From Ruminococcus sp. (GTDB lineage: Bacteria; Bacillota; Clostridia; Oscillospirales; Ruminococcaceae), in the NCBI GenBank assembly GCA_017626015.1, contig JAGAJO010000004.1, positions 1 through 46,712 of the forward strand: a stretch of 46,712 nt of DNA, read 5' to 3'. How positions within the stretch are numbered: the first letter of the stretch is position 1; every line of letters starts with the position of its first letter. A program made the translations under genes and the position numbers. This document shows, piece by piece, positions 1 through 46,712 of the stretch. Below the pieces are notes generated by a model. The model was not told where the DNA came from and searched no databases. It was given only the letters and a program-made list of their open reading frames with translations.

Positions 1-198
1 TCAAGCGCGGCGCTAGAGCGCTTGCGGGGGTCGAGGGGGCAGCGCCACCTCGTCGCTCCCGCAGGAGCGAAATCCCCATACGCAGGAGCTCCGCATAGGG
101 TGAATTTTCAAACAGTCCGGTGGACTGTTTGAAAAGAGGGGCATGCCCTGCGATAGAGGGCTGCCCCTTACTTGCGCTGTGGGGACTTTTTCGACAGG
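1..198. repeat. Dispersed repeat, copy 1 (R1)
   Basis: About 200 bp that recurs at 3584-3733. Shared blocks include GCGCTAGAGCGCTTGC near the left end, CTCCCGCAGGAGCGAAA, ACGCAGGAGCTCCGCA, GATAGAGGGCTGCCCCTTAC and GGGGACTTTTTCGACA at the right end. Copy 1 carries an extra perfect 14-bp inverted repeat (105-118 with 122-135, loop GGT) that copy 2 lacks. The left edge may be cut by the window. The reverse strand can be translated in a conserved frame in both copies, but there is no start or ribosome site, so I read it as non-coding. Confidence 0.8.
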
Positions 199-396
199 CT
201 GGCTGTTTTTCCACTCCCTGCCGTTGTGCATTTTGTCTGTTATGTCGATTTTAGTGACCGTCATTTTATACAAATATCTATATTGACATTTATGCATAAA
301 TACCATATAATAAATTTGTAAGCAATTTTATGTCAAAAAATGCGGCTTTGTATATGCATAATTCACCAAAAATTAATAAAACCGCCTTTTTAGTCC
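199..396. other. Intergenic region before glgP
   Basis: AT-rich sequence between repeat R1 and the glgP promoter. I see no ORF with a ribosome site and no clear RNA element. With R1 it makes up the gene-free first 494 bases. Confidence 0.5.
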
Positions 397-425
397 TTGC
401 AAAAAATTCCGTAATATGATATAAT
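397..425 (+). promoter_or_regulatory. Sigma-A-type promoter of glgP
   Basis: TTGCAA at 397-402, a 17-nt spacer and TATAAT at 420-425. It lies 70 nt upstream of the glgP start codon. Confidence 0.75.
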
Positions 426-494
426 TTATAGGATAGTTGTTATCTGAAATATTTATGCGGAGCCTTAGTATCCGCTTTACAGGAGGAATATTTA

Positions 495-2903
495 ATGTCA
501 AAAGCTACAGAGAAAACGATAACAAAGGACGAGCTGAAAAAACAGTTTGTGGAAGTTCTTCACAACGACTTCCAGACAACTCCCGAGGAGGCTGACGACC
601 GTCAGGTCTATGAGGCTCTTTCCAAGATCGTAGTAGGGATCCTTAAGGCAAAGAGAAGAAAATTCACCGTTAAAACTCAGTCTGAGGGCAAGAAAAAGGT
701 CTACTACCTTTCTATGGAATTTCTTATGGGACGCTCCCTTAAAACTTCAATTTACAACCTTGAAATGGTCGAGCAGACAAAATCCGTCCTTAAGGACTTC
801 GGCATTTCCATCAATGGGATTTACGAGCAGGAGCCTGATGCCGGTCTCGGAAACGGCGGACTCGGCAGACTTGCAGCCTGCTACCTTGACGCCCTTGCGG
901 CAGACGGCTATCATGCTACCGGATATTCTATCTGCTACGAGTACGGTATCTTCAAGCAGAAGCTTGAGGACGGCTGGCAGACCGAGCTGCCCGACAACTG
1001 GCTTCCCGGAGGTTCGGTATGGCTTGTACCCGTTCCGACAAAGGCTGTCGAGGTACGTTTTGACGGCGAGCTGAAGGAATACTGGGATAATCAGTATCAC
1101 TGTGTAACTCATGAAAACTATACTTCTGTAATGGCTGTCCCCTACGATCTGTTCGTTTCGGGATATGACAGCGAAGCCGTATCAAAGCTCAGACTGTGGA
1201 AAGCCGAGACTGCTTCATTCGATATGTCCATGTTTAATAAGGGAGATTATTCCAAGGCTCTGGGCAGAAACATTATGTCCCAGGCTATCACAAAGGTGCT
1301 TTACCCCAACGACAACCACGCCGAGGGAAAATCACTGAGACTGAGACAGCAGTATTTCCTGTGCGCAGCCTCTGTGGGCGATATCGTAAATCAGCACATG
1401 GGCGTTTACGGCACCCTTGACAACCTCCACGAAAAGGTCGCTATCCATATAAACGATACTCACCCGACCCTTGCCATTCCCGAGCTTATGAGAATACTCC
1501 TTGACGACTGCGGATATTCGTGGGATAAGGCTTGGCACATCGTTACCAACACCTTTGCCTATACAAACCACACCGTTATGCCCGAGGCTCTGGAAAAGTG
1601 GGACTGCAATCTGCTTAAGAGCGTATGTCCCAGAATTTTCTCTATCATCATCGAGATAAACGAAAGATACTGTCGTGACCTCTGGGAAAGATATAAGGAC
1701 GAGGGCAAGGTCTCCCATATGTCTATCGTGGAAAACAACAAGGTCAAAATGGCTACCCTTTGCGTTCACGCCTGCCACAGCGTAAACGGCGTTGCAAAGA
1801 TCCATTCCGAGATCATCAAGAAGGAGACCTTCCACGACGAATATCTTGATACTCCCACAAAGTTCAAGAACGTTACAAACGGCATCGCATACAGAAGATG
1901 GCTTTATCAGTCCAACGAGGGACTTACCAAGCTGCTCAGCGAAAAGATCGGCACAGGCTTCCTGAAAAACGCAGCCGAGCTTAGCAAACTTTCAGTCTTC
2001 AAGGACGATGAGGAGGTCCTTAACAGACTTGCGGACATCAAGCTGGAAAACAAGAAGAAATTCGCAAAGTATGTAAAGAACGAGTACGGAGCAGTTCTCA
2101 ACACGGATTCTATTTTCGACGTACAGGTAAAGAGACTGCACGAGTATAAGAGACAGCAGCTCAATGCGCTGAACATTATCGCACAGTACAATTATCTCAA
2201 GGCCAATCCCGACGCAGACTTTACCCCCAAGACCTATATTTTCGCTGCAAAGGCTGCCCCCGGATATTATATGGCAAAGCAGATAATCAAGCTTATCTGG
2301 AACATCTCCGAGGAGCTTAAGAAAAACAGCAAGATCAGGGAAAAGCTGAACGTTATTTTCCTTGAGGACTATAACGTTTCCCTCTCTGAGATCCTTATGC
2401 CTGCCGCAGATATTTCCGAGCAGATCTCCCTTGCGGGAACAGAGGCTTCCGGAACGGGCAACATGAAGCTGATGATAAACGGCGCAGTAACTCTCGGAAC
2501 AATGGACGGAGCAAACGTTGAGATACACGAGCAGGTAGGCGACGAGAACATTATTATCTTCGGCATGAACGTAGACGAAGTAAACGCCTGCAAGGCGGGA
2601 TACAGACCTATAGACATCTACAACTCCAACAGCGTTGTAAAGTCTGCTATCGACACCCTCCAGTACGGCATAAACGGTCAGCAGTTCAACGAGATCGCCG
2701 ACACCCTTAAAACAACGGATACCTATATGGCTCTTAAGGATTTCGATTCCTATCAGCAGGCGCAGAGATATGCTTCCGAGTGCTACAAAGACAAGATGAA
2801 GTGGCAGAAGATGAGTCTTGCAAACATTGCGGGAGCAGGTATCTTCTCAGCCGACAGATCAGTTGCAGAGTATGCAAAGGATATCTGGGGACTTAACAAG
2901 TAA
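495..2903 (+). CDS. glgP: Glycogen/alpha-glucan phosphorylase
   Basis: Cytoplasmic GT35 phosphorylase that releases glucose-1-phosphate from glycogen or maltodextrin using phosphate. The 802-residue length is normal for the family. The N-terminal part has the typical VYYLSMEFLMGRSL and GLGNGGLGRLAACYLDALA blocks. The C-terminal part has the pyridoxal-phosphate site EASGTGNMKLMINGA, with the cofactor lysine at residue 658, followed by LGTMDGANVEI. The start is supported by AGGAGG at 480-485 about nine bases upstream. The gene stands alone between its own promoter and a strong terminator at 2985-3034, so it looks monocistronic. No other glycogen genes are nearby. Whether glycogen or maltodextrin is preferred cannot be read from sequence. 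Confidence 0.97.
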   Translation: MSKATEKTITKDELKKQFVEVLHNDFQTTPEEADDRQVYEALSKIVVGILKAKRRKFTVKTQSEGKKKVYYLSMEFLMGRSLKTSIYNLEMVEQTKSVLKDFGISINGIYEQEPDAGLGNGGLGRLAACYLDALAADGYHATGYSICYEYGIFKQKLEDGWQTELPDNWLPGGSVWLVPVPTKAVEVRFDGELKEYWDNQYHCVTHENYTSVMAVPYDLFVSGYDSEAVSKLRLWKAETASFDMSMFNKGDYSKALGRNIMSQAITKVLYPNDNHAEGKSLRLRQQYFLCAASVGDIVNQHMGVYGTLDNLHEKVAIHINDTHPTLAIPELMRILLDDCGYSWDKAWHIVTNTFAYTNHTVMPEALEKWDCNLLKSVCPRIFSIIIEINERYCRDLWERYKDEGKVSHMSIVENNKVKMATLCVHACHSVNGVAKIHSEIIKKETFHDEYLDTPTKFKNVTNGIAYRRWLYQSNEGLTKLLSEKIGTGFLKNAAELSKLSVFKDDEEVLNRLADIKLENKKKFAKYVKNEYGAVLNTDSIFDVQVKRLHEYKRQQLNALNIIAQYNYLKANPDADFTPKTYIFAAKAAPGYYMAKQIIKLIWNISEELKKNSKIREKLNVIFLEDYNVSLSEILMPAADISEQISLAGTEASGTGNMKLMINGAVTLGTMDGANVEIHEQVGDENIIIFGMNVDEVNACKAGYRPIDIYNSNSVVKSAIDTLQYGINGQQFNEIADTLKTTDTYMALKDFDSYQQAQRYASECYKDKMKWQKMSLANIAGAGIFSADRSVAEYAKDIWGLNK

Positions 2904-2984
2904 CAGATCCTTTTCCCGGTACCGCACCGAAAGGGAAAGCAGGTATGACCGCAGACCCTTCTGAACTTTAAACGCAGAAAAATA

Positions 2985-3034
2985 AAACCGGGCGGACGCC
3001 GATCATGAAACGGTGTCCGCCCGGTTTCCTTTTG
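2985..3034 (+). terminator. Rho-independent terminator of glgP
   Basis: A 14-bp GC-rich stem (2988-3001 with 3011-3024, one G-T wobble) with a 9-nt loop is followed by TTTCCTTTT. It starts 85 nt after the glgP stop. Confidence 0.85.
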
Positions 3035-3150
3035 AAAGGATAATTTAAGTTTCCCCATTTTTTCTATTCCCCCTGCCCGCCGAAAGGCGGAGAAATGGAA
3101 AAATAATTGGAATTTTACTTTAATTCACATAATAAAAGCTATAAAAAGAT

Positions 3151-3183
3151 GTGTTTCTCCCCGCCTTAAGCGAGGAAAAACAC
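3151..3183. repeat. Pyrimidine-type intergenic hairpin (copy 1)
   Basis: GTGTTTCTCC at 3151-3160 pairs with GGAAAAACAC at the right edge, with loop CCGCCTTAAGCGA. It resembles hairpins at 6011, 17823 and 36207, with TCC(C)C-GCC-TA in the left arm and loop. It lies between glgP and acylphosphatase. A second small hairpin (GCCCGCCGAAAGGCGG region, near 3076-3092) precedes it. These two account for most of the 345-base gap after glgP. Confidence 0.5.
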
Positions 3184-3248
3184 AAAAAAAGTTTAATTTC
3201 AGGTAAAAATAAATTTTGGGGAAACTTAAGAAGAATAAGGAGAAAAAA

Positions 3249-3518
3249 ATGAAAAAAATTCGCAGACATTTTATTTTCAGCGGCAGCGTACAGGGAGTAG
3301 GCTTCCGCTACAGAGCTTTCTACGCCGCCAGAAGCCTGGGCGTGACCGGCTGGGTGAAAAATCTTTATGACGGTTCGGTTGAAATGGAGGCTGAGGGCAG
3401 CGAGGAAAGCATTGACAGACTTATACTTTCCGTTGAAAAGGGGACGTTTGTAAGGATAGAAAATATGTCGGTGAAAGATATCCCCACCGTGGACGACAGA
3501 ACCTTTGATATATTGTAA
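3249..3518 (+). CDS. acyP: Acylphosphatase
   Basis: Small cytoplasmic enzyme that hydrolyses acyl-phosphates. At 89 residues it has the normal family length. The signature GSVQGVGFRYRAF near the N-terminus contains the phosphate-binding loop and the catalytic arginine, and GWVKNLYDGSVE contains the catalytic asparagine. I chose ATG 3249 because AAGGAG lies at 3237-3242. An in-frame ATG at 3216 would add eleven lysine-rich residues and has no ribosome site. The gene is followed by dispersed repeat R2, and no partner gene is evident. Confidence 0.95.
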   Translation: MKKIRRHFIFSGSVQGVGFRYRAFYAARSLGVTGWVKNLYDGSVEMEAEGSEESIDRLILSVEKGTFVRIENMSVKDIPTVDDRTFDIL

Positions 3519-3583
3519 ACGTCAAAAGTAGGGAGACTCCCATTCAATATGTTGACCCCCCTTTGGGGAATTAAAGCGCAGGC

Positions 3584-3733
3584 TCAATCGCAGCGCTAGA
3601 GCGCTTGCAAGGGGGATCGCTCCCGCAGGAGCGAAACTCCCCTACGCAGGAGCTCCGCACAGGGTGAATTGGGCATATGCCCTACGATAGAGGGCTGCCC
3701 CTTACTTGCGCCGTGGGGACTTTTTCGACAGCC
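3584..3733. repeat. Dispersed repeat, copy 2 (R2)
   Basis: Second copy of the element at 1-198, in the same orientation. It has TCAATCGCAGCGCTAGAGCG at the left end and GGGGACTTTTTCGACA at the right end. It is about 45 bp shorter because the inverted-repeat segment of copy 1 is replaced by GGGTGAATTGGGCATATGCC. It lies between the convergent acylphosphatase and rubrerythrin genes. Confidence 0.8.
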
Positions 3734-3784
3734 TGTAATTTATCACCGGCAGTCTTTTGCCTACGAACTGCTGATATGATCTCC

Positions 3785-4396
3785 TTAGTTACAGCTCTGA
3801 CAGTTAAGTCCCCAGCTTGCCATTGAAAGCCTGATATAATAGCCCTGAGGAACTCCGCAGACGGGACAGTTCTGAGGCGCAGAGGTACCCTCCATAATAT
3901 AGCCGCAGTTAAGGCACACCCAAGTCTCACTGCTGTCGCAGGAGAAAAGCTTGTTTTCCTTCATAAGCTTTCCGAATGCATCGAAGCGGTCGCCGTGGGC
4001 TTTTTCGATCTTTGCGATATTGGCGAAATCCTGGGCGATCTTATGAAAGCCCTCCTGCCTTGCGACCTCGGAAAATGCCGGATAAACATCTCCGAATTCC
4101 TCATACTCGTTGTGATGCGCCATACTCAGAAGCTCGCAGACATTTTCGGAAATATCCACGGGATAACCGCCGTCGATATGGATAGTCTGACCGGCTTCCT
4201 CCTTAAGGTGATTGTAAAATATCTCCGCATGAGCCTTCTCCTGATTGGCGGTGAACTTGAAAAGATCCGCCACTGCAAAAAGCTTTTGCTGTTTTGCCTG
4301 CTGTCCGGCAAAGGTATAGCGGTTTCTCGCCTGACTTTCCCCGGCGAATGCCCTCATAAGATTTTCCTTGGTTTTTGAAGTTTTGAAATCCTGCAT
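3785..4396 (-). CDS. rbr: Rubrerythrin
   Basis: Non-haem di-iron peroxidase that detoxifies hydrogen peroxide in anaerobes, using electrons from its own rubredoxin-like domain. The 203-residue protein has the ferritin-like four-helix domain first, with ESQARNRYTF and NQEKAHAEIF giving the ExxRxxY and ExxH iron ligands. A C-terminal rubredoxin-type domain follows, with CLNCGY and CPVCGV. The start is at 4396, where AGGAGG (4405-4410) sits in front; the longer in-frame ORF upstream has no support. The tail beyond the rubredoxin domain is somewhat extended and carries an extra C-x-x-C (CQSC) right before the stop, which is not part of the usual fold. The gene follows ypeB by 65 nt, and hairpin element M1 fills that gap. 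Confidence 0.96.
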   Translation of the reverse strand: MQDFKTSKTKENLMRAFAGESQARNRYTFAGQQAKQQKLFAVADLFKFTANQEKAHAEIFYNHLKEEAGQTIHIDGGYPVDISENVCELLSMAHHNEYEEFGDVYPAFSEVARQEGFHKIAQDFANIAKIEKAHGDRFDAFGKLMKENKLFSCDSSETWVCLNCGYIMEGTSAPQNCPVCGVPQGYYIRLSMASWGLNCQSCN

Positions 4397-4420
4397 AAAA
4401 AATTCCTCCTGATTTATTTT

Positions 4421-4460
4421 TAAGGCTGTACAGCACAAACACTGTATGCTGACTGCCTTT
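4421..4460. repeat. 5' hairpin element M1
   Basis: AAGGCTGTACAGCACAA at the left differs from the family end AAGGCAATACCGCACAA at three positions. The right end GACTGCCTT is the imperfect inverted partner. It lies 25 nt upstream of the rubrerythrin start and abuts the ypeB stop. Confidence 0.5.
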
Positions 4461-4461
4461 A

Positions 4462-5799
4462 TTACTGTGCCAGAGTACCCGACTCGCTTTCGAGAAGTAT
4501 CATTATCTGTTCCTCCTCGCCTGTTTCGGCGTTGATATAAACAAGAACGTTCCTGCCGTTTTCCGCTTTGCAGGAAAATTCGTAGCAAAGGGTCTCTTCA
4601 AGATTTTTCGTGGGGATCACCGCAAGGCGGTGAGATACGATAGAAAGTCTGGGAGAAACAGCCTGTTCGGCACGGCTCTGGGGGTAAAGCTTTTCGGGAT
4701 AGCTGCGCTGGGTATGGTTTACAAGAAAGCCTCTGGCATCATAGCCGAGGATATCTCCGTTATCCATAGCTACGGACACCTTGACAAGATCGGGATAAAT
4801 GCGCTTGTCAACGTCCTTGTAGGCATAGTTTACGGTCAGAACGTTGTTCTGTATCTCATAATAGGTCTCCTCCATGGAAAGTATGCCAAGATAGTCAAGA
4901 AGCTCATCTGCTTTTTCCAGCGCCTTATCGGCGTCGAGCTTGCTTTTATCCACTACTCTCATTTTCAGAAAGTAGGAAATATATCCGCCCTGCTTTGTCA
5001 CCTCGCAGGTAACGGAGTTTTTTGCATCTGCGAACCTCCATGCAGGCATACTGCCGTCCACATCTTCGCTTTGGTAAAGATCGGTGGTGTTGACGTTGAG
5101 CGCCATTGCAGCCCTCTGCAAAGCCTTATCCTTGGAAACAGTCTGAGCGGAGGAGGTCATTTTCGGTGTTTTTTCAAGAATGTTATCGGAAAAAGGACCG
5201 TCGTAAATAAGACTGGGGTAATTGTCAAAGTTCTCCTCAAAGTCTGAAAATCCCTCAGTTACATAGGGCGGCTGTTCCTCGGACGCCGTTTTTCCGGCTT
5301 CGGTAAGAGTAAGCTCTCCGCTTGCAACGGAATTTTCAAGCTTCCACATATCTTCGGAAAGGGTCTTTGAAAAATCGTACAGGGCAGCCATGTTATCGTA
5401 CTCCTCCCGGGAGAGAGTTCCGCCGTCCATAAGCTTTCTTGACATGGCAAGAGAATAATTTCCCACCTGTGAAAGAAACTTATAGGTGTTTTCAAGATTC
5501 AGCTCTGCAACCGGAAGCTGCGCAAGAGCTGCCTTCGCCGACGCAGATTCACGGTAAAGCTCTGTCGCAAGACTTTGCTGCATTGCGCCAGAGCCTGCGT
5601 AAAGCTGCTTTTCCAGCGCTGCGGAAAGGCTGTCGCAGGAGGAGGCAAGCTCCTCTATGGCACGGGAATAATTGTACGTCACTGTCTGTCCGGCTTTCCT
5701 CGACTCGTTCATAAGCTGGACGTTTCTTACTCCCAGCGCCGCTATCGTGGCTGCGATAAGGGAACACGCCCTGATAAGTCCTCTGTTTGTAAAAGTCAT
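4462..5799 (-). CDS. ypeB: Spore germination protein YpeB
   Basis: YpeB-family protein. In Bacillus it stabilises and localises the cortex-lytic enzyme SleB in the spore envelope. It is 445 residues long with one N-terminal membrane segment (roughly residues 8-25), a helical YpeB domain, and C-terminal PepSY-like repeats, for example the stretch around KALQRAAMALNV and the final part ending in an NAETGEEEQI block. The start at 5799 is preferred over 5808 because AAAGGA sits nine bases from it but directly touches the earlier ATG. No sleB lies next to it, unlike the usual sleB-ypeB pair. A sigma-G-like promoter is at 5855-5883. Rubrerythrin follows on the same strand. Confidence 0.88.
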   Translation of the reverse strand: MTFTNRGLIRACSLIAATIAALGVRNVQLMNESRKAGQTVTYNYSRAIEELASSCDSLSAALEKQLYAGSGAMQQSLATELYRESASAKAALAQLPVAELNLENTYKFLSQVGNYSLAMSRKLMDGGTLSREEYDNMAALYDFSKTLSEDMWKLENSVASGELTLTEAGKTASEEQPPYVTEGFSDFEENFDNYPSLIYDGPFSDNILEKTPKMTSSAQTVSKDKALQRAAMALNVNTTDLYQSEDVDGSMPAWRFADAKNSVTCEVTKQGGYISYFLKMRVVDKSKLDADKALEKADELLDYLGILSMEETYYEIQNNVLTVNYAYKDVDKRIYPDLVKVSVAMDNGDILGYDARGFLVNHTQRSYPEKLYPQSRAEQAVSPRLSIVSHRLAVIPTKNLEETLCYEFSCKAENGRNVLVYINAETGEEEQIMILLESESGTLAQ

Positions 5800-5854
5800 T
5801 TCTATCATTCCTTTATATGATTTTTCTTTTTGATCTGCAAAATACCTTTATATG

Positions 5855-5883
5855 TATTTTGCCGGATATTGCAGAAAATATTC
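5855..5883 (-). promoter_or_regulatory. Sigma-G-like promoter of ypeB
   Basis: On the reverse strand GAATA (5883-5879), 17 nt, then CAAAATA (5861-5855). This resembles the forespore sigma-G consensus (GNATR, N17-18, CATNNTA) with one deviation in the -10. It overlaps a perfect 9-bp hairpin at 5837-5862, so it is only a suggestion. Confidence 0.4.
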
Positions 5884-5944
5884 ACAAAAGAAAAAGATAA
5901 AATTTAAATGTCTGCCAGCAGGAATATATTCCCATGATTTCAGA

Positions 5945-5986
5945 CAAAAATTCAGACGGCACGACCAAATCGTCATGCCGTCTGAA
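5945..5986 (-). terminator. Terminator of the zinc-ribbon membrane protein gene
   Basis: An 11-bp stem (TTCAGACGGCA at 5951-5961 with TGCCGTCTGAA at 5976-5986) is followed on the reverse strand by TTTTTGTC. It lies about 120 nt past the stop at 6104. Confidence 0.7.
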
Positions 5987-6010
5987 AATGTTAAGGAAAT
6001 GCCGATCAAT

Positions 6011-6043
6011 GTATCCCTTCCCGACTTAGGTGGGGAGGGATAC
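6011..6043. repeat. Pyrimidine-type intergenic hairpin (copy 2)
   Basis: GTATCCCTTCCC (6011-6022) pairs with GGGGAGGGATAC (6032-6043) with one mismatch; the loop is GACTTAGGT. Its sequence style matches the hairpins at 3151, 17823 and 36207. With the terminator and ypeB promoter it accounts for the roughly 300-base gap 5800-6103. Confidence 0.55.
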
Positions 6044-6103
6044 ACTGAATACGTTATCTGCGGGGCAGTGAATTTTAAAATGGCGATTTAATTAGCGCTG
6101 CCT

Positions 6104-6508
6104 TTATATCTTTACCTGAAATCTTGCCGAGCAGTTGGGACATTTTACGGTATGCACACCCTTTTGCTTGGGCAGGCGGAGTATTTTTTTGCACCCGGGA
6201 CATTTTACATAGCTGTTTGTCTTTCTCTCCCGCCACATTCTTTTAAGCAGACTGATTTTTCCCGAGATACTGTTTCCCAGCGGACGAAGCTTTGCACGGA
6301 GCTTTCCCTCTGCGGCAAGGAGCTTTCCGTTTCTGGGTAACATCATTCTGGCAAAAGCAAGTACGAAAAGCAGATAGACTATCCATTGCAGTACAGACGA
6401 ACGCACAAAAATATTGACTGCAGCGGCTGCCACTGCGGCTATGACGATATAACCGAAAAGTCTGTCCGCTCCGTAACGGCTCTGTATAAATTTCATTATC
6501 CTTGACAT
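6104..6508 (-). CDS. Membrane protein with C-terminal zinc ribbon
   Basis: Unassigned 134-residue protein. An N-terminal basic segment is followed by a hydrophobic hairpin of two membrane segments at roughly residues 18-55 (GYIVIAAVAAAAVNIFV, then WIVYLLFVLAFARMML). After a basic linker comes a zinc ribbon with CPGCKKILRLPK and CPNCSARF, similar to MJ0042-type zinc fingers. The ribosome site GAGGG lies about seven bases upstream of ATG 6508. It probably has its own transcript, since a terminator follows and element M2 precedes. The zinc ribbon should face the cytoplasm if both termini are inside; function is unknown. Confidence 0.75.
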   Translation of the reverse strand: MSRIMKFIQSRYGADRLFGYIVIAAVAAAAVNIFVRSSVLQWIVYLLFVLAFARMMLPRNGKLLAAEGKLRAKLRPLGNSISGKISLLKRMWRERKTNSYVKCPGCKKILRLPKQKGVHTVKCPNCSARFQVKI

Positions 6509-6529
6509 AAAACGCCCTCCCTCGATATT

Positions 6530-6572
6530 TTACGGCAATACCGCATACTCATTGTGCTTGTATTGTCTTAAC
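6530..6572. repeat. 5' hairpin element M2
   Basis: TACGGCAATACCGCATA at the left and TTGTATTGTCTTAA at the right form imperfect inverted ends of the M family. It lies 22 nt upstream of the start codon at 6508. Confidence 0.6.
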
Positions 6573-6665
6573 TGTGTGTTAGTATAACCCCAAAATATTA
6601 ACTGCACATTAACTTTATCTATAAACCATAGTAACTCAGATGCACAGTCAGATCTTCCGCCGGAG

Positions 6666-6701
6666 CATAAAACGGCGGCAGGAGATCGCATCTCCCGCCG
6701 C
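6666..6701 (-). terminator. Terminator of the YbaK-type gene
   Basis: A 12-bp stem (6675-6686 with 6690-6701, one mismatch) around a CGC loop; on the reverse strand it is followed by CGTTTTATG. It lies about 55 nt past the stop at 6756. Confidence 0.7.
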
Positions 6702-6755
6702 ATTACCAAGCCTGTCCGAACATAAAGCCGCAAGGTATCCTGCACCTGCAAAGCG

Positions 6756-7250
6756 TTATTTGACCGTGATATCGCCGAATGAGCCGCCGGTGACCTTTAA
6801 CAGATCCTGCGGAGCCAGCATTATCTGAGAACCCAGCCGTCCTCCGCTTATAATGATCTCCTCAAGCCCGGCGGCGCTTTCGTCCACCACCGTGACGTAC
6901 TGTTTTTTCATTCCCACAGGGGTACAGCCCCCTCTTATATATCCTGTGACCTTATTTATATCCTTGACATGGAGCATTTCCACAGATTTTTCACCCACAG
7001 CCTTTGCCGCCTTTTTCATATCAAGCTCGGCGTTGACCGGTATGGCGAAAACATAATAGCTGCCGCTTTTTCCCGAAGTGACCAGTGTTTTGAATGAGGA
7101 CTCATACGGCTGACCAAGCATATCTGCAATATGCACACCGTCGATAAATTCTCCGCATTGGTAGGTGTTTACACGATAGCTTATTTTGCTGCGGTCAAGT
7201 ATCCTCATAGCGTTGGTTATAACGTCCTTTTCCTTTGACGGTTTTCCCAT
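6756..7250 (-). CDS. ybaK: YbaK/EbsC-type aminoacyl-tRNA deacylase
   Basis: Cytoplasmic trans-editing enzyme of the YbaK/ProX superfamily; the best known member removes cysteine from mischarged Cys-tRNA(Pro). The 164-residue length is normal. Diagnostic stretches are TLVTSGKSGSYYVFAIPVNA with the conserved region containing a lysine, YIRGGCTPVGMKKQ (the GGxSP-like substrate loop, here with cysteine) and the C-terminal GGRLGSQIMLAPQDLL. It lies 13 nt downstream of the cytidylate-kinase-like gene, so the two are probably co-transcribed from the promoter at 7939-7967 and end at the terminator near 6675. Specificity for Cys-tRNA is family inference. Confidence 0.92.
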   Translation of the reverse strand: MGKPSKEKDVITNAMRILDRSKISYRVNTYQCGEFIDGVHIADMLGQPYESSFKTLVTSGKSGSYYVFAIPVNAELDMKKAAKAVGEKSVEMLHVKDINKVTGYIRGGCTPVGMKKQYVTVVDESAAGLEEIIISGGRLGSQIMLAPQDLLKVTGGSFGDITVK

Positions 7251-7263
7251 TTCTTCACCGCCG

Positions 7264-7857
7264 TTATCTGGACGCCTGAACGGTAAGGGCTATTATCTCA
7301 GCACACATATCGAAGCCAAGCTTGCCGCTGTCAAGGCACATATCGTAGCTTGCCTTCTCGCCCCACTTCTTGTTGGTGTTTGCGTTGTAGTAATCCCCGC
7401 GCTTTTTATCGTACTTCTTAAGGCGGCTCTCAACCTCCTCCGGCGGAATGTGATGCTTATTCAGCGCTGCGTCCATACGCTTTTCAAAGGACGAATAAAT
7501 AAACACGTCCAGCGTTCTCACCGTATTTTTAAGGATAAAATCCGCACATCTGCCTACTATCACACAGTCCTCCTGCTTAGCAAGCTCCTGCACTACCTCC
7601 GTCTCGGCGGCAAAGATCTTTTCGGTAATATCGTCACGCTCTCTTCCGAAAAGTGCAATAGGCGTTTTCATGGGATTCAGAACCGACTCCTCATATTTTT
7701 TTATCTCGTCCATGGAAATACCGCTGCGTTTTGCAGCCATTTCGATTATTTCCCTGTCATAGCATTTTACCCCCAGCTTCTGAGCCGTCATTTTTCCGAT
7801 ATCGCTGCCGCCCGAGCAATAATGCCTGCCGATAGTAACTACCCTGATACCTGCCAT
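7264..7857 (-). CDS. Cytidylate-kinase-like family protein
   Basis: A 197-residue P-loop protein of the cytidylate-kinase-like family (the group separate from housekeeping Cmk). The N-terminus VVTIGRHYCSGGSDIGKMTAQKLG resembles the nucleotide-binding loop, and YDREIIEMAAKRSG follows as in these kinases. The middle contains CVIVGRCADFIL, and RMDAALNKH lies in the lid region. Family members are predicted to phosphorylate nucleosides or nucleotides, but the substrate is not established. The gene has a near-perfect promoter (7939-7967) with hairpin M3 in its leader, and it leads a two-gene unit with the YbaK gene. Confidence 0.88.
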   Translation of the reverse strand: MAGIRVVTIGRHYCSGGSDIGKMTAQKLGVKCYDREIIEMAAKRSGISMDEIKKYEESVLNPMKTPIALFGRERDDITEKIFAAETEVVQELAKQEDCVIVGRCADFILKNTVRTLDVFIYSSFEKRMDAALNKHHIPPEEVESRLKKYDKKRGDYYNANTNKKWGEKASYDMCLDSGKLGFDMCAEIIALTVQASR

Positions 7858-7890
7858 GTAATATCTCCCTCTTTCTTTGCTGTCTCAACG

Positions 7891-7930
7891 TTTATTGCAA
7901 AACCGCCGTCAGACGGCTTTGTGTACTTCT
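7891..7930. repeat. 5' hairpin element M3
   Basis: TTATTGCAAAACCGCCGTCAG followed by ACGGCTTTGTGTACTTCT. The core matches the interior of the long copy M6 (CCGCCTGACGGCTTTGTGTA). It lies 34 nt upstream of the start at 7857, and its upstream edge coincides with the transcription start predicted from the promoter at 7939-7967. Confidence 0.55.
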
Positions 7931-7938
7931 ATAATTAA

Positions 7939-7967
7939 ATTATAGTCCTTTGCCTGCCGATTGTCAA
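7939..7967 (-). promoter_or_regulatory. Sigma-A-type promoter of the cytidylate-kinase-like gene
   Basis: On the reverse strand TTGACA (7967-7962), 17 nt, TATAAT (7944-7939). Both hexamers match the consensus perfectly. Confidence 0.85.
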
Positions 7968-7989
7968 TTACACATTTATTACAAGTCGG

Positions 7990-8030
7990 CAGAGTAAAAA
8001 TGAGATCCGCAGCGCTTTGACACTGCGGAT
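7990..8030 (-). terminator. Terminator of the gerA-gerB-gerC operon
   Basis: A perfect 13-bp stem (ATGAGATCCGCAG with CTGCGGATCTCAT) around a short loop, followed on the reverse strand by TTTTTACT. It lies about 145 nt past the gerC stop. The rest of 7968-8179 holds AT-rich sequence with no supported gene. Confidence 0.8.
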
Positions 8031-8179
8031 CTCATTTTAAGGAAGTTTAGAAAAAATATATGAAGAAAAAAATATGAAGTTATCTCTTTCGAGATGTCTA
8101 TATAATAACAGCCGTTTGTGATAAGCTTGTGAACATAGCAAGTAAATTTAGAAAAATTGTTTTTTATCAAATATCGACA

Positions 8180-9409
8180 TTATTCAACTCTTACTTTTAC
8201 ATCAGTTTCAAAATCAATGGCTCTGTATATATCGTCAAGGCTGTCCTGATACCTGATATAGGTACGGGGATATTCATGACGCAGAAGCTGCCAGATCCCC
8301 ACAATATCCGTGCCGTTTTTTCTGAGAGCCTTATCCTCCGCCGCCTTGAATATCCGCTGAAGCTCGTCTGCGATCTCCCCGGACAGCTCCTCCGACTCCG
8401 CAGACGAACGCAGATTTTTGTTGGCGTGGGCGACGACGGTAATATCGGCTTTATAGCTTATTCTGCCGTCCTTTATTTTCAGATCTGTCTTTATTTTGTC
8501 CCGGGTGAGCATAACGTTTATAAGCTCGCCACTATGCTTTACGATCATATCTCCACGTTCCGCCCGTCTTGTGAGCCAAGCCACACCCTGAGCCTCATCG
8601 CTGTCGAGAGTGTCCTCAAGCACCTTGCCCTCTTTTATAAGGGCAGTGGAGCTTACGGATACCTGCGGCTCCGATGAACCTTGTCCCTCCTGCTGCTCGG
8701 AGCTGCCCTGCTGCTCTTGCTGCTGTCCTTGCTGCTGTCCTCCTTGCTGTTCCGCTTGCTGACCGGAACTACCTCCTTCGCTGCCCTCCGACTGCTCCTC
8801 CACCGAAAGAACGGGCATTGCAATATGCTGAGGAGTATTCACGCATGAAAGGAAATCCAGCATTTCGCATTTTATCGCAGTAGAATTTTCCGCATTTGTA
8901 TCTATGATCTTTTTCAGAGCCTCCGCAGACGTTGCTCCACGGGTCATCTTGGCATTCATAATATCCTCTGCGGTTGTTTCGCTAAGACAGAGATCCACGC
9001 CGAGATAAACATTCTTATCAGCCAGAGTGAAGCGGAAAAGATCTTCGGGATCGGAAAAATCGATATCCCTGTTAAAGCAGATAAGCTGGAGATGACCCAG
9101 AAAAGCCTCCCTGCCCGTTTTATAGCTTGCCTTTTTTATAGCCTCGGTGATGGTCTTGCCTTCGCCGGAAATTACCTCCACGTTGGGCTGACTGGGGTCT
9201 ATCGGAGTATCGGAGCCTGCTCCCGACGATTTAAAGATCTGCATACTGACCTTGTAGCCGCCGTCCTCCGACGGATCTATACCCATAGCGTGGACAAGCA
9301 TTCTGTCGCTTATGTTTGCGGTTTTTCCGAAGGCGGAAAACAGCAGCGATATTCCCAGAACCGTTACAAGAAGATATATCTTTATATTATCAGCCGAGCT
9401 TTTTCTCAT
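8180..9409 (-). CDS. gerC: Ger(x)C-family spore germination protein
   Basis: C subunit of a germinant receptor; the family is usually a lipoprotein attached to the outer face of the inner spore membrane. At 409 residues it has the normal length. One hydrophobic segment lies at residues 11-27, then VHAMGIDP and FLGHLQLICF, typical of GerC N-terminal domains, and a C-terminal GerC domain. Two oddities are visible. The hydrophobic segment ends in LLFSAFGKTANISDR with no cysteine, so no lipobox is apparent. Residues about 206-246 are a Gln/Gly/Ser-rich low-complexity stretch inserted between the domains. The gene overlaps gerB by 20 nt and ends at a strong terminator. Confidence 0.9.
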   Translation of the reverse strand: MRKSSADNIKIYLLVTVLGISLLFSAFGKTANISDRMLVHAMGIDPSEDGGYKVSMQIFKSSGAGSDTPIDPSQPNVEVISGEGKTITEAIKKASYKTGREAFLGHLQLICFNRDIDFSDPEDLFRFTLADKNVYLGVDLCLSETTAEDIMNAKMTRGATSAEALKKIIDTNAENSTAIKCEMLDFLSCVNTPQHIAMPVLSVEEQSEGSEGGSSGQQAEQQGGQQQGQQQEQQGSSEQQEGQGSSEPQVSVSSTALIKEGKVLEDTLDSDEAQGVAWLTRRAERGDMIVKHSGELINVMLTRDKIKTDLKIKDGRISYKADITVVAHANKNLRSSAESEELSGEIADELQRIFKAAEDKALRKNGTDIVGIWQLLRHEYPRTYIRYQDSLDDIYRAIDFETDVKVRVE

Positions 9410-10487
9410 TTTTCTCCTTACCTCCTTTTCTGCATATTATCATCAGCAAAACCGGAACAGCCGCCGTCAGGATCACTATCTGCCATGCTCCGCCGTCGCT
9501 GTAGGCAAATCTCTCCCAATTATGAGGAATCAGGAAAAACAGCGAAGCTGCCGCAGGAACGGCTCCCGCAGCGGCTGCGGAGGTAAAGCGTGAAAGCGAC
9601 GGAAAAAGATTGCGCAGACATTTTGCCCCGCAGAAAATATACGCCGAAAGCTTGACAACAGCAATAATGACCCAGACAAACATAAAAAGTCCGTCGAAAC
9701 GCTCGATGATACCTGTCTGTGAGTATGCTGCCAGCGAGAAGAAGGGCAGCCTTGCCAACTGTACATAATCCCCCAGTATCACTGTTATGAGGAAAAGTAT
9801 AAGCTCCAGCACGATTATTTTTACCGCAAGGAAATACCATGCGGCACGGGAGATCGGCATATCCTTTTTCCCTTTGGAAGCATCAAGCTCCGACATGAGG
9901 AATACAAACAGCACCAGAGAACCGTTACGGGAGAATTCGGCTTTCACACAGCTGAAGATCAGATCGGTAATGTTTTCCTCGGCAAAGTGGAAATTTGTAA
10001 AGTAAAGATCGCTTATAGAGCCGCATACCACCATAACGGTCATTATGATAAAGCCTGCCGACGCATATACGGCGGCTTTCCCCAGAACACTGATCTTCAT
10101 ACGGGCGATATAAACTGCCGCCAGGACCGAGCATATCACCGCCATTATTCTGGGAATGTAGCCGGTGAAATAATAATCCATAAAGTAGGAGAAATCCCCC
10201 ACAGTTATAAATGCGGAGAAAGCAAAATATACAAGATATAATGCCGATACGGCGTATCCGAGGACTCTGCTTTTCGACGCCGAAAGTCCGCAGGGATCCT
10301 CGCCGTTAAATGCATGGGCAAACACCGCCGCAGGCAGAAGTATCAGCGCCTGCAAAGCGGTAGAGATAACCGCTCCCAACATATACACTGCTGCATTTTC
10401 GTATGCAAAGGGAAAATAGGTCATTGTGGAAAAAAATCTTGCGCACAGCATTATCGACATAAGCTGAAAGGTCGTAAGCTTTTTCAT
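9390..10487 (-). CDS. gerB: GerB-family spore germination permease
   Basis: Membrane subunit B of a Ger germinant receptor, a member of the amino acid-polyamine-organocation transporter superfamily thought to bind the germinant. The 365-residue protein starts with the family-typical KLTTFQLMSIMLCARF and has about ten hydrophobic segments, such as VYMLGAVISTALQALILLPAAVF near residue 35 and IVILTAAVPVLLMIIC near the end. The gene lies 28 nt after gerA, with an AAGGAG-type ribosome site, and overlaps gerC by 20 nt, so the order A-B-C forms one operon. Germinant specificity cannot be inferred. Confidence 0.92.
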   Translation of the reverse strand: MKKLTTFQLMSIMLCARFFSTMTYFPFAYENAAVYMLGAVISTALQALILLPAAVFAHAFNGEDPCGLSASKSRVLGYAVSALYLVYFAFSAFITVGDFSYFMDYYFTGYIPRIMAVICSVLAAVYIARMKISVLGKAAVYASAGFIIMTVMVVCGSISDLYFTNFHFAEENITDLIFSCVKAEFSRNGSLVLFVFLMSELDASKGKKDMPISRAAWYFLAVKIIVLELILFLITVILGDYVQLARLPFFSLAAYSQTGIIERFDGLFMFVWVIIAVVKLSAYIFCGAKCLRNLFPSLSRFTSAAAAGAVPAAASLFFLIPHNWERFAYSDGGAWQIVILTAAVPVLLMIICRKGGKEKNEKKLG

Positions 10488-10515
10488 AGTAAAACTCCTT
10501 TCGGCGCAAATTTTG

Positions 10516-11997
10516 TCAGCCTTGTCTGAAATCCTCTACGGTCGCCTGTCTTTTTTCGTACTCCTTAAAGCTGTCCCTGACAAGCATATCCTTGACACCC
10601 GACCTGAAAAACGGGGTAAGCGGAGCGGTAAAGGAAACCGCAAAATCGTTCATTGCGTTTACGTTGGCAATAAGGACTATCATTGCCGCTGACAGACCGA
10701 AAAGTCCGCCGAAGCCCCCTGCCAGTATGAAAACAAGTCTCAGCACGGACACTGCCGAATAAAGACTGGGGGTCACAAAGGACGCAGTGGCGGTTATTCC
10801 CACCACTATAAGCAGAGGAGCGGAAACAAGTCCGCTTTTGACGGCTGCGTCGCCTATTATAAGTCCGCCGACTATCGAAACCGCTCCGCCTACCGCTTTA
10901 GGCATACGCAGACCCGCCTCACGCATTATCTCAAACAGCACCACCAGCAGGATCACCTCAAAAACGGGCGGATAGGGCGTCGCCTCCTCCGAAGCCGCAA
11001 GGTTAAGCAGAAGCTTCAAAGTAAAGGTCTCGGGGTGATACATGACCAGCGCAACGTATAATCCCGGGAAAGCGATCGCCAGAAAAAAAGACGCATACTT
11101 CATCCAGCGGGAAAAGGCAGTATAAAAGGATTTATTGCAGTAATCGTCCATAGTGCGGAAATTGTCGGCAAACAGCGTGGGCAGTATCAGACAGAAGGGA
11201 GTGCCGTCCACAAGCACGCAGACCTTTCCTTCATTGAGACTTGCGCACACCATATCGGGGCGCTCGGTAGTCATGACGGAGGAAAAGACCGAACGATCGT
11301 AGCTTTCGTCAATAAAAGGCTCGATATATCCGCTTGTAAGCACCGTATCAAGCTTTATAGAGGAAAGACCCGAACGGATCTTCTCTATGATCTCAGGACT
11401 TGCCCTGTCGGCAAGATAAAGCATACATACGTCGGTGGAGGATATTTCGCCCACCTGAGACATTTCAAATCTCAGGGACGGGGTCTTCATTCTTCTTCTA
11501 ACCAGCGAAAGATTGGTCCTTATGGTTTCGGTAAAGCTGTCCTGAGCCGCACGGATAGTCTGCTCGGTCTCGGGAATGGTCACAGCACGCTTATCGTAGC
11601 CCTGTATGCCGAACACCACGGCTTTTTTCAGGCTGTCGATAAAAACTACGGCAAAGCCAGAAAAGAGAAACTGTATGACGTTTCCGTAATTGTAGACGGT
11701 TTTACGCTCCGCCGCCAGAAGGCTTTTTTCGGTAAGGAAGGAGAAAATGTCCTCCGGCTTAAGAGAACCTCTTTTTTCAAGCTCCATAAGGGGATGAAAA
11801 ATAAGCTCAGACATGGAAACGGTGGAGACCATGCCCTCGATAGAAACAAGGGCGCAGTCCACGCCGCATATTTTTACATTCATTATGTTCAGATCCATAG
11901 TGTTTCCGGTAACTGCACGGAGATCCCGCATAGCGTCAGAAACTTGGGGAGAGATCTGGATCTCCTTATAATTTTCATGATCGGGTGAAAAACTCAT
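10516..11997 (-). CDS. gerA: GerA-family spore germination protein
   Basis: A subunit of the germinant receptor of the inner spore membrane. The 493-residue protein has the large N-terminal soluble domain with the CDCALVSIEGM-like region around residue 50 (here CGVDCALVSIEGMVS) and the GYIEPFIDESYDRSVFSSVMTTERPD block. A membrane domain with four or five segments follows from about residue 295 (for example SFFLAIAFPGLYVALVMY). The C-terminal soluble tail contains PFFRSGVKDMLVRDSF. It is the first gene of gerA-gerB-gerC. A GGAAAGG ribosome site lies ahead, a sigma-G-like promoter is at 12086-12115, and hairpin M4 lies between promoter and start. Confidence 0.94.
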   Translation of the reverse strand: MSFSPDHENYKEIQISPQVSDAMRDLRAVTGNTMDLNIMNVKICGVDCALVSIEGMVSTVSMSELIFHPLMELEKRGSLKPEDIFSFLTEKSLLAAERKTVYNYGNVIQFLFSGFAVVFIDSLKKAVVFGIQGYDKRAVTIPETEQTIRAAQDSFTETIRTNLSLVRRRMKTPSLRFEMSQVGEISSTDVCMLYLADRASPEIIEKIRSGLSSIKLDTVLTSGYIEPFIDESYDRSVFSSVMTTERPDMVCASLNEGKVCVLVDGTPFCLILPTLFADNFRTMDDYCNKSFYTAFSRWMKYASFFLAIAFPGLYVALVMYHPETFTLKLLLNLAASEEATPYPPVFEVILLVVLFEIMREAGLRMPKAVGGAVSIVGGLIIGDAAVKSGLVSAPLLIVVGITATASFVTPSLYSAVSVLRLVFILAGGFGGLFGLSAAMIVLIANVNAMNDFAVSFTAPLTPFFRSGVKDMLVRDSFKEYEKRQATVEDFRQG

Positions 11998-12031
11998 AGC
12001 CGCCGCCTTTCCGTATTCATCACTGAAAAGT

Positions 12032-12080
12032 AATTGCGCACCGCACAGAGACTTCTTACGGCTTTGTACGGTATTGCCTA
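12032..12080. repeat. 5' hairpin element M4
   Basis: AATTGCGCACCGCACAGAG at the left and TTGTACGGTATTGCCTA at the right are inverted ends of the M family, with ACGGCTTTGTA inside. It lies 35 nt upstream of the gerA start, and the predicted transcription start falls at its upstream edge. Confidence 0.6.
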
Positions 12081-12085
12081 AAAAA

Positions 12086-12115
12086 TATTATGCGTCAAAA
12101 TTTTTCGGCTATGCA
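12086..12115 (-). promoter_or_regulatory. Sigma-G-like promoter of gerA-gerB-gerC
   Basis: On the reverse strand TGCATA (12115-12110), 17 nt, CATAATA (12092-12086). This fits the forespore sigma-G consensus (GNATR, 17-18 nt, CATNNTA), as expected for germinant receptor operons. Confidence 0.65.
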
Positions 12116-12130
12116 AATTTTGCGGCAGCA

Positions 12131-12166
12131 AAAAGACGAACGCCGTCCCGAGGGATAGCGTTCGTC
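12131..12166 (-). terminator. Terminator of the GH5 gene
   Basis: A 9-bp stem GACGAACGC (12135-12143) with GCGTTCGTC (12158-12166), followed on the reverse strand by TTTTTGC. It lies about 45 nt past the stop at 12211. Confidence 0.8.
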
Positions 12167-12210
12167 CTGAATTTTTAAATTTTAAGCATTTTATTAAAGC
12201 TCAGCTGTTT

Positions 12211-13887
12211 TTATTTTTTCTTCCTTATTACCGTGACAGCCGCCAGAAGTACCGCCGTAACGCCGAAGCCTGCTGCTGCGCCGGTAGCGGGGTTATTTGT
12301 CGAGGAGCCTGAAGACTGCTTGGATGATGAGGATCCCGAAGCCTTGCTGGAGCTGCTTGTGCTGTCTGAAGCGGAGGAGCTGCCTGAAGATACGTCTGCT
12401 GTGCTGCTTCCCGTATCGGAGCTGCCGGATTCATCAATGGAGGACGGATCAGGTTCGCTGGAATCGTCAACACCCGTTTTGTCGGATTTTACCCTTACAA
12501 CTACGACCTTCTCGCACACTCTGCTGCTGTCTGTTGCCTCGCTCCTTACGATGATGGGAACAGTACCTGTTCTGAGGGGAGTTACAACGCCGTTTTCATC
12601 AACAGCAGCTATCTTTTCGTCCTCGCTGTAATATGTAAGCTTTCCGCCGTCGGTGGAAGCCTCAATAGCGAAAGGCTCGTCGTCGCCCTCAACGGCAAAG
12701 TAGGTAGGAGCTTCGATGGAAGCAGCCTTTTTGCCTGCCATTATATCCTCCAGACCTGCCTTGAAGCTATCATCGCCAAGCTTGCAGGTAAGTCTGTTAT
12801 AGATGGAATATGTTCTCTCGCTGTTATCCTGACCCATGGTAACGTCCCAGATCACGGGGAGCATTCCTCTGTCTGCGATAGCTCCAACAACGGCAAGGTT
12901 ATATCTGGTGCATTCGCCCGCAGTCTTGTTAAGACGGCTTGCGCAAGCGCACTCTCCCACGATAACAGGAACGCCGTTATCGGTGAATTTTTCCTTGACC
13001 GTATCCAGCATATTATTCATATTGTCGTAGTCTGCTTTTGTTCCCCAGTAGGTTCTGGGAGTCGCCCATGTTGTGTCTGCCTCGGCAAGGGCAAAGGGAG
13101 AGGGATCATAATAGTGAACGGAGACCGCACATCTGTTGAGGGGATCCTCCGGCATCTTATAAAGATCGTCGCAGGTGCGGGAAATGTCCGTCTTATAGCC
13201 TGCGATAAGCAGATGTCTCTTTCCGTTATTGTTATCCTGCGATCTTACAAGATCCACAAAGGTCTGATTTATCTCGTTGAGCAGGCCGTAGGACTCCTCC
13301 TTCTGCTCCTGAGTTCCCGACCACTGATCCCATACGGAATCCCAGCCGCCTTCCTCGTTAAGCGACTCGAAGATAACGTGATCGTCGAAATCGGCAAAGC
13401 CGTCGCATATCTGCTGCCACATACGGGTATATCTGTACATACACTCGTCCTTTTCCGTGGGGAATTTCTCCCACCAGCCGCCGTCCCAGTGAATATTGAC
13501 GATAACATACAGTCCTGCGTCAACAGCCCAGTCTGTTACCTCCTTGACTCTCGCCATGTACTCGGGGCTTATGGTATAATCCTCCATGTCCATCATGTTG
13601 GACCATGCCACAGGTATTCTCAGTGTACCGAATCCCTCGTCGGCAATTCCCTGTATCATTTCCTGAGTGATAACGGGACTTCCCCATGCCGTCTCAAACT
13701 GCTTTACGGTCTTTGCGCTGTTGGAAGTAGCCTCAAAGGTATTGCCTAAGTTGATACCCAAGCCCATATCCTTTATAAGCTCTGCTGTGGTGATGTCCCG
13801 CATACCGGTCTCTTCGGCAGACGCCGAAACTGCCATGGTACCTGCGGCGACAGCCATTGCCGTCAGCGCCGATAAGATCTTTTTCAT
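12211..13887 (-). CDS. Secreted, wall-anchored GH5 endoglucanase
   Basis: Extracellular beta-glucanase, probably of the GH5_4 type, cleaving cellulose, xyloglucan or mixed-linkage glucans. The 558-residue protein starts with a signal peptide (MKKILSALTAMAVAAG... ending near residue 24). The catalytic domain spans about 30-385 with GLGINLGNTFEA, NIHWDGGWW, acid/base Glu178 in FESLNE and nucleophile Glu312 in VIVGE. An Ig-like Big_2 domain (about 390-468) and a Ser-rich linker (about 470-530) follow. The end is NPATG at 532-536, a hydrophobic segment and RKKK, which resembles a sortase signal. GGAGG at 13895-13899 supports ATG 13887 over the ATG at 13902. The start is 29 nt after the AI-2E-family gene, so read-through from there is possible. 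Exact substrate is uncertain. Confidence 0.94.
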   Translation of the reverse strand: MKKILSALTAMAVAAGTMAVSASAEETGMRDITTAELIKDMGLGINLGNTFEATSNSAKTVKQFETAWGSPVITQEMIQGIADEGFGTLRIPVAWSNMMDMEDYTISPEYMARVKEVTDWAVDAGLYVIVNIHWDGGWWEKFPTEKDECMYRYTRMWQQICDGFADFDDHVIFESLNEEGGWDSVWDQWSGTQEQKEESYGLLNEINQTFVDLVRSQDNNNGKRHLLIAGYKTDISRTCDDLYKMPEDPLNRCAVSVHYYDPSPFALAEADTTWATPRTYWGTKADYDNMNNMLDTVKEKFTDNGVPVIVGECACASRLNKTAGECTRYNLAVVGAIADRGMLPVIWDVTMGQDNSERTYSIYNRLTCKLGDDSFKAGLEDIMAGKKAASIEAPTYFAVEGDDEPFAIEASTDGGKLTYYSEDEKIAAVDENGVVTPLRTGTVPIIVRSEATDSSRVCEKVVVVRVKSDKTGVDDSSEPDPSSIDESGSSDTGSSTADVSSGSSSASDSTSSSSKASGSSSSKQSSGSSTNNPATGAAAGFGVTAVLLAAVTVIRKKK

Positions 13888-13916
13888 TAACCATTCCTCC
13901 ATATCATTTATAAGTT

Positions 13917-15068
13917 TTAAGCGGAAGCTTCCGCATGATCTCTTTTATTATTTCTGGACTCGACAACCTCGCTGAGCGTACAGTAGATCACCGAGAACAC
14001 CGGTACTGCGGCGAACATTCCCGCAATGCCGAACAGATTTCCTCCCACCGTGACGGCAAAAAGCGTCCACAGCGCCGGAAGTCCCACTGAGCCGCCCACG
14101 ACCTTGGGATAAATGAAGTTGCCCTCGATCTGCTGGAGTATCAGCATGAAGATGACAAACAGCACAGCCTCCTTGAAGCCGTTGGCACATATCAGCAGGA
14201 AGCCTACTCCCGTTCCGATAAAAGCTCCTACTATCGGGATAAGGGCGGTACACGCCACCAGTACGGCGACTATCACCGCATTGGGGAAGCCGAATACAGT
14301 CATTCCGATACAGCACAGCGAGCCGAGAATGACCGCCTCCACCGTCTGTCCGGTAAGAAATTTTGCGAAAATATCTATTGTCCTGCGGCAGATCTTGCTT
14401 ATATGCCTTATCATTCCCTGAGAGATAAAGGCTGAAGCGATCTTCTTGCCCTGACGCTTGAGCTTTTCCTTCTGCGCCAGCATATAGACGGCAAAGACCA
14501 TACCGAGAACGAAATTGATAAGCGACGAGAATAACGCCGTGGCAATGCTCACGGTGGAATCCAGCGTCTTCATGATAACGACTCCGTCCTTCAGCCAGTC
14601 GGTGATCTTGCCTATAACATCCGCCTGTGTAAGATCTATTTTGTCAAGCCATTTCATGACGGTCTCATTATCCCTGAACAGCACCTCGGCATTTTCCGCA
14701 AGTACAGGCAGGTCGCTTGTAAGCTGGGAAACCGTATCTATCAGCGCCGGGATCACAAGGCAAAGCACCAGCGCCACAACTCCCGCTCCCAGCAGGAGTG
14801 TAATGATTATCGCCAGAGGACGCCGTATGCGCATCATTATCCTTTTGCCCCGCTCGCTCTTAGGCTCTTTAAGCACACGCCTTTCAAGGGCAGACATGGG
14901 AACGTTAAGGATAAACGCTATGGCTGCGCCCAGTATCACCGGGCGGAGAATATCCATTGCAGCCAAAAGCACCTTCAGAATCAGCCTGTAATTAAACAGC
15001 GCCCAGAACAAACCGACCCCGATAACGATCAAAAGTGCATTTTCCCTGAATTTTTTGGTAATCTTCAT
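13917..15068 (-). CDS. AI-2E family transporter
   Basis: A 383-residue polytopic membrane protein of the AI-2E/UPF0118 exporter family. Members are associated with autoinducer-2 export or sodium-proton antiport, and the actual substrate is not known here. It begins with a basic stretch and two hydrophobic segments near residues 12-55, contains a long soluble helical region (TVSQLTSDLPVLAENAEVLF and onward), and ends with four or five membrane segments. The family-typical VAVLVACTALIPIVGAFIGTG and GNFIYPKVVGGSVGLPALW stretches are present. The gene lies 72 nt after ilvB and 29 nt before the GH5 start, all on the reverse strand. It is probably in the same transcript as ilvB, although no functional link is evident. 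Confidence 0.9.
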   Translation of the reverse strand: MKITKKFRENALLIVIGVGLFWALFNYRLILKVLLAAMDILRPVILGAAIAFILNVPMSALERRVLKEPKSERGKRIMMRIRRPLAIIITLLLGAGVVALVLCLVIPALIDTVSQLTSDLPVLAENAEVLFRDNETVMKWLDKIDLTQADVIGKITDWLKDGVVIMKTLDSTVSIATALFSSLINFVLGMVFAVYMLAQKEKLKRQGKKIASAFISQGMIRHISKICRRTIDIFAKFLTGQTVEAVILGSLCCIGMTVFGFPNAVIVAVLVACTALIPIVGAFIGTGVGFLLICANGFKEAVLFVIFMLILQQIEGNFIYPKVVGGSVGLPALWTLFAVTVGGNLFGIAGMFAAVPVFSVIYCTLSEVVESRNNKRDHAEASA

Positions 15069-15140
15069 CTGATTCTCCTGTCAGAACCTATATGGGCATC
15101 AAACCCGGCACACTGCACGTCACAAATATCCTTATTCAGA

Positions 15141-16826
15141 TCAGTCTATCTCAAGCTCCATGATAGGCTCGCTGACGTCCGCACCTGCGGGGACCATGGG
15201 AAGGACGTTTATATCCTTATTGATAATAACGTCTACAAGACACGGCTTTCCGCAGCTCAGAGCCTTTTCAAGCATAGGTCTGATCTCCGACTTTTTGGTG
15301 ATCCTTACGCCCTCGACGCCGAACGCCTCGGCTAGCTTCATAAGATCGGTGCCTCTTTCAATATTCGTCTGTGAAAATCTCTTTCCGTAAAAGAGTCTCT
15401 GCCATTGTCTTACCATGCCCAGAACATCGTTTTCAAATACAAGCTCCACCATTGGTATTTTATGCTTGGCAAGGCTGGAAAGCTCGTTGCAGTTCATGAA
15501 AAAGCTGCCGTCACCCGCAATATTTACCACGGTCCTGTCGGGATTTCCAACCTTGGCACCCATTGCCGCTCCGAAGCCGTAGCCCATGGTACCCAGTCCT
15601 CCGCTGGAGGCGAAGCTTCTGGGACACCTGAAATTATAATACTGAGCTGCCCACATCTGGTGCTGTCCAACCTCGGTAGTAACGATGGCACTGCCCTCGG
15701 TAAGCCTGTCAAGCTCCTCGATAACGTCCTGCGGAAGTACCTCGTCCTCTCTCTCCACAGGCACCATTCTGAGGGCATAGTCCTTTTTCCACTGCATGAC
15801 CTGCGACATCCACTGAGGATGGCTCATATCCGGCAGAAGCTTGTTAAGTTCGGCAAGAACGTACTTCACATCTCCAGTTACCTTATGGTAAACGCCGATA
15901 TTCTTACCGATCTCTGCGGGATCTATTTCTATATGTATTATCTTTGTATTTTTTGCAAAGGTCTTAGGATTGCAAAGCACTCTGTCCGAAAATCTCGAAC
16001 CGAGAACTATCATAAGATCGCATTCGGAAAGGGTGAGGGCTGCGGTTTTTGTGCCGTGCATACCCAGCATTCCTATATAATTTTCAATTGTATTGTCTAT
16101 TGCGCACTGTCCCATAAGGGAAAGCGATACGGGAGCGTCGCATTTTCTGACAAACTCCGCCATCTCGGCGCAGGCGTCACAGGATACAACTCCTCCGCCC
16201 GCATAGATAAAGGGTCTTTCGGAAGCCTTTATAAGCTCCGCAGCTCTTTCTATCTCCGCTTTTACGCCATCGGGGTTATGGTTGACGATCGGCCTTGGGG
16301 TTTTCTTCTCATACTCGATCATTGCGCCTGTGATATCCTTGGGGATATCTATAAGCACGGGACCTTTTCTTCCCTCGTTGGCAATATAGAATGCTTCTCT
16401 TATGATCTCGGGAAGCCTTGCGGGATCCTTGACGATATAATTATGCTTAGTGACGGGCATCGTTATACCGCAAATGTCAACCTCCTGAAAAGAATCCAGT
16501 CCGAGAAGATCTCTTGTTACGTTGCCGGTGATAGCTACAAGGGGAATGGAATCCATAAATGCGGTAGCTATGCCTGTGACCAGATTGGTCGCACCGGGAC
16601 CTGAGGTGGCAAGGACGACTCCCGTTCTGCCGGTAGTTCTGGAATAACCGTCGGCGGCATGGCAGGCTGCCTGCTCATGGGCTGTTATGATATGGGTTAT
16701 TTTATCGGAATACTTATAAAGCGCATCGTAAATATTCAGCACTGCTCCTCCCGGATAGCCGAAGATCGTATCCACGCCCTGCTCAAGCAGGCATTCAAGT
16801 ATAACTTCCGAACCGTTAAGCAACAT
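15141..16826 (-). CDS. ilvB: Acetolactate synthase, large (catalytic) subunit
   Basis: TPP-dependent enzyme condensing two pyruvates to acetolactate, the first common step to valine, leucine and isoleucine. The 561-residue length is normal. The N-terminal domain has FGYPGGAVLNIYDAL and the catalytic glutamate Glu51 in ITAHEQAACHAADGYSR. The TPP/Mg motif GDGSFFMNCNEL lies in the C-terminal domain, followed by IPMVELVFENDVLGMVRQWQ. AGGAG at 16834-16838 supports ATG 16826; the upstream extension of the ORF is leader sequence. No small subunit (ilvN/ilvH) lies beside it. A structured leader and a perfect promoter precede it. Confidence 0.96.
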   Translation of the reverse strand: MLLNGSEVILECLLEQGVDTIFGYPGGAVLNIYDALYKYSDKITHIITAHEQAACHAADGYSRTTGRTGVVLATSGPGATNLVTGIATAFMDSIPLVAITGNVTRDLLGLDSFQEVDICGITMPVTKHNYIVKDPARLPEIIREAFYIANEGRKGPVLIDIPKDITGAMIEYEKKTPRPIVNHNPDGVKAEIERAAELIKASERPFIYAGGGVVSCDACAEMAEFVRKCDAPVSLSLMGQCAIDNTIENYIGMLGMHGTKTAALTLSECDLMIVLGSRFSDRVLCNPKTFAKNTKIIHIEIDPAEIGKNIGVYHKVTGDVKYVLAELNKLLPDMSHPQWMSQVMQWKKDYALRMVPVEREDEVLPQDVIEELDRLTEGSAIVTTEVGQHQMWAAQYYNFRCPRSFASSGGLGTMGYGFGAAMGAKVGNPDRTVVNIAGDGSFFMNCNELSSLAKHKIPMVELVFENDVLGMVRQWQRLFYGKRFSQTNIERGTDLMKLAEAFGVEGVRITKKSEIRPMLEKALSCGKPCLVDVIINKDINVLPMVPAGADVSEPIMELEID

Positions 16827-17074
16827 ATAAATTCTCCTGTTCCAAGCCTTTTCAGGCATTTTTTTATTAGACCTGTTCGATAACCTCCGAAGCACCGTTT
16901 CACTTGTCCTTTTGACGTCAGGCTTTGTGGACCTCCCTTGCAATACATCAAGTATTACTGCGGTCGGTCCGCTTTGCCTGCCGCCAAAAAACCTGCGTGA
17001 TCCGGCACCTCTCCGGTTATCGAACAGGTCTATTTTACCACGAACACGGTAAGCACCGTTTCTGTTAATATATA
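16827..17074 (-). promoter_or_regulatory. Structured leader (5' UTR) of ilvB
   Basis: About 200 nt from the predicted start near 17068 to the ilvB start. A perfect 16-nt inverted repeat (GACCTGTTCGATAACC and its complement; window 16870-16885 and 17014-17029) would close a stem around roughly 130 nt. Inside, GGACC and GGTCC pair around a GTAATACTTGATGTATTGC hairpin, flanked by AGGC and GCCT. A 12-nt direct repeat (plus strand AAGCACCGTTTC) occurs at 16890-16901 and 17051-17062. I see no run of branched-chain codons and no T-box GGUGGNACCGCG signature. It accounts for most of the 304-base gap. Confidence 0.65.
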
Positions 17075-17103
17075 ATTATACTATATTAATCGGAAATTGT
17101 CAA
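17075..17103 (-). promoter_or_regulatory. Sigma-A-type promoter of ilvB
   Basis: On the reverse strand TTGACA (17103-17098), 17 nt, TATAAT (17080-17075). Both hexamers are perfect. Confidence 0.88.
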
Positions 17104-17130
17104 TATCCCGGCTTGTACGTCACACGGAGA

Positions 17131-17667
17131 TCAATTCCAGCGATCAAGAACAACGCCCTTTCCGGGGGAAGAAATATTTACGATCATGATCGGCGTACCT
17201 TCCTGTATCCTGTCATAATCCTCCCTGCTGACGGAGATCCCTGAATAGATGGCTTTTTCCGGCTGGTCAACCGCTACCGCAACATAATACAAATATGTAC
17301 TCCTTTTGTCATGCCTGCGCTTTTTCATCTTGATGACCGCCCTGCCGGTAACGACCTGAAGCTTCCTGCGAACAACACGCACGGTCCCCATCACAAAAAG
17401 AGCTGTCATCAGACCCATAAGGAGGATCACGATAAATTTATTTCCGGTCACTGCAATGCCAATGAAAATCAGCATAAAAAGGACATCGACTATGGCAAAA
17501 AACGAAACGGTCTCGCTTTTCATTTTTGCAACGATCGCCGCTTGTTCATCGTTTTCCGGATCATGAAACACAAGCTCTCCCGGCTGTACACGTATATATT
17601 CCGCATACTCGGCAGGGATCTCAAGCATCATGTTGTCTGCGTATACGGAACCAACAAAGTCCTTCAT
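17131..17667 (-). CDS. Hypothetical two-segment membrane protein
   Basis: Unrecognised 178-residue protein. A soluble N-terminal part of about 55 residues is followed by two adjacent membrane segments (about residues 55-72 and 78-93: FFAIVDVLFMLIFIGIAV, then FIVILLMGLMTALFVMGTV). A basic stretch MKKRRHDKR and a C-terminal domain of about 65 residues ending in GKGVVLDRWN come next. This layout resembles small cell-envelope proteins with a cytoplasmic domain, but I know no specific family. The AAAGGAGAG ribosome site and a near-perfect promoter at 17699-17727 indicate a real, separately transcribed gene. Confidence 0.75.
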   Translation of the reverse strand: MKDFVGSVYADNMMLEIPAEYAEYIRVQPGELVFHDPENDEQAAIVAKMKSETVSFFAIVDVLFMLIFIGIAVTGNKFIVILLMGLMTALFVMGTVRVVRRKLQVVTGRAVIKMKKRRHDKRSTYLYYVAVAVDQPEKAIYSGISVSREDYDRIQEGTPIMIVNISSPGKGVVLDRWN

Positions 17668-17698
17668 TATTTATCTCTCCTTTAAGTTTATTCATTTA

Positions 17699-17727
17699 AT
17701 TATACACTGAAACAAAATAAATGTCAA
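17699..17727 (-). promoter_or_regulatory. Sigma-A-type promoter of the 17131-17667 gene
   Basis: On the reverse strand TTGACA (17727-17722), 17 nt, TATAAT (17704-17699). Confidence 0.85.
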
Positions 17728-17822
17728 TGTTTTTATCCGACCAGACGTGGAAATCAATTTTAAAGATCAAATATTTTTATTATTGCAAAGCATCATAACT
17801 TGCCCGGAGTACAGAAGCCTGA

Positions 17823-17860
17823 GTTGTCTTTTCCCCGCTGTACGTCAGGGAAAAGACAAC
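17823..17860. repeat. Pyrimidine-type intergenic hairpin (copy 3)
   Basis: A perfect 13-bp stem, GTTGTCTTTTCCC (17823-17835) with GGGAAAAGACAAC (17848-17860), loop CGCTGTACGTCA. Flanks also match the copy at 36207: CGGAG-TACA before it and TATACA-AATTTTT after it. It lies in the 309-base gap 17668-17976, which otherwise holds the promoter above and the terminator at 17929-17965. Confidence 0.65.
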
Positions 17861-17928
17861 AAATATATACAAAATTTTTGTCAGACATTTTAATATTGTT
17901 TTTCGTGCCGACCCGAAAAGCACATATA

Positions 17929-17965
17929 AAAACGGAGCCTTTCACGCTCCTGCGGAAAAAGCTCC
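17929..17965 (-). terminator. Terminator of the SmEx-family gene
   Basis: GGAGC-TTTT with AAAG-GCTCC (one wobble) on the reverse strand, followed by GTTTTTAT, starting 12 nt after the stop at 17977. The segment CCTGCGGAAAAAGCTCCT recurs at 19535-19552. Confidence 0.6.
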
Positions 17966-17976
17966 TGTAATTTGCC

Positions 17977-18480
17977 TTAAATAAGACTTATCAGCCACGG
18001 GATAAAGTAGGAGATCGTACACATGATAGTCATTGCAAGCAGAAGTCCCAGAAAGATCGCCGGGACAGCCTTTTTCATCTTGATCTCCAGAAGGCAGGCG
18101 AGCAAAGCTCCCGTCCATGCTCCGGTACCGGGCAGCGGAATGCCTACGAAAAGCAGAAGCCCCCAGAACTCGTATTTCTGTATCTTATCCGACTTGGCAA
18201 GAGACTTGCTCTCGATCTTTTCCACCATAGGCTTGAAAAGCTTCGTACCCTTCATCCAGCGGAAAACAGGCTTTATAAAAAGCAATATAAACGGGATAGG
18301 CACGATATTTCCCACAAGGCATATGGGAATAGCCTGCGCTATGGGGATCTTAAGTACAGCGGCGGCGAGTATTCCTCCCCTCAGTTCAAGTATAGGTACC
18401 ATGGAAATAATAAAAACGATAAGCTCCTTCGGCAGCCCGTCCAGAGCTACCGTAAACCAATTTACCAGTGAATCTACCAT
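17977..18480 (-). CDS. Small multidrug export family protein (COG2426)
   Basis: A 167-residue membrane protein of the putative small multidrug export family (PF06695). Family-typical stretches are VPILELRGGILAAAVLKI near residue 27, GNIVPIPFILLFIKPVF near 57 and the GIPLPGTGAWTGALLACLL block near 115. There are about four membrane segments. The family name is historical; transport activity and substrate are unproven. It follows the 18497-19351 gene by 16 nt, so the two probably share the promoter at 19426-19454, and it ends at the terminator just downstream. Confidence 0.88.
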   Translation of the reverse strand: MVDSLVNWFTVALDGLPKELIVFIISMVPILELRGGILAAAVLKIPIAQAIPICLVGNIVPIPFILLFIKPVFRWMKGTKLFKPMVEKIESKSLAKSDKIQKYEFWGLLLFVGIPLPGTGAWTGALLACLLEIKMKKAVPAIFLGLLLAMTIMCTISYFIPWLISLI

Positions 18481-18496
18481 TTGTCAGTTCCTTTCA

Positions 18497-19351
18497 TTAG
18501 GTCGTACCGCTTTGTCCGTATGCTTTTTCCACATCCAGCATAAGCTCCCTGAGCCTTTTAGCCTGCGACAGACCGCAAGCCTTATCAGCGGCTGAATAAC
18601 ACATACTTTTTGCTCCGGCACGGTCTCCGCTCATCAGCATACAGCGCCCCAGCCCTATATCGCACTCAAAGCGCAGAGACGTACTCTTATGCTTTCCTGC
18701 GGCTGTGAACAGTCTGCCGGCGTTTTCAATGTCGCCGTCTGCAAGGCGAAGGACAGCCAGAGTATGAAGAACGCTTCCGCTTCTGCGGCGCATGGTCGCC
18801 CTGTCGAAATAGTGTCTTGACCGTGCGTAGATCTCATTTGCAAGAGTCAGATCACCCTCCAGCAGTGCGGAATAAAGCATGATGTTGAAATACTCCTCCT
18901 GCCCACGAGGGGACAGCGCTGTAAAATCCGCCTGTCTCAGAACACTGCGGCATTCCTTGTATCTTCCGCCCTCTGCACAGCAGGAGGCATACAGCAGGAT
19001 ATTTTTTTCGTTACCGAGTCCGCCTATATACCTCTTGAGCCGCCGGAAATATTCGTCGCTGAAGCCCTGAGAATACACCGTATCGGTCAGCTTCTCAAGC
19101 TCTCTTTCCCGGCTGACGAACATAACGGCGCTAACAGCCAGAAAAGCCGTAAATATGACTATGTAAGCCCAGGCATACGCTTTACAACACACTACGGCGT
19201 TGTATTTCATACCGGTAACGATCCAGAAAACGCACATTGCCGCATATGCCCCTACAACTGCGGAGGCAAAGCTCAGCAGAATATTTTTCAAAGGGCTGTT
19301 GTATCTTGAAATTATTCTTATACGCATATACGCAAATCTTCCGCCTCTCAC
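18497..19351 (-). CDS. Membrane protein with tetratricopeptide-like C-terminal domain
   Basis: Unassigned 284-residue protein. Two membrane segments lie near residues 22-45 and 53-72 (LLSFASAVVGAYAAMCVFWIV and AYIVIFTAFLAVSAVMFV). An all-helical C-terminal region of about 200 residues has repeated helix-pair patterns like tetratricopeptide repeats, for example ILLYASCCAEGGRYKECRSVL, YSALLEGDLTLANEIYARS and LAVLRLADGDIENAGRLF. I chose a GTG start at 19351 because GGAGGAG lies nine bases ahead; the ATG at 19396 has no ribosome site. An inverted repeat in its leader could cover this ribosome site. A role as a protein-interaction scaffold is inference. Confidence 0.75.
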   Translation of the reverse strand: MRGGRFAYMRIRIISRYNSPLKNILLSFASAVVGAYAAMCVFWIVTGMKYNAVVCCKAYAWAYIVIFTAFLAVSAVMFVSRERELEKLTDTVYSQGFSDEYFRRLKRYIGGLGNEKNILLYASCCAEGGRYKECRSVLRQADFTALSPRGQEEYFNIMLYSALLEGDLTLANEIYARSRHYFDRATMRRRSGSVLHTLAVLRLADGDIENAGRLFTAAGKHKSTSLRFECDIGLGRCMLMSGDRAGAKSMCYSAADKACGLSQAKRLRELMLDVEKAYGQSGTT

Positions 19352-19355
19352 GTCA

Positions 19356-19423
19356 TATTGCTCCTCCGGATCTGCTGTACCGTGCTGAAAATACACTTGA
19401 CCGGTTTACGGAGAGGAGCAATA
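19356..19423 (-). promoter_or_regulatory. Inverted repeat that could mask the ribosome site
   Basis: TATTGCTCCTC and its perfect 11-nt complement GAGGAGCAATA lie at window 19413-19423 and 19356-19366. On the transcript the first arm is at the very 5' end, and the second arm contains the GGAGGAG ribosome site of the 19351 gene. Confidence 0.5.
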
Positions 19424-19425
19424 AC

Positions 19426-19454
19426 ATTATATCATAACGGCAAGGAAATGTAAA
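19426..19454 (-). promoter_or_regulatory. Promoter of the 18497-19351 gene and SmEx-family gene
   Basis: On the reverse strand TTTACA (19454-19449), 17 nt, TATAAT (19431-19426). Confidence 0.75.
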
Positions 19455-20090
19455 GTAAAAATTTGCATACAATTTAACGGATGTTTTTAAGGATCCGGCA
19501 CGAATATTGATAAATTTCCCTAAAAAAGCAAACAGCCTGCGGAAAAAGCTCCTCAGACTGTGAAACGCCCGTATAAAGCGTTTGAAGACTGCCGTCCAAA
19601 ACGCTTTTTTACATATTGTGATCCACTTGTTTGCTCCCCGCCATGGCGGACAATGCGTCAGGGCGGGAAATATCGTCCCTACAATTCTCTATCTACCCCA
19701 TAGTAAACCGGATATTATCCGAAAACCTTACTTAGGATATCTTGATTATAACATTTAATTAAATGTCTGTCAACAAAAAAAGTAAATAAGTAAAAAAAAT
19801 TGTCACAATTAATAGTAAAACAAAGAAAAACACAGCATTTTTAACAATGCATTTACGAAAATGTTTTCGGAGGGTATTTATTGCTCCCACCAATTATGGA
19901 AATGCTGATTAACTTCGGCGGGGAGAGATACACACAGACTGCTTCACACAGACCCGTCAGGCCGGCATAAAGCTCCGAGAATTAGTCGGGTAAGCAATAC
20001 AAATCAATTATAAGGCAGCAGGCTTGGTCTGTTTGTGCATAATGCCGAAAGATAAGCACACTTTTTGTACAAAAAAGTCCGCCGATCTCC
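19455..20090. other. Gene-free repeat-bearing region
   Basis: Gene-free region between divergent units. It holds an 18-nt repeat (CCTGCGGAAAAAGCTCCT at 19535-19552, also at 17948-17965), and a GTTTGCTCCCCGCC...GGGCGGGAAAT segment near 19632-19672. A further degenerate hairpin-like stretch lies at about 19875-19930 (TATTGCTCCCACC...GGCGGGGAGAGATAC). I see no ORF with a ribosome site and no tRNA-like fold. Confidence 0.5.
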
Positions 20091-20119
20091 TTTACTTTTT
20101 TTTAAAATTATGATAAAAT
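20091..20119 (+). promoter_or_regulatory. Promoter of the adenylate-forming enzyme gene
   Basis: TTTACT (20091-20096), 17 nt, TAAAAT (20114-20119). Weaker than other promoters in this window but well placed about 80 nt upstream of the start. Confidence 0.5.
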
Positions 20120-20197
20120 AATAGTAATTACTTTTGGGATTTTAAGCTTTTACGTTTTCAAGCTTTTACACTTTTACTTGCGAAAGGATATTTTAAA

Positions 20198-21832
20198 ATG
20201 CCTATTACAGAATTTCTCGAAAAAAACGCCGAGCTTTACGGCGACAAGGTCAGCCTTGTGGAGCTTAACCCTGAGATCAGGGAAAAACGCCGGGTAACAT
20301 GGAAGGAATACGAGCTTATCGAGGCGAACCCCGACTGTCCATACCGCCGTGAGATAACGTGGCACGTTTTCAACGAAAAGGCTAACCGCTTTGCAAATCT
20401 TCTGCTTTCCAGAGGGGTGAAAAAGGGAGACAAAGTAGGTATCCTGCTTATGAACTGCCTCGAATGGCTGCCTATCTACTTCGGCGCTCTTAAGATCGGC
20501 GCACTTGCGGTGCCGCTGAATTTCCGCTACACTGCGGAGGAAATAAAATACTGCGTGGACCTCGCCGAGGTCGATATCCTTGTTTTCGGGCAGGAATTTA
20601 TAGGACGTGTAGAGGAGATCGCTGAGGAAATAAGCCGCAGCAGACTGCTTTTCTATGTGGGCGAGGGCTGTCCGACATTCGCAGAGCATTACGACAGGCT
20701 TGCTGCAAACTGCTCCAGCAAAAATCCCGGTATAATTCTTACGGACAAGGACGACGCCGCTATTTATTTCTCCTCCGGCACTACCGGATTCCCGAAGGCT
20801 ATCTTACATAACCATGAGAGCCTTGTACACTCATGTCTTGTTGAACAAAATCACCACGGGCAGACGGAAAACGACGTTTTTCTCTGTATACCTCCACTTT
20901 ACCATACAGGTGCGAAAATGCACTGGTTCGGAAGCCTTATTTCCGGAGGAAAGGCGGTAATTCTCAAGGGGGTAAAGCCCAAGACCATTATCGAAGCGGT
21001 ATCTCAGGAAAAATGCACCATTGTATGGCTGCTTGTTCCGTGGGCGCAGGATATACTTGACGCAATAGACAGAGGAGAGATCGATCTTTCTCAGTATCAG
21101 CTCGATCAGTGGCGGCTTATGCATATCGGAGCGCAGCCTGTTCCGCCCTCCCTTATCGCCCGCTGGAAAAAGGTATTCCCTCATCATCAGTACGATACGA
21201 ACTACGGACTGAGCGAATCTATCGGTCCCGGCTGCGTACATCTGGGAGTTGAAAATATCGACAAGGTAGGCGCTATAGGCAAGCCGGGCTTCGGCTGGGA
21301 GGCAAAGATATGCACAGACAGCGGCGAGACCGTCAGACGTGGAGAGGTCGGCGAGCTGTGCGTAAAGGGTCCTGGAGTAATGACCTGTTACTACAGAGAC
21401 GAAAAGGCTACGGCTGAGACGCTGAAGGACGGCTGGCTCTTTACCGGAGACATGGCGCAGGAGGACGAGGACGGATTTATTTATCTTGTAGACCGTAAAA
21501 AGGACGTTATCATCAGCGGCGGAGAAAATCTTTATCCTGTACAGATAGAGGACTTCCTCAGAGGACACCCTGCGATAAAGGACGTTGCGGTAATAGGTCT
21601 GCCGGATAAGCGTCTGGGTGAGATCGCAGCGGCGATAATCTCTATAAAGGAGGGCGTTGAATGCACCGAGGAGGACATCAATTCCTTCTGTCAGAAGCTT
21701 CCGAGGTACAAGAGACCGCACCGCATAATTTTTGCGGAGGTCCCAAGAAACCCCACGGGAAAAATAGAAAAGCCGCTGCTCAGACAGATATACTGCGGAG
21801 AGAGCGTTGTGGCTAAGCAGACCAAGGGTTGA
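20198..21832 (+). CDS. AMP-dependent acyl-CoA synthetase-like enzyme
   Basis: Adenylate-forming enzyme that would activate a carboxylic acid with ATP and transfer it to CoA. The 544-residue protein has the P-loop-like motif YFSSGTTGFPKAILHNH near residue 190, and YGLSESIG near residue 340. TGDMAQEDEDGFIYLVDRKKDVIISGGENLYP lies near 430 (A8 hinge and core motif, of which this is only the outline). NPTGKIEKPLLRQIY at the end carries the conserved lysine. An N-terminal stretch of about 25 residues (RVTWKEYELIEANPDCPYRR) before the usual domain is slightly unusual. GAAAGGA lies about eight bases before the ATG. It stands alone between its promoter and a terminator. Fatty, aromatic or other acids cannot be distinguished. 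Confidence 0.88.
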   Translation: MPITEFLEKNAELYGDKVSLVELNPEIREKRRVTWKEYELIEANPDCPYRREITWHVFNEKANRFANLLLSRGVKKGDKVGILLMNCLEWLPIYFGALKIGALAVPLNFRYTAEEIKYCVDLAEVDILVFGQEFIGRVEEIAEEISRSRLLFYVGEGCPTFAEHYDRLAANCSSKNPGIILTDKDDAAIYFSSGTTGFPKAILHNHESLVHSCLVEQNHHGQTENDVFLCIPPLYHTGAKMHWFGSLISGGKAVILKGVKPKTIIEAVSQEKCTIVWLLVPWAQDILDAIDRGEIDLSQYQLDQWRLMHIGAQPVPPSLIARWKKVFPHHQYDTNYGLSESIGPGCVHLGVENIDKVGAIGKPGFGWEAKICTDSGETVRRGEVGELCVKGPGVMTCYYRDEKATAETLKDGWLFTGDMAQEDEDGFIYLVDRKKDVIISGGENLYPVQIEDFLRGHPAIKDVAVIGLPDKRLGEIAAAIISIKEGVECTEEDINSFCQKLPRYKRPHRIIFAEVPRNPTGKIEKPLLRQIYCGESVVAKQTKG

Positions 21833-21848
21833 TATCATTATAGATGCA

Positions 21849-21883
21849 AACGGGCGAACGCTGTGTTCGCCCGTTGTTTTATT
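21849..21883 (+). terminator. Terminator between convergent genes
   Basis: A perfect 11-bp stem AACGGGCGAAC (21849-21859) with GTTCGCCCGTT (21865-21875), then GTTTTATT. It serves the upstream + gene, and the T-run overlaps the stop codon of the convergent gene at 21879. Confidence 0.85.
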
Positions 21884-22205
21884 GCTCCTCTATCCAGTCG
21901 ATGTTTATTTGAAAATACGAGGTATCCAGACCGTCCTCTGCGATCTGCTCTGTAAAACGCTCACTGTGTTCATCGCTTTTTGCCCAGATCTCAATAACGT
22001 CCTTATCCTCGTCAAGAAAATACAGCACATATCTGTACTTTCTTGAGGATCTGATATAATCGAACACTTCGGTCAAATCATATTTTCTGCTTTCGGACTG
22101 TCCGCCGTACCGTTCTTTCTGAATGTTCAGCAGAGTGAAATTCAAAAAGATCACATTTGCCGCTATAAGGAGAGCTATGATAATATTTAACGCTGCATGC
22201 TTCAT
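21879..22205 (-). CDS. Hypothetical small membrane-anchored protein
   Basis: Unrecognised 108-residue protein. One N-terminal membrane segment (residues about 5-25, AALNIIIALLIAANVIFLNF) is followed by an acidic soluble domain with KYDLTEVFDYIRSSRKYRYVLYF. It overlaps the upstream exported-protein gene by four bases (ATGA), so the two are translationally coupled and probably act together outside the membrane. No family assignment is possible from sequence alone. Confidence 0.7.
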   Translation of the reverse strand: MKHAALNIIIALLIAANVIFLNFTLLNIQKERYGGQSESRKYDLTEVFDYIRSSRKYRYVLYFLDEDKDVIEIWAKSDEHSERFTEQIAEDGLDTSYFQINIDWIEEQ

Positions 22206-22897
22206 GATATTTCCTCCCCTCCGCAGGACAGGCTTTCGGCGATAATAAGATCAAGTCCTGGATAGGCTTCTGCAAATTCGTCGGACATACTTACTGATAC
22301 CACGCCTGTCAAGCCGTTATCGGCGTCAGACTTTTCAACTATGTAGCCGTTGCCGCCCTCGGATATGAAATTCCCGTTTTTTATGGGCATGAGGGAGCTT
22401 GTATAGTTTCGGTACAACCGTGAGGGAACAAGCGGCAGTATCTCGGTGTTATCCAGATCAAAGCCGTTTTCGGTGAGTATATCCTTATCAAAATTTCCCT
22501 GAAGATCGCAGCTGCCGTCAAACACTGCGAAATTGATGTAAAGCTCGTCACGCTTAATGATACAGATATTTTCTCCGTTTTGGGAATATATGATCCTGCC
22601 GTCATATTCATAGGAGGACGCCGTGCTGTTTTCAATGTAATGATCCTTTATTTCGCCGACAAGCTCCGACTCATCTATCCAGCTTTCCTTCCATTCCTTG
22701 GGTACACAAACTGTAAAGGACTGTATGCTTATTTTTTCAAGCTCCATATTACGGACATCGGTAAACCGGTCGAAGTTCGTTTTGGGCACGGCTTTTTCCT
22801 TCTGTTTCCCCTTAAGGACCAGACCTGCCTGTAACAAAAGCGGCAGGGTAAGGACAGCTATAAGCAAAGCCTTGAATTTTATACTTTTTATATTCAT
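22202..22897 (-). CDS. Hypothetical exported protein
   Basis: Unrecognised 231-residue protein. An N-terminal hydrophobic segment (residues about 9-27, FKALLIAVLTLPLLLQAGLVL) acts as signal or anchor, without a lipobox cysteine. The remaining extracytoplasmic part includes SFTVCVPKEWKESW and a C-terminal SLSCGGEE, giving a possible cysteine pair. VPKEW after a signal is reminiscent of small exported proteins that bind surfaces, but no family is claimed. It heads a two-gene unit with the 21879-22205 gene (4-nt overlap). Confidence 0.7.
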   Translation of the reverse strand: MNIKSIKFKALLIAVLTLPLLLQAGLVLKGKQKEKAVPKTNFDRFTDVRNMELEKISIQSFTVCVPKEWKESWIDESELVGEIKDHYIENSTASSYEYDGRIIYSQNGENICIIKRDELYINFAVFDGSCDLQGNFDKDILTENGFDLDNTEILPLVPSRLYRNYTSSLMPIKNGNFISEGGNGYIVEKSDADNGLTGVVSVSMSDEFAEAYPGLDLIIAESLSCGGEEIS

Positions 22898-23042
22898 ATA
22901 ACGTCACCTATGAAAGTTATATCATATTTTTGCTGAAACGTCAACCATATATTAGGAATAAAGTGAATGCATAACTAAATTTTGTATATTTCAGTTAAAA
23001 AGGCAGCGGCTGTTTGTTGAATTTGTAAAGACAGGTTCTGAT

Positions 23043-23082
23043 AATAAAAACGCAGGGAACGCTATCCAAAACGTTTCCTGCG
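23043..23082 (-). terminator. Terminator of the 23113-23928 gene
   Basis: Stem GCAGGGAACG / CGTTTCCTGC (one wobble) around a 10-nt loop, followed on the reverse strand by GTTTTTATT. It lies 31 nt past the stop. The rest of the gap 22898-23112 shows nothing else I can support. Confidence 0.75.
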
Positions 23083-23112
23083 CTTTAATTTTCAATAGGA
23101 TTTTTTTAAATA

Positions 23113-23928
23113 TCAGTCTTCCGAGGGGAGTTCGCCTGAGAGCTGACCGCCGCAGTTTGCGCAGAAGCGTTCGCCCTCCTCGTACCCTGCTCCGCAGCGT
23201 GGGCATACAAGAGCCTTATCGGTATCTTCACCCGAGATATCCTCTGCTTTATCCTCTTCCTCGGGAGCTGAGCTTAAAGGTCTTGAATACTCTGCGCTTT
23301 CCTCCTCGGTAAGGGGCGCTGATGCGGGCTGCGCCTTGACCTGAACGGCAACGCCGTCCTTGACGGCGTTGATATCGTTTGAATAAACAGGTATCTGAGG
23401 AGCAAAGGTTTCGTCGGATATCCTGCCGAGGACGGCAAGACCGGATATCAGCAGCAGAAATCCCGAAAGCACAGGCAGACCGTCCACGAGAAGGCGGACA
23501 GCCATTCTCAGCTTATCTCCGTCGCTGCCGTCCGCAAAGGCTTTTCCTGCCGAGCCGTCCGAGATGCGCCTTATTATATTCATTACCGGAACTATGCTGA
23601 GGATAACAGGCAGGAACACTGCAAAGGCTGCGTATTCTCTGCCGAGCTTTTTCTTTTTACACGCTCCCGCTGCCCAGAAAAACATAATAAGGGACAGCAC
23701 TGTCATAATGACAGCCTTTTCGTAAAGTCCTGCAAATTCCTCCGTATTTGTTGCGAAAAACCGTGTGACACGTCTTTCGTAAAAATTATTGTAAACAAGC
23801 GTCGCAATTATCTCCGTGCAGGAGCAGGCGGCGGACAGCAGCGCAGCGAAAAACGTTAATACACACACTCCCGCTCCGCTGTTGGTCAGTTTTTTTCTGT
23901 ACGTCTTTTCCGTTGACAAATTTGACAT
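23113..23928 (-). CDS. Membrane protein with C-terminal zinc ribbon
   Basis: Unassigned 271-residue protein with about four membrane segments: near residues 18-45, 68-88 (VIMTVLSLIMFFWAAGA), 100-118 and 160-185. An acidic linker follows, then a C-terminal zinc ribbon with CPRCGAGYEEGERFCANCGGQL, two CxxC pairs in a zinc-ribbon-2-like arrangement. The start at 23928 is preferred over 23946 because AAGGGA lies about eight bases ahead. It has its own promoter (24023-24051) with hairpin M5 in the leader, and a terminator. It parallels the smaller zinc-ribbon membrane protein at 6104-6508. Function unknown. Confidence 0.8.
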   Translation of the reverse strand: MSNLSTEKTYRKKLTNSGAGVCVLTFFAALLSAACSCTEIIATLVYNNFYERRVTRFFATNTEEFAGLYEKAVIMTVLSLIMFFWAAGACKKKKLGREYAAFAVFLPVILSIVPVMNIIRRISDGSAGKAFADGSDGDKLRMAVRLLVDGLPVLSGFLLLISGLAVLGRISDETFAPQIPVYSNDINAVKDGVAVQVKAQPASAPLTEEESAEYSRPLSSAPEEEDKAEDISGEDTDKALVCPRCGAGYEEGERFCANCGGQLSGELPSED

Positions 23929-23954
23929 TTTTATCGTCCCTTCCATTGCTGTTC

Positions 23955-24000
23955 TTTAAAGCAATACCGCACACAATAGCTGTGATGTATTGCCTTTGAA
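23955..24000. repeat. 5' hairpin element M5
   Basis: TTTAAAGCAATACCGCACACAATAG at the left and TGATGTATTGCCTTTGAA at the right form the inverted ends. It lies 27 nt upstream of the start at 23928, within the leader transcribed from the promoter at 24023-24051. Confidence 0.65.
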
Positions 24001-24022
24001 CCTGTTATACGGCTCTTTATAA

Positions 24023-24051
24023 ATAATAATCCTTTTTTTTAATTATGTCAA
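24023..24051 (-). promoter_or_regulatory. Promoter of the 23113-23928 gene
   Basis: On the reverse strand TTGACA (24051-24046), 17 nt, TATTAT (24028-24023). Confidence 0.75.
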
Positions 24052-24058
24052 CGCTGAT

Positions 24059-27037
24059 TTATGTCTCATCGCCGCTGTTTTTGTCCGAATCGGCACTCTC
24101 TCCGAAGATCTGCCGCATTGCCTCGTCCAGATCTATGCGGATACCGTCTTCTGCGGGTTTTTCAGCCGGGGGGATATCCTGCTGAGGGATCTCACCGCTG
24201 TCCTCCTGAGCCGTATTCTGAACCGATACCTTTTTCAGAAGCTTCTGCATATATTTGCCCCGCTTGTACTCGAAAAGTATCAGCAGCAGCAAAATAACAC
24301 AGCCAAAGAAGGTGATGACAAGAGACAGTCTCCAATAATTGGGGGAGAATTTCATTTTCACGGTGTTCTCGCCCTTTTCCAGCGGGATAGTTATAAGGCT
24401 GTTCAAAGCTTTTCCCGGATTGACCTTTTTACCGTTCACCTCGATGATCCAGCCGTTTTCATCTGGAATTGTGGTGAACAGCGTTGCTCCCGCCTTTTCG
24501 GAAGTTACGGTACCCTCCAGCTCGGTATCCTCAAAGTGAGTAATGTCGATAGACCGCTGCTTCAGCTGTGCGCAGGTTTCCGAGAAAGCGGCATAATCGA
24601 AGGTATAGAAAAGCTGATCGGACCAGAATGCCTCATTCTCGTCGTTTGCTATGGTTATTCTTATCCTTATCTCCTCGTCCTGAAGAAACTTTCCCAAATT
24701 AAGGATAGAGTAGTTATCCCCCACAAAGAACTGTCCGGCATAATCCATCTGATTTGCGCCGTCAACGTACTCGTCCTCTCTTTGTATCCAGACATTGCAG
24801 CTTCTTTCATACTTGGCAGGAAGATACATATAGAGATCCGAATCCTTGTCCATTCTCACCACATAATCCACATGACACTCGGCGACAGACTGATCGGCGG
24901 GATAATATCTTGTATGACCGTCCCCCAGCTGAGAGGTCGCAACGTTTTCCATGTCGGCGTTTATGATATCCAGCTTGGTAAAGTAGGGCGTTGTGTCGCC
25001 TGCAAGAGCGTTGAAGATCATATTCTGATTTTCAAAGGGGTTGGTGTCGGAAAGCTCCACAGACTCGATATCTCCGCTGCTGACCAGACCGAGACCCAGA
25101 GCGTTGGGATTTTCGTAGAATTTAAAGGTCGAAGCGCCGTCGGTATACTCGGTTTTGATAGGATACTCCTCAGGCACCTTTACCCTTGTACCCACATATG
25201 AGGTATCGCCTGTTTTGTCCATAAGATACCTGATATCGAAAAGGGCGTCGGTCATGAACGTGGCGCCGTCGTACTTGGTATAGTGTCCGCCGTAGGCATA
25301 GCCCAGCTGATGCAGCATTTTAAGCGCAGGGGCGTTCATTGTGGAGCTGGAATGGGAAACGCTGTTATAGCCTGTACCCATAGCGTCGTTTACCGTTCTG
25401 TGGAAGGTCGCCTCCATACGGTAAAAAGGATCGCTGTCGTACTCCTTCATCATATCAACGGCGTTTCTCAGCTCGGACATATACGGCTCGTAGGAGGTGT
25501 ATTTGCTGTACGCAACGTCCTCGTCGATTTTATCGATGGTGTCGATGTTATTTGCAAAAAGCTCCGCACCCAGCAAAACGGTAAGAGATATGGCAACAGC
25601 CTTTGACCTCGGATACTTTTTACACAGATACAGCAGCGCAAAGTATGCGGAAAGGGCGATCATGGATACCCATATTCCCTGAATGACGTTATACACCTCG
25701 CCGTCCTCGGCGGTCTTTGTCCTGAAAAGCTGGAAGTGACCGTAGTTCTCACGCTCGCACCAGAACAGGAACACCATAAGCCCGAAGAAAACTCCGCCTA
25801 TATTTTTTGCGGTGATACCGTCAAGGTTTTCAAATGCCCGGAAAGCCATGACCAGCAGCATGAATGAAAAGATAAAGGAATATCTGAAGGGCAGCCAGTT
25901 GGGGACCTGAAAACCGTGCATAGCCATATCCGCAGGCTTGATATACATAAGCACTGTGAGGATCACAGCCAGCAGACCGTCTGCGGTTTTCTCCTTTACG
26001 GAGACCTTATCGTTCATGAAAAACAGCGGCACAAGCAGCAGTGCGGCAGCTCCGCAGTAGATCATAGGCATTCCCTCGGGATAGACCGTATCGTAGGTCA
26101 TAGGGAAAAGCTTGGTGATAAAGGTCAGGAAGTCGAACTGGGTTGCCATAGAAAAGTCGGGATCGGTAAACTCAAATTTACCCAGCTTAAGGGAATTGTA
26201 CACCGGCAGCAGGACGTAAGCCGCACACATCAGCGCAACAAGCGTACCTACGCCAAAGGAGACGCAGCGTGAAAAGAACTTTTTCGGCAGCCTTCTGCCG
26301 TCCTTTGAAAGACAGACGTAGCAGAAATAGAAAAATGTAAATATCCCCACCATATAGCCGATATAGAAATGGGCTATGAACATAAGAGCCAGCGGAACGA
26401 TATAAGGGACAAGCTTTCCCTCGTCCACCAGACGGTGAACTCCCCAGCAGATAAGGGGCAGATAGATAAGTCCGTCCAGCCACATCGGATCCATAAGCTG
26501 TACGACCATATAGGACATCAGCGCATACATGGTAGGAAATACTATCAGCGAAACTGTTTTGGGCTTTTTGGCTGAGATCCTTTTCAGATAAAAGCAGAAT
26601 GTGACTCCCGCCGTGCCTATCTTGGCAAGCTGCATTATCAGTATAGAGGTCGGCATTATGCTTCTTGGCAGCAGGGCGATTATAAGCATAAAGGGGCTTG
26701 CCAGATAGTAAGCGTAAATGCCGAACATTTCTCCGCTGAGATTTCTCGACCAGCTGTATATCCAGCTGGCGTCCCCCCAGAAAGCGTCTCTGAAACGCTC
26801 GTAGTAGTAAACGTACTGACCGTTCAGGTCAAGCACAAGCACGGAAGCGTCTCCGATAGGATGTATCTTATAAAAGGCATAGGAGGCGAACATGATCGCC
26901 ACCGGCAGGAAAAAGACTGCAAAGTACAGCCTTTTGTCACAGCAGAAGCTCCAAAGCGTTCTGCACAGGTCTGAAATAAAATTATTTTTCCCGGTATTCT
27001 TACTTTTTTTATTTTCTTTTACTGCCTTATTTTCCAT
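24059..27037 (-). CDS. yfhO: YfhO family membrane glycosyltransferase-like protein
   Basis: Large 992-residue polytopic membrane protein of the YfhO family (PF09586). Bacillus YfhO works with the CsbB glycosyltransferase to attach sugars to lipoteichoic acid outside the membrane. About twelve membrane segments occupy residues 40-490, starting with LYFAVFFLPVAIMFASYAFY. FYYERFRDAFWGDASWIYSW is the extracytoplasmic loop typical of the family. A large extracytoplasmic domain (about 500-890) is followed by a last membrane segment (LSLVITFFGCVILLLLILF) and a charged tail. It overlaps the upstream GT2 gene by 11 nt, so the pair is translationally coupled. The specific acceptor is unknown. Confidence 0.93.
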   Translation of the reverse strand: MENKAVKENKKSKNTGKNNFISDLCRTLWSFCCDKRLYFAVFFLPVAIMFASYAFYKIHPIGDASVLVLDLNGQYVYYYERFRDAFWGDASWIYSWSRNLSGEMFGIYAYYLASPFMLIIALLPRSIMPTSILIMQLAKIGTAGVTFCFYLKRISAKKPKTVSLIVFPTMYALMSYMVVQLMDPMWLDGLIYLPLICWGVHRLVDEGKLVPYIVPLALMFIAHFYIGYMVGIFTFFYFCYVCLSKDGRRLPKKFFSRCVSFGVGTLVALMCAAYVLLPVYNSLKLGKFEFTDPDFSMATQFDFLTFITKLFPMTYDTVYPEGMPMIYCGAAALLLVPLFFMNDKVSVKEKTADGLLAVILTVLMYIKPADMAMHGFQVPNWLPFRYSFIFSFMLLVMAFRAFENLDGITAKNIGGVFFGLMVFLFWCERENYGHFQLFRTKTAEDGEVYNVIQGIWVSMIALSAYFALLYLCKKYPRSKAVAISLTVLLGAELFANNIDTIDKIDEDVAYSKYTSYEPYMSELRNAVDMMKEYDSDPFYRMEATFHRTVNDAMGTGYNSVSHSSSTMNAPALKMLHQLGYAYGGHYTKYDGATFMTDALFDIRYLMDKTGDTSYVGTRVKVPEEYPIKTEYTDGASTFKFYENPNALGLGLVSSGDIESVELSDTNPFENQNMIFNALAGDTTPYFTKLDIINADMENVATSQLGDGHTRYYPADQSVAECHVDYVVRMDKDSDLYMYLPAKYERSCNVWIQREDEYVDGANQMDYAGQFFVGDNYSILNLGKFLQDEEIRIRITIANDENEAFWSDQLFYTFDYAAFSETCAQLKQRSIDITHFEDTELEGTVTSEKAGATLFTTIPDENGWIIEVNGKKVNPGKALNSLITIPLEKGENTVKMKFSPNYWRLSLVITFFGCVILLLLILFEYKRGKYMQKLLKKVSVQNTAQEDSGEIPQQDIPPAEKPAEDGIRIDLDEAMRQIFGESADSDKNSGDET

Positions 27038-27977
27038 TGGATTCTCCTTGATTCAGGTCGTCTTTTTTTACTATTTCCCGTATTATATACCTGGGACGCC
27101 GTTTTATTTCCTCGTAGATCTTTGAAATATAATATCCTATTATCCCTAGGCTGAACATAATTATGCTAGATGTAAGCAGCTGGAGTATGATGACTGTAGG
27201 AAAGCCAGCCTCGGAGTTGCCCCAGAACTTATTGTACAGAGTATCGATCCCCAGTATCAGCGAGATAATAAAGGTAATGACTCCGAACACGGTCACGATA
27301 TGCAGCGGTGCGGAGGTAAAGGAGGTTATATTGTTCACGGCAAACCTGACCAGAGACTTAAGGCTCCACTTGGACTCGCCTATCTCCCTGTCTGCGACGT
27401 CAAAATATACCCGCTCGGTATTAAAGCCTATCCAGCTCGACATCGCACGGAAAAATGTCAGTCTTTCGGGCATTTTATTGAGAGCATCAACGGCGGACCT
27501 GTCAAGGAGCTTGAAATCGGACGCCGCCTGCATATCAAGTCCGCTGGATCTGCCGATAAGCTTATAGAAGAACAGAGAGAACATTTTATACAGCGGGTTT
27601 TCCTTTCCTCTGCTGTTTTTTCTTCCTTCTACGATATCCACGCCGCCCTGCTCCCATATACGGTACATCTCAACGATGACCTCCGGCGGGAACTGAAGAT
27701 CGCAGTCAAGCAGCACGCACGCTTCCCCCGCAGCGACCTCCAGTCCGGCGAAGATAGCGCTCTCCTTGCCGAAGTTTCTGGAAAAATTAACGGCGGTGAT
27801 CCGGCTGTCGCTTACGGCAAGTCCGCTGATAAGCTCCCACGTTCTGTCAGACGAGCCGTCGTTGACAAAGACAAGCTCGTAATCTATACCGTTTTCCCTC
27901 AAAAGCTTTCCAACGACAGAGGCTGTTTTCTCAACGTTGCCCTCCTCGTTGTAGCTTGGAATTATAACTGAAAGCAC
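27027..27977 (-). CDS. GT2 family polyprenyl-phosphate glycosyltransferase
   Basis: Glycosyltransferase of the GT2, DPM1/GtrB/CsbB type, making a polyprenyl-phosphate sugar on the inner membrane face. The 316-residue protein begins SVIIPSYNEEGN with a nucleotide-sugar domain. ELVFVNDGSSDRTWELI follows, with the DxD-type motif LLDCDLQFPPEVI near residue 92, and ASDFKLLDRSAVDAL later. Two C-terminal membrane segments (near residues 233-250 and 262-285) follow. The start is GTG at 27977 with AGGAGAATCACA ahead. It lies directly upstream of and overlaps yfhO, matching the CsbB-YfhO pairing. The third partner, a GtcA-like flippase, is not in the window. Confidence 0.92.
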   Translation of the reverse strand: MLSVIIPSYNEEGNVEKTASVVGKLLRENGIDYELVFVNDGSSDRTWELISGLAVSDSRITAVNFSRNFGKESAIFAGLEVAAGEACVLLDCDLQFPPEVIVEMYRIWEQGGVDIVEGRKNSRGKENPLYKMFSLFFYKLIGRSSGLDMQAASDFKLLDRSAVDALNKMPERLTFFRAMSSWIGFNTERVYFDVADREIGESKWSLKSLVRFAVNNITSFTSAPLHIVTVFGVITFIISLILGIDTLYNKFWGNSEAGFPTVIILQLLTSSIIMFSLGIIGYYISKIYEEIKRRPRYIIREIVKKDDLNQGESNGK

Positions 27978-28011
27978 TGTGATTCTCCTGTTCCTTTTCT
28001 TTTTTATAAAG

Positions 28012-28045
28012 CAAAGTAAGGGACGCCAAAAAGCTGTGACGTCCC
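28012..28045 (-). terminator. Possible terminator after the GIDE gene
   Basis: GGGACG (28020-28025) pairs with CGTCCC (28040-28045) around a loop with AAAAAGC. The T-rich tract after it on the reverse strand is interrupted (TTACTTTGCTTT), so termination may be partial. Confidence 0.4.
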
Positions 28046-28060
28046 CCGTTGAAACGGATG

Positions 28061-28873
28061 CTATTTAACTATGCCGGCTATGACCATTATTATGCCTATG
28101 AGGGCAGCGGCGATACCTCCGAAAAGATACGTCTTAACAGCCGTCTGCTTGTTCTTCACAAGCTCCTCCTCGGATTTTGTCGTTACGATAAACGGCTTTG
28201 AATTATCACGAGGTCTGCCTATGTAGATCTGACCGTTTTCCATATACGCCTCTCCCAGAACATAGAGCCTCGAGAGCAGGGGAATGGTCTTTTCCACCTG
28301 CTTGTAGCCCAGAAGCCTGTACCCTGCGCCGTAGGAAAGCGTATACTCTCTGTAGCGGCGGCGGGGATTCATATACATATTGGAATTATACTGATCCGCA
28401 TTCTGGAATCTGTCCGTAGTTTTAAGCAGATCCAGCTTGTCGGCTGCGCCGTTGGTGTCGATAATAACTCTGTTTCCATTTGCGTCGGCGAGCAGCAGCG
28501 GCTCACCCGACTCCTCCTCGCTGAGCTTATCCTCATGCTTTACGGTCCTTGTACGGACATTTCCCTCGCTGTCCCTTTCCTGTCTGGTCTCCTCAGAGAC
28601 CTTATAGGTCACGGCTGTATAAAAAGCTACCTGCTTGCCGCTGTAGGGTGTTGTAGGAGGATTGTCGCAGGCGGCTGTACCCTTTACTTCTACAAGCTCA
28701 CGGTAATTGGGATCGATATCCGCCATAGCCTCAAGGGCTTCCTTTACCTCGGGAATACTTTTTGTCTCCTGAAACTGTATCTCAAGGAGATCTCCCGCAG
28801 CCTTTTTTCTGCCGAAGAAAACACAGTAAGCTCCGGCAGCTATAAGAATAATTCCTAAAATTACTAAATACAT
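28061..28873 (-). CDS. GIDE/BAM-domain (MULAN-like) membrane protein
   Basis: A 270-residue protein resembling bacterial members of the E3-ligase-like GIDE family (PF12483), related to the membrane-proximal domain of eukaryotic MULAN/MUL1. Two membrane segments lie at residues 2-20 and about 247-268. The intervening domain begins with ELVEVKGTAACDNPPTTPYSGKQVAFYTAVTYKV, which resembles the GIDE N-terminal part, and continues with RLYVLGEAYMENGQIYIGRP. No RING domain is present, so there is no reason to infer ubiquitin ligase activity. It follows pspA by 4 nt (28878 to 28873), suggesting translational coupling. Role in envelope stress is inference from context. Confidence 0.8.
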   Translation of the reverse strand: MYLVILGIILIAAGAYCVFFGRKKAAGDLLEIQFQETKSIPEVKEALEAMADIDPNYRELVEVKGTAACDNPPTTPYSGKQVAFYTAVTYKVSEETRQERDSEGNVRTRTVKHEDKLSEEESGEPLLLADANGNRVIIDTNGAADKLDLLKTTDRFQNADQYNSNMYMNPRRRYREYTLSYGAGYRLLGYKQVEKTIPLLSRLYVLGEAYMENGQIYIGRPRDNSKPFIVTTKSEEELVKNKQTAVKTYLFGGIAAALIGIIMVIAGIVK

Positions 28874-28877
28874 CCGA

Positions 28878-29546
28878 TCATTCCCCGCCGTTCATTTCAG
28901 CCATAAGTCTGGCAAGCTCATCGTCTACAGCGCTGTTCGCCTCAAGCTCCGCAAAGGGATCGGGAGCGTTGGAGGTACCTGCCAGATCGGAAAATGCGTC
29001 CGCCTGAGCCTCCTTGGACTCGATCTTCTCCTCCATTTTGTCAAGCTTGCTGAACGCACTTGAGGAATCCATATTGCCGAGAGTTTTCGCCATGCTCTTC
29101 TGGGCGTCCGCCATTTTGGAACGTGCGATAAGAGTGGACTGACGGCTTCTTGCCTCCTCCAGCTTCATCTTTAGAGCGTCCACCTGTCCCTTTATAGTGT
29201 CCACCTGAACTGTACACTGATCGTACATCTGCTGGTACTGAGTAACCTGATTATCCGCATTGACCTTTTTCTGGAGAGCCTGCTTTGCAAGATCCTGCTT
29301 GCCTGCCCTAAGAGCGAGCTTAGCCTTATCCTCCCAGCTCTTGGACTCAGCCTTAGCCTTATCCAGCTGCTTCTTCATCTGTCTCTGAGAACCCATTGCC
29401 TGACCCAGAGCGTCCGTACACTGCTGAAGCTCCTTCTCCATGTCGATAATTATCTGCTTGACCATCTTCTCAGGATTTTCCGCCCTGTCAAGAAGATCGT
29501 TGATATTCGACTTGATAAGGTCTCCTGTTCTCTGAAAAATTCCCAT
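28878..29546 (-). CDS. pspA: PspA/IM30 family protein
   Basis: A 222-residue PspA/Vipp1 (IM30) protein, which binds and stabilises membranes and forms ESCRT-III-like assemblies. The N-terminal MGIFQRTGDLIKSNINDLLDRAENPEKMVKQII is typical, followed by a long coiled coil from about residue 30 to 145 rich in Gln, Lys and Glu, with DALGQAMGSQRQMKKQL and LGNMDSSSAFSKLDKMEEKIESKEAQADAF after it. The C-terminal part ends in acidic DELARLMAEM. A good AGGAGG site lies before the ATG. It is part of the 31045-to-28061 unit with a GIDE-domain protein and two membrane proteins. No PspB, PspC or PspF is nearby. Confidence 0.95.
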   Translation of the reverse strand: MGIFQRTGDLIKSNINDLLDRAENPEKMVKQIIIDMEKELQQCTDALGQAMGSQRQMKKQLDKAKAESKSWEDKAKLALRAGKQDLAKQALQKKVNADNQVTQYQQMYDQCTVQVDTIKGQVDALKMKLEEARSRQSTLIARSKMADAQKSMAKTLGNMDSSSAFSKLDKMEEKIESKEAQADAFSDLAGTSNAPDPFAELEANSAVDDELARLMAEMNGGE

Positions 29547-29598
29547 AGCTGTTTCCTCCTGTTGATTTTAATTTATTTGAATACAGACGGCACGAAGA

Positions 29599-30354
29599 TC
29601 AACCGCCATTCTTATTCTCCGAATCGTATTTTTTGTTGCTGTCGGCTCTCACCTTATTGAACGAATACACCGTCATTACAGCAAACACATAAAGGGTTAT
29701 TTTACTTATGGCTGCAAAAAAGCCGAAAAAGCTTTGTACGCCCGAGATCGGCACAAGCCTGTTTACAATGTCGCATACGAGATTGACGACGGTACACAGG
29801 GAAGCCCTGTTCAGTGCGGCTCTCAGTCTGTACACCTCTGATTTGTTGTTTACAAACCTTACGGAGCTTACGGCGTTTCTCTCGTTTGTAACGATAAATC
29901 TCACCGCAAGATCCAGAAGCGCCAGCGACGCAAGGGAAACAGCCGTTCCCATAATGCAGCTTACGACATTTGAGATCCATGCAGGTGGCTTTGCAAGATC
30001 AAGCGCAAGGCTTAGTCCGGCGGCGCAGGCGCACAGTAAAACGCAGAGCTTTGTTCTGCCCTTCATATATTCCAGCACTGAGATCCTCACCGAGCCGTAA
30101 TCGGGTATATCCTCATTCCGCTCTGAAGGATCTGCGCAGGCTGCTATCATAAGCTTTTCCAGCGACCTGCCTATATTACGCTGCGGGATGCTCAGCTTCT
30201 CGGATCCCCGCCGCTGGATCCTGCAAAGCTGCTCCAGCTCTCCGAGACCTGCGAGAAACAGGACAAAGCCTGCAAGCTTGCAGATATAATTGGCTGTCCA
30301 GCCGAGACTAAGCTGAAAAAGCATAAACAGCGACGCCAAGCACAAAAAATTCAT
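29599..30354 (-). CDS. Hypothetical polytopic membrane protein
   Basis: Unrecognised 251-residue protein with hydrophobic stretches near residues 1-35, about 100-120 (LCVLLCACAAGLSLALDLA), about 130-155 and 205-230 (ISGVQSFFGFFAAISKITLYVFAVMTVYSF). It lacks a visible ribosome site: the ATG is preceded directly by the right end of the long element M6 (TTGCCTTAA then ATG). The true start may therefore lie further in, or the original translation signal may have been displaced by the insertion. It sits between the 31045 gene and pspA on the same strand and is probably co-transcribed. Confidence 0.65.
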   Translation of the reverse strand: MNFLCLASLFMLFQLSLGWTANYICKLAGFVLFLAGLGELEQLCRIQRRGSEKLSIPQRNIGRSLEKLMIAACADPSERNEDIPDYGSVRISVLEYMKGRTKLCVLLCACAAGLSLALDLAKPPAWISNVVSCIMGTAVSLASLALLDLAVRFIVTNERNAVSSVRFVNNKSEVYRLRAALNRASLCTVVNLVCDIVNRLVPISGVQSFFGFFAAISKITLYVFAVMTVYSFNKVRADSNKKYDSENKNGG

Positions 30355-30356
30355 TT

Positions 30357-30537
30357 AAGGCAACACCGCACAACCACCGCCTGACGGCTTTGTGTACGTC
30401 TTGCTTGCATATTTTCCGTCATATTACCCAAATTCTCCTTGACATACGTCAGTATGCCTGCGTCGAATTCAGGCAATCTGACGTAAAATCTGACTGCGCA
30501 ATACGCACACAATGGTCGTGCGGTATTGCCTTAAACC
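30357..30537. repeat. Long element M6, miniature transposable-element-like
   Basis: About 180 bp with terminal inverted ends TTTAAGGCAACACCGCACAA at the left and GTGCGGTATTGCCTTAAA at the right. Next to the left end is ACCGCCTGACGGCTTTGTGT, the core shared with M3 and M4. No ORF with a ribosome site is inside. It lies between the stop at 30539 and the start at 30354 of two genes in the same unit. Confidence 0.75.
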
Positions 30538-30538
30538 T

Positions 30539-31045
30539 TTATTCCTTCTTTTTTCCGCCCTTGAAAAGAGTTTTTATAAGCAGTCCCGCTCCTGCGGCGA
30601 TCATACCGAACATAAGGACGTATACATACAGCGAACTTCTTACCGCATGGAACGTTATAGACGTAAGCAGCGATATGACTATGACAAGCAGACCGAGAGC
30701 GCAGACAAATCCGCCTATGACCTTTTTATCCAAAAAAAACAGCAGACCGATACCTACCAGCAACGGGATAAGCATAACGCCCATGGGCATCCTCATACCG
30801 AACAGACTCCAATATCCGCTGCCCCATGTGCTTGATACGGTAAATGAATTCAGCACCCAGTAAATACCGCCGCCGAACAGCAGAAAGCCTATAAAAAACT
30901 GAAGCAGCTCATGATCCGACGAGCCTGTCACGTTTGCTCCGTCACGCTTTGCCGGCTCGGTCCTGTTCATGACCGGCTGCGTGTCGGACATCTTAGATCT
31001 GATCTCGTTTTCCAGTCCGGCAAGCTCCTTATCATAATTCTCCAT
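30539..31045 (-). CDS. Hypothetical membrane protein, first gene of the PspA unit
   Basis: Unrecognised 168-residue protein. An N-terminal helical charged part (about residues 1-45: MENYDKELAGLENEIRSKMS...) is followed by about four membrane segments from residue 48 (LLQFFIGFLLFGGGIYWVL, then GMRMPMGVMLIPLLVGIGLLFFL and onwards) and a lysine-rich end GGKKKE. The second of two ATGs (31045) is chosen because GGAGG lies nine bases ahead. It is the first gene after a near-perfect promoter (31141-31169), with hairpin M7 in its leader, and it should head the unit that includes pspA. Confidence 0.75.
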   Translation of the reverse strand: MENYDKELAGLENEIRSKMSDTQPVMNRTEPAKRDGANVTGSSDHELLQFFIGFLLFGGGIYWVLNSFTVSSTWGSGYWSLFGMRMPMGVMLIPLLVGIGLLFFLDKKVIGGFVCALGLLVIVISLLTSITFHAVRSSLYVYVLMFGMIAAGAGLLIKTLFKGGKKKE

Positions 31046-31071
31046 GGTCATTCTCCTCCCTCTATAAATCA

Positions 31072-31117
31072 AAGCGACACCGTACAAAGCCGTCAGGCGG
31101 TCTTTATGCGGTTATTT
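31072..31117. repeat. 5' hairpin element M7
   Basis: AAAGCGACACCGTACAAAGC then CGTCAGGCGGTCTTTATGCGG. Its ends resemble AAGGCAACACCGCACAA of M6, and the inner GCCGTCAGGCGGT is the reverse complement of the M6 core. It lies 27 nt upstream of the start at 31045 and downstream of the promoter at 31141-31169. Confidence 0.5.
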
Positions 31118-31140
31118 ATTTTATGAATTATTATAAACAT

Positions 31141-31169
31141 ATTATAAAACATTTTCTCCCTGTTGTCAA
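31141..31169 (-). promoter_or_regulatory. Sigma-A-type promoter of the PspA unit
   Basis: On the reverse strand TTGACA (31169-31164), 17 nt, TATAAT (31146-31141). Both hexamers match the consensus. Confidence 0.85.
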
Positions 31170-31374
31170 CACCTTTTTTTGCATATGTTTTCCCGCCGAT
31201 AGGGCGTTTTTATGGAATTTACACAAAACGGGCGGCTTTGCGAATACGCTTTGACAAGCCGCAGTTGACGGTATGCAATCGAAGGTTTACGGCGGGCGCA
31301 GTTATTTTCTATCTGTTGTTGAAAGTTACAAAAATGACAGCTGAATATAGTACTTATCACCAAATAAAAAAGGA
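31170..31374. other. Intergenic region between divergent promoters
   Basis: Sequence between the PspA-unit promoter and the lipoprotein promoter. I see no ORF with a ribosome site and no clear RNA structure. With the promoters and M7 it makes up the 423-base gene-free stretch. Confidence 0.5.
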
Positions 31375-31403
31375 TTGATTTTTATCGGGAAATAATGTAT
31401 AAT
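31375..31403 (+). promoter_or_regulatory. Sigma-A-type promoter of the lipoprotein gene
   Basis: TTGATT (31375-31380), 17 nt, TATAAT (31398-31403). The -35 region TTGATTTTTA is shared with the promoter at 32053. Confidence 0.75.
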
Positions 31404-31468
31404 TGTAATAGAAGTAATAGAAAACATATACGGTCCCGGTACGGACCTGGCAAACGGGAGTGACAAAA

Positions 31469-32011
31469 TTGAATAGACTCATCACGGCGGCGATCCTTTC
31501 CGCCGCAGGTGTACTGTTTCTGTGCGGCTGCGGACGAGTGGACGTAAACGCAATAACAAAACGAAGCACCACAACTGCTGATATGTCCTCGGAGACGGAA
31601 AGCCATATTGACGATACATCGTCAAACACGGACACATCTTCCGGTACGGACAGCAGTAAGGGAGAAGTCAAAAAGACCACAAAGAAAACCTCAAAAAAGA
31701 AAAAGAAGGATTCGTCTGCCGCTGAAACGGAAGCAAACGGCAGCGTTTCCGCGCCTGTTTACACCAATATATACAGCGGCACGGACTACGGCACGACTGC
31801 GGGCGGAGGACAGGATGCGAACACGACTGTCAAGCCTCCGCAAAGTCAATTTTCGGATACTCAGCCGCCCGACACGGATCCTCCGGTGACACAGCCGCCC
31901 CAGACTCAGCCGACGGACCCTCCGCCTCCCGAGCCTACGCAGCCGGTATACACAGATCCCCCGGCAACTGAACCTACCGCTCCCCTGCCTACTATGGATA
32001 TAGAATGGTAA
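31469..32011 (+). CDS. Pro/Thr-rich lipoprotein
   Basis: A 180-residue predicted lipoprotein. The lipobox FLCGC follows a hydrophobic signal (MNRLITAAILSAAGVLFLCGC). The mature protein is low complexity: Ser/Thr-rich with a KKTTKKTSKKKKKD lysine block, then a C-terminal half dominated by PPDTDPPVTQPPQTQPTDPP-type proline/threonine repeats. This looks like an unstructured surface or wall-spanning tether. The start is taken as TTG 31469, because GGGAG lies eight bases ahead; a GTG at 31460 would touch that site. It is followed by the FemAB gene with a separate promoter. No enzymatic domain is visible. Confidence 0.75.
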   Translation: MNRLITAAILSAAGVLFLCGCGRVDVNAITKRSTTTADMSSETESHIDDTSSNTDTSSGTDSSKGEVKKTTKKTSKKKKKDSSAAETEANGSVSAPVYTNIYSGTDYGTTAGGGQDANTTVKPPQSQFSDTQPPDTDPPVTQPPQTQPTDPPPPEPTQPVYTDPPATEPTAPLPTMDIEW

Positions 32012-32052
32012 AACGGCAGAGCCGGAATGCGGTGTTTTGTGAAAATGTACTA

Positions 32053-32081
32053 TTGATTTTTACTGGACATTGATATATAAT
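32053..32081 (+). promoter_or_regulatory. Sigma-A-type promoter of the FemAB-type gene
   Basis: TTGATT (32053-32058), 17 nt, TATAAT (32076-32081). TTGATTTTTA here matches the lipoprotein promoter at 31375. Confidence 0.75.
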
Positions 32082-32119
32082 AGTTATTGTTTGATCAAAT
32101 ATTCGGAGAGGATAAAATA

Positions 32120-33220
32120 ATGGAAATAATAAACAAATCAGATAAAAAACTGCTGGAGGAATACGAAGAATTTACCAAGGGCAGCAAATACGGAAACTTC
32201 ATGCAGTCCTTAAAATGGCCGAAGGTCAAGGACAACTGGGGCTGGGATGCCGTTATATCAAGAAATGCGGACGGCAGTATCAGAGGCACCTGTCTGGTGA
32301 TCATAAAGAAGATACCGATTTTCGGCTGCACATTCCTTTACGCTCCTCACGGTCCGGTATGCGACTGGAGCGACAGGGAGGTAATGTCGGATCTGTTCGA
32401 GGGCATAAAGGTGCTGGCAAAGAAATACAAGGCTTATCAGTTCATGTGGGATCCTCCCTTTGAGGAAAGCGAGGAGGAACGCTCGAGGATCATCAAGGAT
32501 ATGGGATTTTCGCATATCGACAATGCGCCCGAGCTTACCACGATACAGGCAAGAAACAACTATATGCTGAGAAACATAGAAGGAAAGACGCCGGACGAGG
32601 TAATGATGACCTTTAAGCCGGATTGGAGAAACAGGATAAGAAAGGCGGGCAGAAAGGGCGTTTACTGCAAGGTGTGCGGTACGGAGGCTCTGGACGATTT
32701 CTATCCGCTTATGGAGGCTACCGGCATAAGAGACGGATTTTCCATAAGGGGCAAGGAATATTTCGTGAAATTCATAAACGGACTGGGTCCCGAGCATTGC
32801 CGTCTTTTTATGTGCTATGTTGAGGAGGACGGCAAACAGATACCTCTTTCGGGTGCGGTAACTACCCAGTATGCCGGCAAGACCTGCTATGTATACGGAG
32901 CATCGGCGAACCACCACAGAAATCTTTATCCTAATTATCTTATGCAGTGGACAATGATAAACTGGGCGATAGAGGGTAAAAACTACATTTACGATTTTCA
33001 GGGCATACCCTTTTACAAGGACGAAACCAACCCTAACTACGGCGTATACAAGTTCAAGAAGGGCTTCAACGGCGAGGTAGTGACCTATGCGGGAGAATAT
33101 TTCTATATATTCAAGCCGTTTATGAAAAAGATAGTGGATCTATGTGAAAAGATCGTAATGGGCATACACGAGAGAAAGCGTCAGAAGCTGCTGAAGGAAA
33201 GAAACAAAGATATGCAGTGA
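32120..33220 (+). CDS. FemA/FemB-type peptidoglycan bridge aminoacyltransferase
   Basis: A 366-residue FemABX-family protein with two GNAT-like domains, which transfer amino acids from aminoacyl-tRNA to the lipid II stem peptide. Family-typical regions are FMQSLKWPKVKDNWGW near the start, FMWDPPFEESEEE near residue 105, NWRNRIRKAGRKGVYC (here DWRNRIRKAGRKGV), and the second-domain GASANHHRNLYPNYLMQWTMINWAI near 260 with YDFQGIPF after it. The start at 32120 follows GGAGAGGA; an earlier in-frame ATG lacks a ribosome site. Amino acid added and position in the bridge are not deducible. It precedes a FliB-like gene. Confidence 0.9.
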   Translation: MEIINKSDKKLLEEYEEFTKGSKYGNFMQSLKWPKVKDNWGWDAVISRNADGSIRGTCLVIIKKIPIFGCTFLYAPHGPVCDWSDREVMSDLFEGIKVLAKKYKAYQFMWDPPFEESEEERSRIIKDMGFSHIDNAPELTTIQARNNYMLRNIEGKTPDEVMMTFKPDWRNRIRKAGRKGVYCKVCGTEALDDFYPLMEATGIRDGFSIRGKEYFVKFINGLGPEHCRLFMCYVEEDGKQIPLSGAVTTQYAGKTCYVYGASANHHRNLYPNYLMQWTMINWAIEGKNYIYDFQGIPFYKDETNPNYGVYKFKKGFNGEVVTYAGEYFYIFKPFMKKIVDLCEKIVMGIHERKRQKLLKERNKDMQ

Positions 33221-33234
33221 CGCTTGGAAAAGGG

Positions 33235-33274
33235 TATAGGCAATACACACAATGGTTGTGCGGTATTGCCTATA
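33235..33274. repeat. 5' hairpin element M8
   Basis: TATAGGCAATACACACAATG at the left and TTGTGCGGTATTGCCTATA at the right form clear inverted ends flanked by TATA. It is 40 bp long, lies 34 nt upstream of the start codon at 33308 and fills most of the gap after the FemAB gene. Confidence 0.7.
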
Positions 33275-33307
33275 AACATTGATCGGCTTTTTAAGGAGAT
33301 AACAGCT

Positions 33308-34426
33308 ATGAGACTTTACTGTCCGGATATTTTTGAACAGTTCAGATGCACAGGCTCCGACTGCTCGGACAACTGCTGCAAAACAGGCTGGGATATTGAG
33401 ATAGACGATAAAACTCTGGAATTTTACCGATCGCTGGACAGCGGACTTGGCAGACGGCTCGTTTCAAATATTTACGAGGAGGACGGCTGTCACTATATGG
33501 GGCAGGACGGCGGCTGTCCGTTTATGAACGAAAAGGGGCTTTGCTCCGTCCAGCTTGAATACGGCGAGGAGCATATCTCGGAGATATGCAGAGAGCATCC
33601 CAGATTTTACGAATGGTTCGGAAATTACAAGGAAGCAGGCGTAGGTCTGAGCTGCGAGGAGGTGTGCAGGCTTCTGGCATACCACCCGAAGCCTGTTATT
33701 TTTACCGAAAGGGAGATCGACGAGGAAGAGGACAGTCTGGGATATAACAAGGAGCTTTTTCCGTATATCAAAAAGCTCCGTGATATTTTTATTTCCATAT
33801 TGCAGAACAGGGGCTACAGCGTTCTGCACAGGTCAGGCATACTTCTCTATGCGGCGCAGGACGTTCAGGACGCAGTAGACAACGGTGATGTTGGCAGGCT
33901 CAAGCACATCTGCGGACTTCTTTCCGTCGAGGGATTTCTTATGGAGATAATAAACGAAGCCGGATCGTCGGAGGACAAGGCAAGTGTCTACAAAAAGCTG
34001 GCGGAATTTTTCATCGGTCTCGACTACATCAATACGGGACTAAGAGATAAATTTCAGGAAATTCATGACAGTGCGGAGGATATCGCCGCAAAAGAAAAGC
34101 TGTTTGACAAGCTATACGGAGAGAGCTGCTTTGAGCTTGAGCATATTGCGGTCTACTTTATTTACCGCTATCTTCTCAAAGCTGCGAGAGATTCCGACGT
34201 TACGGTAAGGGTCTATGCTGCGATAACGGCGGCGGCTGTCATAAGACTTCTTTTTGTAAATGAGCTCGTCCGCATCGGGCGGATACCCTCAAAGGAAGAA
34301 CGCTGGGGACTTATCAAGGATTTTTCCAAGGAGATAGAATATTCTCCCGACAATATGGACAGACTGTACGATGAGATACTTTCGGACAGAATAGACTTTA
34401 AGGCTCTTGAGAGCATACTGTTTTAG
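33308..34426 (+). CDS. FliB-like (flagellin lysine-N-methylase family) protein
   Basis: A 372-residue protein resembling FliB, whose Salmonella member methylates flagellin lysines. The N-terminal cysteine cluster (RCTGSDCSDNCCKTGWDIEID, then CPFMNEKGLCSVQ and EICREHPRFYEWF) is the metal-binding CxxxCxxxCC part found in the PF03692 family. The rest is helical with no clear motif. The start at 33308 has AAGGAG nine bases ahead; the longer ORF start is inside element M8. There are no flagellar genes in the window, so the substrate may be another protein. It may be co-transcribed with the FemAB gene, 87 nt upstream. Confidence 0.8.
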   Translation: MRLYCPDIFEQFRCTGSDCSDNCCKTGWDIEIDDKTLEFYRSLDSGLGRRLVSNIYEEDGCHYMGQDGGCPFMNEKGLCSVQLEYGEEHISEICREHPRFYEWFGNYKEAGVGLSCEEVCRLLAYHPKPVIFTEREIDEEEDSLGYNKELFPYIKKLRDIFISILQNRGYSVLHRSGILLYAAQDVQDAVDNGDVGRLKHICGLLSVEGFLMEIINEAGSSEDKASVYKKLAEFFIGLDYINTGLRDKFQEIHDSAEDIAAKEKLFDKLYGESCFELEHIAVYFIYRYLLKAARDSDVTVRVYAAITAAAVIRLLFVNELVRIGRIPSKEERWGLIKDFSKEIEYSPDNMDRLYDEILSDRIDFKALESILF

Positions 34427-34437
34427 GAGACGGGGAC

Positions 34438-34653
34438 ATGGGATTATTCACTAAAAAGGTCATAAAAAAGATCCCGCCGGAATGCGAGGGAATGGAGATA
34501 AGGATCCAGTCCTCGACCTGTACGGGAGAAAAGACTATCGGTTTTTACAGCCGCAGTACGAGAGAGCTTATGTACACAGAGCTTGTAAGGGATCAGTCGG
34601 ACATTGACGGCTTCTATGAAAAATACGGCATAGCAAAGCCGGAAAAGAAATAA
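34438..34653 (+). CDS. Hypothetical small protein
   Basis: A 71-residue unrecognised protein, basic at the N-terminus (MGLFTKKVIKKIPPECEGMEIR) with SSTCTGEKTIGFYSRSTRELMY in the middle and an acidic then basic end. It has no membrane segment. GGAGACGGGG precedes the start, and the gene lies 11 nt after the FliB-like gene and 13 nt before the EamA gene, so it belongs to the same tight cluster. It may be a small cytoplasmic partner of a neighbour; this is inference. Confidence 0.65.
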   Translation: MGLFTKKVIKKIPPECEGMEIRIQSSTCTGEKTIGFYSRSTRELMYTELVRDQSDIDGFYEKYGIAKPEKK

Positions 34654-34666
34654 AGGGATGAAAAAA

Positions 34667-35080
34667 ATGTGGTTCGTATTTGCGCTGCTGTCGGCGGTAT
34701 TTGCTGCGCTGACCTCTATTCTTGCAAAGGTGGGGATAGACGGAGTGAACTCAAACCTGGCAACTGCACTGAGAACTGCCGTGGTGCTGGCGATGTCATG
34801 GGCAATGGTATTTATCACCGGCGCACAGAGCGGTATAACGGATATCAGCAGGAAAAGCTGGATATTCATAATTTTGTCGGGACTTGCCACAGGCGCATCA
34901 TGGCTTTGCTACTACAAGGCGCTCCAGGACGGAGAGGTCTCAAAGGTCGTGCCGATCGACAAGCTGAGCGTCGTTATAACCCTTGTGCTTGCCTTTGTTT
35001 TTTTACATGAGCAGTTTACGCTCAAAACAGCGGCAGGCGCTTTGCTTATCACTGCCGGAACGCTTATTATAGCGCTGTGA
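34667..35080 (+). CDS. Half-size EamA/DMT family transporter
   Basis: A 137-residue drug/metabolite transporter with four or five membrane segments, one EamA repeat instead of the usual two. Diagnostic stretches are MWFVFALLSAVFAALTSILAKVGI at the start, WLCYYKALQDGEVSKVVPIDKLSVVITLVLAFVF and a last segment LITAGTLIIAL. Small proteins of this kind are thought to work as dimers. ATG 34667 is preferred because AAGGG lies at the right distance; the in-frame ATG at 34658 is too close. It is convergent with azlD, seven bases away. Substrate unknown. Confidence 0.88.
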   Translation: MWFVFALLSAVFAALTSILAKVGIDGVNSNLATALRTAVVLAMSWAMVFITGAQSGITDISRKSWIFIILSGLATGASWLCYYKALQDGEVSKVVPIDKLSVVITLVLAFVFLHEQFTLKTAAGALLITAGTLIIAL

Positions 35081-35087
35081 AGCATTA

Positions 35088-35387
35088 TCACACGAACAGA
35101 CCTGCCGCAAAAGCCGCAGCGGCAGCCGCAAGGGCAACTACGATAAGTGGCATATTAAAGTACGCAAGCACAACGGCAGCCGCAGTTCCGACGGCGGCGG
35201 TAACGACGCTTCCTGTGCTGTAAAAAATAGCAGGCACGGTCATTGCCGCAAGCACGGCATAGGGAATATAGTAAAGAAAGCTGCTCACAAAGCGGCTTTT
35301 TATTTTTTGGGAGAATACGGTAAAGGGGATAGCCCGCACAAGGTAGGTGACCGAAGCCATTACCGCTATGTATAACGCAGTTTTCAA
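35088..35387 (-). CDS. azlD: AzlD family branched-chain amino acid exporter subunit
   Basis: A 99-residue membrane protein with about four segments, the small partner of AzlC. Typical stretches are YLVRAIPFTVFSQKIKSRFVSSFLYYIPYAVLAAMTVPAIFY. AzlCD exports branched-chain amino acids or their analogues such as azaleucine in Bacillus; here the substrate is family inference. The gene overlaps azlC by four bases (35384-35387), so translation is coupled. Confidence 0.92.
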   Translation of the reverse strand: MKTALYIAVMASVTYLVRAIPFTVFSQKIKSRFVSSFLYYIPYAVLAAMTVPAIFYSTGSVVTAAVGTAAAVVLAYFNMPLIVVALAAAAAAFAAGLFV

Positions 35388-36103
35388 CTTTGCGGGACCT
35401 CCTCTTTATCCGTTTCACCGGTATCGGCGGGGAACAGCAAGGCTCCCAGAGCGGCTGCGGCTGCGGCGCTGATTATTACCGCAAAGCCTCCCGATACTAC
35501 AGTGATAAGATATCTGAAGATCAGGCTTATCCCAGCCGCAATTACCGTCACTGAAAGCACGGCACGGCTTTTTCTTGCAGGCGGAATTATGATCGCAAGA
35601 AACATTCCGTAAAGGACTATCCCCATGGCGTCGGTAAGCTCCGCAGGAAGCAGCTGACCCGCAGAAGCTCCTATTATCGTTCCTGCCGTCCAGCCGAGAA
35701 ACGACACCGATATAATCCCATACATATAAGAAGCCCTGAGCCTTCCGGGCTGAGCTGAGGCTACGGCAAAGATCTCATCGGTTATGCCGTAGGCGGCGGC
35801 AAGACGCTTTCCGAGAGTAAAGGAACCGTCTGTTTTCTGGGACAGAGAAATTGCCATAAGGGCATATCGGATATTTATAACAAGCTGTGTAAGCGCCATT
35901 TCGGTAAGACTTCCCCCTGCGGAAATTATCGCCACTCCAGCAGCCTGTCCTGCGGAGGTAAGGTTGGTTATAGATATGACGGCGGCGGAAAGTATGGAAA
36001 GCCCGGATTTTACGGCAAGAATGCCGAAGCCGAAGGACACCGACAGGTACCCCAGGGCAATAGGTATGCCGTGGGACATTCCCTTTAAAAACTGCGATCT
36101 CAT
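35384..36103 (-). CDS. azlC: AzlC family branched-chain amino acid exporter subunit
   Basis: A 239-residue membrane protein with about seven segments, the large subunit of the AzlCD exporter. Family-typical parts are FLKGMSHGIPIALGYLSVSFGFGILAVKSGLSILSA near the N-terminus and the SLTNLTSAGQAAGV-like stretch (here SITNLTSAGQAAGVAII). A promoter at 36138-36166 precedes it. The gene is not near ilvB within an operon, but both relate to branched-chain amino acids. Confidence 0.94.
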   Translation of the reverse strand: MRSQFLKGMSHGIPIALGYLSVSFGFGILAVKSGLSILSAAVISITNLTSAGQAAGVAIISAGGSLTEMALTQLVINIRYALMAISLSQKTDGSFTLGKRLAAAYGITDEIFAVASAQPGRLRASYMYGIISVSFLGWTAGTIIGASAGQLLPAELTDAMGIVLYGMFLAIIIPPARKSRAVLSVTVIAAGISLIFRYLITVVSGGFAVIISAAAAAALGALLFPADTGETDKEEVPQS

Positions 36104-36137
36104 TTAAATTTTTCCTTTCACGTTTTTTCCGCCTTAT

Positions 36138-36166
36138 ATAATAACACATTCCTTGAAATTTTGCAA
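36138..36166 (-). promoter_or_regulatory. Promoter of azlC-azlD
   Basis: On the reverse strand TTGCAA (36166-36161), 17 nt, TATTAT (36143-36138). Confidence 0.65.
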
Positions 36167-36206
36167 GCGGACAGTCCGCCGTTTCTACGGAGATACATTA
36201 TTAAGA

Positions 36207-36240
36207 CGTCCTTTCCCTGCCGTACTTTGGGGAAAGGACG
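36207..36240. repeat. Pyrimidine-type intergenic hairpin (copy 4)
   Basis: CGTCCTTTCCC (36207-36217) pairs perfectly with GGGAAAGGACG (36230-36240); the loop contains GCCGTACTTTG. CGGAGATACA occurs just before and TGTATACAGAATTTTTT just after, as at the copy near 17823. It lies between GH43 and azlC. Confidence 0.65.
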
Positions 36241-36298
36241 CCGGATGTATACAGAATTTTTTGCGGATCAATCTACACGCCGCCATTTAATGCACGGA

Positions 36299-37774
36299 TC
36301 ATTTATATTCGCAGCGGAAATTTTCAAAGACTGCGCTGCCCTCTCCGACGGCGTAAAGTCCCATGACCACACCTGTGAAGCCTCCCGCAACCTCGCTGGA
36401 CAGGTATTTCGTGCTTCCGCTGCCGAGATAGGTCTCATTATCCCCGTCCTTTACATAGAAATTATAGCAGTAATTGCTGCCCCGTACAATAAGACTGACT
36501 TTATCAGATGATACAGGTACAGCCGCCTGCAAATGCCTTATCGTACCTATATTGAGCCTGCACACCGCCTCGAAGCCGCTTTCGTTTTTTCTTACTGCGG
36601 CTTCATAATGCTCGGTCTCACACATATACATGGTAACTCCTCCCTCGCAGCCGTAAGTAGTCACGTCAACGGAAAGCTCAAAGTTAAAATCACGCTGTCT
36701 TATACCGATAAATGTAGGCGAATCGGTATCGTCAAGAGTTACTTCGCTGCCCTTAAGGGTGTACTTATTTCTTTCAAGAAGATAATTTTCCGTTTCAGGG
36801 TGACGGATAAAGCACCAGTCCACGGAGCTTTCGGTATTCTCAAAGGTATAAAGCTTCTTTTCGTGCTGAACAAGATCTCCCTCAAGCTCGTATACCTCGT
36901 CGGCAGTGCCGTCTTTGCCCGCTGTGAACCAACCGTCCTCAGAAAAGCTGACGGGAATGAGAAAGACCTCTCTGCCAAGATTGTGATAGGGCTGCCAGAT
37001 ATGTATCTGCCTGAAGCCGAGACACAGAATATGCCAGCCGCCGTTTTTGTCCCGGATAAGATCTCCGTGGCCTATGCCCTGTATAATGTACGGAGCCTTA
37101 TTGCGGTTTGTAAGAACAGGATTATCCGGATAACCCTCAAACTCCCCCCAGACGCTTTTTCCTCTGGCGCAGGTTATCATATGTCCGTACTCGGTGCCGC
37201 CCTCCGCCGCCATAAGATAGTAATAATCCCCGATCTTATAAAGGTGCGGACTTTCAAGATAACGTCCGCCTGAGCCTTGCCATATGCATCTGCTCGGCGA
37301 GAGCTTTTCACCCGTTTCAATATCTATCTCGCACTGTACGACTCCTCCCCTGCCCTCGTCGTCCGAGCCGTTGGACATAAAATAGCATCTGCCGTTTTCA
37401 AAGAACAGCGACGGATCTATCCCGCCCTGATCGACGTAAACAGGATCTGACCATTCTCCATGGATATCGTCGGTGTAAACATAAAAATTCTGATGAGTGG
37501 TATCGTTGGTGGTGACCATATAAAATCTTCCGCCGTTATAGCGGATAGTAGGCGCAAAAACTCCTCCGGAGCTGTTTATCTTTTCAAGCATGACCTGATT
37601 TTTTCTTGTAAGGACGTGTCCTATCTGAGTCCAGTTCACAAGGTCGTCGCTTTCAAAAAGCGGCACTCCCGGGAAATACTGAAAAGAACTGCATACCATA
37701 TAGAATTTACCCTCCGCAAAGCACACGCTGGGATCCGGGTAAAAACCCTTAAGTACGGGATTTGTATATTTCAT
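36299..37774 (-). CDS. GH43 family glycoside hydrolase
   Basis: A 491-residue GH43 enzyme, a five-blade beta-propeller acting as beta-xylosidase or alpha-L-arabinofuranosidase. The catalytic triad is readable: Asp14 in FYPDPSVC (base), Asp120 in GGIDPSLFF (pKa modulator) and Glu174 in YLESPHLYK (acid). IQGIGHGDLIRD carries the usual histidine region. After about residue 320 comes a beta-sandwich domain (GH43_C2 type, ending in FRCEYK). No signal peptide is present, so it should work on imported arabinoxylo-oligosaccharides. It is the last gene of the araB-araD unit. Subfamily cannot be settled without comparison. Confidence 0.93.
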   Translation of the reverse strand: MKYTNPVLKGFYPDPSVCFAEGKFYMVCSSFQYFPGVPLFESDDLVNWTQIGHVLTRKNQVMLEKINSSGGVFAPTIRYNGGRFYMVTTNDTTHQNFYVYTDDIHGEWSDPVYVDQGGIDPSLFFENGRCYFMSNGSDDEGRGGVVQCEIDIETGEKLSPSRCIWQGSGGRYLESPHLYKIGDYYYLMAAEGGTEYGHMITCARGKSVWGEFEGYPDNPVLTNRNKAPYIIQGIGHGDLIRDKNGGWHILCLGFRQIHIWQPYHNLGREVFLIPVSFSEDGWFTAGKDGTADEVYELEGDLVQHEKKLYTFENTESSVDWCFIRHPETENYLLERNKYTLKGSEVTLDDTDSPTFIGIRQRDFNFELSVDVTTYGCEGGVTMYMCETEHYEAAVRKNESGFEAVCRLNIGTIRHLQAAVPVSSDKVSLIVRGSNYCYNFYVKDGDNETYLGSGSTKYLSSEVAGGFTGVVMGLYAVGEGSAVFENFRCEYK

Positions 37775-37805
37775 AGCTTTTTCCTTTCCGCTTATCGGCA
37801 GTACG

Positions 37806-38189
37806 TCAATAGGGGTATTCCGGCATAAGCTCCTCCAGCCGTTTCACTCTCCCCGATCTGTCAAGCATTATCTGAATATTTCTTCCGTTTTTCAACTGCA
37901 TCATAAATTCACGGCAGGCTCCGCAGGGCGGCATGACCTCTCCGTCCCGGTAAACGGCGACCACCCTTTCAGCTTCGTCCTCTCCGCAGCTTATCATTGA
38001 GGACAAGGCGTTTCTTTCGGCGCACATTCCCAGCGAACAGTTTGTATCTATGCATATGCCTGTATATATATTACCTTTTGCGGTCAGAACAGCTGCGCCG
38101 ACGCTTCCCGCATAAATACTGCCGGATATCTCTCTGGGATCTATAACGTTAAATGCCTCCCGATATAATTTCTCCCAAATGCCGTCCAT
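37806..38189 (-). CDS. cdd: Cytidine deaminase-like protein
   Basis: A 127-residue zinc-dependent deaminase. The zinc and proton-shuttle residues are readable in CAERNA (Cys56, Glu58) and PCGACRE (Cys89, Cys92). The N-terminal YAGSVGAAVLTAKGNIYTG matches the family. It is similar in size to cytidine deaminase and blasticidin-S-type deaminases, so the substrate is not certain. It sits between araD (23 nt) and GH43 (31 nt) on the same strand, probably in the same transcript, which is unusual for this gene. Confidence 0.9.
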   Translation of the reverse strand: MDGIWEKLYREAFNVIDPREISGSIYAGSVGAAVLTAKGNIYTGICIDTNCSLGMCAERNALSSMISCGEDEAERVVAVYRDGEVMPPCGACREFMMQLKNGRNIQIMLDRSGRVKRLEELMPEYPY

Positions 38190-38212
38190 GTTTTCCTCCT
38201 TTACAGCAAAGC

Positions 38213-38908
38213 TTACTTCCCCTGACCGTAATAAGCGTTTGCACCGTGTTTTCTGAAATAGTGCTTGTCCAGAAGCTCCTGCTGCATTCTTCCCGCCCGT
38301 GGGTTTATGCTAACAGCGTGGTAATTCATAAATGCGATCTCCTCCAGAACCACCGCATTGTGTACGGCATTGGCGGCGTCCGTTCCCCACGCAAAGGGAC
38401 CGTGACTTTTCACAAGCACCGCAGGGATATCCATAGGATCAGATCCGCCGAAGGCTTCGATTATCACCTTTCCGGTTTCCTTTTCATACTCCCCGCCTAT
38501 CTCCTCGGTTGTCATCTCTCTGGTGCAGGGGATCTCGCCGTAGAAATAATCGCCGTGGGTAGTTCCCATAGGCGCAAGTCCCACACCTGCCTGGGCAAAA
38601 GAGGTCGCCCAGCGGCTATGGGTGTGGACTATACCCCCTATATTCTCAAAGGCTCTGTACAGCTCAAGGTGAGTGGGCGTATCGCTGGAGGGCTTATATC
38701 TGCCCTCGACTATTCTTCCGGTAGCAAGCTCCACCACCGACATATCTTCAGGAGTCATTGAACCGTATTCCACACCTGACGGCTTTATTACCACCATTCC
38801 GCTTTCCCTGTCCACAGCAGAAACGTTTCCCCATGTAAAAGTGACCAGTCCGTATTCCGGCAGCATCATATTTGCCTCAAGGACCTCCTGTTTCAGCTTT
38901 TCAAGCAT
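38213..38908 (-). CDS. araD: L-ribulose-5-phosphate 4-epimerase
   Basis: A 231-residue class II aldolase-like epimerase that converts L-ribulose-5-phosphate to D-xylulose-5-phosphate. The zinc ligands are in [13 protein letters not shown] (HxH-type site at about residues 96-98) with a third histidine near residue 170 in [19 protein letters not shown] and KPSGVEY near residues 27-45 bind phosphate. It follows araB by 12 nt. It leads the pentose into the pentose phosphate pathway together with the kinase. Confidence 0.95.
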
Positions 38909-38920
38909 TATGTATCCTCC

Positions 38921-40504
38921 TCACAGCTGTGCCGCACATTTCTGCACAGCAAGTCCGTTTTTGTATTCCGTAATAAATCTGCTGAAATCCTCGGCTCCTG
39001 CCGCATCGGGGGAAAGCGTCCTGCTCTCCATTCCCGAGAACACCTTTCTGTCCAGAAATTCGGACAGTGTTAAATTTTCTCCGCAGACTGAATATGCAGC
39101 AAGCAGCGCCATTCCCCATGCTCCCCCTTCGCCGGCTGTTTTCATCACCGAAACGTCGGCGTTCAGTCCGTCCGCAAGGATCTGCTGGGCGGCGTTTTTC
39201 ACCTTAAAAAGTCCGCCGTGACCTGTAAATTTATCCGCACGGGCATTTTCCTTTTCAAAAAGTATGTCCATGCCTATCTTCAGTGAAGCCATTGACGAAT
39301 AAAGCTGCGCCCTGAAAAATTCCCCGAGACCAAAGGCTCTGTCGCCGTTTCGCATATACATCGGTCTGCCCTTTTCAAGTCCCATGACAGGCTCGCCGGA
39401 AATATAATTATAGCACACAAGACCCGGCTTTTCCAGATACGACTTCATAGCGTTGGTATACAAGATCTCATACAGCGAGGAGGTATCTATGGGATCTCCT
39501 ATAAGGGCGGCAAATTCTCCGAAAAGACCTACCCACCTGTCCAGCTCTCCGCAGCAGTTGTTGCAGTGTACCATAGCTACCGGCGCACCGTCCGGGGTCG
39601 TCACAATGTCTATCTCGGGGTAATAGCCGCTCATAGGCTTTTCAAGCACCAGCATGGCAAAAATTGAGGTGCCTGCGGAAACGTTGCCTGTGCGGGGCAG
39701 GACGCTGTTTGTCGCCGTCATTCCCGTACCTGCGTCTCCCTCGGGAGGACATACCGGAACGCCTGCTTTCAGATATCCTGTCGGATCGAGGAACGCTGCG
39801 CCCTCATCGGTCAGAACGGCTCCCTTGTATCCTGCAAGCCTTACCGCAGGAAAAATATCCGAGATCTTACGGTCAAAGCCGTATTCGGACAGCCTTTGAT
39901 CCGCAAGGCTTAAATACTCCTTATTGTAATCCGTGCCGTCAACGGGAAACATTCCCGAAGCCTCGCCTATGCCTGCCTCCTTCCTGCCGGTGAGGAGGAA
40001 ATGGATATACACTGCAAGAGTGGTAACGCTGTGGATATCTCTTATATGCTCCTCCTTATCCATAACAGCCTGATAAAGATGCGAAATGCTCCAGCGCTGG
40101 GGAATATTGAATTTTAAAAGCTCCGTAAGCTCCGAAGCTGCTTTTCCTGTAGTTGTATTCCTCCATGTGCGAAATGGCGTGAGCAGAGCTCCGTCACTGT
40201 CAAACGCCATATACCCGTGCATCATTGCGGAAACGCCCATTGCTCCCAAGGTGGTAATCCGCATTTCATACTTTTCCATTACGTCACGAGCCAGATCTGC
40301 GTAGCACAACTGCACTCCCCTGTGGATATCCTCCTGTGAGTACGTCCAGTAACCGTCCTCATAGCGGTTTTCCCAGCTGTGAGAGCCTGAAGCTATCGGC
40401 GCAAAGGTGTCGTCGATAAGCACAGCCTTGATCCTTGTTGACCCCAGCTCGATACCGAGATATGTTAAGCCCGCCGCAATTTTTTCTTTTACCGTCATTT
40501 TCAT
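38921..40504 (-). CDS. araB: L-ribulokinase-like FGGY kinase
   Basis: A 527-residue FGGY-family sugar kinase, read as ribulokinase because araD follows. The N-terminal GIELGSTRIKAVLIDD is the ATPase fold phosphate loop. MHGYMAFDSDGALLTPFRTWRN lies near residue 90, and PEGDAGTGMTATNSV near residue 260 contains the catalytic aspartate region. GHGGLFKVKNAAQQILADGL near 420 matches the C-terminal lobe. It is slightly shorter than Bacillus AraB. It leads the araB-araD-cdd-GH43 unit from a promoter at 40541-40569, opposite the AraC gene. A different pentulose as substrate cannot be excluded. Confidence 0.92.
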   Translation of the reverse strand: MKMTVKEKIAAGLTYLGIELGSTRIKAVLIDDTFAPIASGSHSWENRYEDGYWTYSQEDIHRGVQLCYADLARDVMEKYEMRITTLGAMGVSAMMHGYMAFDSDGALLTPFRTWRNTTTGKAASELTELLKFNIPQRWSISHLYQAVMDKEEHIRDIHSVTTLAVYIHFLLTGRKEAGIGEASGMFPVDGTDYNKEYLSLADQRLSEYGFDRKISDIFPAVRLAGYKGAVLTDEGAAFLDPTGYLKAGVPVCPPEGDAGTGMTATNSVLPRTGNVSAGTSIFAMLVLEKPMSGYYPEIDIVTTPDGAPVAMVHCNNCCGELDRWVGLFGEFAALIGDPIDTSSLYEILYTNAMKSYLEKPGLVCYNYISGEPVMGLEKGRPMYMRNGDRAFGLGEFFRAQLYSSMASLKIGMDILFEKENARADKFTGHGGLFKVKNAAQQILADGLNADVSVMKTAGEGGAWGMALLAAYSVCGENLTLSEFLDRKVFSGMESRTLSPDAAGAEDFSRFITEYKNGLAVQKCAAQL

Positions 40505-40540
40505 CCGCCCCCTGATATTTAAAATATGATCTCTGAAATC

Positions 40541-40569
40541 ATTATATCGCTAACCGGACTTTTTTTCAA
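40541..40569 (-). promoter_or_regulatory. Promoter of araB-araD-cdd-GH43
   Basis: On the reverse strand TTGAAA (40569-40564), 17 nt, TATAAT (40546-40541). It is back to back with the AraC promoter at 40589-40617, leaving 20 nt between them, so one bound regulator could affect both. Confidence 0.8.
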
Positions 40570-40588
40570 GATTTTTATTTATCTGATA

Positions 40589-40617
40589 TGGACATTTATT
40601 ATCCTTTATGCTATAAT
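40589..40617 (+). promoter_or_regulatory. Promoter of the AraC-type regulator gene
   Basis: TGGACA (40589-40594), 17 nt, TATAAT (40612-40617), with the GGGAGG ribosome site 10 nt further on. Confidence 0.75.
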
Positions 40618-40638
40618 TTATTCAGGGAGGCAGATAAA

Positions 40639-41493
40639 ATGATCGCAAAGTATGAAAACAAGACTCTTCCGGGCGGACTCAGGGTATCCGCACACAAGTA
40701 CAGAGATCTCCAGAATCTTCCCCACTGGCATATGGAGGGGGAGATCATAGCTGCGGACTGCGGTTCGGCTGAAGTAGCTGCGGGCAGCTCCGTGTACAGT
40801 CTGGAGCCGGGAAAATGTATGTTCATAAAAAGCGGCGAGGTCCACCATATAAGATCCGGCAGGGGAAGTGTGATATCCGTCATAAAGATAGACGGCGATC
40901 TTCTCGGCTCGGCATTCCCCAACGTTTCACCCAAAAGCCCTCTGACCGACGCACCGGAGGATCTTTTCCGAAGCTTCGACAGGCTTTCCGAGGAGATATC
41001 CCAGGGGAAAAAATACTGCGGGATAATTTGCGACGCAATAGCGCTGGAGCTTGCCGCAGGTATTCTCAGGCTATCGGGTACGGAGACCGAATCGGTGCAG
41101 AACTGCGCTTCCGAAAAGTACAAAAAGCTGCTTAAGCTGATCTCGGAAAAATATGCGTACATAACCTTTGACGAGGCGGCAGAATTTATGAAATTCTCAA
41201 AGCCCTACTTCTCGAAATACTTCAACCGTATGTCGGGAATGACCTTTACGAGCTATCTCAACATTATTCGCATAGAGAAAGCGGTCAAGCTGCTTAACGG
41301 ATCAAAGCTGACGGTAACGGAGGTTGCCCAGAGGACCGGTTTCTGCACCATTCGCAGCTTTAACAGGGTATTTAAGGAGCTTACCGGGTTCACGCCCAAA
41401 TCGCTTCCCAAGGACTACATTTTCATAAAGGCTGCGGACAGCCCGGAAACGGAACGTTTTGACCCTACCATAAGCGGACCCGCTGTGGTGTAG
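40639..41493 (+). CDS. AraC-family transcriptional regulator
   Basis: A 284-residue regulator with an N-terminal cupin-like sensing domain (LPHWHMEGEII near residue 27; LEPGKCMFIKSGEVHHI near 55) and two C-terminal helix-turn-helix motifs. The DNA-binding part contains KFSKPYFSKYFNRMSGMTFTSYLNIIRIEKAVKLL and VTEVAQRTGFCTIRSFNRVFKELTGFTP. The ATG at 40639 follows GGGAGG; the ORF start at 40588 would fall within the promoter. Divergent placement next to araB makes it the likely regulator of the arabinose unit. Whether it activates or represses, and the ligand, are unknown. Confidence 0.93.
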   Translation: MIAKYENKTLPGGLRVSAHKYRDLQNLPHWHMEGEIIAADCGSAEVAAGSSVYSLEPGKCMFIKSGEVHHIRSGRGSVISVIKIDGDLLGSAFPNVSPKSPLTDAPEDLFRSFDRLSEEISQGKKYCGIICDAIALELAAGILRLSGTETESVQNCASEKYKKLLKLISEKYAYITFDEAAEFMKFSKPYFSKYFNRMSGMTFTSYLNIIRIEKAVKLLNGSKLTVTEVAQRTGFCTIRSFNRVFKELTGFTPKSLPKDYIFIKAADSPETERFDPTISGPAVV

Positions 41494-41501
41494 ATAAACG
41501 G

Positions 41502-41540
41502 AAACGGGCGAACATAACGTAAGTTCACCCGTTTTATTTT
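41502..41540 (+). terminator. Terminator between convergent AraC and ClpE genes
   Basis: AAACGGGCGAAC (41502-41513) pairs with GTTCACCCGTTT (41523-41534) with one mismatch; TTTATTTTA follows. It also resembles the stem at 21849. The tract reaches the stop of the convergent ClpE gene. Confidence 0.75.
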
Positions 41541-43839
41541 ACAGCGCATTAACGGCAAGCTCGCCGTCCTTAACGCCGACGGAAAGCCCGGATATGCTTC
41601 CCTCGCCCTTTTCAATGATGATCTCAGCCGCCTTGTCCTCGACCTCGCTGCGGATAACACGTCTGATATCCCTTGCGCCCAGCTTCTGACCATGCGCCTT
41701 ATGAGCGATAAGCTTAAGTGCTTCCTCGCTGTACACAAGGCGGATACCCTTTTCGCCGAGGGGAGCTTTCATTTCGTCCAGCATAAGTCCCGCAATTGCG
41801 GCATAGTCCTCCTCGGTAAGCTGTCTGAACACGATCACCTCGTCAACTCTGCCCAGAAATTCCGGTCTGAGGAAATCCCTGAGAGCCTTCATTGCCTTGT
41901 CATGGGCGATCTCGTTATCGGTCTTGTTAAAGCCGACTCCCGTGTCCTTATCCGTCGAACCGGCATTGGAGGTCATGACAATGACGGTGTTCTCAAAGGA
42001 AACGCTTCTGCCCTGAGAATCGTTTATCTTACCTTCGTCGAGAATTTGCAGCAGTATATTCATAACATCGGGATGAGCCTTTTCGATCTCGTCAAAAAGC
42101 ACTACGGAATACGGTCTGCGGCGCACCTTTTCGGTAAGCTGTCCAGCCTCGTCAAATCCCACATATCCCGGAGGAGAGCCTATAAGCTTGGAAACAGAGT
42201 GCTTTTCCATAAACTCAGACATATCCACTCTGATAAGGGGTTCGGTGGCGTCGAAAAGCTCCTCCCCCAGCACCTTGACAAGCTCCGTTTTTCCCACTCC
42301 GGTAGGACCTACGAAGATAAACGACGCAGGACGGCGGCGTTTCGCAAGCTGGACTCTGGTACGCTTTATAGCCTTTGCGACCTTGGCTACCGCCTCCTCC
42401 TGACCGATTATCCTCTTGGAAAGCTCAGTCTCCAGATTTTTTATTTTGTCGTATTCGGTCTGAGCTATCTTGTTTGCCGGGATACCTGTCCACAGCTCTA
42501 TCACCTTTGAAAGATCCTCGTCGGTGACATAAACCTGTGAGAGAACACGCTCCACCTCGCTCAGCCTGTTCTGTATACGCAGCACCTCTCCCTTTTCGGA
42601 GGCGATGATCTCATAATCGGGCTGATCCTTTGACTCGTAATCTGCGATCAGATCCTGATGTGATTTCAGATCCTCCAGCAGTCTGCCGTGCTCTGCGATC
42701 TCGGGAGTGCGTATACTTGTGCAGGCGCACGCCTCGTCCAGCAGGTCTATCGCCTTATCCGGCAGGAACCTGTCGTTTATATATCTCTCCGAAAGCACTG
42801 CGCATTTTCTTACAACATCGTCCGAAACGTGTACCCTGTGATAATCCTCATAATATCTCTTTATCCCCTCAAGGACAGTAATGGTGTCCTCCACAGTAGG
42901 CTCGCTGACGGTGACAGGCTGAAAACGTCTTTCCAGTGCGGAATCCTTTTCAATATACTTCCTGTACTCCTTGAAGGTGGTCGCTCCGATAACCTGTATC
43001 TCGCCCCTTGAAAGAGACGGCTTCAGGATATTCGCAGCGTTCATCGTTCCCTCGGAATCCCCCGTTCCCACAAGAGTGTGTACCTCGTCGATAAAGAGGA
43101 TAACATTTCCCTGAGCCTTGACCTCCTCGACAAGACCCTTGCAGCGGCTTTCAAACTGTCCCCTGAACTGAGTGCCTGCCACAAGCGCAGTCAGATCCAG
43201 CAGATAGATCTCCTTATCCTTAAGATGAAAGGGCACGTCCCCTCCGACGATCTTCTGGGCTATGCCCTCGGCGATAGCGGTTTTTCCCACACCCGGCTCA
43301 CCGATAAGGCAGGGGTTGTTTTTCTGTCGGCGGGAAAGGATATGGATAACTCTGGAGATCTCCTTATCCCTGCCCACGATATTGTCAAGTCCGCCCTCTC
43401 TTGCCTTTTGGGTCAGATTTGTACAGTAGCTTGTAAGAAATTTAAGCTTTTTCTTCTTTCCCTGGGAATTGTCACCCTGCTCCTTTGCGGACTGTCTGCG
43501 GGACTTGTCGGGATTTGTAAGGGAATTTGCAAGATCGTTCATCATACCGGCTCCTCCCGTTCCGAACAGATTGCTGAGGAATCCGGGCATTGTTCCGCTT
43601 CCGCCAAGCTCGAAATCCTCCCCCTCCGCCATATCGTTCAGGGAATCGTTCATTGCCTGAAGCTCCTCGTCGGATATTCCCATAGACTTTATATATTCCT
43701 CTACCTGAGGTATTTTCAGTTCTCTTGCGCAGTTAAGGCATAAGCCCTCGTTTCTGAAATTCTTCTGAGGGTCGTTAGGATTGGTTGAAGATATAAAAAC
43801 CACCGCAGGTCGTTTTTTGCATCTTGAACACATTATCAT
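41539..43839 (-). CDS. clpE: ClpE-like AAA+ ATPase
   Basis: A 766-residue class 1 Clp/Hsp100 unfoldase of the ClpE/ClpC group, a likely partner of ClpP. A four-cysteine zinc motif (CSRC at 4-7 and CLNC at 34-37) replaces the Clp_N repeats, as in ClpE. The first AAA domain has Walker A GEPGVGKT at 180-187 and Walker [12 protein letters not shown] middle coiled region (about 410-480) precedes the second AAA domain with Walker A GPTGVGKT and Walker [12 protein letters not shown]. The C-terminal domain ends the protein. No CtsR-type repeat is visible upstream. It is 29 nt after the CvpA gene, same strand. Confidence 0.93.
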
Positions 43840-43868
43840 AAGCTTACTTTCCTTTCCTTTGATCGATT

Positions 43869-44747
43869 TTATTTATAGAAAAAATTGAAGAAATATTTAA
43901 ACAGATATGTGCTGTCGCTAACTTCGCTGTTAAACGACGACAAAGAATCGTGAGTAACGTTTACCACGGTACAGAGCATAAATGCGATCAGCGAGACATA
44001 CAGCACACCCTTTACAGCGCCAAGGGCAAATCCGCCGAACCGTGACGCAGCTTTGAGTGGAGGCACCTTCTCGAAGATACCCGAGATCCATATAATAAGA
44101 CGTATAAGCAGCTCTGCCGCTACAAAGCAGAGTATGAACAGCAGAAATTCCACAAATTTAAGGATAATGGGTCTTGCCACATTCTTTTCCATATAGCACG
44201 CCGCCTCGTGATCGCTGCCTGTGCATAAAAGCTCCGCACACCTTTTAAACTGCTTTGCCGTTATTTCCACAGAGGTAAGGAAATTGTGTGCGATGCCGGA
44301 CTCGTACTGCTTCTGTATCGCATCAACCAGATCGGTATCCAGAAAATCCTCCAGCTTTTTCCTGATATCCTCTGCGGTCTTGCTGTCCGCTCCCTTTTCG
44401 GTAAGCTTAGTCTTTACATTTTCGGCGATGTCTCCGCCTGCTTTTACTACGACACGGATATCGTCGTCGTTAAGATATCCGCCCGCTCCAAGTGCGTCAA
44501 GCTTACGTCTGAGCATACCATCTACGTCGATCTCCGTAAGAGCAGTTTCGACAGAGGATATAACGTCCTCCTTAAGATACCTGTTATACACAGGTTCACG
44601 CAGCGCTGAGGATGCCACAAAAGCGATCACCACCGCCAGCACTGTTCCCAGCATACATATAAGATACTTTACAAATCCCTTGATATAACCTATTGAGCAG
44701 GTGACCGCCAGTATCATTATTACTGCGGCGTCAAGGAAGACAGCCAT
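43869..44747 (-). CDS. CvpA-like membrane protein
   Basis: A 292-residue protein resembling the CvpA family (PF02674), named after colicin V production, with unclear function. Four membrane segments are visible: MAVFLDAAVIMILAVTCSIGYIKGFVKYL near the start, CMLGTVLAVVIAFVASSAL, then ILKFVEFLLFILCFVAAELLIRLIIW near residue 190 and GFALGAVKGVLYVSLIAFMLCTVV near 245. Between them lies an acidic soluble loop of about 120 residues, longer than usual. AGGAGGG precedes the ATG. It lies 14 nt after the DUF5711-type gene and 29 nt before clpE. Confidence 0.78.
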   Translation of the reverse strand: MAVFLDAAVIMILAVTCSIGYIKGFVKYLICMLGTVLAVVIAFVASSALREPVYNRYLKEDVISSVETALTEIDVDGMLRRKLDALGAGGYLNDDDIRVVVKAGGDIAENVKTKLTEKGADSKTAEDIRKKLEDFLDTDLVDAIQKQYESGIAHNFLTSVEITAKQFKRCAELLCTGSDHEAACYMEKNVARPIILKFVEFLLFILCFVAAELLIRLIIWISGIFEKVPPLKAASRFGGFALGAVKGVLYVSLIAFMLCTVVNVTHDSLSSFNSEVSDSTYLFKYFFNFFYK

Positions 44748-44761
44748 ATTTTTCCCTCCTG

Positions 44762-46312
44762 TCAGGTGCTGAAAGCAATTTTATTTATCTCCCTGTAATC
44801 CAGGAAATACACATTTTCGTTAAAGAACACAAAATCGAAATACTCGGGCGAAACCTCCGCCGTGGCAAGAAGATTTCCCGAAAAATCGTAAGCCTCCATT
44901 ATTTTGTCCTTAAGAAGTATTATCTTTCCGTTTTCAATGCTGAGGCTTTTCGGAGTTCCGTCATCGGTATAGATCCTGCTGTCGGGCTCATCTTTATCGG
45001 AGTTTGAATCGAAAATTATCAGCTCGGCAGATTTTCTCTTTATACCCTCCAGTATCACTGCGCCGCAGCCTTCCGTCAGATCGAAGTCCACCAGTCTGCT
45101 GGAATATTCGTACTCGAATATAACGTTTCCGTCTCCGTCAAGCTTACAGAAGCCAACGTCGCCGACTACCCAGAAGTCTCCGTTGTCATTTTCCAGAGCT
45201 TTGAGAGCCAGCATATCCAGCGGCTGACTTTTCATGATCTCCTCAGTGGAGTCAAAGCGCATATACCTGACAACCGACTGAAGACTGCCGTCCTTTGAAT
45301 TAAAGGTCGTTATAAAGCAGCCTCCGCCGTCCTTGCTGAAGGTGACGCTGAGTATCCCGGAGCTGCTTGACCATGAATATACTGCCGTGCCGTTGGGATC
45401 GTAGACAGTAAGCACGCCTGCATACTTTTCGTCCTGCGTTACCAGCGCCACGGAGCTGCTGTCGGAGATCTCCGCCATGAGTATACGATCGTCCACCGTT
45501 TTGGAATATATCTCATTCTTACGGTTTACCACCGTGAAGGAATTTCCTCCTCTGTCGTAAACAAGCATACGCTTCTTCGCAGTTTTCAGCACCGGATCTG
45601 CATAATTATGATTAAATGAATTGGACTCACCGCCGTTTTCGTCGTAAATACGCAGACGGTTCTTGTCAAGACACACAAGGAAGTTATCTATGCGGGATAC
45701 CGAGCTTACGGCTCCCTCGTCAAAGGAAATAGGGAAATTTCCTTTCTTTTTCTTTCCGTCATTTATAATAGTAGCGTGAGGTCTGTCCAGTATACCCTCA
45801 AGCTTTGGGACCCATTTGTCTCTGAGAAGGTAGACCGCAAGGGCAAACACCGCCACGATTACCAGAATTATCAGATTCTTGATCCTCTTTTTGTTTTTCT
45901 CACGCTGTCTTGCCGCCCTTATATCCGTTACCCTTGAAGCTTCTTTTTTGGCGGCTGTTTTCTCTTTTTTATTTTTATTACCGTCCGGACTTTTAACGGT
46001 TATATCCGGCTTTTCCTCCGTTATTTCCTCAGAGGAGGTCACGCTGATACGGCTTTCTCTATCTCCGGAGGTACCGTCTGCTCCGCCGTTTTTATTCCTT
46101 TTGGTTTTTTTGCTTATATTTTCAAGATCCCGCAGAGTTATATCGGGTGAGGAGCTTTTCGTTTCCGCCTTGCCGTCCCTGCTGACGACCTCTTTTTCCG
46201 AGACGACCTGAAAGGTCTTCTCAACCCTGCCGGATCTAATATCCTTACGGAATTTCTTTTGATTCCTGTTTATTTTTTTATCCTCGCTCAAATCCGTCAA
46301 ATCCCTCGTCAT
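44762..46312 (-). CDS. DUF5711-type single-pass membrane protein
   Basis: A 516-residue protein I read as DUF5711 family (PF18975), of unknown function. The first about 145 residues are highly charged with many lysines and aspartates. One membrane segment follows (about residues 150-166, IILVIVAVFALAVYLL). An extracytoplasmic domain with repeated beta-propeller-like strands comes next (for example VSRIDNFLVCLDKNRLRIYDENG and DFWVVGDVGFCKLDGDGNVIF). It overlaps truA by 35 nt, so the two are coupled. The charged tail would be cytoplasmic if the N-terminus is inside. Confidence 0.75.
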   Translation of the reverse strand: MTRDLTDLSEDKKINRNQKKFRKDIRSGRVEKTFQVVSEKEVVSRDGKAETKSSSPDITLRDLENISKKTKRNKNGGADGTSGDRESRISVTSSEEITEEKPDITVKSPDGNKNKKEKTAAKKEASRVTDIRAARQREKNKKRIKNLIILVIVAVFALAVYLLRDKWVPKLEGILDRPHATIINDGKKKKGNFPISFDEGAVSSVSRIDNFLVCLDKNRLRIYDENGGESNSFNHNYADPVLKTAKKRMLVYDRGGNSFTVVNRKNEIYSKTVDDRILMAEISDSSSVALVTQDEKYAGVLTVYDPNGTAVYSWSSSSGILSVTFSKDGGGCFITTFNSKDGSLQSVVRYMRFDSTEEIMKSQPLDMLALKALENDNGDFWVVGDVGFCKLDGDGNVIFEYEYSSRLVDFDLTEGCGAVILEGIKRKSAELIIFDSNSDKDEPDSRIYTDDGTPKSLSIENGKIILLKDKIMEAYDFSGNLLATAEVSPEYFDFVFFNENVYFLDYREINKIAFST

Positions 46313-46712
46313 AATATACTTTGTTCAGATACAAGCCCTGAGGCGGAACCGTTTTGCCCGCTCTTTTCCTGTCCAGAGAGCTTATGATCCCGGGAAGCTG
46401 CTCCTCGGCTATCTTGCCCTCGTTCACAAACAAAAGCGTACCCACCATAATCCTGACCATATTATACAAAAATCCGTTTCCCGAGACGGTGAAGATCACA
46501 AGATCTCCCTCCCGTCTGACGTCGAAACGATATATCGTTCTTACCGTATTTTCCTTTGTACACGCAGTGGAACACATCGCTTTGAAATCGTGCGTTCCCA
46601 CAAAATGCTTTGCCGCTCTGTCAAGCTTTTTTTCGTCTATCGGATACCAGCAGCGAAGCGCAGTGTTTCTGTAAAAAGGATCTTTCACCTGACTGTTGTG
46701 AATGATATATTC
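46278..46712 (-). CDS. truA: tRNA pseudouridine synthase A, C-terminal part (runs off the window)
   Basis: Only the last 144 residues are present. The reading frame continues past 46712, starting here EYIIHNSQVKDPFYRN. Recognisable parts are AAKHFVGTHDFKAMCS, VSGNGFLYNMVRIMVGTLL and PPQGLYLNKVYY. TruA makes pseudouridine at positions 38-40 of the tRNA anticodon stem. The catalytic aspartate lies in the missing N-terminal part. It overlaps the downstream DUF5711-type gene by 35 nt, which suggests translational coupling. Confidence 0.93.
   Translation of the reverse strand, partial: EYIIHNSQVKDPFYRNTALRCWYPIDEKKLDRAAKHFVGTHDFKAMCSTACTKENTVRTIYRFDVRREGDLVIFTVSGNGFLYNMVRIMVGTLLFVNEGKIAEEQLPGIISSLDRKRAGKTVPPQGLYLNKVYYDEGFDGFERG

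Follow-up and report, generated by a model that had tools for sequence, protein, structure and literature searches.

The eight short hairpins that lie near gene starts in the window, the whole 46,712-nucleotide stretch of DNA analysed here, are most plausibly interpreted as copies of a small mobile DNA element that an insertion sequence (IS) of the IS5 type has spread in rumen Ruminococcus bacteria, rather than as a regulatory signal shared by genes that follow it. Judging from the sequence, seven of them (M2 to M8) are very probably copies of a single non-autonomous MITE family, to which M1 perhaps belongs as well. The family carries GGCAAYACCGCACAA terminal inverted repeats flanked by a 4-bp target duplication (TTAA, TATA, TTTA, TAAA or CTAG) and shows the traits by which MITEs are recognised, i.e., terminal inverted repeats, target duplication, small size without a transposase gene, multiple copies, and ends in common with an autonomous element. 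It is a fresh example of a known element type, not a new kind.

The exact 13-mer end motif occurs 38 times in the genome and its reversed controls not once, and tolerating up to one mismatch gives 96 occurrences against 1 for the reversed control. Across 458 kb, made up of the window and 70 other stretches, pairing of ends yielded 55 two-ended copies, among them 11 odd-length pairs of which some are probably mispaired. By this pairing the copies measure 33 to 242 bp, the longest with intact ends and duplication being 195 bp, and are therefore too short to encode a transposase. An 18-mer of the MITE matched, at up to one mismatch, 12 of 29 genomes of the genus including its own. Literature searches for the 13-mer ends and for a Ruminococcus albus insertion sequence with inverted repeat found no paper, and Ruminococcus does not occur among the matches listed for IS5-family elements and MITEs.

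The eight copies in the window

The sequences and positions that an earlier note had given for M1 to M8 agree with the window (Table 1), and the repeated ends that it described are borne out: GGCAATACCGCA has 16 matches at up to two mismatches against 3.2 expected and GACGGCTTTGTGTA has 18 at up to three mismatches against 3.4, with 0 of 100 shuffles reaching either count. Against a null of 1,500 random 60-mers, which includes a few unlisted copies, the membership scores of M2 to M8 were equalled by 0 to 3 (3 each for M2 and M3, 1 for M7), M6 being scored via its two ends. For M1 the number was 8, a weak score, and M1 may be either a copy that has decayed or a hairpin of other origin. M6 is a full 172-bp element and not a short hairpin, and in a similarity search it matched positions 6 to 201 of a query of length 206 at 83% identity (E 7.6e-56); M3 and M7 each miss at least one intact end. 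Both M1 and M6 start 1 to 8 nt past the preceding stop codon and occupy nearly the whole of their gaps.

The start codons implied by the previously noted distances agree with our gene calls for M1, M2, M3, M5, M7, and M8, but the caller, an in-house codon-usage script, put those of M4 and M6 further downstream, so that the distances of these two are off in the placement statistics below. The starts proposed for M2, M3, M4, and M6 match the first-start list of open reading frames, and that of M6 is backed by an ATG conserved in the nearest relative, G014.

Table 1. Hairpin copies and target duplications in the window
Feature	Position	Strand	Description
M1	4424..4457	-	weak, decayed 34-bp hairpin of uncertain membership; between stop (4462) and start (4396)
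M2	6532..6567	+	short copy, right-end collapsed type; exact GGCAATACCGCA at 6534-6545
M3	7897..7925	+	incomplete copy of left-end hairpin type, having lost one terminus; exact GACGGCTTTGTGTA at 7912-7925
M4	12029..12078	-	~50 bp, left-end collapsed type, one decayed end; terminus GGCAATACCGTAC at 12066-12078
M5	23960..23994	-	35 bp, right-end collapsed type; nearest to predicted 35-bp collapse product
M6	30359..30530	+	full-length 172-bp MITE; both termini, TTAA either side
M6 target duplication TTAA, low side	30355..30358	.	
M6 target duplication TTAA, high side	30531..30534	.	
M7	31074..31111	-	decayed, left-end collapsed type, nearest subfamily B product
M8	33239..33270	+	32 bp, right-end collapsed type; exact GGCAATACCGCA at 33259-33270
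M8 target duplication TATA, low side	33235..33238	.	read from sequence
M8 target duplication TATA, high side	33271..33274	.	read from sequence

Target-site duplications and comparison with relatives

Among the 16 own copies of 159 to 195 bp, 12 are flanked by an exact 4-bp repeat, compared to 4.9 with swapped flanks and with 0 of 5,000 shuffles as high, while a duplication length of 3 fits none and a length of 5 only one of them. Copies in relatives show the same pattern, with a 4-bp duplication in 41 of 52 (1 and 0 for duplications of length 3 and 5), of which 35 fall among the 42 copies of 70 to 260 bp (23.0 with swapped flanks) and 6 among the 10 shorter ones (1.9 swapped). TTTA and TAAA duplications, found at 5 own copies and 6 in relatives, are not self-complementary and therefore cannot be mere extensions of the inverted repeats. 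When all 55 own pairs are taken together, an exact duplication flanks only 22, with about 9 expected by swapping, and the 33-35-bp class has them in 5 of 19 copies (3.1 by swapping, P 0.12).

G014, another species, is nearest by two searched proteins (79% and 68% identity; 38-93% over the syntenic genes), and lacks the element in all five orthologous gaps that are readable (M1, M4, M5, M6, and M7), the gaps of M2, M3, and M8 lying outside this comparison. At the M6 site it has a single uninterrupted site, CTAAATGAATTTT. In a further relative, G012, the leaders that correspond to those of M5 and M8 also contain elements, at 22 and 34 nt from the respective genes, with other flanks and lengths. 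Among the YE71 loci compared, DNA identity is about 74% at best.

A probable partner insertion sequence of the IS5 family

An IS5-family IS of 1,102 to 1,106 bp with the same ends and a 4-bp duplication is complete in two genomes of the genus, G002 and G004, whose four two-ended copies are flanked by TTAA, CTAA, CTAA, and CTAG. All four fit YTAR, which passages of PMC10359306 give as the IS5 target motif, and the IS further shares with the family the transposase type, the length of about 1.1 kb, and the short terminal inverted repeats. Its transposase has 322 aa in the two copies whose open reading frames were read, and the two proteins scanned match NCBIfam IS5_4 (NF033581) at 301.6 and 287.2 bits (cut-off 140) and Pfam DDE_Tnp_1 at 3.9e-29 and 5.9e-26. 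A named plasmid relative belongs to the ISXfu2 family and is 42.7% identical.

MITE subfamily B has 15-16 end bases identical to the IS, the match being no longer than that, and subfamily A agrees with the IS ends at 13-15 of 14-16 bases. The transposase of this IS, or of a close relative, would recognise the MITE ends, and the elements would have reached their AT-rich 4-bp target sites through DDE transposition of the ordinary sort. Unlike IS5-family elements the repeats are non-autonomous, and 21 of 63 exact MITE duplications (TATA, TTTA, TAAA) do not fit YTAR whereas all IS copies do; the element that mobilised them may therefore be related to the IS found and not identical with it.

In the window's genome, IS ends (78-83% identical) lie at the edges of contigs C6, C7, and C14; no whole IS was found there, its middle being missing from the contigs, and searches with PF01609 and PF13546 gave 0 matches. 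The MITE 18-mer is not matched in G002 or G004, and among the remaining relatives with MITEs none showed a complete IS. Autonomous elements were also sought as facing ends 0.7-4 kb apart in part of the loci. Two candidates with TTAA on both sides, L117 and L131, were each two separate MITE copies, the open reading frame of L117 having no Pfam match, and those of L044 and L005 are by eye not transposase-like. The earlier suggestion of a mobile miniature element thus finds support in the inverted ends, the 4-bp duplications, the site that is intact in a relative, and the occurrence of these ends on an IS.

Probable collapse to short hairpins

On sequence grounds, many copies are best read as having shrunk to bare 33-35-bp hairpins, a class of 19 of the 55 own copies that is made of the two ends. 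Full-length MITEs (~160-195 bp) carry an inverted partial copy of the terminus near each end, so that either end can form a hairpin by itself. If a deletion, e.g., by slippage, occurred between a direct repeat of 5-8 bp in this inner copy and the opposite terminus, it would remove the middle and leave a 33-55-bp hairpin of almost the ends alone; most window copies look like such remnants. For parents of 173-195 bp, collapse between 5-8-bp direct repeats predicts lengths of 33, 34, 35, 46, 55, and 70 bp, and 24 of the 28 short copies in this genome match one of these, by a rule that was framed after the lengths had been seen and uses two parents. The other four (48, 50, and 63 bp) fall outside the prediction, and for three of the five copies of 33-34 bp the 35-bp product gives the better alignment.

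Short copies in other species bear those species' own variants, and collapse apparently arose separately in each lineage. We consider it improbable that the 33-35-bp forms are still mobile, which would place them among the smallest conceivable DDE-transposable units, or that the transposase, in place of slippage, drives the repeated collapse seen in separate lineages.

Placement relative to genes

The copies hug both gene borders, start and stop. Of 60 copies, 5 were excluded (2 inside called genes and 3 at contig ends, where one neighbouring gene call is lacking). Among the 55 intergenic copies that remain, 19 are found 15-45 nt upstream of a start codon, compared to 7.3 expected over all gaps and 12.4 under a same-gap null (P 0.014), and 30 are no more than 30 nt from a stop codon, compared to 7.9 and 20.1, respectively. 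Of the 55, 12 are between convergent genes, i.e., in gaps without a start (5.4 expected); for all these counts the stretches were chosen for holding copies and the distance bins were set after a first look. With target sites held fixed, under weights set by the analyst and a slightly different mapping that gives 56 copies, 21 lie 10-45 nt before a start against 11.9 expected, and positions after stops and in convergent gaps are again the more strongly enriched.

A position just upstream of start codons, which the earlier note had put forward, is not borne out as a general rule: M1 and M6 also adjoin stops, and the sampled genome copies are tied to stops at least equally. The proposed strong start-codon preference is likewise not supported, the enrichment before starts being weaker than those after stops and in convergent gaps. 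Copies equally common after stop codons, one half of the pattern that the note itself had set against its proposal, were thus found. Stem covariation is weak. Insertions may instead persist where they do least harm, in the stretch from promoter to ribosome site or directly past a stop codon, and survival at such spots would produce the apparent placement at start codons.

The short hairpins could have been mobile first and since been exapted, kept as stabilisers of mRNA ends or leaders much like 3' hairpins of the REP type, which we regard as rather unlikely. The hugging of both borders, with the excess near stops above same-gap chance, would fit such a role, as would the nearly filled gaps of M1 and M6, but insertion tolerance alone could lead to the same placement. 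The stems of 14 short copies are 90.8% paired; however, such pairing comes with the inverted repeats themselves (shuffled mean 89.3%), and changed pairs are mostly one-sided or broken.

The other reading originally offered was an RNA element common to the 5'-UTRs, acting in mRNA stability or regulation and kept upstream of starts by selection; we regard it as very unlikely. It draws on the excess before starts, on promoter-like sequences that by eye precede several window copies, and on the G012 copies before the same genes as M5 and M8, but stops and convergent gaps are more strongly enriched, and G014 is without a copy in every readable gap. By eye, G014 also has the promoter-like -35/-10 pairs found before M5 and M7, there without the element. 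In the same 14 sequences, pairing, pair types, and covariation score were reached by only 12, 21, and 9 of 500 shuffles, relatedness being uncontrolled for the last; there are only two doubly changed pairs, a number equalled in 63 of 500 shuffles, and the T/C difference between the subfamilies accounts for one of the two. Rfam gave no match for the hairpins at gathering scores, and a conserved RNA family was dropped as a candidate.

Relation to known systems

What had looked like puzzling regulatory hairpins is recast here as mobile-element history, a caution against taking repeated hairpins upstream of genes for RNA elements. Chunjie, Correia, RUP, and QMITE2 elements, as described in passages of a review (PMC10969869), resemble ours in size, inverted ends, duplications, and mostly intergenic location; according to the review, QMITE2 is found chiefly in 3' untranslated regions, and Correia chiefly directly upstream of genes. 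Compared to these elements as the review passages present them, ours differ in having a third of copies of only 33-35 bp and sizes explained by collapse.

The family offers an example of possible MITE decay, in which inverted partial copies in both ends permit collapse to 33-35-bp hairpins that resemble REP elements, and such a route from IS to palindrome could be looked for in other genomes. REP and BIME palindromes are intergenic hairpins of roughly 35 bp and are thus alike in size and site, but the ends and duplication found here are shared with a DDE IS and not with a Y1 transposase. That REP/BIME-like palindromes were moved by a Y1 transposase (IS200/IS605, RAYT) acting on hairpins is extremely unlikely: short copies, and the termini of long ones, can fold into the hairpins that this would demand, but the 4-bp target duplications found here and the terminal inverted repeats in common with a DDE IS are untypical of Y1 elements.

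Identity, copy number and target duplications

The eight elements M1 to M8 are present in the window as an earlier note had described. They are very probably members of a new family of IS5-type MITEs, which is nothing unusual in kind but is well resolved here and has an instructive decay route. Within the window, 16 sites match the end motif GGCAATACCGCA with no more than two mismatches (3.2 expected) and 18 match the core GACGGCTTTGTGTA with no more than three (3.4 expected), with 0/100 shuffles as high in either case; the family score of M2 to M8 far exceeds that of random 60-mers, and membership of M1 is doubtful. Across the own genome (2.42 Mb, 28 contigs), GGCAATACCGCAC occurs exactly at 38 sites and with at most one mismatch at 96 (reversed controls 0 and 1), and searching with 206 bp taken from one full copy gave 62 matches at E ≤ 1, counting overlapping and inverted end matches. 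An 18-mer MITE end was found at up to one mismatch in 12 of 29 genus genomes, our own among them. A scan of named genomes returned 66 stretches. Most come from Ruminococcus sp. YE71 and from MAGs of rumen Ruminococcus and Clostridia, names from which we infer the window's genus to be Ruminococcus; the few lone matches in unrelated taxa are about as numerous as we estimate for chance. CAMNBY contigs (e.g., L066, L067, and L069) and several contigs of another genome, G019, break off inside near-identical copies, which probably reflects recent spread of the element and helps to fragment assemblies.

Two-ended copies were counted by script over the window and 70 stretches, 458 kb in total. Of the 55 own copies, 19 measure 33-35 bp, 9 measure 46-63 bp, and 16 measure 159-195 bp; the other 11 differ in length, and several of these are probably mispaired. 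Exactly and only four bases are duplicated at 12/16 long own copies and 41/52 copies in relatives, and over all 55 own pairs an exact 4-bp duplication is found in 22 versus about 9 with swapped flanks. TTAA is the most frequent; since the TTTA and TAAA duplications are direct repeats and not self-complementary, the flanks stem from a true duplication rather than from an extended inverted repeat.

Probable partner insertion sequence

Two own-genome contig ends (C6 and C7) carry the MITE terminus, then a promoter-like stretch, then an ORF start, MNSRIQTSIFGDAFQNAKTNKKQFLEKM, and a third contig (C14) starts with the opposite end of such an IS-like element. Searching with this type of end revealed two-ended relatives of 1,102-1,106 bp, three in genome G002 and one in G004, with 4-bp duplications TTAA, CTAA, CTAA, and CTAG. 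The ORFs read in two IS copies encode a 322-aa IS5-family transposase with at least 5,000 plasmid relatives, of which all 5,000 counted are <60% identical and the ten listed 42.7-43.0%. One IS copy splits a G002 ORF, apparently continued behind it, that resembles a DNA methyltransferase by its NPPY motif.

MITE subfamily B and the IS share 15-16 identical end bases, beyond which no longer match was seen. The duplication reported for IS5 is YTAR (PMC10359306), which 21/63 exact MITE duplications do not fit. The MITE 18-mer (≤1 mismatch) is absent from G002 and G004, no complete IS was seen in relatives (the own genome aside) that carry the MITE, and in no relative did a complete IS and the MITE turn up together, which slightly weakens the main reading. 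Because of these non-YTAR duplications and the occurrence of IS and MITE in different relatives, the actual mobiliser may be a sister IS.

Proposed collapse to short copies

Inside each end, long copies repeat part of the terminus in inverted orientation. For two parents, and under a rule devised after the data were seen, deletions between 5-8 bp direct repeats that this inner repeat shares with the opposite end predict products of 33, 34, 35, 46, 55, and 70 bp, matching 24/28 short own copies in length (exceptions 48, 48, 50, and 63 bp); 3/5 own copies of 33-34 bp give a better alignment with the 35-bp product than with that of their own length. Three species whose long copies have CATTGTGCG and not CATTGTGTGCG each have a 33-bp short copy (L061, L079, and L113), as does L031, from whose genome no long copy was seen. 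In genome G012, one 35-bp and one 46-bp copy (L201) bear the species' own CTATTG and CTACCGCCTAACG variants. Among relatives' short copies, 4/10 are neither 33 nor 35 bp (46, 55, 60, and 68 bp), of which only the 46-bp one was compared with a parent. As short copies carry their species' own variants or lengths, these sequences seem to have shortened separately in several lineages, and collapse could be due to slippage at the insertion site or could accompany transposition.

Placement relative to genes

The earlier note placed all eight elements just upstream of start codons, six of which agree with our own gene calls while two do not. The enrichment is real, but it is one side of a pattern that has two, and the small size of the window exaggerated it. 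Among the 60 copies that were placed, 55 are intergenic, in co-directional (33; 35.6 expected), convergent (12; 5.4), and divergent (10; 14.1) gaps. A start follows at 15-45 nt in 19 cases (7.3 expected), and a stop is no more than 30 nt away in 30 (7.9). Both values exceed same-gap chance expectations (12.4, P = 0.014, and 20.1, 0/3,000 as high), so that the two enrichments persist. With positions limited to plausible 4-bp targets, 26/56 copies follow a stop at 0-30 nt (7.8 expected), 5 overlap a stop codon (0.8), 21 precede a start by 10-45 nt (11.9), and just 11 precede one by >100 nt (24.6). In co-directional gaps, copies nearer the start than the stop show no excess over chance (14/33; 16.3 expected). 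Given these counts near starts and stops and the few far upstream, copies shun gap middles and far-upstream parts and hug gene borders at both sides. The pattern would be explained by purifying selection against insertions that hit promoters and ribosome sites, and TAA/TAG stops within preferred targets may strengthen it.

Orthologous gaps and the RNA reading

In G014, the nearest syntenic relative, the M6 gap reads CTAAATGAATTTT, uninterrupted, where the window has TTAA, the element, and then TTAAATGAATTTT. The comparison took in M1, M4, M5, M6, and M7, leaving out M2, M3, and M8; the other four gaps also lack the element, although promoter-like sequences before the M5 and M7 positions are present. 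G012 has copies of 92 and 171 bp in the orthologues of the M5 and M8 leaders, 22 and 34 nt ahead of the starts, which we read as independent insertions because flanks and lengths differ from those in the window. Also in G012, several family fragments sit next to one another in front of a single gene, which suggests an insertion hotspot.

M6 lies 3-4 nt ahead of a start codon whose conservation extends to G014, and it separates its downstream gene from the sequence preceding that gene there. The predicted fold of the region (-99.9 kcal/mol) could bring the old site AAGGAATAAAGG back beside the ATG.

The other reading, a shared 5'-UTR RNA element, was assessed on 14 ungapped 35-bp copies against 500 shuffles. 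Stem cells are paired at 90.8% versus 89.3% (12/500 as high), two pairs are changed on both sides (63/500), and the covariation score and number of further pair types are equalled by 9/500 and 21/500. One double change is a T/C subfamily difference inherited by both ends of a copy; such a signal can come from inverted ends of related copies without RNA selection, and weak selection on short-copy stems could still be acting.

Other repeats

A second repeat with GGAAATGCTGATTAA ends, often preceded by TTAA or TAA, sometimes adjoins the MITE family. A third, of about 150 bp and ending in CAGCCTGTCGAAAAAGTC, has two stretches 93% and 95% identical between its window copies.

Coordinates of repeats and insertions
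Feature	Stretch	Position
M6	window	30355-30534
Side-by-side fragments (G012)	L201	5040-5400
IS copy in split ORF (G002)	L217	1505-2610
Second repeat	window	5995; 19898
Second repeat	L150, L154, L159, L162, L165, L170	
Third repeat	window	53-201; 3617-3744
Third repeat	L152	3293
Third repeat	L013
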